NCBI GenBank assembly: GCA_002118135.1
Contig: BDIU01000088.1
Coordinates: 170,160-234,159 of the forward strand
Direction of reading: 5' to 3'
DNA: 64,000 nucleotides
Source of the DNA: Trebouxia sp. TZW2008
Taxonomy: Eukaryota > Chlorophyta > Trebouxiophyceae > Trebouxiales > Trebouxiaceae
Of this stretch, positions 1 through 64,000 are shown in pieces; positions within the stretch are counted from its first letter, which is position 1, and each line of letters begins with the position of its first letter. A model generated the notes under the pieces. That model did no database searches and was not told the origin of the DNA. It saw only the letters and a list, made by a program, of their open reading frames with translations. Position numbers and translations under genes: made by a program.

Positions 1-619
1 TCTGCTTTGCCATTTGTTTTTCGAAAAGACCGCCAGATCTAACAGGTCACAATTACGTTGCTGCATATCATGATTTCTGCTGTAATAGCACTGTAATCCA
101 AAATGAATCAAGTCAAGCGCTTACGGGTTTGGATGAAGCAATGCAGACAGTTGCCTGCTGCATCTCGCAAGTTTGGAGGATCGAAAACATTGCTGCTTTT
201 GCTACATCCTGCGGTACTCAGTGCAAAGCAACGACAGGCAGGGCAATGCTGTTCAGTAGGTGTAAAGAAAGCCTAAAAATCTATACAAAACTGAGTCAGC
301 TAAAGCCAGTCATGCCGCACTGCAGCTCTTGCATGTGTTGCAGACTGTCTGCTTATGTATCCTGCTCTACATATTCATTCAAATGTCAACATCCCTATGG
401 GCACTCATGATACATCAGTTGGGGGAACAAAGCAGCTGTTCAATGTCAGCTGTGTTCAGCATCAATTGTTGAAGGAATGTGCCAACCTGCACTTAACTAG
501 AATCTGCTGCAAGACAGAAACTACGACCAGCAGAGAACTCAAACATTCAAACAATCCTGCAGCTACAGCGTCACACCCTGCAGTACCGGGACACTCAGAA
601 CTAGACAGCAGAAACAAAT
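1..619. other. No gene recognised; 3' flank of the GT32 gene
   Basis: Short open frames occur on both strands, but none has a recognisable domain, a plausible splice structure or coding-like composition. The stretch lies just beyond the stop codon of the minus-strand glycosyltransferase and probably holds its 3' untranslated region. Confidence 0.5.
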
Positions 620-1606
620 TTATGGACCCCAACTATGTGTCCAGTAAGTGATGGCATAGGCATCTGGGTATTGCTGTTTGCACCTGGCAGCATCAAAGTC
701 AGGGTGGTTGCCTACACAGACGTTGATGGCAGCCATGGTTTCTGCATCAGCATCCAACCATGTCTTGTGCCAGTCAAATGGGTAGATGGTCTCTGAGGGC
801 AGAATGGAGATGTCATCCCGACAGCTGGCTTTGTACTCTATCAACGCCTCTTTAAGCATGGCTGGGCCCGTGGTCGCTTCAATGTAATCCCATCGATCAT
901 CCTCGACATGTGAAAGCATGACTTTGCTGATACAGTACCACCAAAAGGGGTGACCTGGCACCGATGCCATGAACGCATTGGGGATGTTATGTTCCCAATC
1001 ATGATCCTGACCCATGTACGCAAGCAGAACTGAAGCATTTTCTGTCAATGGGTCTATGGGGCGTAAGCTCTCAAAGTCAAGGTCAACATACAGCCCACCA
1101 TACTTCAACAAGTAAAAATAGCGAATCACATCTGCCTGCATGATGGCTTTGGGTAGTGAGTCATAGATGTCAAGGAACCAGGGGTAGTCATTCTTGATCA
1201 GATCCCGATTATCGCTGTCAGTCCATAATCTGTACTCCCAATCTGGATGTAAGAGCTGCCAACTTTCCTGCCACTCCTTGTACTTCTGAGGTATCGTGTC
1301 ATCCTTCCACGACTGATGTATGATTTTGGGTATTGCGCCAGTGGATACAGGAGCATTGTTGCAAGCGTCTTCTGGCGACATGAAGGATTGCAAAGACCCA
1401 TAATGTAGCCTTTGCTCCAAACTGCCACCATGATCAACCCAGCGCAATCTACCCCTCAACACCAAGCTGTGCTTTCTGAGCTGCTCTCCTTGAATGTGTA
1501 GTGAGTGAGTGTAGTCAGCTGAGCAGATTAGGCTGACAAGACTCAGGACAAGTGTCAATCCCAGCGAGGCTGAGAGCAACACTGTGGTGAAGCAGCATGG
1601 TGGCAT
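620..1606 (-). CDS. GT32-type glycosyltransferase with a DXD motif (OCH1-like)
   Basis: Single-exon gene of 328 aa. I chose the ATG at 1606 because it directly precedes a hydrophobic stretch (residues about 5-28) that looks like a type II signal anchor; the open frame further upstream has no ATG. The luminal part carries the hallmarks of family GT32 sugar transferases (OCH1, IPC mannosyltransferase relatives): IPKIIHQSWK near residue 95, an RLWTD block, an ADVIRYFYLLKYGGLYVDLD block whose DLD is the metal and nucleotide-sugar binding DXD, and a distal NAFMASVPGHPFW segment. Family members act in the Golgi or ER and transfer hexoses, often mannose, to glycans or sphingolipids. The exact donor and acceptor cannot be read from the sequence. 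The catalytic core looks complete. Confidence 0.88.
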   Translation of the reverse strand: MPPCCFTTVLLSASLGLTLVLSLVSLICSADYTHSLHIQGEQLRKHSLVLRGRLRWVDHGGSLEQRLHYGSLQSFMSPEDACNNAPVSTGAIPKIIHQSWKDDTIPQKYKEWQESWQLLHPDWEYRLWTDSDNRDLIKNDYPWFLDIYDSLPKAIMQADVIRYFYLLKYGGLYVDLDFESLRPIDPLTENASVLLAYMGQDHDWEHNIPNAFMASVPGHPFWWYCISKVMLSHVEDDRWDYIEATTGPAMLKEALIEYKASCRDDISILPSETIYPFDWHKTWLDADAETMAAINVCVGNHPDFDAARCKQQYPDAYAITYWTHSWGP

Positions 1607-2363
1607 AAGCACTGAGGCTGCTGCCCAAAACGCCAAAAGTTGGCAGCTGAGGGTCAAAAATTGCCACCTGAGGGCATTATCACACGTTTCATGAGTACAC
1701 CCGCCACTGACACGGTAACACCATCAGCAAAACGAGTAGCTGCAGATTGTGGCGATTTGCAACGAGCAAGCTGTACCTGTGGCGGACTGAGCTGGATCAA
1801 GTGCGTAGTAGGTGTAGGAACGTTTCCGCGCCGGTTGCGCACTCAACGCGTTGCTGTAGTGGCCGACGGACCCCTGTCGGTGTGACCGACCGTCCAAAAG
1901 CAGGGTCGGCAGAGGACTGACGCGCAATTCCAGGAGGTTGCGGGGGCCAAGATATTGGGGCGCTTTAAGGTTCCGACGCGCTGCGTGTAAAAGCTGATGT
2001 CGCCGCTGATAGTAATGCTGCTGCGGGGAACTTGCGCGTTTGGGCAGGCGGTGTGTATTTGCTTCTTTGAACGAGCTACTTGGAGATTTTCTCAGGAGCA
2101 GATGCGTCTGCAGAGCCAATGCACAATATATGCGCGCCGCGACGTTCCGAATAGCGTAGCAAAGGAAGCGATCGGCGCAGCTGAGTGCAGTTGCCGGTTG
2201 GTTGTCACCTGGACGGTTCAAGATTCATCATTTCACAGTCCCAGGGATTTGGTCTCGCCAGCTGCAACTTCAAAGAAGGCGACACATGTGTTGAAGCAAC
2301 TTTACATCATCCAACACAGAGGACGCGACGCTTGGCTTCCAGCTTCGGGCCTCATATGCAGCG

Positions 2364-2513
2364 ATGACTCCAGCACAGCGCAATCAGAGTCTGCTACAGC
2401 AGCTGCGTTGGTTCATAGCTGTCTATGCCACCTGCCCAGTTGAGTTGCCGCTTGTAGTCGTTGCGTTGCTGATGAGCGGGGCCGGTGATGCAAACTTCTG
2501 CGGTGCTGTCTGA
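2364..2513 (+). CDS. Candidate 49-aa membrane microprotein (or upstream ORF)
   Basis: A short ATG frame inside the CpG-rich stretch encodes a polar start (MTPAQRNQSLLQQ) followed by a hydrophobic run (WFIAVYATCP...LPLVVVALLM) that could span a membrane once. It lies about 760 bp upstream of and divergent from the GT32 start. I do not recognise it. It could equally be the first exon of a longer gene or a chance frame in a 5' leader. Confidence 0.18.
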   Translation: MTPAQRNQSLLQQLRWFIAVYATCPVELPLVVVALLMSGAGDANFCGAV

Positions 2514-3692
2514 CACTTTGAGCTGATATCCCGCGTAGCTTGACATGTATATAAAGTATGCAACGATGTCTGGAGCCTTGCTTTAGCGACCTCGACTGCG
2601 CAGTTTGCACGCTTCGCTGCAGACAGCCGCCACCGCGAGTAAACTGATCTTCTGAAGCGGCTGACATCCCTGGCACCACGGCTGCGAGTAACACAGTCTG
2701 AGCTGCGATCGAGCAGCAAATGAACGCAAAAGGTATGGAAAGCAGGTCATACTGAAAACTGCTGCGTGAGCCGCAGGGGTTTCTTGACTGTGTACACTGC
2801 TTGGTTGCATTCTTCTGAATGCTTCAACAAATTTGCGATGAGGTTGTTGGCAAGCTGCCGTGTCATATTTGCTACGTTTGATGTCATTATATTTATGAAA
2901 GTCAGTCTTGGTTGCTTTGCTGCACATCAGGCAATGGCAATGTCAAGCTCTAGCTGTTGTTTTGCAACAAGCAGTAATCAGCACAGCTACTTGAGTGCTT
3001 TTCGGACAGAAGCTGTCTTGGCAGATTTCATGCATTGCAGCACACATATCAAAGCAGTGCATCAGTGACAAGCGTGAAGGGTGTCAGCCAGTGACAGCAC
3101 ACACTTGTATTGTTGTTCCACCACCCATGCATGTTGAAGGTGTGCAAGTTCAGGTTTCCAGGTGTTCAGTAGCAATGTTGAAATGTTATGTTATAGAGGT
3201 ACAGCTAGTGCTTGTATTCAGCTTGATGACATCTTCTGGCTGCGTTGTTTGGTAAGCACGTCTGTCATTGGCATGTTACAGACCTTCATCCACCTGTAGT
3301 GCTGCAGCCTCTCAGCTTAGTTGTAGCTGCTGTGCATCAAACATCAGTGTGCCTTCTGCAACACTGGTGTTATATTAGCGTTGATATAACAGAATTTGCT
3401 AGCCATAGACCAAGCTGGCTGCTTGCTCATGGGCTTGTGTTTTGGTTCACATAGATCATCAATTTACTTGTTTCACCTGTTGCTGTCTGCAATGATCAGA
3501 GTTGATGATGACGCCACACATCAATCATGCCTGCAGCTGAGTGGGCAGTCCTCAGCCAAATAGGGCTTGCTGTAGCTGCCTAGCTCACATGTCAGCTGCA
3601 GAAGCCCACACCTGCACTTGCATTGCAATTGATTGTAGGCAAAAATGTTGCTCTTGACTGAAGTGTATTGCATAAGCCAAGACCCGCACACT

Positions 3693-3710
3693 CATGGCCA
3701 TATGGCCATG
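3693..3710. repeat. 18-bp perfect palindrome
   Basis: CATGGCCATATGGCCATG is its own reverse complement with no spacer. It lies in an intergenic stretch, so it could be a dimeric protein-binding site or chance, given how common CATG and GGCC words are nearby. Confidence 0.6.
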
Positions 3711-4039
3711 ACGGCAATGCAAATCTCTGCTGGACGACGTTGTTGCCGAACAGGGGAAAAAGCATGATCACAAAGTCATTGCAGTCAGTTGCTTTTGCAA
3801 AAACAGCCCAAAAGGCACAACGCAAGTGTGAAGAGTGGTCAGATCTGCACGAGCAAAAGAAGCATCATGATCAGCAGAATACAGCTCGCTAGCATGCTGT
3901 GTGGGACAGAGTGTATTCTTGTATGTCAAGATGCGCACAGCATGCTAATGCATCAGGCCAAAAACTCATGATCATCAAACAAAAATTCAGTGCCCAATTT
4001 TTGCAAAAACAGCTTCGAACTCCACAGGCAAAAAGAAAG

Positions 4040-4344
4040 CAAGTGGGCATTGCCACAGTCAAAGTTTGCGGCCGGCCGGCATGCTCACAAAAAAATTGTC
4101 CACAGAAGCTAAAAGGCCGCGCTGGCCATCTAGCTCGAGAGTTTTGATTCGGCTTGGCTCGGAGCGACTCGAACTTCGGCGAAGTTTTTTAAAAGGCCTT
4201 CGCCCCGCTTGCCAATTGGGTCAAACGGCAACTCCGTATGCCCTAGTCGGGATTTTTCGCAATAAGTAGTGCAGGTGGACACAGTTCGTGACACATCGCT
4301 CGCAGGCTGCAGCACAACACCTGCATCACGCTGAAGCGCAGCGC
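4040..4344 (+). promoter_or_regulatory. CpG-rich probable promoter of the Q-rich gene
   Basis: A sharp patch of CpG dinucleotides (nested CGGCCGG, CTCGGAGCGACTCG, CTTCGGCGAAG) interrupts CpG-poor DNA. It is followed by a possible 5' exon (about 4345-4490) ending at a good donor, AGGCAG|GTAATG. Equivalent CpG patches mark the 5' ends of the other genes in the window. No TATA box is obvious. Confidence 0.4.
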
Positions 4345-4850
4345 ATGCACGCTGGGCCGTCAGCATCGCTTGAACTGCAGGTAAAGCCGCGCTGCCTTCA
4401 AGGTCATGAGCGGCCAAGCAATCGTGCTGGAGCCGGGAGTGAGACAGGCAGCTTTGATAGCTTTCAGGACAGTTTGCTGCGATTAGGCAGGTAATGAATG
4501 GTGTGAAACACATGCAGATGTACAGGCTGTATGTGAATCAATGGGGCTCCAGTGCGCTAGTCTTCACGAGCGCAGTTCCTACAGGACTGCCGGATGGGAA
4601 GTAGGACATGTGCCTCTGCTAGGCCTGACAGCAGCCTTCGAGCTTTCGTTAGGACGGGTGCTTCAGCCTGTGTCTGAGGTACGTATGATCTGCTGCGTGC
4701 TTTTGACAAATGGTCTGTAAGTATACACCTGTCAACAGGTCTCATCACACGCTAATTTTTCTCAGTCGTGATGTGCACAGGGTTCAGACAAGGCAGCACC
4801 AAATACCTTCAGAGTGTCATCACAGAAGTATTTGGCTCTGAAAGGCTGGC

Positions 4851-7800
4851 ATGTCTCCATGCACATCAGCTGTCAGCAGCACAGACCTCAGACCTAGCCA
4901 ATCTGCTAGCCTGACGGGTGCCTGGAGCAGCCTGTTCAGCAGCTCTTCTGACCCTCAAGTGTCTTGGCAGAAGCCCTTGTCCCCTGCTACTGTGAACATC
5001 CTCAATGCCAATGCATCAGCAGCAGCAACAGCAACAGCAGTGCACCAGTCAGCAGCCTTTGCAGCTCTGTTTGATGACATGGTCAGCTCTCAATCAGGCG
5101 AATACTTCCTTGCACACAATTCCACTCTGCTGCAGCTGTCTGGACAGAGTTCACCAGCCAGCTTGTGTGATTCAGCAACAAGCTTCAGCTTCAAGACGCC
5201 CAGGCATGAGAGAACAGACCCTCTTGTAGCTCGTCAGAATCCTGAAGCACAGCCAGGCATTGATCATGCAGCTCAGATTCCTGGTCCCTTGATGGATTCT
5301 CTCCTCACTGCATCTGGCCAGCAGGATCTGGCAGCTACTTTGAAGCACTGGCAAAGCGGCAAACATGCTCCCACACAGCCTCAGGATGGCCAAGCATCTG
5401 CGCATCAGCAACAGTTACAGCTTGTCAAGCAGTCTACACAGTTTGCACTGCCTCAACATAAACAAGGGACTGTCTTTTGGGGTCAGCCTGTTGCAGCCAG
5501 TCCCAATTTGCATCAACATGCGGCAGTTGCGGCAAAGTCAGATCTGATTAGGTACTCAGCTGGTGGCAATAACCTTGGCTGCAAATCCATCTCAGGAACC
5601 AAGCAGCAGTCGAGCGATGATCAGCAACCAGGCGTGAAGGTCAGAAGGCACTCAAGAGTCAGAAAGCATGAAGCCCATCAAGGTACGTCAGTGTTTCAAC
5701 TATGGCTTTGTGACAAGTATTGCCCACCGTTAACAGACACACCTCAGGCACGCTGTGATTTGACACACCCTTGTCTCACTACGCAAGGGCTCTACTCAGA
5801 GTTTAGACTTAAGATTGTGAGCGCGTTGCAAAAGTGGAACTTCGTGACAATCAGCTACAGTACAGACAGTCTGTATGCACCTATGTTGGATCTCTGGTAA
5901 AGTGTGAATAGTGTCCTGTGGGCCCCCCATTGCGTCTCTGAGAGGACGTCAATTGTAAACTGTGAAAATGTAAACTGATTGCATCAACTTCGCTGTCCAT
6001 GTAATAGTTTACTCATGTTGTCCTGGGTGTCATTGCGCACAGTCAGCGCATACTTTGCACCCTTCATGTTGCAGCATATCAAAGGGGGGTTGTCAGCAGG
6101 TGGCAAACATGTCAAGCCTTGGAGGGCAGCAAAGCTCATAGGTCCGCAAGCAGCCGAAGTTGGGGTTGACCGTTATGCTGGCTCCGCAAGAGCATCCCAG
6201 GAGATGCAGATGCAGCTGAACAAGGTTGCATGGTGGCTGGAGCTGCATGCCTCTTCAACCTTCAGCCCAGCAAGCACAGCTCACAAAACTGCAAGTGTTG
6301 AAGCTTCACTCCCTCAAGCTGCGTCAACAGGGATGCAAGCTGCTGTCAAGATGCCAGTCACAGCTGCTGATTCTGCTGCTGCTGCTGCTGCTGCGAGCAA
6401 AAGCACATTCCCTGCAGCCGTGCCTGCGTCTGCAAGCAATGCAGCTCAGCCAAAGTTGCAAGACTACCCAGTAGTCGTGTGTGCAGCACCAGAGCATGCA
6501 TTGTCAACAGCTGTACCTCAGCGCAAGCCTGGTCACAGCGAACCACATGCCAAGGATTGTGCAGCCCTTGAGCAGCATTTGAAGCCACAGCAGCAAGGCC
6601 TGAAGCAGGACAAAGGGCGTACCACTGCAGCTATGCTGTTGCCCAGTCAGTCTGCATCTGCGTCCACTGAGCTGTTTCTCAAGCTTGAGGCTGCTGTTGC
6701 ACATAATCCAGAGGCAAGCCATGTCAGCCAGCCAGCGCTCAGCACTGCAGCTGTCTTATCCTCAACTCATGCTGATAGTGCCACACGCAAGGCCCAAGCA
6801 ATAGTTGCGCCCTCAGACCCTCAATCTTGCAGCATAACAGGGCCTGCTGCTCAGCTGTCAACAGCTGCACAAAGTGCAAGAGGAAATCAACCTGATGCTG
6901 CTGGTACAACATATAGTCACAGTCAAATGCAGCAGCAGAACCCAGAGGATGATCAATATGCTGGACTGGAGCGTGGTAGCAACACAGGCTCAGCAGGCTT
7001 GCTGAGCACACCTCTGTCACTGCTGCCAGACGGCTTGCATCCTGCTCTGCAAAGCAGATGCAGCCCAACTGAGCCCTTCCACACTGATGCAAGCTCACAG
7101 ACCATACCAACAGCACAAGGGGCTGTGGATGCAGTCACTGAAAGGGCCAGGGCTAAAGGGGTAGCGCCCAGTGCAAAGCTTGCAGACGCTCCATTGGTCA
7201 AGCAAGGCAGCTATGCTTTGGGGTTGAAGCAGGCTGAGGATACACTTAGTGCAAAGGCGACAGGGGCAGTACCCAGTGCGAAGGCTGCAGAGGCTACATT
7301 GGTCAAGCAAGGCAGCTATGCTGTGGCAGTGGGACAGCCTGAGGCACAATTTAATGCAAAGGCAAAGGTAACAGCAGCAGTACCCCATGCAAAGGCTGCA
7401 GAGGCGCCATTGGTGAAGCAGGGCAGCTATGCTGTGGCATTGAGGCAGGCTCAGGAACCAGTCACCGAAAGGGCAAAGGCTGAAGGGGCAGTATCCATTG
7501 CAAAGGCTGCAGAGGCGCCGTTGGTGAAGCAGGGCAGTTATGCAGTGGCAGTGAGGCAAGCCAGGTGGCGGGGGGAACGCCGTCAGAGGGAGATGGAAGC
7601 GCTGCGGGCTCAGGATGCTCAGCAGCGCGCAGCCAGCATGAAGCACTCTTCCCAGGTAAGCTGGGAATTGGCAAGTCTGTTTGAAGCTGATTTCGCTGTT
7701 TGCATACTTACAAGACATGCTTCTGATGGATCACTCTGCAGTTTTGAGGCTGGGTACTGCCTTGCTGTCAACAGCTTTTGTGCTCAGACAGCAACAAGCA

Positions 7801-10800
7801 ACTTGCAAAACTGCATAAAGCTCAAAGAACAACAGTGGCATCTTTGCTGCCATCAGCTGACCAGTCAATACTGATTGTACATGCCTCATATACCTGCACC
7901 GTGACGATGCATGCCTTGCGCTGGTGCAACACTTGCTCAATTTACATTATTGCACCCGACCCCTGTGCTACATATTGTATGACTTATGCAAACATTGCAT
8001 TGCTGTAGGGCGAGAAATCAAAGGGCAGAACAGCAACTCAAAGAGGCCTACTGATTGGCTCTTACAGCCACCCTCCCTCTTTTCTGCCACCCATCACCCC
8101 CCAGGGCTCCCCCCCTCACATTGATAGCACCCCCAGCCAGGCCAGGCAGCCTCACACACCACTAGTCTCAAGACCATCAACAGTGGTGTCAGCCAACTAT
8201 AGATATGCCTCAACACTCGCCACAGAAGCCAGCTCAACATGCAGTGAGCCTGAGCCATTGACAGCCTGCCAGTCTGTAAGCAGTGGCATAGAAACTGTAG
8301 AGCAGGAGTTGAGCAGTCAAAAGGCAGGAATGTCAAAGCGAGAGGCAGATGTACCGTCTGCTGTGGGCAATGAGGAGGCTGGAAAGGCAAAAGGGAGCAG
8401 CCGAACGTCAGGCCTTCTGAAGCAACAGGCAGCCTCTGAGTCTGGAAGGGCAAGCTCAGGCCTGCAAGCCCAGCTGCGCCTGCAGCATCCCTTCACGCCC
8501 CTGACAGCAGCAGTGCAGCAAGACCTCCCTGCCAAACCCCTCAGGGGTCTCAGCAGGGGTCCCCAAAGCAGTCCACCCTGTGTGCAACAGCCACAGCTAC
8601 AGCAGCAGCAACAGCAGCAGTCACGGCAGCTAGCACTGCAGCAGCAGAAGCAACTGCAGGCACAGTCTGTTGAAGAATGTCAGCTGCTCGCATCTCTGCA
8701 GAGACTTGATGTTCAGCTGGGCGTTGCGCACCCTCAGACTGGCTCACCCCAACATGCAGCGCACCCCAGCATTCTGTCTGAGCAAGAGGGCGAAGCCAAC
8801 TGCTCTAACACCACCCAGGATGCACCACTTAAGGAGCCCACAAGCTCAAGACAAGCTTCAGTGCGTGCTGCTAAGCACAGACCGCGCATGCGGAAGCAGC
8901 CAAGCGCCCTTGAACAGCCAAAGCCAGTACTGAAAGAGCCCTCAGTGCAAAGTGCATCAGGCAGCATTGCGTCAGTCAGACGTAATGCTGTGCCTATTAG
9001 AAGGGGAGCTTGGCCTCCACCGCCACATCCAGAGCAGGGCAGGGGCTCAAAGGCAGAAAGCAGGCCAAGGACAGAGGGCAGAACAGAGGGCACTTGCCCT
9101 TCTGCCTTGCCCTCACAGCAGGGCAGCAGCAGCAGGGCAGATGGCAGTGCCAGGGGCGTTTGCTCTTCAGCTGTGCCTTCACAACAGGGCAGTACCCCTC
9201 AGGCAGGCAGCAGGAGACAGACGGGCAAGGCCAAGATGAAGAAGCATGGCCCAGGGTCCACAGCTGCAGGACCAGGGGTGCTTGACAGCGGGAAGGATGT
9301 CAGCAGTTCAGCAGAGGAGCGCTTGCTGCAAAGCTCTCTAGCAAGGCTGGATGCTCGTCTGTCTAGTTTGGCTGCCAGATGCACAGGCAAGTCTCTGCAT
9401 GCTTCTGACAACTGGCGTGATGAACGCTGACATGATGATAGCTGGCACTTCTGTATTCGCATTTCATTAAGGTGCAGGCAAAGGCGTTTTGCCTTGAGCA
9501 TGCAGCGGATGCTTGTCTCCCGCGTGTCAGCTTGACGTAGGTGCTTAGTGTACAGAAGCGCTATCTTGTCTGGCTGCCAGATGCACAGTCGAGCCTTCAT
9601 GTGCTGCTGACAACTGGAATTGTCACGGCTGACGAGTCTGCAGTCACACTGCACAAATGGGCAAGCATCATTTTGGTCGCTCCAAGCAAAGACAGCCTGC
9701 AAAAAAATGAGCATCTTGAAGGTCCCTTTCAAGCAAAGGCGCGTCACTTTGAGCATGCATTGAATGCGTTGAATTCAGGACGCTTTTTGCTGCAGCTCAG
9801 CTTGAAATAGGTGTGCAACGTTTAGAGGCACTGTCTAAAGTGGCTGCCAGATGTACAGTCAAGCCAGCAAAGGCTGCTTGCACCAGCCCAACGGCATTGG
9901 TCAATGCTGTAGTTGCTTGCACTGCCACGAGCATGCAAGTCCATGCTGGATCAAGATGGAGACAGTTGATTGCTTCTGTACGTACCTAGATCGGCCTGCT
10001 GAGAGCCTGCCTAGCCCACGTTCACAATGAATCAATGAATGAAGATGTTTCAGAATTCTGTGCAGTTGACTATGAATGCGCTGGTGAACACAACCTGTTG
10101 ATTGCATTGCTCCTGAAGAGAGGTCCATGGCAAACAGAAGCCTCGTGTATATGATGTCCGTCTCTAGTGAGCAGAACGAAGTGTCTGGTTCTGACCAATT
10201 TACTCGCATAGTCTTTCTGTATGAAGGCTCACAAGGGCGACCCCCCGCAGCCCCTGCATTAGCCCCACTGACCAGGCAGCCTTCCTCCTTTCTGCCCCCA
10301 ACCTCCCCTTCCAGCACACCCCATGGCTGCCTTCCGCCCTTCCCATCAGGAGCAAACAGAGGGGCTGAAGCTGCCCATCGAAGGCTGCCTGGGTCTTCAA
10401 ATGGCAAAGTGCGGCCCAGTCCATCTGGAAGCCCACTGCAACTGCCGAGGCTGCAGGCGTGCCCATCTGTGGCTTCAGCGCCTTGTACCTCTGGCCTGAC
10501 ACCCTCTAGAAGGCACTCAGGTGGGCATGCATGCAATTCTGTCATCGACATGATTGCTGTTCTTTACTGTGGCTGTTCCTCTTCTGCTGACACGTCTATA
10601 GGCGTGCCCATCTGTGGTTTCAGCGTCTTGCATATCTGGGTCGGCAGCCACTCAAAAGCATCCAGGTGAGCATAAATAGGAATACATTCATTTCTGCGTA
10701 TGATTGCACTTCTGCTTAGTCCCTTGGCATCCTCATCCTCATCCTCATCTGCTTGTTGACCATCTTTGGTGTCTTTTTGTGTTGTTTCTCTCCTTCTTGC

Positions 10801-12038
10801 GCAACAGGCTTGTTCACTAGTCTTGTGCTTGTGAGCAATCGACACAAAGCATGATGAAAGTCTTGCTTGAGATGTCGTAATCATTGTGCTTGACAACACA
10901 TCTTGGTTTGATCTCACAAGTGCAAGCTGATTGGGCAAGGTGCTAGCTGGGGTACCAATTGTATAACGTCAATCAGCTGAGTATGTTGTAAAACATGAGT
11001 GCAGGGCTTTCAGGCAAATCTGGAGCTGCAGCCAGGGCAGCTGTGCTAGCAAGGGGCCCCAGCGTTGCACAAGGCTTGACCAGGCAGACCCCTCCCCTCC
11101 ACTGTGGGGAGCGACTCCATTTGCTGCCTGAAGGCCTGCCAAGTTTTGCTAGCACCTCAAGTGCTTCTGCCATGCAACCAGGCTGGCAGATGGAGGCGCT
11201 GCAGTCAAATGGCATGACGCACTTCTTGCCGTCAGTCCCTTCCTATTGGCAGCAGCAGCAACAATGGCAGCAGCAGCAGCAGCAGCATCTACATTCGTAT
11301 GGCAGGAGGGACGGCCTTGTTCAGCAGCAGTGCATGCAGCCTATGCCGGCAAGCCTGCATCCTTTGTGTAGCAACCCTCAGCAGTCATGGGGCCCTGGTG
11401 CCCTTGCTGCCCCTAGCTTTGAGCAGTCAAACGCTTGTGCTGCTCAGCAGCAAAACAGTCGCTGCCAGACATCAGCAGGACCTCCAACATGGGAGCCAAA
11501 CCAGCACGCACCCTTGGTCATGCCGCATCAGGCAGCAATGCACCAGGTGCATATGCAAGCAGGCCTGGCAGCTTACCCAGCAGCTGCCTCAGCAGTGACT
11601 TCGGCAGTCAATGCAGCAGGGTCGCCTTGGGTGCAGCATGCTTGGTACCCTACCATGCCTGCAGGGCTTCAGCTACCCGTAGGCAACCCCTATTTGCATG
11701 CTGAGCCTAGTCAATCAAGACCTCAAGCATCAGCAGCAAATCTGCCGCAGTCCAAGGACCAGCATGTGAGTGATGGGCATGCTGAGCATGTGTCCATCAA
11801 ATCAGTGCTTCAGGGTCTGGAAAGAGATGATCAGCAAGCTTGCAGTGCTGTTTCAGGCACAGAAGCTTCACAGCATCAGTCACCTCAAATGCAGACGGCA
11901 CATAGGCAGCAACCTGCTGCTGCAACACCAACTGTTGATGGCTCTGCCAGTGCTTACCCTCGCTTGCGCAATATGTCAAAAGGTCCACCACAGAGGGGTG
12001 TAATCAAGGCGTACAATCTTGAAGCTTTGATCGGTTGA
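4851..12038 (+). CDS. Q/A/S-rich protein of about 1665 aa, function unknown
   Basis: Model of five exons: 4851-5682, 6100-7655, 8105-9386, 10227-10520, 11005-12038. They total 4998 nt with consistent phase and a TGA end. The third exon ends at a GC donor (ACAG|GCAAGT); the acceptor at 10226 is weak. An exon at about 4345-4490 may be 5' leader. The protein is low-complexity and probably largely disordered, with poly-Ala, poly-Gln and His-poor Ser/Gln tracts. Visible structure: four tandem copies of a block centred on LVKQGSYAVAVRQA (DNA 7165-7560), then a charged segment (RWRGERRQREMEALRAQ); two copies of a heptad-like motif, LLASLQRLDVQL and LLQSSLARLDARLSSLA; and a C-terminal RGVIKAYNLEALIG. 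No enzymatic or membrane domain is visible. Two of its introns hold decayed copies of the preceding exon end. A split into two genes remains possible. Confidence 0.6.
7165..7560 (+). repeat. Four in-frame repeats around KQGSYAVA
   Basis: Within the second exon of the Q-rich gene, the units read APLVKQGSYALGLKQA, ATLVKQGSYAVAVGQP, APLVKQGSYAVALRQA and APLVKQGSYAVAVRQA. Each is preceded by an Ala/Lys-rich spacer (AVPSAKAAE-like). Spacing is about 105-120 nt, always a multiple of three. The core is better conserved than the spacers, which suggests selection on the peptide. Confidence 0.9.
9560..9870 (+). repeat. Two decayed copies of the end of exon 3 of the Q-rich gene
   Basis: The exon end TGGCTGCCAGATGCACAG (9369-9386) recurs near 9573 and, with one change, near 9842. 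Both copies are embedded in longer similar intron sequence. The true copy is followed by GCAAGT, a GC donor; the copies have TCGAG and TCAAG instead, so neither is a usable donor. Confidence 0.75.
10600..10668 (+). repeat. Decayed copy of the end of exon 4 of the Q-rich gene
   Basis: GTGCCCATCTGTGG..TTCAGCG..TTG with its downstream sequence repeats 10455-10520. Both copies end at a donor: CACTCAG|GTGGGC in the exon and GCATCCAG|GTGAGC in the copy. The copy lies about 145 bp downstream, inside the intron, and could act as an alternative 5' splice site. Confidence 0.7.
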
Positions 12039-12620
12039 CTTATGTGTTTTGTCTGATTTGCAAGCCACAATGTCTTATGAAATTGTTTGTACAACTGTAC
12101 TCCTCAAAGTATTCTCCAAGTACCAATTGTGCTTGCCATGACATCGCTAACCAAACAGACCTGCTGTACAAACGACGCTTGCTCATGATGGTGCCGTTGC
12201 TGTTGCTTTATCTGTGTGCGATGCTTGAAGGTGTTGCTGCTGTGAAAATTTTCGGTTAACAGTGAAACAGGAGCAACAACTCAGCAACAACTAATTGTAC
12301 TCACCACCAGATGACTTTGTTGATGTCTCACTCTGCATTCTTACTGGTGACTTCGTTGGAGACATAGCAAAAACGTAGACGTGTCCCTGTCTTGTCTATG
12401 TATGGAGACAGCTTGCACAGCATGCTTAGTGGCATTCAGCAGTCTCTGATGCCATCACTTCACGGCAACAATACAACAAAAGGTGTTATCCCAAAACAGG
12501 ATGCTTCTGCATTTGGAACGCTGACATGTAGCTCACTCATAATCCGCCGACTCAACACTACTGACTGCGAGGAATGTGAACAACATTTGTGAAGAGCTGC
12601 AGCCAAACATGCTCAATTCA
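12039..12620. other. Convergent 3' flanks; no gene seen
   Basis: This stretch separates the plus-strand Q-rich gene from the minus-strand hydrolase, whose 3' ends face each other. No coding-like frame or known RNA was found, so it probably holds the two 3' untranslated regions. Confidence 0.5.
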
Positions 12621-13815
12621 TCAGTCAGAGGCAAAATCTGTTGCAAAACGCATTATGACTTCTGCTAGCTCTATTGGACGACTGAGAAAAGGACTGTGAC
12701 CAGCATCCATAGAATGAACAATCCAGTCCCCACCACTTTGCTTCATACTCATGTCCTGAAAGTCAACAGGCATCTGTGCATCTTGTGTGCAGCGGATGAA
12801 TGCCATGTGTCCCTTGTAAGGCGAGGCTGCCCAGTCTGTGACATAGCAAGGGCTGATATCTGTGACGCAGTTTAGTGCCATTGGACGTAAGTTTGATGCC
12901 GCATCTGAAGCCGTTGCAGCTGGAACATCTGGTGCATAAAGCTTGGAAGGGTCAGCAAAATTCCATATGCGCTTGTCTTCCTGCAGCAACAACACTCACA
13001 TACAGTACTGTCATGCAGCCACATTGCCCAAGCCAATTCCGATGCAACAGTCATGAGGCACATAGCTGAGTCATTCCAAGCATGCCCTGATTTACACCGG
13101 CGGACATTTCAATGTCCGCCGGTGTAATGATGACAATGCAAGCAGCATTGCATTTCATAGGGCGCATGCCTCTGCCGTCTGAAGCTTGGAGCGACTGCAA
13201 TATGCCCTGGCTTAACTATGATGATACAACATGCAGCATACATGCTTTGCGCCTCAGCCAGGCATGATGATGACACCTCTTGAATTCAAGCACCATTGAG
13301 ACAGCTTGTGTATTAGAACAATTTGCCGTTTTGTAAGCAGCCTTGACAGTCGTACAACCAAGCATAGAAGGTCTGAATCTCTTAAAATCCCTTACATCAA
13401 CAATGAAGTCTCCAGGCCAGGAGCCATCTGGGAGCTTGCCAAATGAGGGGAGACCTTTGAATGCCAAAAAAGCGGCTACGAAGACGACACCTATAACACC
13501 TCCCATTTCTCCTCGAGCAGATCGTTCTGCCTGGCTGAAACCTAGAGCAGCCGCCCCTCCAGCAAGACCTGCAGCTGAGTGACAGACAAGTAGGATGTCT
13601 TGATCCTTGTCTACCGAAGGCTGCAGCATCTGCCGCTGTATACCCACAATGTCTTTCGACATGTGACAAGCAGCAGGATCTGCAGAGTCTACGCTGGCTA
13701 ATTGCTTGCAACAAACTGGATAACCGGCATCCTGCAAGGCCGTGATTAGGTCAGTCCAGTGGTGTGGTGTATGACATGCTCCCGGAACGATGACTATCAT
13801 CGGTTTCGATGTCAT
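12621..13815 (-). CDS. Alpha/beta hydrolase (esterase-like), two exons
   Basis: Exons 13815-13396 and 12980-12621 join in phase 0 and give 259 aa. The fold signature of Abhydrolase_6 / methyl-esterase-like proteins is present: an IVIVPGACHTPHHW first strand and oxyanion loop, a nucleophile elbow CHSAAG (Ser near residue 83), a late Asp in CTQDAQMPV, and the catalytic His in DAGHSPFLSRP near the C terminus, so a complete Ser-Asp-His triad is visible. The residue before His-Ser is Cys rather than the common Gly, and the elbow is HSAAG rather than HSxGG. Related plant and microbial enzymes hydrolyse small esters; the substrate cannot be inferred. No targeting peptide is evident. The start is 84 bp from the divergent neighbour. 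The single intron holds a perfect hairpin. Confidence 0.85.
13092..13127. repeat. Perfect 17-bp inverted repeat in the hydrolase intron
   Basis: Two 17-nt arms, TTACACCGGCGGACATT and its exact complement, are separated by only 2 nt. The element is more CpG-rich than the surrounding intron. In the minus-strand pre-mRNA it would fold into a very stable stem-loop. It may be a minimal foldback remnant of a transposon or a structured RNA signal. Confidence 0.9.
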
Positions 13816-13898
13816 GCTGCCGGAGTCCGGGACTCTGCTGCAACTCGCACTGCACCCCAGGCAGCAGTATCTTCTGCCTTTTCCGACTTGAACGTGCA
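13816..13898. promoter_or_regulatory. Compact bidirectional promoter region
   Basis: Only 83 bp separate the ATG of the minus-strand hydrolase (13815) from the chosen ATG of the plus-strand nucleotidyltransferase-like gene (13899). Regulatory sequences must therefore be shared or overlap the coding regions. An in-frame ATG at 13809 would make the two coding regions overlap. Confidence 0.45.
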
Positions 13899-15071
13899 AT
13901 GGCAAGAAGTGCACTAGTCATAACGCCTGTCGTAAGTCGTCTTCCTGCCGCTTCCTCCAACTTCCTGCAGTCCGACTGCAGTCATTCTGAAAGTCAAAAG
14001 CGATGCACAACTTCCCCCAAGATCTGCAACAGCGGCATGGGCGGTTCCGCACTGAGCCAAAAAGCTCCCAGACTGTCAAGGGAGGAGTATAGCCGAGTTG
14101 TCGCTGAGCTGAAACCGTATCTTGCGCCGGAGTTTTATCTACTTGTTGAGGAACCTCGCAGCTTCGCATCGAAAACGTCCTTTGGGGATGTTGACTTGCT
14201 TGCGACATCATGTCAAAAGGACTACAATGCTGTGCAAGTCTTTGGAAGCTCCGAAAGCAAGCGAAACCACAACATAAAGCACTTCGACTATCAAGGCTAC
14301 CAAGTTGACGTGATCGAGATAGCTGAAGATCATATGGACCTCGCACGCTGGTTCTATGGCTATGGTGATACAGGGATGATAACAGGGATGTTCGTGCGCA
14401 ATCTCGGGCTCAAGTTTGGTCTGGACGGCCTGACCTACAAATGTGAAACCTACAAGGTCAAACTGTCTCATTACCTCAGGGACATATTGCATTTTTTGGG
14501 CTTAAGTCATGACGTCTGGAAGCAAGGTTTTGACGATCAGGAGGCTTTTTTCCGTTACATGGCGTCCAGCAAGTACTTCCGCCCATACTTCTTTTCCAGA
14601 AAGAACCCAGAAGTGCTTGAGCTAGATGCCGACAGGCGCAGAAAGGGCACTGCTGTCTTTGAAACCCCGACCATTTGGAATCATGAGGCGCGCTGTAGGC
14701 TTGCTGAGCGGCCAATGTTTCACAGCTGGATTGAGTTTGTGGAAACCCTGCCTGATGCAACTGACAAAGTAGATCCTGAACAGGTCAGGGCTGAATCTCT
14801 CAGGGTCTTTGGCAAAGAGGCTGTTGTCCAGGGCTTTGAAGACGAGTTGAGTTTGACGAGACGTGTTAAGGTCAAGTTCAACGGTAAGCTTGCCATGGAA
14901 TGGACCAACCAGCAAGTGAAAGGCAAAGATTTGGGCAACCTGACTGCAGCATTCAAGTCTGTATTCCCATTGGCACGGCTAGACCATATGTCACAAGATC
15001 AAATCCAGGAGGCTTTTGTCAGCTTAGAGAAAGGCAGACACACTGCTGCAGTTGAGGGACTAGCAACTTGA
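13899..15071 (+). CDS. Nucleotidyltransferase-fold protein, possibly organelle-targeted
   Basis: Intronless frame of 390 aa from the ATG at 13899. I preferred this start because it gives an Arg/Ser/Ala-rich, acid-free leader (MARSALVITPVVSRLPAASS) typical of a mitochondrial or plastid presequence; the ATG at 13809 adds 30 residues. The central part has SFGDVDLLATS, a GDxD-type metal-binding motif, followed by a third acidic position in QVDVIEIAED, the pattern of polymerase-beta-like nucleotidyltransferases. Downstream come conserved-looking blocks such as GMFVRNLGLKFGLDGLTYK and a His/Trp-rich region. I cannot assign a substrate; I recall similar uncharacterised proteins in fungi, algae and large DNA viruses but could not check. 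It is the only long intronless gene here apart from the GT32 gene, which may hint at lateral origin or retroposition. Confidence 0.65.
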   Translation: MARSALVITPVVSRLPAASSNFLQSDCSHSESQKRCTTSPKICNSGMGGSALSQKAPRLSREEYSRVVAELKPYLAPEFYLLVEEPRSFASKTSFGDVDLLATSCQKDYNAVQVFGSSESKRNHNIKHFDYQGYQVDVIEIAEDHMDLARWFYGYGDTGMITGMFVRNLGLKFGLDGLTYKCETYKVKLSHYLRDILHFLGLSHDVWKQGFDDQEAFFRYMASSKYFRPYFFSRKNPEVLELDADRRRKGTAVFETPTIWNHEARCRLAERPMFHSWIEFVETLPDATDKVDPEQVRAESLRVFGKEAVVQGFEDELSLTRRVKVKFNGKLAMEWTNQQVKGKDLGNLTAAFKSVFPLARLDHMSQDQIQEAFVSLEKGRHTAAVEGLAT

Positions 15072-15480
15072 GGCAATGCATATCTTGATAGCTTGAGTTG
15101 TACAAACAGCGTTGTACAGACAGCAATAGTAGTTGTGGTGCAGGATCATGCAGCTGTAGAGCAAACTGGAACTTGTACTGCATGTACATTTTGTGTAATG
15201 AACATATGTGACCCGTGCACAGCTCAGAGACATGTCAGTTCTGCCACTGTTGTTGAGGGTTGATATTGTCAGATGTCAATGTTGTCAAAGTTTATGGTCA
15301 GCCCAATGGGTCTGCTCAGCTTTCTGCACACAGCAGGGCTAGTCTTGACAGCTGTTTCGAGACAATTGAGTGATTTGTATCAATATAAACCCAGAAGGGT
15401 CCAAAACCGATTGATTTTGTAGCACCGAGGGATCCTGCACTAATGCCTTACAGCTGAGTACAGCATCCAGGACTTCTGCA
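15072..15480. other. Convergent 3' flanks; no gene seen
   Basis: This lies between the stop of the nucleotidyltransferase-like gene and the tentative last exon of the minus-strand TSP1/EGF gene. Open frames are short. The minus-strand frame running from about 15590 to 15339 may instead be the true last exon of the TSP1/EGF gene in another phase. Confidence 0.4.
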
Positions 15481-18400
15481 TCAGTAATGATCTGCAATAC
15501 AGTGACTCGTGCCTGCGGTGTCTCTGGCAATCTCATAGCAGTTAGCTGTCCTTCCTGAAGGTAGTGTGGTTTGTGCCTGTAATTGTGCACGTTGCAATCA
15601 TTATGCCGTTCATGTTGAGATGCAAAGTCTCAATGCAATCTCCACTTTTGACCAGATGATGCACATGCATGCTGATTGCCATCTAAACAAGGTGTCAGAG
15701 CAATGCTGTGGCTAAAGAACTGTTTGCAAATGCTGACAGCCTGCGGTGTGATCTGCCTGCCAAGGCTTGGACGTAAGTCTATATTATGCATTTGCTGCAT
15801 GCGTGATCATGCCTATAAGCAGATAAACAAGAATGCAAGGTTGATGTTAGCATTTGCAGGAGCTGCTCGCAGATGCAGCGTGTTGCCGAGTGTCAGACCC
15901 AGATTGATGAGCCGCCCCAGCTTTGCTTGGTACATGCAACAAGTGACACGCCCTATGCAACAATTCAAGCAATTGCTGTCAGCAATGATGCATGAAAGCT
16001 AGGCTGCATGCCCACACTCAAGGGTCAGACATGTGCCTGCACTTAGGCAAAGGTTACCAGGTCTAATCCTGTAGAAAACTTGGCTTGCATACATGTTTGA
16101 CGAGAATCTGAAGAACATCTGGTGCTCTCAAGGCAGCTGTGCATCACGTCTGATTCTGCATCTGGAATGCCAAAAGAATGTAAAAAGCAACAACCTTATT
16201 ACAACTGTTTGGGGAAGATTGAACCAAGCATCAAATCAGCTGAACAGGTCTTGGAAGCTGTTTGACGACAGTTATTTCAGCAAGGCTGCAACAATACATC
16301 ACTACTTAGGTGGGCACAACAAAGTCTCTTGGTTTGTTGGGCTGCATTTCAATCCACGAATAACCTAAACCCGCTGCTCAACGCCAACTGAGCCCTGAAA
16401 GAGAGGCTGCAACCTTATTCAGACCAAAGGCAGCCTTCATTGCTTGCTTATTCAACTTAAAAGTCCAACAAGAGAGTGAGCTGAGTGACTTCAATTATGG
16501 TCAACTTGACTGTCTTTATTGGTGGTCAAGGGGTCTGCTGAGGCCATGACTCAGCGCCTCAGTAGTTGTGAGGCTGACCGGTCAGAACCTGCATTGCATC
16601 AGCTGGTCATCTATCTGCTTGCTGAACAGCATGTGTCTAGACACATTGTGCAAGAACGCGTGGCCATGATTGCATTTGCCCCCAGTAACTACACAGTAAG
16701 CACAAAGAACAAGCCAAAAGCATGCTGATGCCGGACCAAGCACTGCATGTTTGCTTTATGTCACAAGTCAGTATTGGGGATTAAACAAACAATGACTACG
16801 CACAAGCCAGTATGTACCTGTGCTAGATGAAGCCAATGAGGCTTGGCTTGCGTTCTTGGCATGACCGCTGCTTGCATCCTGCTCCTCGTTTGCATCTATT
16901 GCCTGCAAGACACGTGACATGTCAATGCTCAGCCAAGCTGCATTTGGCAAAGTAACAATCTACAGAATAATCAGTGATAGTCCCTGCAACAACTGGATTA
17001 CCAGGCATATCACTTCATGACATGCTGCAAGCAATGCTCAGGTCACATCAACTACTTGAATTTGCAAAGAGAAAGTTTCATTGCAGCAGAGCGCACTCCA
17101 ATCATGCTCTGGCTCACCCATCTTCAGCTTATGTACAGGCACATACAGACTAACAGCAAATGTGTTGAGATGCTTGCATGCTGGCTGGGCACTGTGCTCA
17201 GCCTCCACGCTGTAGCCATGGCAGCACTGCTCAGACATTCTGTGCTTATGTATGTCATGACAGCAATGCTCAATAACATGCAGAGGCATACTATAGACTT
17301 ACAGCAAATGTGTTGAGATGCTTGCGAGCTTGCTGAGCATCAGGGGCAGCCTCCAGGCTGTAGTCATAGCCACGACGGGTAGACTGTGTGGACAAAATGC
17401 TTTCAGTGCGGCCCAGATCCCTGAGGGGAGCCCTCCTTGCACCCCCTGGCCAAGCTGAGCTGGGCTGAGGGGCTGTTACATCTTCAGACAGGGCATAGTT
17501 GGGCCTGTTGTTCCTGCGCTCTTCCTCCTCTTCAGCAGCCTGCAGACGTGTCAATGCTGATTAACAGGGAGATGCTGTGTCATGCAGGTTGTGGCCAAGG
17601 GTTTCTTGCTCCCATAGCCGTCACAAAGATGAGCCAGACCATGAAATGCTACATTTCACAGTGAAGCAGGCAAGACTTGCGCATCCAATCCCCAAATGAT
17701 GTATGCTGACGAGTGTTCATGATGTTCCAACTCATGATGGTAGTGATGCTGTCAAACACAGCTTGTTGAGTCAGCATATGCAGCGCATTGCCTTGTTTGT
17801 CTGCCCCATGATAGGTGCTGAACAGCCACAGCTTGCCATAGCCAAACAACACTGACTTGGACAATGGTGCAAACTAACAAGCAGGCTAAGTTGGGGCATT
17901 CAGGATGACGAAGTCACCTGTGAGAAGGCAAAGAAGCCTCCGTGGCTTCTCTTGGTGCGGCCACCCTCACTGCCATCCTCAAATGCCATGTTGGTCTCCA
18001 TCAGAAGGTTGGCGTGCCTGCTGCGCGCTCCTGACGAAGAGGTGAAGGCAATGGATGCCAGCCCACCTGCAAGTCAAAATCAGAAGCATCAACGCCTGCC
18101 AGACTTGCCACTTCAAGTGCAAAACCTCAACCTTTTCAGCATGTATGATGCAGGTTGCATGACGGCTGGTCACCGCAGCAGCAACAGTCATGGCACAAAG
18201 TCATATCCAAACTGGCAGACTGAAAGCAAAGTGTAGACACTTGGATGTTTCTGCACAACTGTCTGGAGATGCTGACCTGAGCGGTTGCTGGCTCGGCTGT
18301 CTGCGCCAGAGCTGGTGACTGTGCTGGCAGTGCCCTGAGAGCTGCCCCGCCTCCAGCCCTTGCTGATCCTCTTCATCAGCCCACCCTGCAAACACCAGAG

Positions 18401-21400
18401 CACTCAGCATTGGCTAGCAATGGACATTGTGGCCTTGTTCAGTCAGGCGGATTTTGCCAAAGCAGAGCAATGCAGCACATTACGCTGTTCAAACATCCAC
18501 ACACATGTGTTTCTGTTGTCAGCAATTACTCAAACGTGCAGAACAACAGAAGTACACCAATCCTGCTATCTGATGTGTCATGATGATGCAAGGCCATGGT
18601 TGGCCACTCGCAAAAGACAAAATGTGTACCTCATTCTCTTTCTCCATGTCTGAGAAAGCCATTGAGCTGTACACATTGCTCTTGGCAGCAGCCTTACGGC
18701 TCTCAGACCCCTCTGAGGGAGCACTCTCAAACAGGGCCATGCCACCCCTCCTGGCAACCCCCCTGCCAATGCCGCCTGACCCACCTTCACCCATGGTCAG
18801 CCCATAAGCAGCACGCTCAGCCTTGCCTGCTGCTGATGTGTTGTCAGATGCTGCATCACTGCCGTTAGAGAATGCCAGAGAGCCCCTGCATCACACCCAG
18901 GCCAAGTGAGCCAACACCATACGACATATCGCATGTGCTATATCGTATATTTCGTCTTTGAGACTTCACAAGCTAATGCTGGGACATCGTGCCAGCAGAG
19001 TTTTGAAGTTATATGTTCAGTAAGGATATCCTTACATGCATGCAGGTCATCTGCCCTCACGGGGGCAATGGGCACAAATGTATATGGTTGCACCCTTGTG
19101 AGAACTTATTTAGTGGAGCTCAGGTTCAGGGACAAGTGCTGACAGCAGCTTACGTGCAATGCAGCGCTGCCTCCTGATATGCGTACACATGCAATGGGTC
19201 ACTTGGTCAGTATTGTAGATGCTGTCATTGTTGCACTGCTGCAGCTTGACGCAAATGGCTGGCTGAAGCTGGGTGCATGACACGCGCTTTTGATGCTCAG
19301 AGCTGCAGATAACCAGAGTGGGATTCCAGTGCCCACTCAGGAAAGGCTTATTGAAAAGTGCTTGTGGGCATAGGCATGCATGTAGGATCTGCTCACCTGC
19401 GAGCCTTCTTGTCAGCAGCTTGGTGGTCCATCTCAGAGTACTGAGGCTCCATGATGGTGAAAGCTGTGCCAGCGCCTGCCTGCCTCTTCCTATTATCAGA
19501 CTCCACCAGACTAGCGCCCAGGAAGCCCCTGCAGCAACAATGTGCATGTCAAGCCTCGGCGCTATGAAACTGCTGCAGTGGTTGCACACATCAACGATGG
19601 GCATGTTAAGCCTTGCGGCCATGACATTGCTGCAGTGATTGCACACATCATCATCATCATCATCCTGACAGCGCCTTGCACCATGTGCAAGTGCTTGCAG
19701 TAACACAGCTGCTCCTGACCACCCAATGAACAATGCTAGATCTAGCTGTGGAGGTCATAGGTACCGCAGACACAGAGCGTCAACACAGCATTTAGTCCAG
19801 GACATCTTTGCCATCTATTGTAAGCAAGAGACAAAACAGCACTGCACTGGACGACAGGCAAGCATGTAGGAGGCCAAGCACATGCTGAGCTCAACAGCAT
19901 CTGCAAAAAAAAAAACTTACGGCTGATAGCAGGATCTGCAAACAAGCTTTGCAGGTGCTGCTGTGAGCTGGGGCTTTGAGTGCTTGCCTGTGAGAGGTGT
20001 AGCCTGAAGAAGTGGTGGACTCGGTGGGGTTGCCAACAGTGAGGTCATAAGCCCTTTTGAGCAGGGAGGGCTTCTTGGCAGGAGGAGGGGAGGCAGGGCC
20101 CCTCTCTGTGTCCCTTTCACCCTCTCCCAGCTTGCGCACCTGCACACGTACAATGCCAATTCAGGCCTGAATGCACAGCAAACTGATCACAACAGCACTA
20201 TGTCGTGGGCCCACAGATGCTATGTGTGTGTCGCCCAAGTCCTGTCCTGCCAGGCTGAAATGTCAAAATGACATCCATGCAAGTTACAGCAGGCCCAGCA
20301 AGCAATACACACTATATAGGCAACATGTTCACCATGCAGATTAAAGCATGCAATGGCCAAGATGGAGTCGGGCCTGCTGACGCAAGCAACATGTTTGTGG
20401 TGTCATACACAGTTCAGCCATCAAAGTTGATTATGAGCTGCCCTCAATATCAAGTGAGGATAGCCTACCTCAACCTGGTCCTCAGTGACTCCAGCTGCGG
20501 TAAGCCAGTTGTACCAGGAGTGCATGGGCTTGTTGTTCACCAACACCATCTTGAAGTTGTTCTGCTGCTGACTTGACACCGCACTCTCTGCCACCTGTAG
20601 TGTCATGCAAACTTAAATGTAGCTGCTTGGGACAAGCCTGGTCACGCCATTCAGGCGGCTGACTTTGGTGTTACAAATGCACATTTGATGTGCCATGCAG
20701 GCCTCAGCAGATGCGCAGGACTGCTGCAACAGACTGACTAGACTGTCATACATGCAAAGTTGCTTGATAGCTTCAGCTGCACTGTGATGCAACAAGGATA
20801 GCATCAAGCAAGCCCACAACCAGCACATGCAGCAGTGACCCAACATGACTCGCACTTGACTGATAAGCAGCCTGTGAGGAAGCCTGGATTGTGCTTACAA
20901 TCAACAACAACTGGGAAGGCTTCAAGGTGATGCGTCAACAGGTACCTTGGATCGGCTGGTGGCCATTGGTTCGTACTCAGGGTTGACAAAGGTGGTGGTG
21001 GGTGCACCAGAAGCCTTGGAGGTAGTGCTGCCATGCTCTGGGTCCTGGAAGGCCCAGGCCATGCCCCCGCTTAGCCCTGAGGAGCTCTGACTGCCCTGGC
21101 TGCTTGCAGCTGTGTAGGCTCTGCAAATTGCAGTTGCCCAGTTGGCACAACCGACAATACAGCTTTCAAGATCAGGTTCTGTGGAGCCGCAAGAGTGCGG
21201 GGCCAGCATACAGCAGGCACATCGCTGAGTCCACCAGTGCATGAAATGAACTTTGGAGCAATGCTATCACAGCTATATGGCAATTGCGCCAATATACATG
21301 CAGCACAGCTGGGACTAGCAAGCATGCTGACTCTATAAAGTGACCGCTCATGTCGTCAAGCTTCTATATATGCAGCATGGATACATTTGCATATCCAAGC

Positions 21401-24400
21401 AAGACTATGTAGCTCCAGAATCACAGGCAGCAAAATAAACAGCCAAGCACATATCAGAGAGCACTTACCCACTGACTCTGTGGCGTTTGCCCTTTGCATC
21501 CAAGTGAATGTGCCTATGGGTGGACCTGCGGCGCCTATAGGTGGTGAACAAAGCTAAGGCCACCAGCATAGCTGCCACGCCTGCTATCACAGCTCCAGCA
21601 ATCATGCCCACTGAAGCCCCAGCTGTCTGCAATCCCATCAAGACACTCCTTAGCATAAGATCACTGATGCATGCATGCTGCTCAGCACAAGACGCATGCA
21701 GTCACATGAAGGTATATGCTTTTAATGCGCCGCCTGCAGGTGGTGAACAGAGCCAGAGCCACCAGCATGGCTGCCACGCCTGCTATCACTGCTCCAGCAA
21801 TCATGTGCACTGGAGCTCCCAGCTATCTGCAATTCCGCTAAGACACGCCTCAACACAAATCTGTTGAATCTTCTGCACACTGTAAAGCACATTGCATGTG
21901 CAGCCAAATGCATGTGTGAACTTTTTAACGCATCTGTTCAAACAGAAGGTTGGGTCCTCTGTTTGTACATGTCTGTGTGCTATAAAGGTACACAACAAGA
22001 AGACCCAAAAGCTCAGTGGTGTGATGTGAGTCTGTTATGTCAGAGTCAGTGGCATCTCACCTTTTGGTTGGCTGCAGCATTGCTTTGTGCCAGAGCAAGT
22101 GCAGCTTGAGCCTTGAAGCTGGTGAGAGTACGCTGGCAAATGCCGCTGGCCCGCTGGTATCCATCAGCACAGGCATCACAGGCGTTGCCATCATAACCAA
22201 CATAGCATTGGCAAGTGCCCTGTGCAGGCACTGGTGCACCATGCCCTGAACACTGCACTGAGCCTGCACTGGCTGGAATCGGGTGGAAGGTGATGTGACA
22301 GTCTGCTGGCACTCCTGCAGGCAAACATGGTGTCTTGTCTCAATGCTGCTGCTTTTCACCATGCCCCATAGGGCAGAATGTCAAGCTCTCCTCTGTGTTG
22401 TGCAGCATGTGGCACAGCAACAGAAGGAGTCAAGGCAACATATTGCCAACATGATGTTGGGATGAGGCACTTGAGCACATTGTTGCAGAGGAAGCTTGGC
22501 AGAATCATATGTGCTTCAGATTTAGTCGCTGCTTTTGATTGAGAAGTCTTGTTTGCATGTGTCATTACAACAAAATCCACCCTGACACAGGCATTGAATG
22601 AGTGATTGACACCTGCGCCCGCACGAACGCAGATTGTATAGCACGTATGCCTCACCCTGTTTCTGACACAGGCATGATATCATCACAAGGTGTCAAAGAG
22701 GACTGGGCTGTGTACCTGTAAAATTGCCAACCAAGCTGGGCATCTCTCCAGTCTCACAAAGACCATTGCCAGCAACTCCCTGCTTGCTGACACTCAGCAG
22801 CTGCTGCACTGCCAGCCCTGCTGCGTTGGTGGAGTTGGCGTAGGCTGCCTCAACCAAGTTCTGAACTTGAGGGTAAGTCAGCTCAGGGTAAGGAGGGATG
22901 ACCCAGCCTGTTGTCCCAACTGTGTATGGTGTAGCCGCCAGCAGACTGCGTGAGACCAGCCCCTGCATGACCAGAGTGCATGTCAGCTGACACTGGTCTA
23001 CCTGAGTCAAGGAGGCCGCAGACTGCAGAACATGCCTTGGGGTTGTACCAGTTGCGTGCGCCGTGACAGATCCTAGGCAACAGCATGCACAGAAGCTTGT
23101 AAGATGTGTGGCACAGGTATCCAGTGTAAAGTCAGGCGATGCATACTAGCACACGCTCATACAACAAGCAAGAGTCAGCAGACCCAGCTAGTGCAGATCA
23201 CAATGAGCTCAAAGCTGACCTGATTTGGAGCAATGATGGTGTCAACATCCAGCAAGCTGGCCATGTCAGCGGCCTGTGGCATAGCAATGACTTGCTGCTT
23301 GGTGGAAGTGAGTAGGGAGTCCAAATGAGCCAAATGGGCGCCATGCAACAAGAAGCTCCTCAAGCGAGAAGTCCAAGTGCCAGAAGCTGCCTCCGTCTCG
23401 CCTGGGCTAGTCTGCATTCCCAGAACAGCAATTGTCAGCAATGGTCGGAGGGCCAGCACTGACATTTCCTCTGTCCTGTCGCACACATTGTATCTGAAGA
23501 TTGTCCAGACTGCCATTCAGTAGCGAACTGCATGGCAACATGAAGCTAAGTGCATGTACCACAATCTGTGCATGACAGCAGATATTACCATTCTGATTGC
23601 AAAACAAATGACTCAACTGTGAAAACAGATACCTGCAGAAAAGGCTTGTGCCGACGCACAGACCAAGCAATGCAGGAGGACAGTGAGTCAACAGCAAGAT
23701 GAAAGTATACCTCTGATCGCAGAAGCCTCCTGCGGGAAGGAGCTGGTGCTGCTGCTGAGGTCTGCAGGCTATGCAGCTGCACCTGGCCAGCAGGCACTGA
23801 CAGCACAGACCCAAGCAGGGATGCATAGTTGGTGGTGAAGGCAGCGTGCTGTGAAGAGTTGCCATCTCCCAAGCCTGCAGGACACATATATTGTCTCCTC
23901 AGTCCACGGCAGCAAAATCACATCAGCTGACGTGCCTTGCAAGCCAACAGTGCACAAGCAGAAAGCTGTACAGTGGCTTGTCTTTACAATGACTGCATTA
24001 GTCACCACAAAAGTCCTTGCATTGAATTGCCCATACTCAAAGATATTACTGCAGTCAGAATGCAGTAATTGGTTGCCATTTGCTCTCTCCTTATATTCAG
24101 AATGTCCTTGAATTGCGTATCTGTATAAAGAGAAATTATTGTAGTAGCATGACATGACACATGCCCATGCTGGGTAGTTTTGCCAACTGCTGCCATAAAG
24201 CACAGACATGACAATGCAATATGGACGAATGCAAGCATTGAACAACACTGGCATAGATTTATGCCCACCTGCCACTGAGTCGGAAAGCATATTGAGATTC
24301 AGAGCAATGACTCCAGTTGAGGAGTTGCCAGCACACACTCCAAAGTCATCCACAACATGTGGCAAGGCGCAGCACAGTCCACTGGCGTCAATGGCACCAT

Positions 24401-27400
24401 TGCAGCAAGTGCCTGTGAAGTCAATGGACAGTCCATTGCCCCCACACACACCACATACGTCCAGCCCTTGACTGCAGCACTGCCCTGCCCTGTCCAGGGT
24501 CACATTGGCTCCTGCTGTGGTGTTCTTTGCACAGCAAGCACCAGCGTCACTGACTACACCTGCATCAGCACCACAGCAAAGCATTAGCATGGCACAACAG
24601 CAGCAGGTCACTCTGAAAGTTCACAAAGCTTCAGTTCGCAGACATATGGCCAGGGCTAAGCTCTGTTTGTTGTGCATCATGTACTGGCGGAGACAATGAC
24701 TATATCTGCTGAGTGCTCACGACGCATGCACATACTGGGCAGCTGCGTTCAAACACGACATGCTGCAGATCATTCAGTGCAACGGGCTGGAGTTTGAACA
24801 GTAGCAGCCTGGCAATATGTCAGCTGGCATGTTTGATGCATGGTATATTTGTTACTTTCATTGGTTCACACCTGAGTCACAGCATGAGCCATTGCTGTCA
24901 ACAATGCCAGTGCTGCAGCAGATCTGGGTGGAGTTGCTGCCAGCTGCAGTGGTGTTGGTGGTGGCATTGGCACTGCACAGGCCAGTGGAGATAGCACAGT
25001 TGAGGCCAGTGAACCCAGGCTGACATTGGCAAGCAGAGGTGGTGGCGTTGCAAGCACCGTGGTTGGAGCAGTCTGCCGTGGAGTTGCAGGTGAAGGTGTC
25101 ACACAAGCGCGACGAGAGGGGTGTGTAGCCCAGCTGGCCTGTGCAGACCTGCATTGCAGTAAGAGGTTGAATCCTACTTCAGTCAGAAGAGCCAAGCAGC
25201 AGCAGGCATGTATGTGTCAAGCAGGATCAGGCTGTCAGCTGTGTGAGACATGCTAGTGACACCACAGTAGTGACAACAGAATAATGTCTGAATGCCCAGC
25301 TGACTGAGCACGCATACATTTGATTTGCACAGACACCATGCACAGAAGCCTGCATCAATGACCACACAGAGTATAGTGTGCCTAGTAGCTATCATGCTGG
25401 AACATAACTGCTGCTATCATATGAAGCAGGCAGCTGTGCAAAGGCATATGTATACACCACCATAAACAGAGACAGGCAGCAAAGCTGAAAATGTACCGCA
25501 TCAGCTGCTGAGCCTCCCTTGACACGCTGGCAGGACACCGTCCTATTCTGCACACCGCCAGTGCAGTTACCCCAGTTGAAGGTTGCCCACATGTAAGGCT
25601 CACAGGGTGTCGCAAAGCACTGTTGCACACTGACAGGCTCATTGAGTGGCAGGCAGTTCTGTTGGTACTCTGCAGATGTGGGGTCCACAGCTGCGCCGCT
25701 GTGAACACATGTCACATTGCGCTCTGCTGTGCCACTGTCGCCACACAGAGCTGAGCAGGATCCCCAAGGACCCACCACGAAGCTGTACTGCCCACAAGCT
25801 GCTGTGTTGCAAGACTCTGCACAGGAACATAAGTATAACATCAGTTGACATGCTCAGGGCACCTCAGATTGCCCAAGCACCATTGCCTTCTGACAGGCAA
25901 AGCCAAACTGCACGTTCAGTGGTTCTGTAAGCATGGGCACATCTTGCTCCTGTCGCCGTCAGCATATGTCACATGTATAAAGACATTGCAGCAACCATCC
26001 AAATGTGCAATGCAAGCAGCCAAGCTGACAGTGTGATTTACCTGTCAAGTTTGCCAAGGTTGAAGCATTGTACTGGCAGTTGCTGAGCTCAACAGGGAGT
26101 CCGTAGGCATTGCTGACACAGGCAAGGCTCCTTGTGGTGTTGCCGCCACCGCACTGTGCACTGCAGTCGCCATACGTGCCGTACTTGAGCGAGAATGGCG
26201 CCAGTCCTGCAACTGATGGGGCAGCAGCCTTTGGCAGAGCCCAGCTGACACTGGCAATGGGGGTTGAGGTGGGGGCGGGGGTGGGGGTCAGGGTGGGTGC
26301 AGCTACAGGCGAGGCTCTGGGTGAAGCTGTGACCGCAGGAGAGGCAACTGGTGTAGCAGTTGTTGCTGCTGCAGGTGATGGGGATGGTGAGGCTGTAGCT
26401 AAGCATGTCAGCTGACTGCCATCAAGGCAGTACAAGCTGCAGTTGTTGGACTTGACAGCGTCCCACACAGGCAGCTCCACAATGAACTCGTCCACAATGC
26501 AGAAGCTTGGGTCCAAGTCAGGTGTGCAGCTAGTGGCCTGGTCAATGGCTGTGTGCAAGCCAAGAGAGATGCTGTACTGTGACCTTGGACCGCACTGATA
26601 CTGAGGCCTGAGGCAGTTTGAGGCTGGGCAGGCCTCAGGAGCCATGGCAGGTGCCAAGGAGGGACCAGATACTGGTGGCAGCGCTGTGTCTGATGTCTCT
26701 GGCAAGGGGTAAGGAGGGGCTGGTATCTCTTTGCCTTCCACAGCAGGGCTGATGCCAGATGCAGGAGGAGAAAGTGAGGCAGGCGGACTGTTGCCAGATG
26801 AAGGAGGCAATGGTGAGGCAGCAGGACTGCTTTCTGGCGAGGCAGGGATGGGGGTGGAGGGGGTAGGGAGGCGCGATGGGGATGAGGGGTTGGGAGGGGA
26901 CAGAGGGGTTGCGGTGACTGTGGGCGTTGGTTCGGGAGTTGCAGGAGGGATTGAAGGGGAGGGGCCAAACAGAGGCTGTGAAGTGGGCACAGGGGCAGGA
27001 CCAGGGGCAGGGCCATTGCCACAAGTCTTGCTCTGCTGGGGACAGCTGAGGGTGCAAGTGCCCTTAGTGACTGCATCATAGGTGGTCTGATCCACAGCAT
27101 AGCAGCCACAGATGACTTGGTTGAGCACTGTTGTGCAGGTGGTGTTGGCAGCATTGAGGTAGTTGTACATGGCTGGAGAAGCATAGTCTGTGCAACCACT
27201 ATATGTGCAAGCATATGTGGCGTCACCGGCATTGCAGCCTGATGGTAGTGGTGCTGGAGCACCTGCACTTAACAGCACATTCAGCTTGCAGCAAACTTTT
27301 AGACCTGTAGATCAGCTTTGCAGCTTTGAGATGATCAAGCTAGTCATTGTAGCAGCTGCATATTGAAGTCTTGCTGCTGCTAGCCATCTCTGAACACAGC

Positions 27401-28062
27401 AGTGGATAAATTAGGCAGCAAAACATACCTGAGAAGGATGGAACTGCTGGTGCTTCAGGAGCATTGGCAGTGGGCAGGGTTGCTGGAGGGGAGGTGTTAG
27501 TGGTGATGGGTGCCGCAGGAGAAGAAGTGGGCGAGGGTACTGCAGCTATTGGTGCAGGAGAGACAGGCTGTGGCACAATGTTGCCTGTTGAGGAAGCAGG
27601 AGCAGGTGCGACTGCAGGGGAGGACGGGCATTGCAGAGATGTGCTCCCAGCGCATGACCTCGCGCACTGCTGACTGCGGACAGCGTTTACCACGCTTGCA
27701 TCCAAGATGGACGAGCCACAAACATACAAGTCTAGCCCCGTCACAGGCTCGCAAGTGGTGTTCAACACTGTCTGATACACGCTGTCTGGCACATTGATGC
27801 ATCCTGGACACGACCAAACTGGTAGCACGCAGCTGTCAGAGGCTTCCTGCAGCTCTCGATTTGCTCGAGCAGGTGGCATATTGGTTCCAAAAATGCTATT
27901 TAGGTTTGAACGGAGAAACTGCAGCGAGGTCGCCAGAAAACTGCTGAGATCTGCTGTAGTGTCCAGACTGAGCGTGCTTGCTGATGTGGGATACACAAGC
28001 GCGCCGCCCAATAGAATGGTCGTCAAGCACAGCTGAGCGAGAAAGCTGGGCGAGCGATGCAT
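15481..28062 (-). CDS. Multi-exon TSP1/EGF single-pass membrane protein, about 1760 aa
   Basis: Exons (high to low): 28062-27429, 27262-26042, 25816-25497, 25148-24872, 24559-24269, 23874-23711, 23411-23220, 23001-22716, 22314-22061, 21626-21469, 21120-20946, 20594-20469, 20139-19988, 19528-19397, 18885-18630, 18385-18277, 18066-17918, 17539-17303, 16902-16818, then a tentative 15554-15481. Phase is consistent throughout. Order of parts: signal peptide (FLAQLCLTTILLGGALVYP); three eight-cysteine modules joined by Pro/Ser/Ala-rich linkers; TSP1-like repeats (YGTYGDCSAQCGGG, VGPWGSCSALCG, WATFNWGNCTGG); EGF-like modules (CSNHGACNATTSACQCQPGF, GTCQCYVGYDGNACDACADGY); CGVCGGNG-type Cys-rich repeats; one TM helix (GMIAGAVIAGVAAMLVALAL) with an RRRR stop-transfer; and a roughly 600-aa Ser-rich tail with repeated motifs and one NPEY. 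It is probably a cell-surface receptor or adhesin; the ligand is unknown. The C-terminal exon is uncertain. Confidence 0.72.
17143..17225 (-). repeat. Ghost copy of the end of a tail exon in the TSP1/EGF gene
   Basis: The end of exon 17539-17303 recurs 150 bp further into the intron with a 25-nt identical core. The real donor is GTAAGT; in the copy it has become GTTAGT. The copy still reads HLNTFA in the same relation to the donor, so it is a recent, decaying duplicate of an exon end. Confidence 0.85.
21731..21836 (-). repeat. Ghost copy of the transmembrane exon
   Basis: This segment is about 85% identical to the first 85 nt of exon 21626-21469 and includes its acceptor (TTGCAG). A 1-nt insertion just after the acceptor throws the spliced frame out. 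Read from its internal ATG, it still encodes an intact hydrophobic helix, MIAGAVIAGVAAMLVALALF. It lies 105 bp upstream of the working exon. Confidence 0.88.
23969..24143 (-). mobile_element. MITE-like element, copy 1 (intron of the TSP1/EGF gene)
   Basis: About 175 bp with ends TACAGTGGCTTGTCTTTAC and AAAGAGAAATTATTGTA. It is diverged but alignable along its length with the better preserved copy at 32520-32692; shared blocks include TTGCATTGAATTGCCCATACTC, GCAGTCAGAATGCAGT and AGAATGTCCTTG. It is non-coding and inserted in an intron. Confidence 0.6.
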
Positions 28063-28628
28063 GCTTTCCCGAAGCCGTCGCATCCTGCCGCTGTGCTCGT
28101 CAAGTGGGTGGCGAGGACAGCACTGGGCAAAGAAAGTGCTTCCTGCTTGTTGTGCAGTGATTGGAGCGGAAAAGTACAAGTAACACTGCGGGCAGATGCG
28201 AGTAGGTGCAAGGGGAGGAAGAACGTGTGCGACGTGACGGACGCACTCGCGCTCACACAACACACACAGGTGCCAGGCTCGTGACGTCCGCAGCGCTGGC
28301 AGCGCCCGGTGCCGAGAAATGCACAAGAGATGCACGGTTTGTGGGGCTGGCGCACTGACAGCAGTCGCAAGACAAAACTTGCGAGCTTTGAATCTTCAAA
28401 ATTGGGTTTTCAAAATGGTCCCAGAAACCTACTTTTGCACGTTTTCCGTGGAGTAACGGACGACGCCATGATGCACGATGCACGCCATTGACGGGTGGCT
28501 TTAGACTTCCAACAGCTTTGCAAAGCTCACAAGCAATGTGGCGAAGAGCTTGACCAGCGCTCGGCTTATTGGTGAGCTCGCCGCGCGGTACGCAAAGACA
28601 GCTTCCGCGCTGTGTCTGCGGTCTCGCT
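28063..28628. promoter_or_regulatory. CpG-rich bidirectional promoter region, TSP1/EGF gene and MscL
   Basis: The two genes start divergently with 566 bp between their ATGs. The stretch is markedly CpG-rich (many GCG, CGC and GACG words) compared with the flanking introns. An alternative in-frame ATG for the minus-strand gene lies at 28083. No TATA box is evident. Confidence 0.5.
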
Positions 28629-29714
28629 ATGCAATCGAGTCGTGCGTGCTGCGTGGGGCTGCCAGTGGACTCTAAGCAGCTGCGAAAGGGTGGAGCCGAC
28701 GCCGTAAGCTGCATGGGTAGTAGCGTCTTTGGGTTTCGAGACTTTCTGCTCAAAGGCAAGGTACGAAATTTACAGCACTTCGATTGTCCTCTCACGAGCT
28801 GCACCTATACTACTGTCGACAGACGTCTGGGTGAACAGTGCCATGAGAGCGCAGCCGCGTTTTATTGTTCTTGCGATGCATTGCAGCCTCCCTAGTTCTG
28901 CGTGATGTGCAGATCATAGATTTGGCTGTCGCCGTTGTTGTCGGAGGTGCCACGCTCGCGCTTGTGAACGCTGTGGTAACCGCTGCTATCCGGTGATCAA
29001 GCTTTTCCTGCGCACAGGCGCTGAAAACATTCAACGACCTGCATGGTGGATGCAGGTTGCAGACATCATCACTCCGCTCATTGCAGCAATAGCTGGACAG
29101 CCGAACTTTGCAAGCTTGACCTTCACTGTTCACAGGTGCGTTGCCATGGTTTTCACCGCTGCCCTTGCCGGCTGATTTGTCGCAGACTTTACTCAAATGT
29201 TTTGCTGTGACTTGCAGGTCTAAGTTTGCCTATGGAGATCTGATCAACAAAGCGCTCACCTTTCTGTTCACATGCCTCATTGTATACTATGCAGTGGTAT
29301 TACCAGGTCGGCCTCATTTGCATAAGCAGATCTCATGCCCGTAGATCAGCTAACTGCCGAGTGTAGTCCATGCTCACATTAGTCAGTGCATCTGCAAGCT
29401 TGCTACCTGTGTTCTTTAGGGCGTAAATGTGTGGTCTGCACTGACGCTCAGCAACGACAAATAAATGCCACAGCCTTGGCTTGTGTGTCACAATCACATA
29501 CTGCATTCACAAAGTGCAGTTCACAAAACTGGTGGCAGTGTACCAGCCCTCACACGCCAATCCATGTGCACTTGGCTTTTATGCAGTGTCCAAACTGTCA
29601 GCATATTTCTTTCCACCAACAACATGTCCAGAGTGCATGGAGACAATATCTGCCAAAGCTACGCGATGCAAGTACTGCTGTACGACCATTGAGCCGCCAA
29701 TCAAAATGAGGTGA
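28629..29714 (+). CDS. mscL: Large-conductance mechanosensitive channel (MscL) with a C-terminal zinc ribbon
   Basis: Five exons, 28629-28760, 28913-28975, 29056-29135, 29218-29306 and 29587-29714, give 492 nt and 163 aa. The core matches MscL: an amphipathic FGFRDFLLKGK start, TM1 IIDLAVAVVVGGATLALVNA directly followed by VVADIITPLIAAI, a periplasmic-loop-sized segment, then TM2 DLINKALTFLFTCLIVYYAVV. The C terminus carries CPEC-x8-CKYC, a zinc-ribbon-like tail of a kind I know from some bacterial MscL proteins. MscL forms a homopentameric pore that opens under membrane tension during hypo-osmotic shock. About 30 extra N-terminal residues precede the core; they might be targeting sequence, but initiation at the Met before GSSVFGF is also possible. 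MscL is rare in eukaryotes, and the four introns argue against contamination. The exon 2 donor (GTG|GTAACC) was chosen because it restores the family spacing. Confidence 0.88.
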
Positions 29715-30932
29715 GCAACATGATTGCCTCCATGTCAATACACACCACACTAGACCAGTATTGAGTCACACAAGCACTGTCTGCATGACCCCTTGCTGGG
29801 GTCGCTCTGACAGTAAATCTTATACATAAATCGTTCCTGGGCATTGCACAGCAATGCATATGCAACATGCATTTGCAAATGATCTTAGATTGTGAGCATT
29901 GGTCATGTTGTGTGACAGAAAGGTGAACAGCTTCTTGGATGATGCTGAGGTGCTTGTTCCATTGAAGACATACAACCCTGAAACAAGATGTAAGATCAGT
30001 TGTCACAGTACTACTACAGCTAAGCCAAGCATAAGCCCAAGGGTTCAGCTGTCCAGCAGACCTCAATGTGGAGTAGCTGCAAGTCAGTACATGCACGCTG
30101 TGAGCGCAGCAGAGCACATGAGCGTGCCTAGCTCAATGGTGTGATCAGTGCAGTACTGCAAATCGTGACTTGACAGAAGCAATGCAGACAACACAGAGTT
30201 TTAGCCTTTGCAGCTGCAGAGCAGTAATGCCTACATCATTTTGTGTGTTGCCAATGAGCTGATAGTTGAAACGATATCCTCTGGCTGTACTCACGCAAAC
30301 ATTTTTGCACTGCATGCCTGTGTCATGTGCAGATGATGTGCCTCAGCACCTGAGCCTGTTGTGCTGCAACTGACAGCTCTGATTTGAATGATCATGACCT
30401 GATTCTGCCGTTCTTGGGCTGCGTGATGTCAGCGGTGCAAACGCACTAGTGCTGCTGTATTTGAAGCTAAACGACATCGTGCACTGCTTGCACACATGTT
30501 GCACAGCTTGCTGTTGTCTGCATGAGATTGCAAGGCTCTTGTATGCTTGCTGCACTCATTGCACTGCTGGCACAGCAACGACTCAAGGCTGCCTTGTCAT
30601 GTCTGGTTGGCATGTCATGCAGCTGCAAATCACATTGCAAGCACTGCAGTTTGCAAGTTGATTTGCTGCTCAAACTGGGCTTGCGCGAGCACCAGAAACC
30701 AGCCAAACAGGCTCATTCCTTTCCATGATGCTTGGAATGTTGCTTTTTGAGCATTACTTTTGCCTTGTTTGTGGTCAAGCTGCATAAGGTTGCAAGCTGA
30801 CACAGCATAATTGGCAGCTGCCAGCTGCTTCCTAGTGAATTGCACTACCCTATCACTACCCTATTCTTGTTCGTCGTTTACTTGCATGCCTGATGCACAA
30901 CATGCAAATGCTTTCCACAGCGCCCGCTTCTC
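29715..30932. other. Intergenic; no gene seen
   Basis: This stretch lies between MscL and PRP28. The part near 29790-29850 resembles the 3' part of the repeat at 33307-33546. From about 30900 the sequence becomes CpG-richer, consistent with the PRP28 promoter and 5' leader. Other open frames on both strands look like chance. Confidence 0.45.
29788..29835 (+). repeat. Short copy of a dispersed repeat end (GACCCCTTG..GACAGTAAA)
   Basis: GACCCCTTGCTGGGG..CTCTGACAGTAAA here matches GACCCCTTGTTGGG..CTATGACAGTAAA at 33451-33483. The two copies lie 3.7 kb apart in otherwise unrelated surroundings, so they are probably 3' ends of the same retroposon-like family. Confidence 0.45.
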
Positions 30933-33900
30933 ATGGCAGTCACAGAGCAACCTCGCGAGCGATCACACAAAAGAGAGCGTAGCAGAAGCAGAGACAGGCA
31001 CAGCAAGCGCAGCAGACGTAGTCCTGTTACTGAAAACGGCAGGGACTCAAGACGTAGTCACCGTAGCCGCAGCAGGGAACGACACCGCAGCAAACGCGAC
31101 AGCAGTCCTGATCGAAGCAAACCACTTGATTTTGCCGCCAGACAAGCTGCAAGGGGCGGTCCTGAAGACGCTGCCACAGGTAAATCAGACCGGGATGCTC
31201 AGCGAAGCAGCAAGCACTCCCGATCTGACAGTAGGGATGTGAGAGTGTCTAGACACAGCAGGGAAAGAGATGACGGAGATAGATACAGGAGAGACAGCGA
31301 CCGAGGTCGTGACAGTGGTAGAGCTCGCAGCAGAGACAGGCACACTGACAGCAGAAAGCCTGACTCAGATCAGCCAGCTAACCTGCCTGGTCCACCCTCT
31401 GCTGACCGTGATGATCCAGCTCCTGCCAAGAAGGTCGAGCCTCTCTCCCTTGAGGAGCTTCTGAGGAAGAAGCAAGAGGAGCAAGCAGTGTTGGCTAAGG
31501 TATGTTGCTACCTGTTCAGAGAGGCCAATCATCATGCATTGCTTTGCAAGCGATGGCAAGACAGCAGGGGCACTGCAAAAAAGCACACTTGAGCAATGGG
31601 AGACATTTGGTCTGCCTTGCAGCTTGTACAGAGCAGCTCGTAGAAGGCCTGCGAACGCCGTTGACCAGTGCTAGGTGTGTTGCCTGTAGCTGATCTCTCT
31701 TTGATGCTGCAGCCCAAGTTCTTGTCAAAGAAGGAGCGCGAGGAGCAAGCTTTAAAGCGTAGGGAAGAAGAGGTTGAGCTGCAAAAGCAAAAGTAATAGC
31801 TCCTTTGCTGCTGTCTGAGCTGGTCTGAGTAGGCATTCATCATACATACAGCATGCATGACAGAGTACTTGGCTTGCAATGTGCATCACCAGAATTTCTT
31901 AGCTAGTGCGCGGCCAGACAAATTGCATATGCCTCGGAGTCCTTGATCTTTGCCAAAGTTGGTCAGACCAGCCCTAAGTGGGTGGTTAGCCCAGTGATTG
32001 CATGCAGACAGACACAATTGCAGCATGCTTCTGAGGTCTTGTGAGGCCATTGTCAGCTCTTTTGTCAATCTCAGCGATTCTCTACAGTTTGCAATGCCTC
32101 AATCAGAACTGCCGCCAAGTTGCTTATGGCATGCAGGCAAGCCCAGTTGCAGCGAGGGCATGAGGACTACCTGTCCATTGGCTTGCAAGTAGCTTGCCAG
32201 CTTGTCTGTCAACCCCAGAAGTCTTGCATACCGTGACTCAATGAGCACTCCAGTCGCGAAGCATGTGCCATGCAGGCAAGCTCAACTGCAGCGAGGGCAT
32301 GAAGATTACCAGTCCATTGCAAGACGGGAGCAGAGGGAGCAGGAGAAGCGGAGAATTGACCAAGCCAGAGACGCTGAGCGCAAGAGCCGTGAAGAGGTTT
32401 GCATACATTCCTTGCTGCATGCTTTGCTTTCTGCATGCTTTCTTGCTGCATGCTTTTCTATCATTTGCATGCACAACTATCTCCTGCAGCTGCAGTACAC
32501 ACCAGCCAAGTCAATGGTACAGTGACTTCTCCTTGTAACGACTGCTTGGTTCCCAAGAAAGTTGTTCTTACATCGAATTGTCCTTACTCAGAGGTGCCAT
32601 TGCAGTCGGAATGCAGTGATTGGGTTCCATTTACCTTGTCCTTACAGCGAGAATGTCCTTACATCAAGTATCCCTGCAAAGAGAAGTCACTGTACCTGCT
32701 GCAGGATCATGCACAGGCTGCTCTGTCAATGTGCTCCAGGCAAGATTGCTCACCAACATGTACTGCTCTGTTGAGCACTTGTGAGCACATGGGTCTGCAC
32801 GTCTGCAGAGCAAAGCGTGTAGAGGCTCAATGTTCTTCAGATTGTGAACTATGACGCCACAGTCTATATCTCCTGTCATCTGTATTCTGTTTGTGGTGGC
32901 CACAGGCCTGCACCTACATTTGCACAAGGCATGCCAATGTGGACTCCTGCCTTACCAAAGTGGAGATTCAGTTCATAATGGCGAGCCATGTGCAACAGTA
33001 TGCCCTGTGTCGAGGTTGCTACAAACAGAACAAGGATGCCAAACACATTGTTTGTCATCTCACATAGCTCGTAACGCTGGCTGCACATTCAGGTGCAATC
33101 TGCCTGCTGCAGTTGTAATGTGCTTTCCGGGCTGCCTCTGTAGACACAGGCTCCCGCTATGGCACCTAGCGACGTACGGTTTTTTTCGTTTTTCTTTTTC
33201 TGATGCGCTGCAGCTGGGCATGCACCTTGCTGCACCATCACTGTCTTCCAGTCAGAACAAAAGTGAAGTCATCAGTGCTTCTTTGAGTAGGTCATAAATG
33301 CTCACTCTACACATGTTTCACACGCTTCAACTTGTTTTCCAAGGGAACAAGTTTAGGGTAAACGTTTGGGACATTCAGCTTCTGATGCAGACTTTGATCT
33401 GACATATTGTTTTCAGTAAGACGGTACGTGGACTCTCTTGAAAACGTCTTTATGACCCCTTGTTGGGTTTCTATGACAGTAAAGATTGATAGATCAATCC
33501 ACTGATTGATTGACTGATTGATTGATTGATTGATTGATTGATGACTGCAGGAGCGGGAGCGGCAGCAGATGGCTGACATGATCAAGAAGCAGTACTTAGG
33601 AGGTGAGAAGCTAAAGAAGAAGATGCTGAAGCCCTCAGAGAAGTTCAAGTTCAACTTTGACTGGGAGGCTGGGGATGACACCTCCAAGGACCTGAACCCT
33701 CTGTATAACAACACTCATGAGGCCCAGCTGCTGTTTGGACGTGGCTTGCGTGCTGGCGTGGACAGACGTGAGCAGAAGAAGGTGCAGGCTCCTTCACATG
33801 CCTGGTCTTGCTGTGTCTGCTTCACATGCTGCTCCCTTCACAAAACGTCTCCTTGTATCATGCATTGCTCCTCTCTTCATACAAGAGGGCCCTTGCAACC

Positions 33901-36900
33901 ACAGCTGCTGATACAGGTTGTGTGCTGCATTTGCACACCGTTTGCTGTGCAATAGTCGCAAGTGATTATGCAGATGCCAGTAGCCTTTCCTCAAAGTGGA
34001 TATGTTGGATTAGATGTATTGAAGAAAATGCTGCTAGCCATTGTCAGCAGGCCAGTGTCCACTGCAGCGTGCAAGCTTGCCACAGACCTGAGTTTTCATA
34101 AGCAAGGGCAGAAGCAGTTTTCAGAGGGGATCTGTCCATTCCAGATAGAATCTGTCCAAACTGTATGGAGCAAACCCTGACTGCATGCTGTGCTTGCAGT
34201 TGGCTGCTGAGCATGAGCGGGCCATGCTGATGAAGATCCGCCAGTCTCAGGGCATCATTGAGACCAATGAAGACCGACAGCGTGACAAGGAGCGCAAGCG
34301 CGTCGCTGATAGGTCAGTCCATGCATGGTTCCTCGTGTCCAATAGCACCTTGCAAGTGTGCGTGCTGATGACATGGCAACAGAGTGTTCTCACAGGTCAG
34401 CACAACGTTTGTATGCAGGCCTGTATTCAGGAGGTGGTTTCTGCTCTGCACAAGGCTACGCTCTGACTCCCTCTTGTAGTGCATGTCTGGACTCAAAGCT
34501 TGTTTGCTGTCAAAGTCGGGATGCCTTGGCTACCACTGTGAGTTGGGAAGTACTCATTTTGTGCTTCAGCTAGCTGGCAAATCAACACAACCTGAGTGCC
34601 AATCTGCTCACACAGTTTGAACCCAGGCAGTCCAATTCTGACAGCCAGAAAGCATAGACTGAAGACATTCGCACCAACCACGGGGCGGACAGACTTAGTG
34701 TACTGTTCATTTCAGGGATCAGGTCTGCAAAATACTTACACATTGCAACTGATGCCTGCGGTTTTCACAATCACACTGCAGTGCTTCACGCTCCCACATA
34801 TTGCGCAATGCGCAACAAATGCTGATTCCCTGGCATGCTGTGCTTCGTTCAAAACGGCACAAACATTGGTAAAGGTATTGTGGTCAAAATGTAGCTTTGA
34901 AGACATGCGCAAGAAAGCTTTCCTGTAAAGTGATGAAAGTATAAACGGAGGACTCCTGTCTGAGTGTGGTAAAGAGATGAGGATATGCACAATTGTAAAC
35001 ACATTCAAGTGTAGTCAGAGAATTCCTTCTTGTGACGTTACAGGTTTGAGGACATGCGCAAGGAGAAGCACTGGAGTGAGAAGAAGCGGGAAGAGATGAC
35101 AGAGCGTGACTGGCGTATCTTTAGGGAGGACTTCAACATTGCCTACAAGGGCGGCCAATCTGGCTTGCCCATCAGGAACTGGGCTGAAGCCAATCTACCT
35201 GAAACCCTCATGCAGGTATGGCCATCCCTAACTGTGGCATGGCAGCAGACCAATTAATAATGTCTTTCCACTGTGCACAGCAGCAGACAAACTAGTAATG
35301 GCAGGTCAAGTGAAGTAGTCATTATGTGTGGACTGTCACAGACAGATGTGGCTTGATGTTGATCAAAAACTGGGCAGAAGCCAACCTGTGTGAAAGTCTC
35401 ATGCAGGTATGCATGTGTCCACACAACACTTATGTAGGTTCAAAGCAGCCCCCATGTTTGTATTTTGTGTGACCTTTACCTTGCGCCTCATGCAGTCAAG
35501 GCAACTTCCACATGGCCCCAAAGTCAGGCCCAGCTTGATTGTCAATATGTAAATCGCGCTGAGCTAGCATGTCGTGTAATGCGCGGCTGCTGCTTGGTGC
35601 CTCATGCAGGCCATCAAGAAGCAGGGCTACAAGAAATCCTTTTGCAACATACGTTTTGAGTAGTTTGGTGCAATGCCCATGTCAAGCTCCCTTTTCAGGA
35701 TCATTGCCAAGCTGTTGAGATTTTACGTGACTGCTGCCTTGTGCCTCATGCAGTTAGCCTGGTCTTGACATGGCCTCAAACTATGCTCAGTTGGCTTGTC
35801 AATACATTGCTTGAACTGCTCACTTGTACCAAGTCAGCAAGTAGTGTCAAGCATGACTGTTGCTTGCTGTCTCGTGCAGGCCGTCGAGAAGCAGGGCTAC
35901 AAGAAGCCCTCGCCCAATCTAAAGTTTCCTAGTCTCAAACCAGGCACTATGTTGAGTGCCCATGTTGAGCTGCCCCTTTCACCATCTATGCTGAGCTGTT
36001 TGTGTAACATGCAGTCACTTTTCGTGCCTCCTGCAGGCCATCGAGAAGCAGGGCTACAAGAAGCCCTCCCCCATTCAGATGGCAGCCATCCCCTTGGGCT
36101 TGCTCCAGCGTGACGTCATTGGCATTGCAGAAACCGGCTCAGGCAAGACAGCGGCTTTCACTCTGCCCATGCTGGTCTACATCATGAAGCAGCCCAAAAT
36201 GACTGAGGAAATTGCAGCAGAGGGGCCGTACGCCGTAGTCATGGCGCCCACTCGTGAGCTGACTCAGCAGATTGAGGAAGAAGCAGTAAAGATGGCGGCC
36301 AACACTGGCTATCGGATTGTGTCAGTCGTGGGTGGTCAGTCAATTGAGGACCAGGGTTTCAAGCTGCGCAAGGGTTGTGAGATCATCATTGCTACTCCTG
36401 GTCGCTTGGGCGACTGCTTGGAGAAATCCTACGCCGTGCTGAACCAGTGCAACTATGTTGTACTAGATGAGGCTGACCGCATGATTGACATGGGTTTTGA
36501 GCCCCAGGTCATGGCTGTGCTAGATGCCATGCCATCAGCAAACTTGAAACCAGATGCCGAAGACGCTGAGCTGCAAAGCAACAAGGTGTACAGAACGACC
36601 TACATGTTTTCAGCAACCATGCCGCCTCAAGTCGAGCGGCTGGCCAGGAAGTATCTACGCAGGCCTGTGGTAGTGACCATAGGCTCAGCAGGAAGAGCCA
36701 CTGACAATGTGACTCAGCGCGTCATGATGGTCAAGGAGAATCAGAAGCACACCATGCTGGACAGCGAGCTATCGTATGTAGATGACAAGCGTGTCATCAT
36801 CTTTGTGAACACCAAGAAGCAGTGTGACAATGTCTTCCGCCACTTGGAGCCTCAGGGATACAGCTGCACAGTGTTGCATGGTGGCAAGGATCAGGCACAG

Positions 36901-37536
36901 CGTGAGCAGGGTTTGGCTGGATTCAGAGAGGAGAAGTATACTGTACTCATTGCTACAGATGTGGCCGGGCGTGGTATTGATGTTCCAGATGTGGCCTTGG
37001 TCATTAACTATGATATGCCTGCCACAGTGGAGGCGTATACGCATCGTATTGGTCGTACTGGGCGTGCTGGCCGCAAGGGTGCAGCCATTACCTTCTTGAC
37101 ACTCCAGGTCAGCTTCTCTCGATTCTCCCTGCAAGAAGATGCCTTGCATGGTCTTGTCTGGACCCAAAGTTCTTTGAGACTTGTGTACCTACGCATGCTG
37201 AGGGCGTGCGTGGCCAAATGTACTGTCTGCAAATGTACTGTGTGCTTTCTCACCTGCGGTCTGAGCCACCTGGACATTGTGCTGTGCTGAGGAAAATTTT
37301 TGCTAATATCCGCATAGCCTCACGTGCCAAACCAGCATGGTGTTGGCATCATAACAGGTGCTGATTTGTAACAACCTAATTTGTGTTTCCAGGACTCTGA
37401 TGTTTTCTTTGACCTGAAGAAGCTGCTTGAAGACTCTCATGCTGCTGTTCCTCGTGAGCTTGCTACTCATGAAGCAGCAAAGGCAAAGCCTGGGGACAGG
37501 CCACGGCGGGAGCAGACTGTGTACGCAAGGCATTAG
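30933..37536 (+). CDS. PRP28: Spliceosomal DEAD-box RNA helicase PRP28/DDX23
   Basis: Eight exons, 30933-31499, 31713-31792, 32276-32396, 33551-33781, 34200-34312, 35044-35215, 36037-37107 and 37393-37536, give 2499 nt and 832 aa, close to human DDX23 (about 820). An Arg/Ser (RS) rich N terminus of about 150 residues is followed by charged helices, then the PRP28-specific region ([31 protein letters not shown]). The helicase core is complete: Q motif KKPSPIQ, motif I AETGSGKT, Ia [12 protein letters not shown], motif II DEAD, motif [24 protein letters not shown] and motif [16 protein letters not shown]28 displaces U1 snRNP from the 5' splice site so that U6 can pair there, as a U5 tri-snRNP component in the nucleus. 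The introns carry ghost copies of exon edges and one MITE-like element. Confidence 0.95.
32136..32190 (+). repeat. Ghost copy of the start of PRP28 exon 3
   Basis: ATGCAG|GCAAGCCCAGTTGCAGCG and the following bases repeat the acceptor and first ~45 nt of exon 32276-32396, 140 bp upstream of it. The acceptor is intact and the copied codons still read [14 protein letters not shown], so it could serve as a cryptic acceptor. Confidence 0.85.
32520..32692 (+). mobile_element. MITE-like element, best preserved copy (PRP28 intron 3)
   Basis: The element is 173 bp with 12-bp perfect terminal inverted repeats, CAGTGACTTCTC and GAGAAGTCACTG, flanked by TA on both sides. TA-flanked inverted repeats are the arrangement expected of Tc1/mariner-related (Stowaway-like) MITEs. 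It has no coding capacity. Four diverged relatives lie in other introns of the window. Confidence 0.75.
33307..33546 (+). mobile_element. Retroposon-like repeat ending in a (GATT)n tail
   Basis: A CpG-containing segment with no similarity to its intron ends GACCCCTTGTTGGG..CTATGACAGTAAAGATTGATAG and runs into about ten GATT units just before PRP28 exon 4. The same end sequence occurs at 29788-29835. A dispersed body with a short-word microsatellite tail fits a SINE or LINE 3' end. The left boundary is not defined. Confidence 0.45.
34895..34922 (+). repeat. Ghost copy of the start of PRP28 exon 6
   Basis: TTTGAAGACATGCGCAAGAAAGC repeats the first bases of exon 35044-35215 (TTTGAGGACATGCGCAAGGAG) about 150 bp upstream. 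It is preceded by TGTAG, a possible acceptor. Confidence 0.7.
35366..35415 (+). repeat. Ghost copy of the end of PRP28 exon 6
   Basis: AACTGGGCAGAAGCCAACCT..GAAAGTCTCATGCAG|GTATG repeats the last 40 nt and donor of the exon ending at 35215, about 190 bp downstream. The donor CAG|GTATG is identical to the real one, so alternative donor use is possible. Confidence 0.85.
35610..35925 (+). repeat. Two ghost copies of the start of PRP28 exon 7
   Basis: GCAG|GCCATCAAGAAGCAGG at 35610 and GCAG|GCCGTCGAGAAGCAGG at 35880 repeat the acceptor and start of exon 36037-37107 (GCCATCGAGAAGCAGG). The second copy extends through AAGAAGCCCTCGCCCAATCT. Both keep the acceptor. They sit in larger repeated intron units that share a CTCATGCAGT sequence (near 35490 and 35745). 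Confidence 0.88.
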
Positions 37537-37949
37537 TCTGAACAGCTGCAGTGCATGTCTGGATCTACACGGCCACGTTTTGTATGGCACATATACGTTG
37601 GGATTCATGTTGACAGAGCAAATTTTTTCAGTAGACCTGCGATGTTTGTGTAATTTACAGAAAATGCACAACACTGCATTTGAAAGTATTGCAGTGCCGT
37701 AAGCAGAATATGGACTGTATAGGTTAAGCCATCCAGCACATGGCTGACTTTGATTGACTCAATGTAAATGTTTGGGCACCCTGCGCATGAGCTGTGGTGT
37801 GCCACCGTAGTTGACCCTGCAAGGTCGCGAGTGCAAGTGGCATTTCGCAGGATCTGATACCTGATTCGGACTTACTGTGAACGCTAACTCAACAAATTCT
37901 TAAATACTCCGGATTACCAGCTAAGCCTGCTGCAAGACCTGACTTCGCT
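37537..37949. other. Convergent 3' flanks of PRP28 and the large minus-strand gene
   Basis: No coding-like frame was found. The stop codons of the two genes face each other, so this stretch should hold both 3' untranslated regions. Confidence 0.5.
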
Positions 37950-40900
37950 TTACTTCTTACTGGGCGCAGCATCACCCTTGATTGCGCGTATCATACTCAT
38001 AAGCTCGAGTTCGTTTGTGACACAAAGCGGCTTTGTGCCAAAGGCATCATCAGATGTGCCAGCAATGTGAAGCATAAGAGGCTCTGACTTGCTCTTGTGC
38101 TGGACATTGCATTCAGCTGCTAGACAGACCGCCACATCCATTGCCTCTTTTGTCAGATGCCTGTGCCAGTTATCAAATTTGCTGTCAAACTCCTTCAGAG
38201 ACTGCTTAGACCTGCCAGTGGTTAGCAGGACTGCCCTTGATATGGCCTGAACAATACGCAGGGTGCGTCCAGGTGAGACGCCTTCGCCGCTTCTGAACCC
38301 CATCTGTGTCAGCTCTGCACTGAGATTGCTGACATGACTGGACTCCATGTTCAGCACAAAATGAGGGTCAGCTCCGTCTTCTGCAGCCATGACAGCTGTG
38401 TTTGCAGGCATGGTTGCAAGTGGAGTTGTTGTCTTTGTGTCAGGCTCACAGCAAAGCTTGTTTTACACATTTCACATTCCCAGATGCAATCAATACAGCA
38501 CCAGAGAGGCAATGCTGCCAAAGCTTCTGTCAATGCCATTCTTTGACACAACCACTGCCAAGATTCTGGTCCTGCTGTTACATGTAAGCGCTGCCCTGAT
38601 GCGGTCAGCCAGGCTGCTCATACGCATGTTCTGTAACTTCTCTTTGCACGGACACTTGGTGTGAGGACATTCTCAGTGCAAGGACAATGCAGTTGGTGAC
38701 CAATCACTGCATTCTGAGTGCAGTGGCACCTCTGGGTAAGGACAATTCGACATAAGGACAATTTTCTTCAATGCAGTCATTACAAAGCGAAGTCACTGTG
38801 CATGATATGCAGCTGAAAGTGCACACAAGGGCATAAGCAGTGACAGGTGGGCTCCGACCTGGGTGGTAGCGTGCAAAGGATAAGGCAGCCATGTCACCCA
38901 GCATGCTCAGCACACCAGATGCCACATCAGCAAACTGGGAGCCCATGGCTTGTGGGGTGATGCCCTGCAGCAGGGAGGCAATCCTCTGCTGATCCAGCCG
39001 CACCCGCACTCGCATCCCATCCACAATCACCTGCAACAACAAGTATCACAGACTGTTGAAATATTGGTGCTCAGCGTAAAGACATGCTTGTTGTAGAGAT
39101 GACGCAACTGAAAGGGGGTGCCTGCATTCTGACTGCAGTGGTACTCCTGAGGAGCGACCATTAGATGTAAAGACAACATTCCTGGTGGCAAACTTATCTG
39201 TCGCGCGATCAGTTGGCTGGATGCTTTGGGTATGTTTGAGGTCAGGTACACCTCTGCATTTGGTTTCAAGCCTAGACTCCATATTGTCTTTTGCACAGTG
39301 TGCTGCATGAAATTGCATCTATGGCAGGTCAGGCAGCATGGGCCATATAGCACTTGAGCATCATGGCTGGATGCATGGCTGGCCCAAGCTGGCATCTTTT
39401 TGCTCAGTAATCATGCTGAAGGCAAAGCTGAAGCACATGCCTGGATGAGCCTGCATGATTTCGACGCAAAAGCCCTTGCAGGGCACATGAAAAGTTTGCA
39501 GAGCAGTAAGGCATGAGCAGGCAATTGGCACATCTGCATGCAAAGGCAGCTTGCAGGCAGGCTATGGAATATACGGAAGTAAAGTGCGTACCTTGCCAAG
39601 CTTGAGAGGTGGCTTCTCCCCCTTTGCAACACCCCAGTCCGGCAACTTCTCCTCTTCACTCTCAGCATCAGACACTGCTTCATCTGCAAGGCAAGCAAGT
39701 TGTCAAGAACAAAATCCCAGTGAATCACCAGATGCAATACTCAATACCCAATATGTAATACGCAATACATAGTATTTGAGTATTGGTTGATGAGATGCAG
39801 TGCAATTTACGAAATACGCAATATGTCTGCGCCCATCCGCACTACCTAAAACGTAAGAATTCGAGAGTGTCAATCACTGAAATGGAGAGTATGGTGATTT
39901 ATTGCAGAAAAAACACAATGCTGGCCTGCTGCACTCTATGCTAGTGAGGCTGTTGCTTTGCAGCAGCTGCAGCATTCTGTCATATGACCAGCGCACAGCG
40001 CTACTCTGGCATTCTGTGTATGCAGATGCCAGCAGCAGTGTTTGCTTCACTGACTGCAGTCAAAGGTTGTATCTGACAGCGTGTACATCTTCCTGAAGGC
40101 CTGCATGCTGTGTCAGCAATGCTCACAATCTTGCTGGCTGCTTCTGCACAAGCCGATCAAATGTACAGGCGCTTCAGTAGGACATGTGACTCACAGACAG
40201 ACAGCATTATCTGTGTCTCCACAACAGACCAGCTATGCATATCTGGTGTGCTGGCCATTCCAAAAATGAGCCAGGGCTGACCTGCTTTGGCAGGTTTCGT
40301 GTCAGGCATGTAGGCAGCAATCTCAGACTGGATCTGGTGCACTGTGAGAGGCGAGCTGAGCGCCTGTTTGAAGCCCCCAGCAAAGCGCTTGAGCAGAACT
40401 TGGCGGTCAGGGTTGGGCAGAGGAATCTCAAATGAAAAGCTGCCCTCGTCATCCAGCTTTTTCTTCACTGGCAGCCTGATGCGTAAGGGACCCTCATAAC
40501 TGACGCCTTCCACCCCTAGGGCGTAATTACGGGCGTTGGCTTGTGCCATTACGCTGCAAGCGGCCTGCTTGAACTTGCCCTGTAAGCATACACGTAGTTG
40601 TCAAGCACTGCCGTTTATTCATTCAGTACTAAATACCTTGTTATTGCCTGCAATATTGCCTCTGAGTTTGGGATAGCTGCATCCATTGCTACCAGCTGCA
40701 ATGCGTGAGGCTTTTCTTGAGGTGTGAAAGGGCCCACCTACAAAGCAGATCAGAACATATTGTGCACTTCATGCCAACATTACACAGTGTCAAGACCCAG
40801 GTGCTCTTGAGTTTGCCTTCTCACTACCATGTGTGTATACGTACAGGCATGAGAATCTTGACAAGCAGCATCCACCACCACCACCACCACTGGCAACTGG

Positions 40901-43900
40901 CCAGACAAGTTTAACCACCGCCAACCGACTGGCAAAGTAAACATGCATGCTTGGTCGTGTCAGTGTTGCACACACTACACATGGTTGCTGTGCTTGAGAC
41001 CATAAGGATTTCCGTCTGAACAAGCTCAGGGTGCAGGCCATGCATGGCTAAAAGGTCAACGCATGGGGTCAAAGTGCCATGCAGGCAACACAAGCGCTCT
41101 ATAGCGACTGGGCATGATGCTAGAGTTTGAGCCAAGGATGTGGGTGCCAGAACAGCATTTGCAAGGTGTGACAAAACAGATGTGAAACAAACCTTGAAGG
41201 TGTGCAGCTTGCCAGCAGCAAAGGTGTAGAAGGTTTCCAGCACTTGCAGCTGCACCTCCAAAGGATCTGATCCCTCCTCCTACAAGCAGCAAAAATTTGA
41301 AAAGCGCTGGCAGGGCAATCCACTGTGTTATGATACAAAGCAGCGTGATGAGCCACAGACTTCATTTTGCTGCTTGTCTTTGCATGAGGTTGTCATTGTT
41401 GCTTTGTGGATTTCTTCAGTACAGCATGGCATGCTGAGGTAGTGTGATGGAGCAATCGTCACTCTGTTTGGCTGCTTGCATGGCAACCATACTCCCATCA
41501 TTGACATTCTGACAAGTTGCACAGAGAGTGCTAAGCATCAGCTGAAGATATTGCAGCAATGTGAACATGAGCAGCAGCAGCAGCATCATGGACAAAAGCA
41601 CTTGAAGACACTGCAGCAACATGAGTAGCAGCAGCAACATGCAGTCGACAACGTTCAGTCACATGAAAAACAGCAACAGAGACAGCAGCAACAGCATAAG
41701 CTGAAGACACCATAGCAACAAGGAAAGCAGCAGCAGCAGCAGAAGCAACAACATGAGCTGAAGAGATTGTGGCAACATGGACAGCAGCAGCAGCATGGGC
41801 TGAAGACATTGCAGCAACATGGACAGCAGCAGCAGCATCAGAATAGCAACAGCATGAGCTGAAAAGCTTGTAGCAACTTGGACAGCAGCAGCAGCAGCAG
41901 CAGCAGCAGCAATAGAATGATGTTTGGCTGCTGACCTTGCGTCCGCTGGCCTCCTCTTTTGCACAAGTTTCCCTGGCACTGCGCTCCCCAAAGTCACGCA
42001 CTGCTGTCATGATGGCGTCAGCATTCAGTGACACGCTGGCTTGGTTCAGAGTCAACCTGCGACCAGTACTAACTTCAACGGCCGCAGGTTGGCTGCTTAG
42101 TCACTGTCTTGCAAATGCCTCAAGCAGGGTCATGTGGAAGCATGCTTCAGCACAAGACGTATCAGACAGCAGCTGTGCAGTGTCAGAGGCAAGTGCATGG
42201 CTGCCGCACAGCATTAAAACCACAGATGCGTCTGAGGGAGCAATCATCAGTCCTGGCTGCGTTTGGCTGAAGATTGTTGCTTTTGTTTGATGTAGAGAAG
42301 CTATGCACACAAGGGCAACAAGTTCGTAGCCACTTACTTCCAAACATGTTCTGGGTTCTGTGTAGTTAACAAACATCATACATACCAAGACCATTGCACA
42401 ATATGATGACGGCTCCAAAACAAGAATGCAATTTTAGATGTACATACTTGTGTCTGGGTTGTATATGCATGTAGCTTGTTTACACAAACGAGACATGCAT
42501 ACATTGCTACACTTGTATACGAGATCTTTTGGGGACAAAAGTTTACCTGGCTCTGACAGGCTTCAACAGCTGATGAGCAATGTGGCCGTCCATGAGGGCG
42601 CGATAGTCAAAGGGGGCTACCCCCCTGGCCCGGCAAACCATGTGGATGACCGATTCCCAAGCCTGGCACAAAGGACCCCACACCTCTGCTTCCTCATGCA
42701 ACCTGAACACCAGGGCAAAAACTTTCGAGACAAACAGTTGGGTATAGTCAAGGCATTCCAAGACTGCTGACTTGTATATGTGTCGTATACACTCAGGAGC
42801 CTGTGAATGCAGAAGCAGTGCGGGCAAGCAATCTATGAATTGCTGCTACTGTGGCATGTGGCAATGTGACTGCAAACTCCAAAGGCGCGCAGGCGTTGCG
42901 CTTGACACTTGACTTTGGCGTCAGTGCTATGTTCAGAGGCTTTGGCTTGAATATTGCCGTCAGTGAAGTGTGCTACAGCCCTTCCTAGCTTGCAGCAGTA
43001 TGACTTGCCGCAGACTTCAATCAGCAGTTATAGGGAAACTCGTTCATGCTGATGTGAATGCATGAGCATTTTGCGCCAGGTGATGGCGCACCTGCTGTAG
43101 TAAGCTTGCAGGTCAGAGATGGTGCAGGGCGCTGGGTTGGCCAGCATGCCATTCTTGCCGGAAAACAGCTCAGCCAGCACCTGTGCTTGCTCCAGGGTTA
43201 GACCTGTAGCAGCAGCCTCACATCTGTTAAGCAATGCCGTAGCATGCCATTCATTTCAGACAATGGCTCAGACAGAACCTCATGTTGCTCCAGGCTTAGA
43301 CCTGCATCAGCAGCCCCTTGAGATCGACCGCGATTTTAGCATGCAATGGTTGAGGATACAAAGCAGTCACTGATGGAAGCTTTGCCAGGCATACAAGTGT
43401 GCCTCACAGACTAGCTCACAAGTACTGCAAATCCAGCGCTGCAGCTCATTGGCGAATGCTGGCTCAACATGGCATGCCTGAGCAAACACGCAGGCGGCCA
43501 ACCAGAGCCTGTCCTCACGTCTTTGCCGCTGCCCAAGGCCTGAGGTCCTGTGAGCGATCAGCGTGGAAGCAGACTGATGCTTCTGTACATAGCTAGCAGA
43601 GTCGTGGAGCCGCATGTATAACATGTCAGCGATAATGATGAATAATTGGGAGAATCATGAAGCTCAGCAAGAGAGCTGGTAGATGTTATGCATACCAAGC
43701 ATGCCTCGTGCCTCCTGTGCAGCAGCATTCATCTGGGCTTGCTTGCGCGCATCTTTGGCACGGTTGCCAGCATCCTGCTTGAAGGCCAGCTCAGCATCCA
43801 GGGAGCTCAAAGGAGGCCCAACAATGGTGATCTCCCCTGCAATATCACTATGTTGTAGTCACTCTGAGCTGCTCTACTCACACAGTGCTGTAGTCATACT

Positions 43901-46900
43901 GTGCTGCTCTAATCACAGAGTGCTTTGCTCAACACTGTGCTGCAGTTGCTATGTGCTGGTGTCAAAGTTGCGCATGCTAGAGAATTCTTCCCAGGCATGC
44001 TTGCTGCAGCTGCCAGCCTCCTGCTTGAAGGCCAGCTCAGCACCGAGCGACTTTAAAGGGAGCCCAAGAATGGTGATCTCCCTTGCAAGGCCACTGTGCA
44101 GTCATGACACTGTAATGTAGTCCCACCATGCTATACTCATACCTGTGTACAGTGATTTTGCTTCAAAAAGTCAACATGGGCAGAGACAGCTGTCATCAGA
44201 ACAGTAGATGCTCGTGTGCCGTTTGGATTAGCTCACCATCCCCATGCTGACAGAATTGTGAGTCACATCTTACAGTTGAGCTGTGTAGACGACCCTGCAG
44301 CGCATGTCAGCAGGTATAGACCACAAAGCAAGCTTCACCTGTATATCTGCCACCTTGGCCTGACTTCAGAAGGCACTGGCCCAGCAACGGGCTGTCTTGG
44401 GTCACAGCCCCTGCCCTCATTTGGCAAGCTCACAACTTACCTTACATGTACAGCTAAAGCATCTGCACCTTGCGGTCAATGCGCGTGCATGACGGGCACT
44501 GGCCCAGTGCTTGAGCAGGCCTAGCAGCTTGGCTGCAGCACTCAGGGCAGCATTGCAAAGAAGGTGTAGCGTTTCTACTTGCAGCACTGCCAACAATGCC
44601 CAGAAACACACCTGCGAGTCGGCCTCCTTGAACTTAATCCAGAATGTACTGACACAGCTCCCAGGTTTCTCACAGCAAAATCAATGCCCACCCCACACAA
44701 ATAAGGTGCCCCCACAGCACGCAGCAGTATAGTTCACCTGCCACTCTGCCGCCTTGGCCTGAGTCCAGCAGGTATTGACCCAGCTCCTGTGGCAGCATGC
44801 CCAGCAGCTTCCGCTGCAGCACCCGCGGCAACACCGCAGACAGGATGTACCGGATGACTGTTTTGGGCAGGGGCACAGACGCACCAACTGCCCGCCTTTC
44901 CAGTGATAGTACCTCAAAGGTGGGCTTCACAGCTGTGTGCCAGCCTTGTACACTGCATCAATGACACAAGCCCGTTGTTGCATCATGCTGTGACTTGACG
45001 CAAATGACAGAATGCACCGGATAACCGTCTTGGGCAGGGGCACTGAGGCATCAACTGCTCGCCGTTCCAGCAACATCACCTCAAAGGTGGGCTTCACGAC
45101 CGTGTGCCAGCCCTGCACACTGGATCCACACTACCTTGTCACCCAAATCACCTTGCCTTTGGCTCAGCTGCTGTTGAAGCCATGATGCCATACAGCAGGC
45201 GTTGTTGTGAGGCGTGAGACCCCAAACAGGAGGCATAGCTTCAGTCTGCTGTGCCAGCCTTGCAGGCTGCATCAATAGCACAGAGGTATGTGGCAGCCAT
45301 AAGGCATTGCTATGAAGAGGGGGGCATACCATGAACCATTGTCTTGCTCTGCTGTGGAACTCCATGAGCAGCGACTGAAGGCTGGGTCTTGAATAGGGGC
45401 ATTCATGGTTGAACCATAAAACCTGATTCACCAGTGTGCAGCAATATGAAGCGCTTCATCTAAAGAACGCCACAGATGGCCCTATGAGACCTGTTATTTG
45501 CAAATGAAACTTTTTTGCATGTTTGTATTGACATACTCCTCATCAGCATCAGCAGCAGCAGCAGCAGCAGCAGCATTTTGGCAGCAGCAGAAGCAGCAGT
45601 AGCAGTAACAGTAACAGTAGTAGTAGCAGCAACATACGTGCAGCACAGTGACTAAGTTTTGCTGACCTGGTGAACTCAAACTTGAAGGTCAGCAGCAGCT
45701 CCACCTCCACAGAGATCTCGGCAATGGATGCATTGGGCACTTTGGTGCCCTTCTCTCCTATCAGTCCAACTTCCGACAGGCGCACCACGAGAAATAGCCC
45801 TTTGCGGTTGGCTGCGCTGCCACTGGCACTGTCTAAGCCTGCCTCACTACCTCTCTCAGTGACACCTTCCAAGAACTCACCACCTGCACATGCACATCAG
45901 GGTGGCTGCCAATACAGGCGTTGACAACACTAACATAGTGCAGAACGTTCCTCAACATGGTTTCCTCTAATGGCTATGAAGCCGTAGCTCAACAACACAA
46001 CGCAAATATGCAATGCAGACCCAAACAACATTGCTGCGGGCTTCAAGCAACAGCATGGCTATGTTTTGCTACTAAGGTTTTGGAAATCAGGACCAAGGGC
46101 TAATGCTTGCATTCAGTGCAAGAGGTCTTTGCAGTCACTCACATCAGTGCAGGCTCAAAGCAGCGCCAGCAAACAGCATGCATTGAGCATGCAATGAACA
46201 GCTGCAGCACGCCACATTTGTGCTTATTGCCATTTGCACTTATGGTTTTTTTCGGTTATTGCCATTTGCCACACCTGTAATCCCATTGGCCACCTTTCTG
46301 AAAGCCCCTTTGAAGCCTGCTGCTGCTTCTTTGACAGGAAGAAAGCCAGAGGCTGAACCTTGGCGGCTATAGGTGCGAGCATTGTCAGCATTGTCATCAT
46401 ACACATCTGCATCATCATCTGCTGGCCCCTGTGCCTGTGTCAAACAAAACACAAATTGACTGACAGGCTGATTGTTGCGCTGATGCCAGAGGCTGAGCCC
46501 TGATGGCTGTAGGTGCGAGCATTGTCAGCATTGTCATCATACACATCTGCATAATCGTCTGCTGGCCCCTGTGCCTGTATCAAACAGATCACATGCTGAC
46601 ACTCCCAGTGGCTGGTGCGCCAATGCCCGCTTTTGCACTTGCACATGCCCACCATAGCACCTGGAAGCAGAATGGTACACGATCCTAAGCTTTGATGGTG
46701 ATGCAGACAGCATGTCAGCAGAGCATCACACCAACAATCTGGCAGCACTGTGCTGCTTTCGGATATTGCAAAGCAGGCTGCACACAGCTTAAACAGCATG
46801 AGCTTCTTAGCCTGCCTATGTAACACAAAGAACAACCCACAACTGCTGTGGCCCAAGTGGCATTGGCGTTTTCAGCTGAAGAAGGCCTGTGCAAAGTCAG

Positions 46901-49900
46901 CACAGTATCAAGCTGTCAATGTTCAGGCCATCATTTCAAGTTCAGACGCCCAAGCAAGCAATAGCACTGGGCAAGCAAACTTTGTACCTATCAATGTAAA
47001 TGTAGCTTGTGTAGACCTCCAAAAAACATGCTGGTGCAGGAGATGAGCTGACCTGAGATTGAGCCCCAAAAGAGCTGTTGCGGCTGAGGTGGTGCAAGGG
47101 GGGTTCTTGGGGGACAGCCCCTGCCCCCAAGCCAGGGCTGCCCTGGTAGTCTGATGTGTGCCTGGGGGTGCTTGCTGTATCATACTCCAAGTCCTCAGTG
47201 GTTGGTGTACGCGGCGTTTCTGGCCCTGCTTCAGCTTCTGTTGCTGCTTCCAAGACATCCTGCAACATTACTAGTCAGTCGATCAGTCGCTCAGTCAATC
47301 AGTTTGTCAGTCAGTCAGTCTGTCTGTCAGTGTGCCTGTGAGTGCTTGCTGTATGTTACTTCAAGTCTTCAATGGTAGGAGTACGTAGCATTTCCGGCCC
47401 TGCTTCCGCTTCTGTTGCTGCTTCCAGCACGTCCTGCAGCGTCAAGCGGTTTTGCTTTCAGTGCTAGTGGCCTGAAATGTGCCTTTGACTTCCTGTGCCT
47501 GTGGCCTGAGGCGTGCCTAATGCCTGCTGCCTGTTGCCTCATGACTTCTGATAGTGTGATGCACGCATGCTGCTGCAAAGCCTAGTCATGTCACAAGAAC
47601 CTTCCATTTCAAGACCTAGCTACTTATGAGAACCCAATGCTTGCCCAGCTATGTTCACATTGGGACATGTGAACATAGCTGTGGGCGTTGAGAACAAGCT
47701 GAAGAGAGAGATTACGCGCTTGATGAGGTCTTTTGAGCCAACCTGTATGGATGCCAATGCGGGGTGGGCAACAGCTAGTTGCTCACTGTACAAGCAGTAC
47801 TGTACCACTTCTGCTGCACCTGCATGACCATTGCCTGGGCTATTTAGGGAGTCTGCCCACTGCTCGTAGCTCCTGCCAGCAGCATGGCTGCCAAATGCAA
47901 AGGGGTTTGCACAGAGCACAAGCAGCCACTGAACCTGCTGCACCCGCAGTATGTGTCACTGATGAATGAACATGTCAGCCACCCTTCATGGCATTCAGTG
48001 CAGATCATTGCCAGGCTCTTGCATTGCACGACGCAAATGGGACAGTGTACCTGCTGCACTTCTGCCGCACCAGCATGACCAGTGCCCACGCTGTTGAGGG
48101 CATCCGACCTCTGCCTGTGGCTCCTGCCAACAACATGGCCATCATATGCAATGCGTTGTTGCACAAAGCACAAGGCTTCACTGTACCTGCTGCACCTTTG
48201 CCGCTCCATCATGAGCATGGCCAACAGAGCCTGCGCTGTTGAGGCAGTCTGATCACAGCGTGTGGCAGTCTGTACCACTCGTGGCTGAAGATGTCAGCCA
48301 TCCTGAATGATTGGCTCCAGTGCAGAACCATCAGCGGGCTATCACACAACTCACACCGACAGTGTACCTGCTGCACTTCTGCCGTCCCAGCATGACCAGT
48401 TCCAAGAGAGCCTGCGCTGTTGAGGGCATCTGACCACTGCTTGTGACTCCTGCCAGCAACATGGCTGCCGTATGCAATGGGGCTCGCCACCAGTCTGGAG
48501 TTGGTCGACTTGCCCAGCAGCTTCTGAGCTAGCTTACTGCCTTTCTTGGAACTGTCATCAAAGGCATCTGGGGAGTAGGCCGGTCTTGATGCAGGTAGCC
48601 CTGATCCTGCATTTGCAGTCGTATGGTGACAGCAGTGTCAGCTTCTCGCTGCAAGTATGCAAGTCTATCGTTGTTTCTGTCAGCTACGTGGCTGCCGTAT
48701 GCAATGGGGCTCGCCACCAGTCTGGTATTGGTCGACTTGCCCAGCAGCTTCTGAGCTAGCTTACTGCCTTTCTTGGCGCTGTCATTCAAGGCGTCTGGAG
48801 AGTAAGCTGGCCTTGATGCAGGTAGTCCTGACCCTGCACTTGCAGTCATATGATGAGAGCAGTGCCATTTTCTCATTGCAAGTATGAAAGAGCGTTCTTG
48901 CTTTCGCCAGCAGCGTGGCTGCCATATGCAATGGGGCTGGCCACCAGCCTCTGGTTGATTGACTTGCCCAGCAGCTTCTGTGCTAGCCGACTGCTCTTCT
49001 TGCAGCTGTCATCAAACGCGTCCAGGGGGGTAGGCTCGCCTTGATGATGGCTGCCCTGACCCTGCAGTTGCAATTGCATGGTGAGAGCAATGCCAGCTTC
49101 TCATTGTAAGTGTGGAAGATCATTATGCCTTCTGTCAGCAGCATGGCTGCCGTATGCAATGGGACTGGCCACAAGCCTGGTATTGGTTGACTTGCCCAGC
49201 AGCTTTTGGGGCAGCTTGCTACCCTTCTTGGAGCTGTCAGCAAAGGCGTCTGGGGATTAGGCTGGCCTTGATGATGGTAGCCCTGACCCTGCAGTTGCAA
49301 TGACAGCTTGCGGCTATATTGAAAGGACGTCAACAAACAGACAATGGGAATGCAGCTTGCTTTGCTGCCTGTCTTGAGGGTATCGTTGCAGATGTGTCAG
49401 GCTCAGGCTGGCTTCAACAATGCGATCCCTTGACACGGCTTCACAAGCAAGTGTAATGGCAATGATGCATGCACAGCATTGACAGGCTGCGTCTAGCAAT
49501 CACCTGACTGACATGCAGGCAATGCAGACCTTTGCTAGGACGACGTAGCCAGCACCTCCTCTTCTGTTGAAGACTGCCCTTCAAGCACCAAAGAGCCCAG
49601 GGACATGCACAGTAGTGCCAACAGGCTGCATCTAGCGTTCACCTGACTGGTTTGCTTGAGGATGGCGGCAACGCTCCATGGGGCCTGCATGCTGCTGCTT
49701 GCACTCTGCCAGGGGCCTATGATCAAAATTCAGGACTGAAGCATGTACAGCATCATCAGAAGCAGCCACGTGGGCCTCACCTGACTGGTCTGCTTGAGGA
49801 TGGCGGAACCTCTCTTTGGTGCCCAGCTTCTTCAGCATTCTGGTGGCTAGCCGCTTGCTCCTGGATTGGTGCTCTGGGGGCACCGCCCCAGGACCCCTGG

Positions 49901-52900
49901 GGGGTAGAGATGCTGAAGAAGAGGATGGGTACATGGGGTAGCTGGGTACAGGGTTGCCTGCTGATGTGGATGCAAAAGAGGACGACATTTGCCGCTCAGT
50001 CTGCCTGTCTAACGCAGCAGCCTCCTGCAGATGGGTCTCGCACTTAGCTTGTGTGCAATGTGCACAATCACCTTATTTGTTGTCTGCATACACATGCAAG
50101 AAGAGGACGTTATGCATAGACCCTCAGTGTACCCTCATCCTTGCAGCATCCATCAGGGTGTGCAGGCAGATAGGGCATGCATGTCAGTCTCACCTGCTGA
50201 GGGGCTGACGCTTGTAAGGGAGAAAACACATCGTGCTGATGCAGGTTCAGTGTGTGTTGCTGTGCCTGGTGTATCTTTGCAGCATGCATCAGGCTGTGCA
50301 GGCAGACGAGGCATGCATGTCAGTCTCGCCTGATGAGGGGCTGACGCTTGTAGGGGAGAGTACACATCGTTGTGATGCGAGTTCAATGTGCCATCATCCT
50401 TGCAGCATGCGTCAGGCTGTGCAGGCAGATAAGGCATGCCTGTCAGTCTCACCTGGTCAGGGGCTGACGCTTGTAGGGGAGAGTACACATCGTGGTGATG
50501 CGAATTCAGTGTGCCCTCGTCCGCGCAGCATGCATCAGGCTGAGAAGACAGATAGGGCATGCCTGTCGGTCTCACCTGGTCAGGGGCTGACGCTTGTAGG
50601 GGAGAGTACACATCGTTGTGATGAAGGTTCAGTATGCCCTCATCCTTGCAGCATGCATCAGGCTGAGAAGATAGATAGGGCATGCATGCGACTTTCAACT
50701 GGCGAGGGGCTGACGCTTGTAGAGGAGAGTACACATCATTCTGATGCAGGTTCAGTGTGTGCTGCTGTGACTGGTGCATCCTTGCAGCATGCAATACGCT
50801 GTGCAGGCAGATAGGGCACGCATGTCAGTCTCACCTGATGAGGGGCTGATTCTTGCAGGGGAGAGTACACACCATTCTGATGCAGGTCCAGTGTGTGCTG
50901 CTGTGACTGGTGCATCCTTGCAGCATGCAACAGGCTGTGCAGGCAGATAGGGCATGCATGCCAGTCTCGCCTGATGAGGGGCCGACGCTTGTAGGGGGGA
51001 GCACACACCATTTTGCTGCATGTTCAGTGCGTGCTGCTGTGACTAGTGCATCCTTGCAGCATGCATCAAGCTGTGCAGGTAGATAGGGCGTGCATGTGAG
51101 GCTCACCTGCTGAGGAGCTGACGCTTGTAGGGGGGAGTACACCTCATTCTGACGCAGATTCAGTGTATGCTGCTGTGACTGGCGTATCTTTGCAGCATGT
51201 ATCAAGCTATGCAGGCAGATAGGGCATGCATGTCAATCCCACCTGCTGAGGGGCTGACGCTTGTAAGGGAGAGTACACATCGTTCTGATGCAGGTTCAGT
51301 GTGTGCTGCTGTGACTGGTGGGCAGTGCTGCTTGCAGTGTCTGCATTGCTGTGCTGCCTTGTTGGCACATTGGCTGCTTGCGACGCCTCTGCTTGGGTGC
51401 TTGGCTGCTGAATGTTTTGACCCTGCCTGTGCCCATTCAGGGCGTCGGTAGGCTGTTGTACATTGACTGATGGGGGTTGTCTGCTGTCAGAGCCAGTGGT
51501 GGATGTCGATGGAGCCGTAGCAGCTGATGCTGGTGCTGCGGGTGGTGCTGCAGTGGCATTTGTCATGGCAGGTGCCCCAGAAGCAATGGCTCTGTTGGGT
51601 GCTGCAGCTTGAGTGGCAGAAGAGGGCCGCAGCTGGAAGGACTGGGTGACAGCAGCTGCTCTGTTTGCTACTGCTGTCTGACTACTAGTTCCCCTGCATG
51701 ACAACTCACTTGATAATAACAACAACTGGGTTATACGCTCAAGCACATGCGCTATATGTATGTGGTGATGGGCGCCAGGCTGGCTTTTTCTGAGCATCAC
51801 GACGATTAATGTGATTTATTCATGCATTTAAACCCGCATGCTAGACAGTCTCAGCAGGTCCAGCTAGGCATGTACTGGAGCAATCAGCTGTCTTGAACCA
51901 GTTTGGTGCTGTGTTAACTTACATCATGTGTACTGAATATGGAGGGTGAAACATGGAGGGTTCCACTGCACGACAACAATGCCTGCAGCAATTGCCCAAA
52001 TGATGCACAGGCCTTTGCCTGCTGAGACTTGCAAGTAGTGCAAGCCGCTTCATGTTTTGCTGTGGCATAGCTGACTGCATGTTGCACAGCGCATTGTCAA
52101 CTGATGCATGCGCTAGCGCATGAGAAATTAATCCTCACACAGTCTCAATCAACAATGTGTTTCTGAGTGTTTTGGGTATAGTTAGCATGCTACTGTCACT
52201 GCAGATTCTAATTGCCACAACGAGCAGCATTGTCCACATGACTCAGAATAGGCGCTGACATTGGAACCCATCAGATTTCAAGCGCTAGAGATGGAAAACT
52301 CCTAAGAAAACTTACAATTTGGGTGTCAGGGTAGTTGATTAGGCTGTAGGGTTAAGGCTTTTTGAGTTTATTTGTGCTTTCCATGACGAGAATCAGAACC
52401 CAATGGATCTTAATGCAGGGACAGGATTACAGGGTACACCAGAATTGCTTGCAGGTACCTTTGAGCTGATACAAGATAAGGGCCACCCAACTACTGCTAC
52501 TGCACCAGATACATGATATGCTGAGCACTGCATTCCCAGCAGCAATGATGCATGAGAGCTTTTAAGAAAGGCTGCGTGACACAGCAGGTACTTTTGAGCT
52601 GATACGGGATGAGGGCCACCGAAATGCTGCTACTGCACCAGATGCATGATATGCTGAAGACAGCATTCCGAAAAGCAATGATGCACGATAGCTTCTACTG
52701 CAGGCTGCATGACACAGCAGGTACCTTTGAGCTGATGCGAGATGAGGGCCACCAAACTGCACCGTGATCCTTGCAGACCTGAAGTTGCCCTGCTTATCAG
52801 CACTGTCCACCTCCGCAGCAATGGCAAAGGCGCCAGACAGCTCTGACAACAGAATGTTCTTGCCGCCAAAGAAAATGCCACGCCCACCAAACGCAAAGCT

Positions 52901-54133
52901 GCATGCCCACACTCTTGTGTCGCTTCTTTGTTCCAGATGATGTATGCAGCAACTTCTCTTTGTACAAACACTTGATGTAAGGAGATTCTGGACGTCAGGA
53001 CAATGCAAATGGGAATCAATGACTGCATTCTGACTGCAATGGCTCATCTCATTAGGGACAGTTCGTTGCAAGGACAATTTTCATGGTACATAAAGCAGTC
53101 GTTACAAACAAAAGCTACTGTACCAACAAGCAAACCGCTGTGTTGGTGGTGAAGCATGCAGTAGTGTCTTTTGGTGTTTCGTCACTTCAGAGTGCATCAA
53201 TACTGCAGTCAATGGTTTGCACGCATCACCAGCAGGAGAACGAAAATGAGGCTGTTATGAAGGCATGAACAGTCTGAATCAACTCTGATTTATGGACAGA
53301 GCCACGTTAGTGTCAGAGTCAGCTACAGACCATGATCGCAGCATTGTCCAACACGGTCAATCACATGCACCCATGGTCTGCAGTGTATCACCAAACATGC
53401 AAGTCTGGGTGCATAAGTGCTTGCCTGTAGCCCTTGACATCAGGAAAGTACAGCTGATGCTTCAGGTCATTGAGACGTGCTTCTGCACTGACAAGCTGTT
53501 GCCTGAGACGCCCCAATTGTGCCAGCCCTGTCTGCTCAGCAACTGCACGCTCCTGCTTCAGACGCTGCATGCGTGCTCTGCTGATGGTCTCCACCTCTAT
53601 GGCATCAACCTCTTTCTGGTGCATCCGGCGAGTGTCCTGCCAAGAGCACACAGGACAGTGTGAGCTTTGGCTGCCTGTGCCTGCTCACTGGCAGCTGAAA
53701 CCAGGGTTGGACAGACTTACTTTACCTGCAAAGTTATCAAAGTGGACTGCCAGATCTCGCGCTCCTCCTCCTTGCTCGTTTGAGCAAGCATGGCTTGGGT
53801 CGACACAATTTGCCGATCCATGCGCGTCAGAGCGTCGCGCAAGCTGGCCTGATCCGAGATGAGCTGGGCATCGCTCAAGGTGGAGATGTGGGACGTGCTG
53901 CCTGGTCTCGCGGCCGCTGATGGTGTCGCTGGAGCAGCCTGTATTGGCTGTGAGTTGTTGACTACCGCCTCTGCGTTCCTAATGTCCTCATTTATGAGGT
54001 CTCTACTCTGTGTCAGGGCTGCGATCAGTTGCTTCAGCTCGGGCTTGCTGTCGGACCAGCGATCGAGCTTGCGTTGTTGCTGCTGTGCATGCAGAGCCTC
54101 AAGCCTGAGCGCTTGATGGCGAAGGCTGTCCAT
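37950..54133 (-). CDS. Large multi-exon protein, about 1450 aa, function unknown (possible lipid- or membrane-binding)
   Basis: Exons: 54133-53726, 53636-53392, 52898-52725, 51693-51243, 50024-49781, 48606-48368, 47259-47053, 46434-46275, 45883-45667, 44952-44738, 43836-43696, 43203-43092, 42800-42547, 42056-41936, 41279-41193, 40737-40648 (GC donor), 40579-40282, 39683-39592, 39030-38859, 38380-37950. Phase agrees at every junction but 43092/42800, where a small exon is missing or an indel occurs. The N terminus is coiled coil (about 215 aa), then a beta-like segment (FAFGGRGIFFGGKNILLSEL), a Ser/Pro/Ala-rich linker, a basic patch (RSKRLATRMLKKLG), then a folded C-terminal half with LFLVVRLSEVGLIGEKG, VEVELLLTFKFEF, PKTVIRYILSAVLPRVLQ and GGRVAGEITIVGPPL. 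The alternating beta pattern and hydrophobic helices suggest, weakly, a tubular lipid-binding fold. I do not recognise the family. It could be two genes split within 47-52 kb. Confidence 0.5.
38632..38799 (-). mobile_element. MITE-like element, copy 3 (intron of the large gene)
   Basis: It is reverse-oriented relative to the 32520 copy: it starts TGTAACTTCTCTTTGCACGG and ends AAAGCGAAGTCACTGTG. Internal blocks AAGGACAATGCAGT, ACTGCATTCTGAGTGCAGT and AAGGACAATTCGAC match the complement of the type copy. Confidence 0.65.
39060..39190 (-). mobile_element. MITE-like element, degenerate copy 4
   Basis: CTGCATTCTGACTGCAGTGGT followed by ATTAGATGTAAAGACAAC matches the core of the other copies. The terminal repeats are no longer clear. 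It lies in an intron of the large gene, 230 bp from copy 3. Confidence 0.45.
39736..39830. repeat. Degenerate AATACGCAAT microsatellite
   Basis: About nine imperfect 9-10-nt units (AATACTC, AATACCC, AATATGT, AATACGC, AATACATAG) lie in an intron of the large gene. Confidence 0.7.
41549..41912 (-). repeat. CAG-rich minisatellite filling an intron of the large gene
   Basis: Imperfect units of about 45 bp of the form GAAGACATTGCAGCAACATGG plus a (CAG)3-5 run repeat about eight times, ending in an uninterrupted (CAG)n of roughly ten units at 41881. They lie between exons 42056-41936 and 41279-41193. The open frames produced on either strand are artefacts of the repeat. Confidence 0.85.
43240..43304 (-). 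repeat. Ghost copy of the start of exon 43203-43092
   Basis: GATGCAG|GTCTAAGCCTGGAGCA, in minus-strand sense, repeats the acceptor and start of the exon (CTACAG|GTCTAACCCTGGAGCA) about 100 bp upstream of it. The first codons still align, reading GLSLEQ against GLTLEQ. Confidence 0.8.
43999..44088 (-). repeat. Ghost copy of the start of exon 43836-43696
   Basis: The minus strand reads GGAGATCACCATTCTTGGGC through GAGCTGGCCTTCAAGCAGGA, matching the first ~75 nt of the exon about 240 bp downstream. The acceptor has decayed to TTGCAAG. Confidence 0.85.
44329..44620 (-). repeat. Ghost copies of the end of exon 44952-44738
   Basis: Partial copies of the exon end and donor (GACTCAGGCCAAGGCGGCAG..CAG|GTG) occur at about 44610-44665 and 44329-44385, and a copy of the adjacent upstream part (GCCCAGCAGCTTCC-like) at about 44475-44540. 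All lie downstream of the exon in transcription order. Two keep CAG|GTG donors. Confidence 0.75.
45003..45270 (-). repeat. Two ghost copies of the start of exon 44952-44738
   Basis: At 45124-45003 the minus strand repeats about 115 nt of the exon start, and the frame is still open (GWHTVVKPTFEVMLLERRAV). A shorter copy (GCAAGGCTGGCACAGCAGAC) lies at about 45270-45240. Both are upstream of the working exon and keep an AG just before the copied start. Confidence 0.85.
45543..45640. repeat. CAG/CAGTAG microsatellite in an intron
   Basis: (CAG)n of about nine units, then degenerate CAGCAGAAG, CAGTAG and CAGTAACAG runs. Confidence 0.9.
46486..46574 (-). repeat. Ghost copy of the start of exon 46434-46275
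   Basis: The first ~85 nt plus the acceptor (ATACAG|GCACAGGGGCC) are duplicated 140 bp upstream and about 90% identical. The copy is still open and reads AQGPADDYADVYDDNADNAR against AQGPADDDADVYDDNADNAR. It could be an alternative or mutually exclusive start. Confidence 0.9.
47264..47440 (-). repeat. (TCAG)n microsatellite and ghost copy of the start of exon 47259-47053
   Basis: A degenerate TCAG/TCAA tract occupies about 47264-47340. Beyond it, 47434-47350 repeats the acceptor and first ~75 nt of the exon (GCAG|GACGTGCTGGAAGCAGC). The copy has an in-frame stop codon after about 25 codons, so it is not a usable exon. Confidence 0.85.
47760..48215 (-). repeat. Two ghost copies of the end of exon 48606-48368
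   Basis: Copies at about 48190-48049 and 47905-47795 reproduce the exon end and its CAG|GTAC-type donor region. The minus-strand peptides VGRSHRQRSDALNS and AGRSYEQWADSLNS compare with AGRSHKQWSDALNS in the exon. Confidence 0.85.
48640..49300 (-). repeat. Three ghost copies of the start of exon 48606-48368
   Basis: About 230-bp units at 48840-48689, 49068-48917 and 49300-49148 repeat the acceptor and first ~150 nt of the exon, including KLLGKSTNTRLVASPIAYGS. The copies differ by scattered substitutions. At least the one at 48840-48689 is still open through the copied part. Confidence 0.9.
49500..49675 (-). repeat. Ghost copies of the end of exon 50024-49781
   Basis: The exon end CATCCTCAAGCAGACCAGTCAG|GTGAG is repeated at 49675-49640 (CCTCAAGCAAACCAGTCAG|GTGAAC) and, shorter, near 49515-49500 (GTCAG|GTGATT). 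All lie downstream of the exon and keep GT donors. Confidence 0.75.
50150..51300 (-). repeat. Nine-unit array reiterating an exon end and 5' splice site
   Basis: Units of about 123-136 bp recur at plus-strand positions near 50205, 50337, 50460, 50583, 50706, 50840, 50979, 51113 and 51249. Each contains the coding end of exon 51693-51243 (HQNDVYSPLQASAPQQ-like) followed by intron sequence. The copied donor is GT in six units and GC in two (GCGAGAC), and is lost in one. Four consecutive units have a 123-bp period and stay open as one frame. Confidence 0.92.
52440..52724 (-). repeat. Two tandem copies of the end of exon 52898-52725 plus intron start
   Basis: About 135-bp units each hold the last ~35 nt of the exon (GGTGGCCCTCATC...CAGCTCAAAG) followed by the first ~100 nt of intron. 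The copied donors read GTACTTTTG-side and GTACCTTTG-side in plus orientation, so GTAC is retained in both. Confidence 0.9.
52633..52724 (-). mobile_element. Introner-like element at a 5' splice site (large gene)
   Basis: In transcript sense this roughly 92-nt segment starts exactly at the donor with GTACCTGCTGTGTCATG and ends with ATCTGGTGCAG. A close relative sits in the same position in the unrelated epsin gene (55185-55094), and a further tandem copy lies about 135 bp into this intron. Confidence 0.6.
52949..53122 (-). mobile_element. MITE-like element, copy 5 (intron of the large gene)
   Basis: It starts GCAACTTCTCTTTGTACAAA and ends CAAAAGCTACTGTA. Internal AGGACAATGCAAAT, GACTGCATTCTGACTGCAAT and AAGGACAATTTTC match copy 3. 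It lies between exons 53636-53392 and 52898-52725. Confidence 0.65.
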
Positions 54134-54741
54134 CAGTAGATGTCGTTAGCCAAGTTGCCGGAAGCTGACGTTCGATCCGGCGACATGCACGTCGGCAGAA
54201 GCGAGCAATGCTGACAATGTTGCGCTAGCGAAGCAGGCAGGATGACAGCACAAGCACGTTTCCAGCCTTGCGCCCAGCATGCTCAACTCCAGACTTGGCT
54301 TGCGAAGGGGTCGGTACGGGGCACGCATCACAGCTTGACCTGACTCATGTTTGTCGGCATGCCCGAGTTGAGTGTCATGACTAGCAGCAAATCCCAAGCT
54401 CAATGCTGCTGACAAGCCTATTCAAGAGCTTACAGCTTTTCATTTTGCAGGGTGCTAGGGCTGTGCCATGCATTCTGCAGCATTGAATCGCAACCTGCCT
54501 TACGCTGCACCTGTTGCTCAAAATTTCACGAGCTGTTCACTATGGGGCATACCTACTCTACTAGATCTAGTCTGGTCCATTTGCAAGGACGAGAGAGTCT
54601 ATGTAAGCCAGAACTCGCCTCAAACAGGGTGCACATGGACGTAATAAATGTATGTGGAATGCGGATTGTGGGGCACATCACAAGGTTTTGCTGATTGCAC
54701 AGGTCACCGGGTCACATTCTACCCGATGATGCTGTGCAGCA
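54134..54741. promoter_or_regulatory. 5' flank of the large gene, 3' flank of epsin
   Basis: The CpG-rich patch continues from the coding start (about 53880) to about 54320, fitting the promoter of the minus-strand large gene. The rest, to 54741, is CpG-poor and should contain the 3' untranslated region of the epsin gene. Confidence 0.4.
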
Positions 54742-57700
54742 TTAATGAAATGCGGAAAGATCAGCAAAAGGATCCTTTGCAGAAGAGCTATTTGGGCCAA
54801 GCTTGCCAGAGCTTGGAGATTGGCTTGTAGACGGGGCCTGTAAGAAACAAGCATGACCTGAGCTACTTCCATGCATGTGACAACATCCAAATGTGTGATT
54901 CTGACAGCAAGAACTTCCATGCAAGCTGCTGCCATCTCAAAGTCTCTGTGAGATTCCTTGCGCTAATTTCAAGCAGGTGCTGAACATGCATAAGCCACCT
55001 GCACATTAGGGCATGCAGCTGGCCTATGCAGCCATGAAGACTTCAAGCTCTGAATCTGCTGTATGAACTCAAGCATGCTACAGGCATGTGCTACTGCACC
55101 AGATACATGACATGCTGCACACTGCATTCCAGGCAGCAATGATGCATGACAGCTTCTACTGCAGGCGCCATGACACAGCAGATACCTGCACAAATGATGA
55201 CCCAAAGCCACTGTCTGACCCAAAAGGGTCTGACCCAGCCCCAAAGCCTCCTGTCTGACCACCAAACGCTGCCTGCTGACCTCCAAAACCTGCCTGAGGG
55301 CCCCCAAAGCCGCCCTGCAGGCTGTGACCCCCAAAAGCATTTGCCTGCTGTGGCATGCCAAAGGGACCTGCGGCCTGTTGGCCAGCAGGAAAAGCTGATG
55401 CGTGAGGAGAGCTGTGACCCCCTGTAGCACCTGCAAAGCCTCCCTGCCCAAATGGTATCTGACCAAAGCCCTGCTGCTGTTGTTGCTGAGGCGGCCTGAT
55501 ACCGCCCATGCCAAAGGCTGGTGCAGCTGGTGCTGCGAACATGTCTTCTGGCAGAGCTCTGGCAGGGGGAGTGGTGGGGGCTGCAGCAGGGGTCTTGCTG
55601 GGGCCAGCTTTCAAGCTGGACATGCCAAAGGGATCAGCAGCAGCTGAACCACTGCCAGAAGCTACAATGCCACTGCCAAAAGCACTGCCGCCGAAGTCTG
55701 AGCTGCCCATTGCAAAAGGGCCTCTGCCTGCAGGCGCTGCAGCAACTGGGCTGGCTGACGGGCGGGCTGCAAAGGGATCTGTGCTTGCAGAGAAGGCAGC
55801 TGTCGGGCTAGCTGAGGGGCGAGCTGCAGCTGCAGGGGCTGCGCCAAACAGCTCCATGCCTGAAGGGGCAGCTGGTCCAGCCCCAAAGGGGTCAGCACCA
55901 AACACATCTGGGGCAGCAGGTGCAGCATCACGTGAAGTCGAGAACGTGGACCACACATCAGCACCTGGAGAGCCTGCAAACCAGACTCTTGTTTCAGAGC
56001 TTGTTTGGTAATTGCTGTTCTGTAGCGCAGAGACCTCAATCTTAGAACACATCTACATATGCTGAATTGCAGGTTGAGGTTGCCAAGGTGATGAAGTCTC
56101 AAAAGGTGCAGTCAGAAACTGTTGTCTCAGGGCTTGTTTGCTGGTTGCTGTTTATGCCAATCTGGGTACACAGGCACAGAAATAATGTCAAAGAGCTTTA
56201 CATGCAATCTTGCCTGTGCATTGACTAGCCTATGTTATGACTGGAACTGGATGAGCCAGTGCTCATGTGTGTTGAGAGCAGCCTGTGTGATCTTGTCAGC
56301 TTGGCAGCTTCAGTCAGGCATGCTCACCTGTCCTGATGTTGCATCTTGAGCAATGATTGAATACAGTGCTAACCTGAGCTGTGCTGTGCATTTGTTGGCG
56401 CAGGAGCATCCAAGCCACCCAGAAGGTCCATATGGGATGGCGTAGCTGTGGCGCCACCCTGTATAGCAGGCACAGCTGTGGCCCCAGCTGCGACACCCCT
56501 ACCAGCACTGCTGCCACCGCTGCCCGCAGCTGGGGAGGACAGCTTGAGCCCACCCAGTGATGCAGCGATGTTGGCATTCACTTTGACGTCTGACAGCTTT
56601 TTGGGCCCCTTGCTTTCTGGGGCTGCGACCTGGGGTCTGGGGCGGGCCTGGGGAGGTTTGGCAGGGATGGAATCCTTGCTTGGTGACTCTGGGACTGAGC
56701 TCTCCTTCTTCAATGCCTCAATCCTGGCTTTGGTGGCTTGCACAGCATCATCTGCAGGATTTGAAGGGCTTTGCAGATCAATGGGCAGATGGACAGAGCA
56801 GCAAGATTGTGGCATGAAAGAAGATGGACTGAACAATGGCATCCTGGCTGACGCATTACACAATGAGGCTGCTGCATTTACATGCATATATAGATGATTG
56901 CTCCAGTCCATACATAGCTGGGCCTGCTGAGCCTGTCTAGCACACGTTTAGAATGGATGGAAAATAAACTTATATGCAAGCAAAGGAGCATGCTGCCTTG
57001 ATAAGCATGCACTCACACGCCAGATCTAGTGGTCAGTAGCAATCATGTGTATGGGCTTCAGCAGGTTATGCAAATAAATAGGACACCGTCATTGCAGAGA
57101 TTGCAAGCACCTGCAAAGCTGCTCGTGGATGTCTTGCCACCACTTGAGCGGTCAGGTATGTCAAAGTCATCCTCGTACTTCTGGGAAGTCTTCGTTGAAG
57201 GCAGCTTGGACAATGCAGACCCACCGCCTCCACCTGAAGACAGATGTCTTGTCAAGACAGCAAATATCATTTGACAGGCTGCTTTACAATCCTGAGAAAG
57301 GGTTGCTCTCCTTGATTGTAAATCAGCAGTCTGCTTGCATACCCACAATGGTGGCATGGAATGACACAATGGCAGGCAATGGATGCAGGTGTTATGAGGG
57401 TAGCCACATTGCTTGGAATTTTGCTTGCAGGATGCATATCTCATGTCTATGCAACACATGTTTTGACCATGACACGGAGGATAACACAGTGCTGCGCAGA
57501 CTTTGCTTTATGCAGGAGACATAATTTGCGGTGCTTATGTTGGCGCTCACCAAAGCTAGAGGAAGATGACTTGGAACCAAAGCCCCCACCCAAGTCATTG
57601 GAGGACACCCCTGTGTACTTTGACTCATTCTGCTTTGCCTGTAACAGGTACAGCGCCAAACCTCAAAGTCTGTAAGTTGACTTCAGAGTGGTGAATTTGA

Positions 57701-58631
57701 TACATGCAGCACATGACCTGATTCTTGAAGCAGACCCATATCAGCAGAGCAAAAGTTGAGGATTGTCAGATTGATCGCCAGCTTGCGTCCAGGCGGACTG
57801 TCAAAGAATTGTCTTGCAGCTATGATTGCTACAGAGCGCTGGCTTTACAAGGCACAGAACTTAAGCAGCAGCCAAGCTCAGGAACTTGAGAAACGCAGCA
57901 TATGCTGATTGCCTGAGACAGTCAACCTTCTGAGCCGCAGATCACTACCTTGGCTCGCTCTGAGCGGACTCTGTCAGGGTTCAATACAAAGTTTGCCAAC
58001 TCCTTAGCCCTGTTTCGTACATTCAGTCCCCAGTCCTTGCCCTTGGCATCCTTATACTGGAAGTTCTGCAGCTTCTCTACAACTCCAATGTTGCTGACAA
58101 GCTCTTCAACCACCTGAGGAGTAACAGAACATTGAAGCCACAACTAGACTATAGCACTTGCGCTGTGAAGCCTAGGGATGCTGCTATGACTGGTGCTTAC
58201 AGCAATCAGGACTACCTTCTGTGGACCATGTTTGCTCATGAATTCAAGAAGCAACAGAGACTTGTACACGTGACGCCAGTCTTCCTCTGTGTCTTGCAGG
58301 CGTCTGGCAATCACTCCCATTATTTGTTTGTAGTTGTCTATGTCGTACGAAGCTTTTGCAATTTCTGCATTGAACCAGTACTCAAGCTGAATGAGGCTCT
58401 GTATATGCCATCAGCCTGCTGCTGTTTGACAGTCGCGTCTCTTATCGAGGTATGCATGTCAGCGCACACGTCATGCTTACCTCCCATTGCCGTGCCATGC
58501 GGGCCCCATGGGTCGTTGTTTGTTGCCTGCTCAACCTTGATTTCGATATCGGTCAAGTTGAGAGCATACTGTTTAGCTTTGTTCCCCCATGCCTTCATAT
58601 ACCCCAGAGCAGTATCCGCGGTGGACTGCAT
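54742..58631 (-). CDS. Epsin: ENTH-domain clathrin adaptor
   Basis: Eight exons, 58631-58481, 58364-58216, 58113-57949, 57638-57551, 57233-57111, 56751-56374, 55973-55186 and 54837-54742, give 1938 nt and 645 aa. An upstream TTG frame was not used as start. The ENTH domain spans about residues 15-155: LTDIEIKVEQATNNDPWGP, EIAKASYDIDNYKQIMGVI, DTEEDWRHVYKSLLLLEF and KDWGLNVRNRAKELANFV. The rest is disordered, with a DLLGGLD clathrin-box-like motif, many DPF/DPFG adaptor-binding motifs, Gln/Gly/Phe-rich repeats and a terminal KDPFADLSAFH. Epsins bind phosphoinositides, bend membranes and link cargo to clathrin at the plasma membrane or trans-Golgi. No NPF motif was seen, which is more like plant-type epsins. 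The short last exon was picked by its DPF motif and phase. The intron before it starts with an element shared with the neighbouring large gene. Confidence 0.92.
55094..55185 (-). mobile_element. Introner-like element at a 5' splice site (epsin gene)
   Basis: A 92-nt segment starting at the epsin donor with GTATCTGCTGTGTCATG and ending ATCTGGTGCAG. About four in five positions match the element at 52724-52633 in the neighbouring gene; shared blocks are CCTGCAGTAGAAGCT, GCATCATTGC and GGTGCAGTAGCA. Because it begins with GT and ends with CAG, it has the form of a complete mini-intron. Confidence 0.6.
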
Positions 58632-59175
58632 CTTGCCAAGTCGGTCTTGCAATGCCTATTTCAGCCGATGTGTGTCTACTAGACAGGTCTGATCATGCGT
58701 TGAGCACCCTTCCTGTTCATGCTAGCTATGCGGTGAAGCTGGATCATCGGTCGGTGGATGACTAATGCTTCCCCGGACCCCAACTTGAGGGGTCCGGGGC
58801 TCAACGGCAGCAAGCTGGCGGCAAATGCTTCCTGCCATCAGTCAGTAACAGCGCGCCGTGCATACGAGCGAGCGACCCATGCAGTCAGCGCCTCTGCTCG
58901 GTCCGTCTGCCATGCAGACCATGGCCTGACTTTATGATACAGTTGGCATGAGCAAATTCCAAATACTGACAGCCTGAGGCAGGTGCAGATTGCTTTTGCC
59001 ATACGACTTTCATTTACGGCTTGAGTCCGCTGCTGCAAGGTCCAGGCTTTATCAGATGACACAGCAACCTGCAGCCGGCGTGCAACATGAAAAATGAAAT
59101 GGTTCACTTTAATTGTCACCAGCTTGGTCAATGCGCCCTCAAAAAGGACGGCCATCAATATATTGCCGGCCTCGA
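58632..59175. promoter_or_regulatory. Epsin 5' flank with a GC-rich hairpin
   Basis: This CpG-rich stretch upstream of the epsin ATG fits its promoter and leader. The far end abuts the stop codon of the Y3IP1-like gene, so its 3' untranslated region must also fit here. No additional coding frame is convincing. Confidence 0.45.
58771..58799. repeat. 11-bp perfect GC-rich hairpin
   Basis: Arms CCCCGGACCCC and GGGGTCCGGGG with a 7-nt loop (AACTTGA) lie about 140 bp upstream of the epsin ATG. If transcribed in the epsin leader, it would form a strong structure able to affect scanning. It could also be a termination signal for the gene on the far side. Confidence 0.8.
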
Positions 59176-61982
59176 CTACTTGAGCGAGTTCAAGAACAAA
59201 ATGGTGACCACCAGGATTCCAATGATGACAGGCAAGGCCGACAGGCCATACAGAAAACTCCAGCCGACCCAGTCGGGTAAAAGATCTGCCAGCCCCTGTG
59301 GTGCTTCAGACTTGTCGCGTCCTATGGGCCGGCGGGGTGGGTTGTTACTCCGCTCTGTTGTTGACGTGCTTGGAGTTGTACCTGCCAGAACACCAGGTTT
59401 CAAGGGCCACCGCTTGGCATGCAAGTGAAGGTTTGAAAGCACACGCTGTGTTATGTGCAAGCCAGTCTGCATATTTCTCCAATCAGACAACGTATGTGCG
59501 GTTGCAAAGCATGTGCTGTGAGTAAGACAGACCTGCCCAGCATTTCAGCATTGCATTGACATTTCCATGGAAGGCAAGCAAAGCATTTGCAGTTGCATGC
59601 AAGCTGGCCTGGCAAGACAGAACTTGAAGAGCGCACACCAAGCGCTTGTGCCATCACATTTTGCATGTAGTATTGTTTTGATTACTGCATGCAACACTCA
59701 AGGCGGCATTTGCCTGTATGAGCTTGGGCAACACAGTCACTGAGTGCTAGAACGGTCAGCACCAGTGGGTGTGATGCCCTCGTATTTGGCCGCCGCTTCG
59801 TCTTTTGCCTCCGTCTGGTGTCGTCAGACATGCTTCCTCATGCAACTATATGCAATTCATGCGTGAGACAACAGAAGGTCAGCAAGTCATCGCCATTGCA
59901 TGCAACACACAACAGCAGCATTTGCCTGAATGAGCTTGAGAAGGCTACACAGTCACTGGGCGCCAGAACGGTCAGCACCAGTGGGTGTGATGCCCTGGTA
60001 GTTGGCTACAGCCTCACCTTGCCCTGCTGTCCAGTCCTATTGGCGTGCTTTCTCATGCACTTGTATACAATCAACAGGTGGCACAACACAAGGACAGCAT
60101 TTGCCTGAAGGAGGGTGGGCAGGCAACACAATCACTGAGTGCCAGAGGGGTCAGCACCAGTGGGTGTGATGCCCTCGTAGTTGGCCACAGCTTCGCCTTG
60201 CCCTGCTGTCTGGTCCTCATCAGCATCCAACCAGGGCCAAGTGATGATCTCATTGTACAGCTCCCGTAGAGCTATCCTGTCTTTTGGTATTCTGCCGTCA
60301 ACCACCTCCATCAGAGCTGCAGCCATCTCATCACGTGACACACCACCAGCATTCTCCTGCCACAGAAAACATTAAAGGGTCAAACAACAGCAGCAGCAAT
60401 CACACAAGGACAAGTCCATCAGAGCTGCTGCTGCCTCTTGACGTGATGCAGCATTGGCATTCTCCTGTCACCAAGACAAGATGGATAGTAAGCCAGTTGC
60501 TAATTTTGTTACACAGCTTATGCAAAGCTATCCTGTCTTTTGATACTCTGCCGTCAATCTCCTCCGTCAGAGCTGCAGCCATCTCGTCACATGACACGCC
60601 ACCAGCATTCTCCTGCCGGTCAGAGCAAGATGTCTATGTGGTCAAGCGCTAAACACCAACAGCAATAGCATATCAAACATTCTTGGGCAGTTGCTACAGG
60701 TGTATGAGGCCCAGATCCTACTTTGCAACAAGACTTTCATTGGGGCATTGGTTGTGTTAGTAGTACGTGATGTATTCAGCTGCATACAATTGATGCCTCA
60801 CCGCCGATTGGTGGAAAACTTCACTCAACTGTCAGCAACAAGTCCGGCAACACAGCATTGCTGTGTGAGGTTGCATGGTGAGATGCACTTGCCAGTTACA
60901 GCTTGGCTTTGACAATACTGATGGCAAGTCAGGCTCTCAATTGCATACCATTGCTTTACAAAGTCAGCCAGCAGGCAGCTGACTCTGTCAGCAGGAACGG
61001 GTCGCAAAGTGTCAGCAAAACACGTGGCAGTGCTGGTTTGCAGTTAAGGCATTCCAGTGACAGGCAGCTTTGTTGGGAGAGACAGCAAGAAGTGATCAAG
61101 AGATTGCAGCAGTTGCATTCACCTCAATGCCCAGAGCCTCTTTTCGTTCTCTGCTCCTGGGGTCTTCTATGGCAATGGTCAGCTTGCATTCATTGATAGA
61201 CATGTCACGCTTGTCTTTCAGCTGCGACGTAGCCTTCATAATGTCTCGACATAGCTTCTTGGCTTGCTGCATGCACGTCCAGCTTCTCTTAGCATTCAGA
61301 AGCGTGTGGCAATACAAAGAAAAGAGAAGTCTATGCCGTTAGGCGTCATAACAGGAGCCTCTGTTTGTAGAGGCAGCTCAGGATTGCTGCTCTCAAAGTA
61401 GCAGTTTGGCAATACAACAATGTGTATGGTCTCCACCAACTTGTCACAGTGTACGTGGCCGTATGCTGAGGGTCATAACACAAGTTTGTCAGGGCATGCA
61501 TTGCTGTTGTACCTCTTCAGAGACTTCACTCTCGCCTATGACCTTGTTTGGAAGTACATCTGGACTGGCTACTGCGCCGCCTATATTCAGAGAAAGCTGT
61601 AAATTGACTGCAGTGAGTCTGCTAAGCCAACCTGTCCTGCTAGCAAGGCAGTGGTGACTGATACAGCTGCTTGGACTCACCGCTCTCTCTGTCTGCTTGG
61701 CTGCGCATGAAATCTTCCATTTGCTGTTCGAGCTCTTCTTCGCTAAGATCTGTCTCGTTTTCCACAGCTCTTACCCTGCAGTCAGGAGTGTTATGAGGTT
61801 GTCGCTGTCGAAGCCGAGTCGTTGGGAGTACCCATTGCTTGCCTTTGTCTTTTGCTGCGCTGATGTTGCAAAAGGGCTCTGCGTTGCAGAGGTTGTGCTA
61901 CACGCTGAGGCGCTGCAGCTTGCACTATACCGCATGCATGTTGAGTCGCGCAGTGCCCAGCAAATAGCTGCATAGTTGCCAT
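59176..61982 (-). CDS. Probable Ycf3-interacting protein 1 (Y3IP1)-like chloroplast protein
   Basis: Draft exons: 61982 to about 61820, 61775-61681, 61580-61513, 61266-61123, 60356 to about 60136, and about 59395-59176. Some junction phases (exons 1/2 and 2/3) do not fit, so edges are approximate. The N terminus (MATMQLFAGHCATQ..., basic, no acidic residues) looks like a plastid transit peptide. Then follow an acidic stretch (ETDLSEEELEQQMEDFM), a conserved-looking block (INECKLTIAIEDPRSRERKE), a block reading SRDEMAAALMEVVDGRIPKD and ALRELYNEIITWPWLDADE, and one C-terminal membrane helix (FLYGLSALPVIIGILVVTILF). From memory this order matches land-plant Y3IP1 (CGL59/CEST), a thylakoid factor working with Ycf3 in photosystem I assembly. 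I could not check this by alignment. Ghost copies surround the fifth exon on both sides. Confidence 0.5.
59740..60025 (-). repeat. Two ghost copies of the end of exon 5 of the Y3IP1-like gene
   Basis: The block TCAGCACCAGTGGGTGTGAT (plus-strand sense) and its surroundings in the exon end (60148-60185) recur at about 59755-59800 and 59966-60010. The following AGTTGGC and CCTTGCCCTGCTGTC sequences are also copied. Both lie downstream of the exon in transcription order. Confidence 0.85.
60405..60613 (-). repeat. Two ghost copies of the start of exon 5 of the Y3IP1-like gene
   Basis: At 60613-60500 the minus strand repeats the acceptor and first ~110 nt, still open, reading SCDEMAAALTEEIDGRVSKD against SRDEMAAALMEVVDGRIPKD in the exon. 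A more decayed copy lies at about 60467-60410. Both are upstream of the working exon. Confidence 0.88.
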
Positions 61983-62297
61983 CTCACGTGTTGTAGTCAG
62001 AATAGTCAGTAACGCAATGAAATGCTCGCAGATTCGGTGTAGTCGGGAAAGTCTTCAATACGCAAAGCAACAAGGTCTGTGTACAAAGTGGATAGCCTTT
62101 AAAATCGCACGTGTTCTGCTCAAAAGCCTTCGATGCAACCGCTATAGACAGCAAAGCTGCGGCGTTTGCACATACCAGCGACAGTCGGGGCCTGACGAAA
62201 GCGATTTACGACCCCCAATTGCAGTCTTCGGCACTCTGCGCAAAATTGAAGCATCAACGCGGGTGATCTTCGGGCGACGTGCGGGTCTTCATTCGTG
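61983..62297. promoter_or_regulatory. Bidirectional promoter region, CpG-rich
   Basis: It contains 315 bp between two divergent ATGs (61982 minus, 62298 plus), with higher CpG content than the flanking introns. Confidence 0.45.
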
Positions 62298-64000
62298 ATG
62301 ACTTCGAAGCAGTCATTTCGGAGCCGTGACCCTCGTCTCCAGCGCCGCAACTTTTATGCGCAGAACGCACAGCTTGCAGGACTCCCGGGAGGGCTTGAAT
62401 CTAATCTGCCCGTTCATCCTGCACACCACCCTTTCGCAAAGGACTGCGCGAGCGTCGTGCTTCAGCCGGTGAATGACCAGATGCATAGGCCTAGGCCAGC
62501 AGATGGCGCGTATGCCGTCGGTCATCACCAGCATTCATCTGTGCAGTCAGTGTGGTACTCTTGGCATCAATCTCAGGCCGCAGCAGCCTCTGCAGACTAC
62601 ATGTGCGTCCCAGCAGTACATGAAGGGTTTGCATCATCCAGCACAGGTGACTGAAACAGTGTGCCAATTTCCCCATGGTGTGCTGTGGTCAAGTACTATC
62701 CACTCTATGGCTGATATTCTTCCAGCTGCTAATTACTTCTTTCTAATGTCATAAAAAATTGGTCTGACATTGTGACTCACATATCATGATGGTAGCAGCA
62801 TATCTTTTTGGTCTCATGCAGGCTCAGCAACTGCTGCAGCTGAACTTGCAGCAGTCCTGGCAGCACGCCTGGACACTCAGAGACATGCAGTGTCACAGAA
62901 GTCAATAACCTATCAGCTGCCTGCTGACAGCTGCAGACCCTTCCCTGCCTTGCTTAGTCCCACATCCCGCCCCACCATATATGCTCATCCTCAGCCATCA
63001 ACTCCTGTGCTGCCACATACAAGAAGCTTGCATCATCCTGACATATCAGCCCGCTGCAGCAGCAGCAGCCACACGGCGTGTTACACCAGCCGGTCAGAGG
63101 ATATGTCTGCATGCCAACCTACACCCTTGAGCTGTGACCCTGCGATGCCATATGCAAGCAGCTGGCATCATCATGACACATCAGCTCACTGCAGCGACAG
63201 TCACATGGCTGTGTACGCCAGCCAATTACGAGATGCATCAACTGGCCAAGCTACACCTCTGATCTGTGACCCTACGCTGCCATGTGCAAGCAGCTCGTAT
63301 CATCGTCATCCCTGTCATCATTACTCATCAGGTCGCTGCAGCAGCAGCCATTTGGCTTTCTGTGCCAGCCAGCCAAGTAATATGACATGTAATGTACCCT
63401 ACCAGCCCATACCTGAGGGCTGTGATAGGGGATGTAAAGCAACCCTAGAGTTCTCAGCAGCGCCAGTTTTTGACATGCCGGTGTTCAGCAGGTTGCCACC
63501 CAACTTGCCAATCTGGCAATTAGACATAGCAGGTTGCCAGCAGCACACCTCTTGTCCTCAGACACATCCTCCATTTGCTGCAGTTGGTGTATCAGACATG
63601 CCAGCAGGGCAACAGACCGTGGAGCAGTGGCAGGCACTTTCTGCAAACACTCGTGACATACAATGGGAGGCGCTCAAGCCAGCAGGTCAACAGACCCTGG
63701 AGCAAAGGCAGGCACTGTCTAATAGCAGACATGACATGCAGTGGGAGGCGCTTAAACAGCAATTTGCCATCATTTTGCCTGCACAAGATGCTGTGGAGGA
63801 GGCAGCAGCAGCAGAACAACAGCAGCTGTCCATCTCAGTAGAGGGGCAGCAGCTTAAGCCTGTAGCAGAGCCGCCACAGGGCATGACTGCAACCCCACAG
63901 CAGCATGACATCATTGCAGCTCAGGCCCCTGGAAGCCAGCCAAATCCTGAGCCTGCTGTCAAAAAGAAGAAAGGTGAAGCTAGCACTGATGAGTTTGAAT
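62298..64000 (+). CDS. His/Ser/Gln-rich protein, 3' end outside the window
   Basis: Exon 1 is 62298-62646 and ends ACAG|GTGACT. Exon 2 starts at 62822 after CATGCAG and stays open to the window edge, giving at least 509 aa. The exon has no nearby ATG, so it is easy to miss in ORF lists. Exon 1 starts with a basic segment (SFRSRDPRLQRRNF). Exon 2 contains three imperfect repeats of about 50 residues built on a CDP..PYASSWHHHD / CSSSSHTACY pattern, then two copies of a 28-residue block (AGQQTVEQWQALS...DIQWEALK), Gln/Glu-rich runs, and a basic-acidic patch (VKKKKGEASTDEFE) at the edge. It is probably disordered and perhaps nuclear. I do not recognise it; the functional domain may lie beyond the window. 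Confidence 0.6.
62980..63365 (+). repeat. Three in-frame His/Cys/Ser-rich repeats of about 130-150 bp
   Basis: Units sharing GTGACCCT(A/G)CG..TGCCAT(A/G)TGCAAGCAGCT followed by CAT-rich codons and a CGCTGCAGCAGCAGCCA-like segment begin near 62990, 63130 and 63255. All stay in frame within exon 2 of the last gene. Confidence 0.75.

Follow-up and report, generated by a model that had tools for sequence, protein, structure and literature searches.

Tandem genomic duplication is, according to one review, the only proposed route of intron gain that has been demonstrated in vivo (PMC3443670). The review, which cites Gao and Lynch 2009 as well as Hellsten 2011, discusses the Rogers model, in which an intron is derived from exon sequence containing AGGT. 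One tandem duplication crossing an intron-exon boundary is described in a potato RdRp gene (PMC4974935), where it gave rise to a new intron and a changed peptide. Introner elements (PMC9860276) represent a further type of repeated intronic sequence, which is copied between genes.

Intronic copies of exon edges, referred to here as ghosts, were noticed by a first-pass annotation of a 64,000-nt stretch of the genome of the green alga Trebouxia sp. TZW2008 (C85:170160-234159; GC 51%), hereafter called the window. As in the Rogers model, the ghosts point to local tandem duplication within genes that is tolerated since splicing takes out one copy; however, existing introns lengthen here and keep copies of either exon edge. 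As in potato, splice signals travel with a tandem unit that covers both intron and exon sequence, whereas many loci are involved rather than one gene, and the copies lie within existing introns. The ghosts also resemble introners in being repeated sequence in the introns of many genes, but the start of the PRP28 exon matches its own two ghosts and elsewhere in the genome only inner helicase-domain stretches (7 matches); thus, in a genome search conducted for PRP28 only, its ghosts did not behave as members of a dispersed introner-like family. Minisatellites located in introns form direct tandem arrays as well, with unit sizes that overlap those found here. Unlike minisatellites, most arrays described below consist of few diverged copies, include exon edges and exhibit a fixed polarity.

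Single cases of this kind have already been published, and no genome rich in exon-edge ghosts was found in the literature searched. In particular, no report of widespread exon-edge fossils in introns was among the papers listed by searches of a library with few subscription papers. Of the words intron and tandem, neither occurs in one Trebouxia genome paper (PMC11523091), and in another (PMC12712428) intron appears once, in a reference title, and tandem 0 times. The same sources give genome sizes of 63-74 Mb with a GC content of 49.6-51.1% (PMC11523091) and of 69.1 Mb with 49.7% (PMC12712428). The source genome of the window is a draft assembly of 68.5 Mb in 527 contigs, and the loci fetched from it have a GC content of 48-52%.

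The sample comprised the window, 20 gene loci of 10 kb each and five arbitrary loci placed at round coordinates, amounting to 314 kb for blastn; the 25 loci are located on 24 contigs, all different from that of the window. The gene loci were those with the most matches in a genome profile search with eight Pfam families, six of which supplied loci. They were picked for conserved multi-exon domains, and ghosts scored as matches may have lifted some of their ranks. Loci L001-L007 were excluded from every repeat count. In the 20 gene loci, 97 introns were modelled from Pfam-domain continuity; 12 of the 97 were removed on score or fit, and 85 were retained.

Self-comparison of the 314 kb by blastn revealed 235 direct and no inverted pairs at distances of up to 1.5 kb, grouped in 107 arrays, whereas no pair was detected in 260 kb of first-order Markov sequence. 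The identity of the paired copies mostly ranges from 62 to 90% (5th-95th percentile of the blastn set). Simulation demonstrated that this comparison is nearly blind to units shorter than 80 nt. Periods were determined with a method based on 40-base tiles, which was checked by simulation and still under-detects short old arrays; low-complexity tiles and single-tile clusters (124 of 503) were removed before counting. A downstream copy was present for 2,362 of 31,178 tiles, compared with 0 of 7,808 tiles in the shuffled control. The gene loci yielded 777 direct and 35 inverted matches among 9,768 tiles, the arbitrary loci 250 and 2 among 4,870, and a 50-kb control from E. coli 4 and 0 among 4,986. 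A looser search within the 85 introns returned 72 direct versus 13 inverted pairs. The view of the first-pass annotation that the process extends past the window is supported by local direct repeats in all five arbitrary loci and in 17 of the 20 gene loci, the 25 loci being spread over 24 other contigs.

The repeat content is patchy. Three of the 20 gene loci contain no local repeats (L011, L021 and L027, 0% of bases), while these make up 33% of the bases in L026 (C489:4165-14164) and 62% in L017 (C79:16935-26934). Approximately 25% of the 38,227 bases in the 85 introns lie inside local repeats. The window itself contains 43 direct and no inverted pairs within 1.5 kb, in 23 arrays. Copies abut at 46345-46627 of the window and in L008 and L026, where the units are alike at 0.85-0.90. 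In several other pairs, likeness over the remainder of the supposed unit does not exceed that of shuffled sequence (0.53 versus 0.51 for the pair of period 183 in L026). In the intron of that pair, further decayed copies appear to lie in between when the sequence is read by eye, and such intermediates would account for the missing likeness over the rest of the unit.

The position of the copies relative to exons is polarized. Exon edges were compared with adjacent introns by the Smith-Waterman algorithm and judged against length-matched pieces of other introns (p ≤ 0.0025). Eighteen of 85 introns hold, upstream of an exon, a copy of that exon's start, and 15 of 85 hold, downstream of an exon, a copy of its end, whereas wrong-way copies numbered 0 of 55 and 0 of 55 in the modelled introns. 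At p ≤ 0.01, 25 of the 85 introns contain at least one significant copy of a flanking exon edge, and the remaining p-values of this test give no hint of further hidden ghosts. The description of introns as packed with ghosts is thus too strong, as approximately 29% of the modelled introns carry them.

The same polarity emerged when 133 segments with domain support, which include some ghosts, were used as queries, which yielded 88 direct copies versus 1 inverted copy within 3 kb. After 17 of the 88 that overlapped their own query had been set aside, 71 were analysed: 37 lie upstream and contain the 5' edge, 21 lie downstream and contain the 3' edge (in one case the roles are exchanged, the query L008 4819-4977 being the ghost and its copy the real exon), and 8 touch neither edge. 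One copy lies downstream with the 5' edge, and its query (L009 6139-6273) is a ghost; the 4 copies that cover both edges all derive from queries outside the exon chains. Moreover, the 85 introns and their flanking segments gave 72 blastn pairs, comprising 25 acceptor-type, 17 donor-type and 23 intronic pairs, 6 that link the inner part of an exon to an intron on the expected side, and 1 that links a donor to an acceptor; 0 were wrong-way and 0 lay wholly within one domain-supported exon. Individual genes illustrate the pattern: the HSP70 segment 131-205 on C150 has shorter upstream matches at 131-168 and 132-167, the HSP70 segment 341-415 on C165 is followed by a shorter match at 369-415, and on C73 a kinase segment beginning at model position 118 has a shorter copy upstream that begins at that same model position.

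In the window, the PRP28 gene provides the clearest view of such an intron. Read by eye, the intron at 35216-36036 (821 nt) contains one donor-side and two acceptor-side ghosts (Table 1). Moreover, its positions 35455-35753 align with 35713-36036 in a 330-nt match at 65%; taken together, these copies imply that most of the intron is copied sequence. The real exons, when joined, find named algal homologues at 74-76% over the full 527-aa query, the top named relatives being those of the Trebouxiophyceae Symbiochloris (75% identity), Myrmecia (76%), Apatococcus (74%) and Coccomyxa (75%). Two further relatives are 96-97% identical over 72-86% of the query, and in the related protein P0001 (97% identity) the real exons are joined without the ghosts. 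Protein-domain continuity and homologues such as these suggest that the outermost splice sites are the ones used. Elsewhere in the gene, a (TGAT)10 tract at 33503-33550 abuts the acceptor of the exon starting at 33551, which is an odd acceptor context.

Table 1. Exon edges, their copies and related arrays in the window (positions are those of the window).
Position	Strand	Feature	Basis or remark
7132..7565	+	array of period 111 inside coding segment	coding sequence here tolerates duplication
17131..17222	-	copy of 17278-17370, downstream of coding segment 17321-17548	3' edge, expected side
32050..32180	+	copy of 32194-32319, upstream of coding segment 32301-32399 (PRP28 N-terminal part)	5' edge, expected side
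35045..35215	+	PRP28 exon, source of the end/donor ghost	by eye; homologues
35362..35411	+	ghost of exon end 35171-35220, donor GT at 35407	82% identity
35594..35640	+	acceptor-bearing ghost of the following exon's start; exon-derived part from 35610	89% identity
35868..35919	+	second ghost of that PRP28 exon start; ghost exon part from 35880	90% identity
36037..37100	+	PRP28 helicase exon, real acceptor 36036/36037, end approximate	DDX23/PRP28, E 1e-131
43749..44147	-	start of coding segment 43676-43846 and upstream ghost 43995-44147	blastn and coding score
44334..45126	-	coding segment 44727-44930; end ghost downstream 44334-44385, start ghost upstream 45006-45126	
46345..46627	-	start of coding segment 46252-46419 and upstream ghost, period 140, copies abut	
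47806..49301	-	four-copy array, ~227-nt period, several coding-like copies, expressed copy ambiguous	sole wrong-way-labelled pair
49468..49842	-	end of coding segment 49752-49907 and downstream ghost	62% identity
59686..60666	-	coding segment 60141-60359; end ghosts downstream 59686-60038 and 59691-59827; start ghosts upstream 60415-60482 and 60492-60666	

Coding segments in the window were labelled by a codon-usage score trained on the other loci; segment ends are approximate, and in 38,227 bp of introns regarded as reliable the score wrongly called 5 segments. By this score, 16 of the 43 window pairs join the edge of a coding segment to a copy on the side named by the first-pass annotation. 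For 22 of the 43, no coding edge was labelled, in 4 coding-like sequence occupies both copies, and the remaining pair is labelled wrong-way. The 16 include one doubtful pair (10433-10773), in which the segments are on the minus strand where a plus-strand gene had been read. Of the approximately 30 ghosts originally listed for the window, about half were thus labelled independently, and the full tally was only partly reproduced, although the pattern itself was confirmed. Among the five genes said to contain them, ghosts are supported in PRP28, in the region at 38-54 kb and at the exon near 60.1-60.4 kb (putative Y3IP1-like), and only doubtfully in the Q-rich gene. The claim that polarity has no exception stands without a clear counterexample, since the sole wrong-way-labelled pair lies in the 47.8-49.3 kb array, in which the expressed copy is ambiguous.

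A Pfam scan located TSP1 in the 19.5-28.5 kb stretch, and scans of minus-strand frames found no domain in the 38-54 kb gene. An ENTH domain at approximately 57.97-58.37 kb on the minus strand (E 2.5e-24) marks an epsin-like gene beside this large minus-strand region. Rfam and tRNA scans of the window gave no matches. The most copy-rich array of the window, with nine copies of period 136, is situated at 50124-51336, where no coding sequence was labelled.

These patterns very probably result from undirected tandem duplication of units of mostly 40-200 nt, from which selection keeps those products whose extra boundary is spliced away. Short units would duplicate side by side in direct orientation, apparently regardless of genes. 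A duplication within a conserved coding exon would break the protein and be lost; one within an intron would be harmless. A duplication across an exon edge would create two boundaries and could survive if the original outermost boundary stays in use, the inner copy, together with the exon fragment and splice site that it carries, turning into intron. The splicing filter alone would then generate the polarity, with copies of exon starts upstream and copies of exon ends downstream. Each event would lengthen the intron, repeated events would build arrays, and the ghosts would subsequently decay neutrally. We infer both the tandem step and the role of selection in removing the other outcomes. Local tandem duplication hidden by splicing, as originally proposed, is favoured by the direct orientation, the short offsets, the polarity counts (18 of 85 and 15 of 85 versus 0 of 55 in both wrong-way tests) and the rates of decay. 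Moreover, the array inside a coding segment has a period of 111, a multiple of three, which fits the action of selection, although this is one case in a tolerant, low-complexity coding stretch. Less favourable to this explanation are the pairs whose likeness does not extend over the rest of the unit, the inverted copies that appear under looser settings, the wrong-way-labelled window pair and the modest excess of boundary-spanning pairs over random placement.

It might be supposed instead that duplication targets exon-intron boundaries, for instance via the CAG|G motif of both splice sites or via transcription-linked breaks, and thus constitutes a dedicated intron-growth process. We consider this improbable. 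Boundary-spanning pairs account for 42 of 65 intron-touching pairs, compared with a share of 0.47-0.56 expected when units of the observed size are placed at random in introns of the observed length, and the counts per intron (16 acceptor, 9 donor, 8 intronic) point in the same direction. However, since the real exon is constrained, boundary copies stay detectable for longer, and the excess is therefore not read as targeting; to regard boundaries as special would be an overstatement. Furthermore, 23 pairs are purely intronic, and arrays also occur in arbitrary loci and in the low-complexity coding stretch, which speaks against targeting.

Introns with ghosts are longer than those without (median 608 nt, n = 25, versus 322 nt, n = 60; Mann-Whitney p 2.4e-7), in agreement with the proposed intron growth, although longer introns offer more room for ghosts and part of the gap may be due to ascertainment. 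Decay was followed in 42 ghost-exon pairs with distinct ghost positions, several of which share an intron. Divergence rises from 0.124 at codon positions 1+2 to 0.236 at third positions and 0.256 in the intron part, giving a ratio of the intron part to positions 1+2 of 2.06 (bootstrap 1.59-2.60). Such values would be expected if the ghost changes freely, constraint on the real exon spares only third positions, and neither of the two intron copies is constrained. The splice dinucleotides are intact in 19 of 25 ghost acceptors (AG) and 13 of 17 ghost donors (GT), together 32 of 42 (0.76) versus 0.767 expected under free decay. A stop or an indel is present in 23 of the 42 ghosts. Thus, the data fit neutral decay.

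These figures also bear on whether the copies are retained for function, be it as alternative or decoy splice sites or as alternative exons. A splice-site model places 10 of the 17 donor ghosts and 13 of the 25 acceptor ghosts inside the score range of real sites, which at the level of sequence supports the proposed multiplication of splice sites (23 of 42). Such strength can be explained by recent common origin. Retention of the dinucleotides equals free decay, the exon parts lack extra coding constraint, and more than half are interrupted as noted above; a functional role is accordingly very unlikely, and for function of the ghosts, as for splice-site targeting, there is no good evidence. 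Among other intronic sites, 98 of 2,224 GT and 87 of 2,158 AG fall in the real-site range, a count that may include ghosts. Ghosts are therefore individually strong decoys, yet a minority of all decoys.

It is likewise very unlikely that the ghosts are decayed duplications of whole exons that were once mutually exclusive or repeated. The array at 47.8-49.3 kb, with several coding-like copies at a period of ~227 nt, would suit such an origin. However, all 4 of the 71 copies that include both edges come from queries outside the exon chains, whereas exons within the chains have copies of one edge plus flanking intron, on one side only; copies of whole exons could fall on either side. An assembly artefact (collapsed or duplicated haplotypes, or misjoined reads) might be suspected in a draft of 527 contigs but can be practically dismissed, as the copies are mostly 62-90% identical, differ in a codon-structured manner and are present in 5 of 5 arbitrary loci.

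By the tile method, the basic period lies between 40 and 200 nt in 129 of 153 arrays, and periods of 120-180 nt are the commonest. Specifically, 5 arrays have periods below 40 nt, 13 of 40-60, 12 of 60-80, 10 of 80-100, 13 of 100-120, 29 of 120-140, 19 of 140-160, 21 of 160-180, 12 of 180-200 and 19 above 200 nt (6 of them above 260). The lower shoulder (53 of 153 arrays below 120 nt) is a lower bound. In simulations, long units are detected at least as well as short ones, and thus the fall above ~200 nt is real in this sample. Nucleosomal and lagging-strand (Okazaki) fragments have sizes resembling the 120-180 nt mode, and a link to either is only suggested by size.

Sequence of another kind is present as well. 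A dispersed element of ~178 nt, possibly SINE- or MITE-like, is located at 32517-32720 and 23968-24172 of the window and occurs on both strands genome-wide. Of 1,411 candidates, 40 matches were scored, mostly at 81-86% over the first ~178 nt. One match (C431:38504-38683) lies inside a modelled CCT intron (L014 3423-3923), and thus additions other than ghosts contribute to intron length too. Further repeats of the window, separated by 2-47 kb, presumably represent dispersed elements (38635-38799, 39076-39186 and 52951-53121; 52495-52591 with 55089-55185; 9944-10032 with 56870-56958).

Under undirected duplication filtered by splicing, a bolder reading can be tentatively entertained, though we think it rather less likely than not to hold in full: this algal lineage would have unusually active duplication, with units capped near 200-260 nt (mode 120-180 nt), that steadily rewrites introns into layered exon-edge fossils, while the outermost splice site is reliably picked. 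Since boundary-spanning duplications would persist about as often as intronic ones, the spliceosome would have to take the outermost of several near-identical sites reliably.

Both intron growth and the choice among near-identical splice sites are open questions, usually approached via constructs or rare cases. If the proportion of 25 in 85 introns is typical, which is an extrapolation, the genome would offer thousands of natural examples of known polarity and size and of graded age. Gene predictors may mistake ghost edges for real exon edges. If the bolder reading is true, the Trebouxia genome would represent a natural experiment on splice-site choice.
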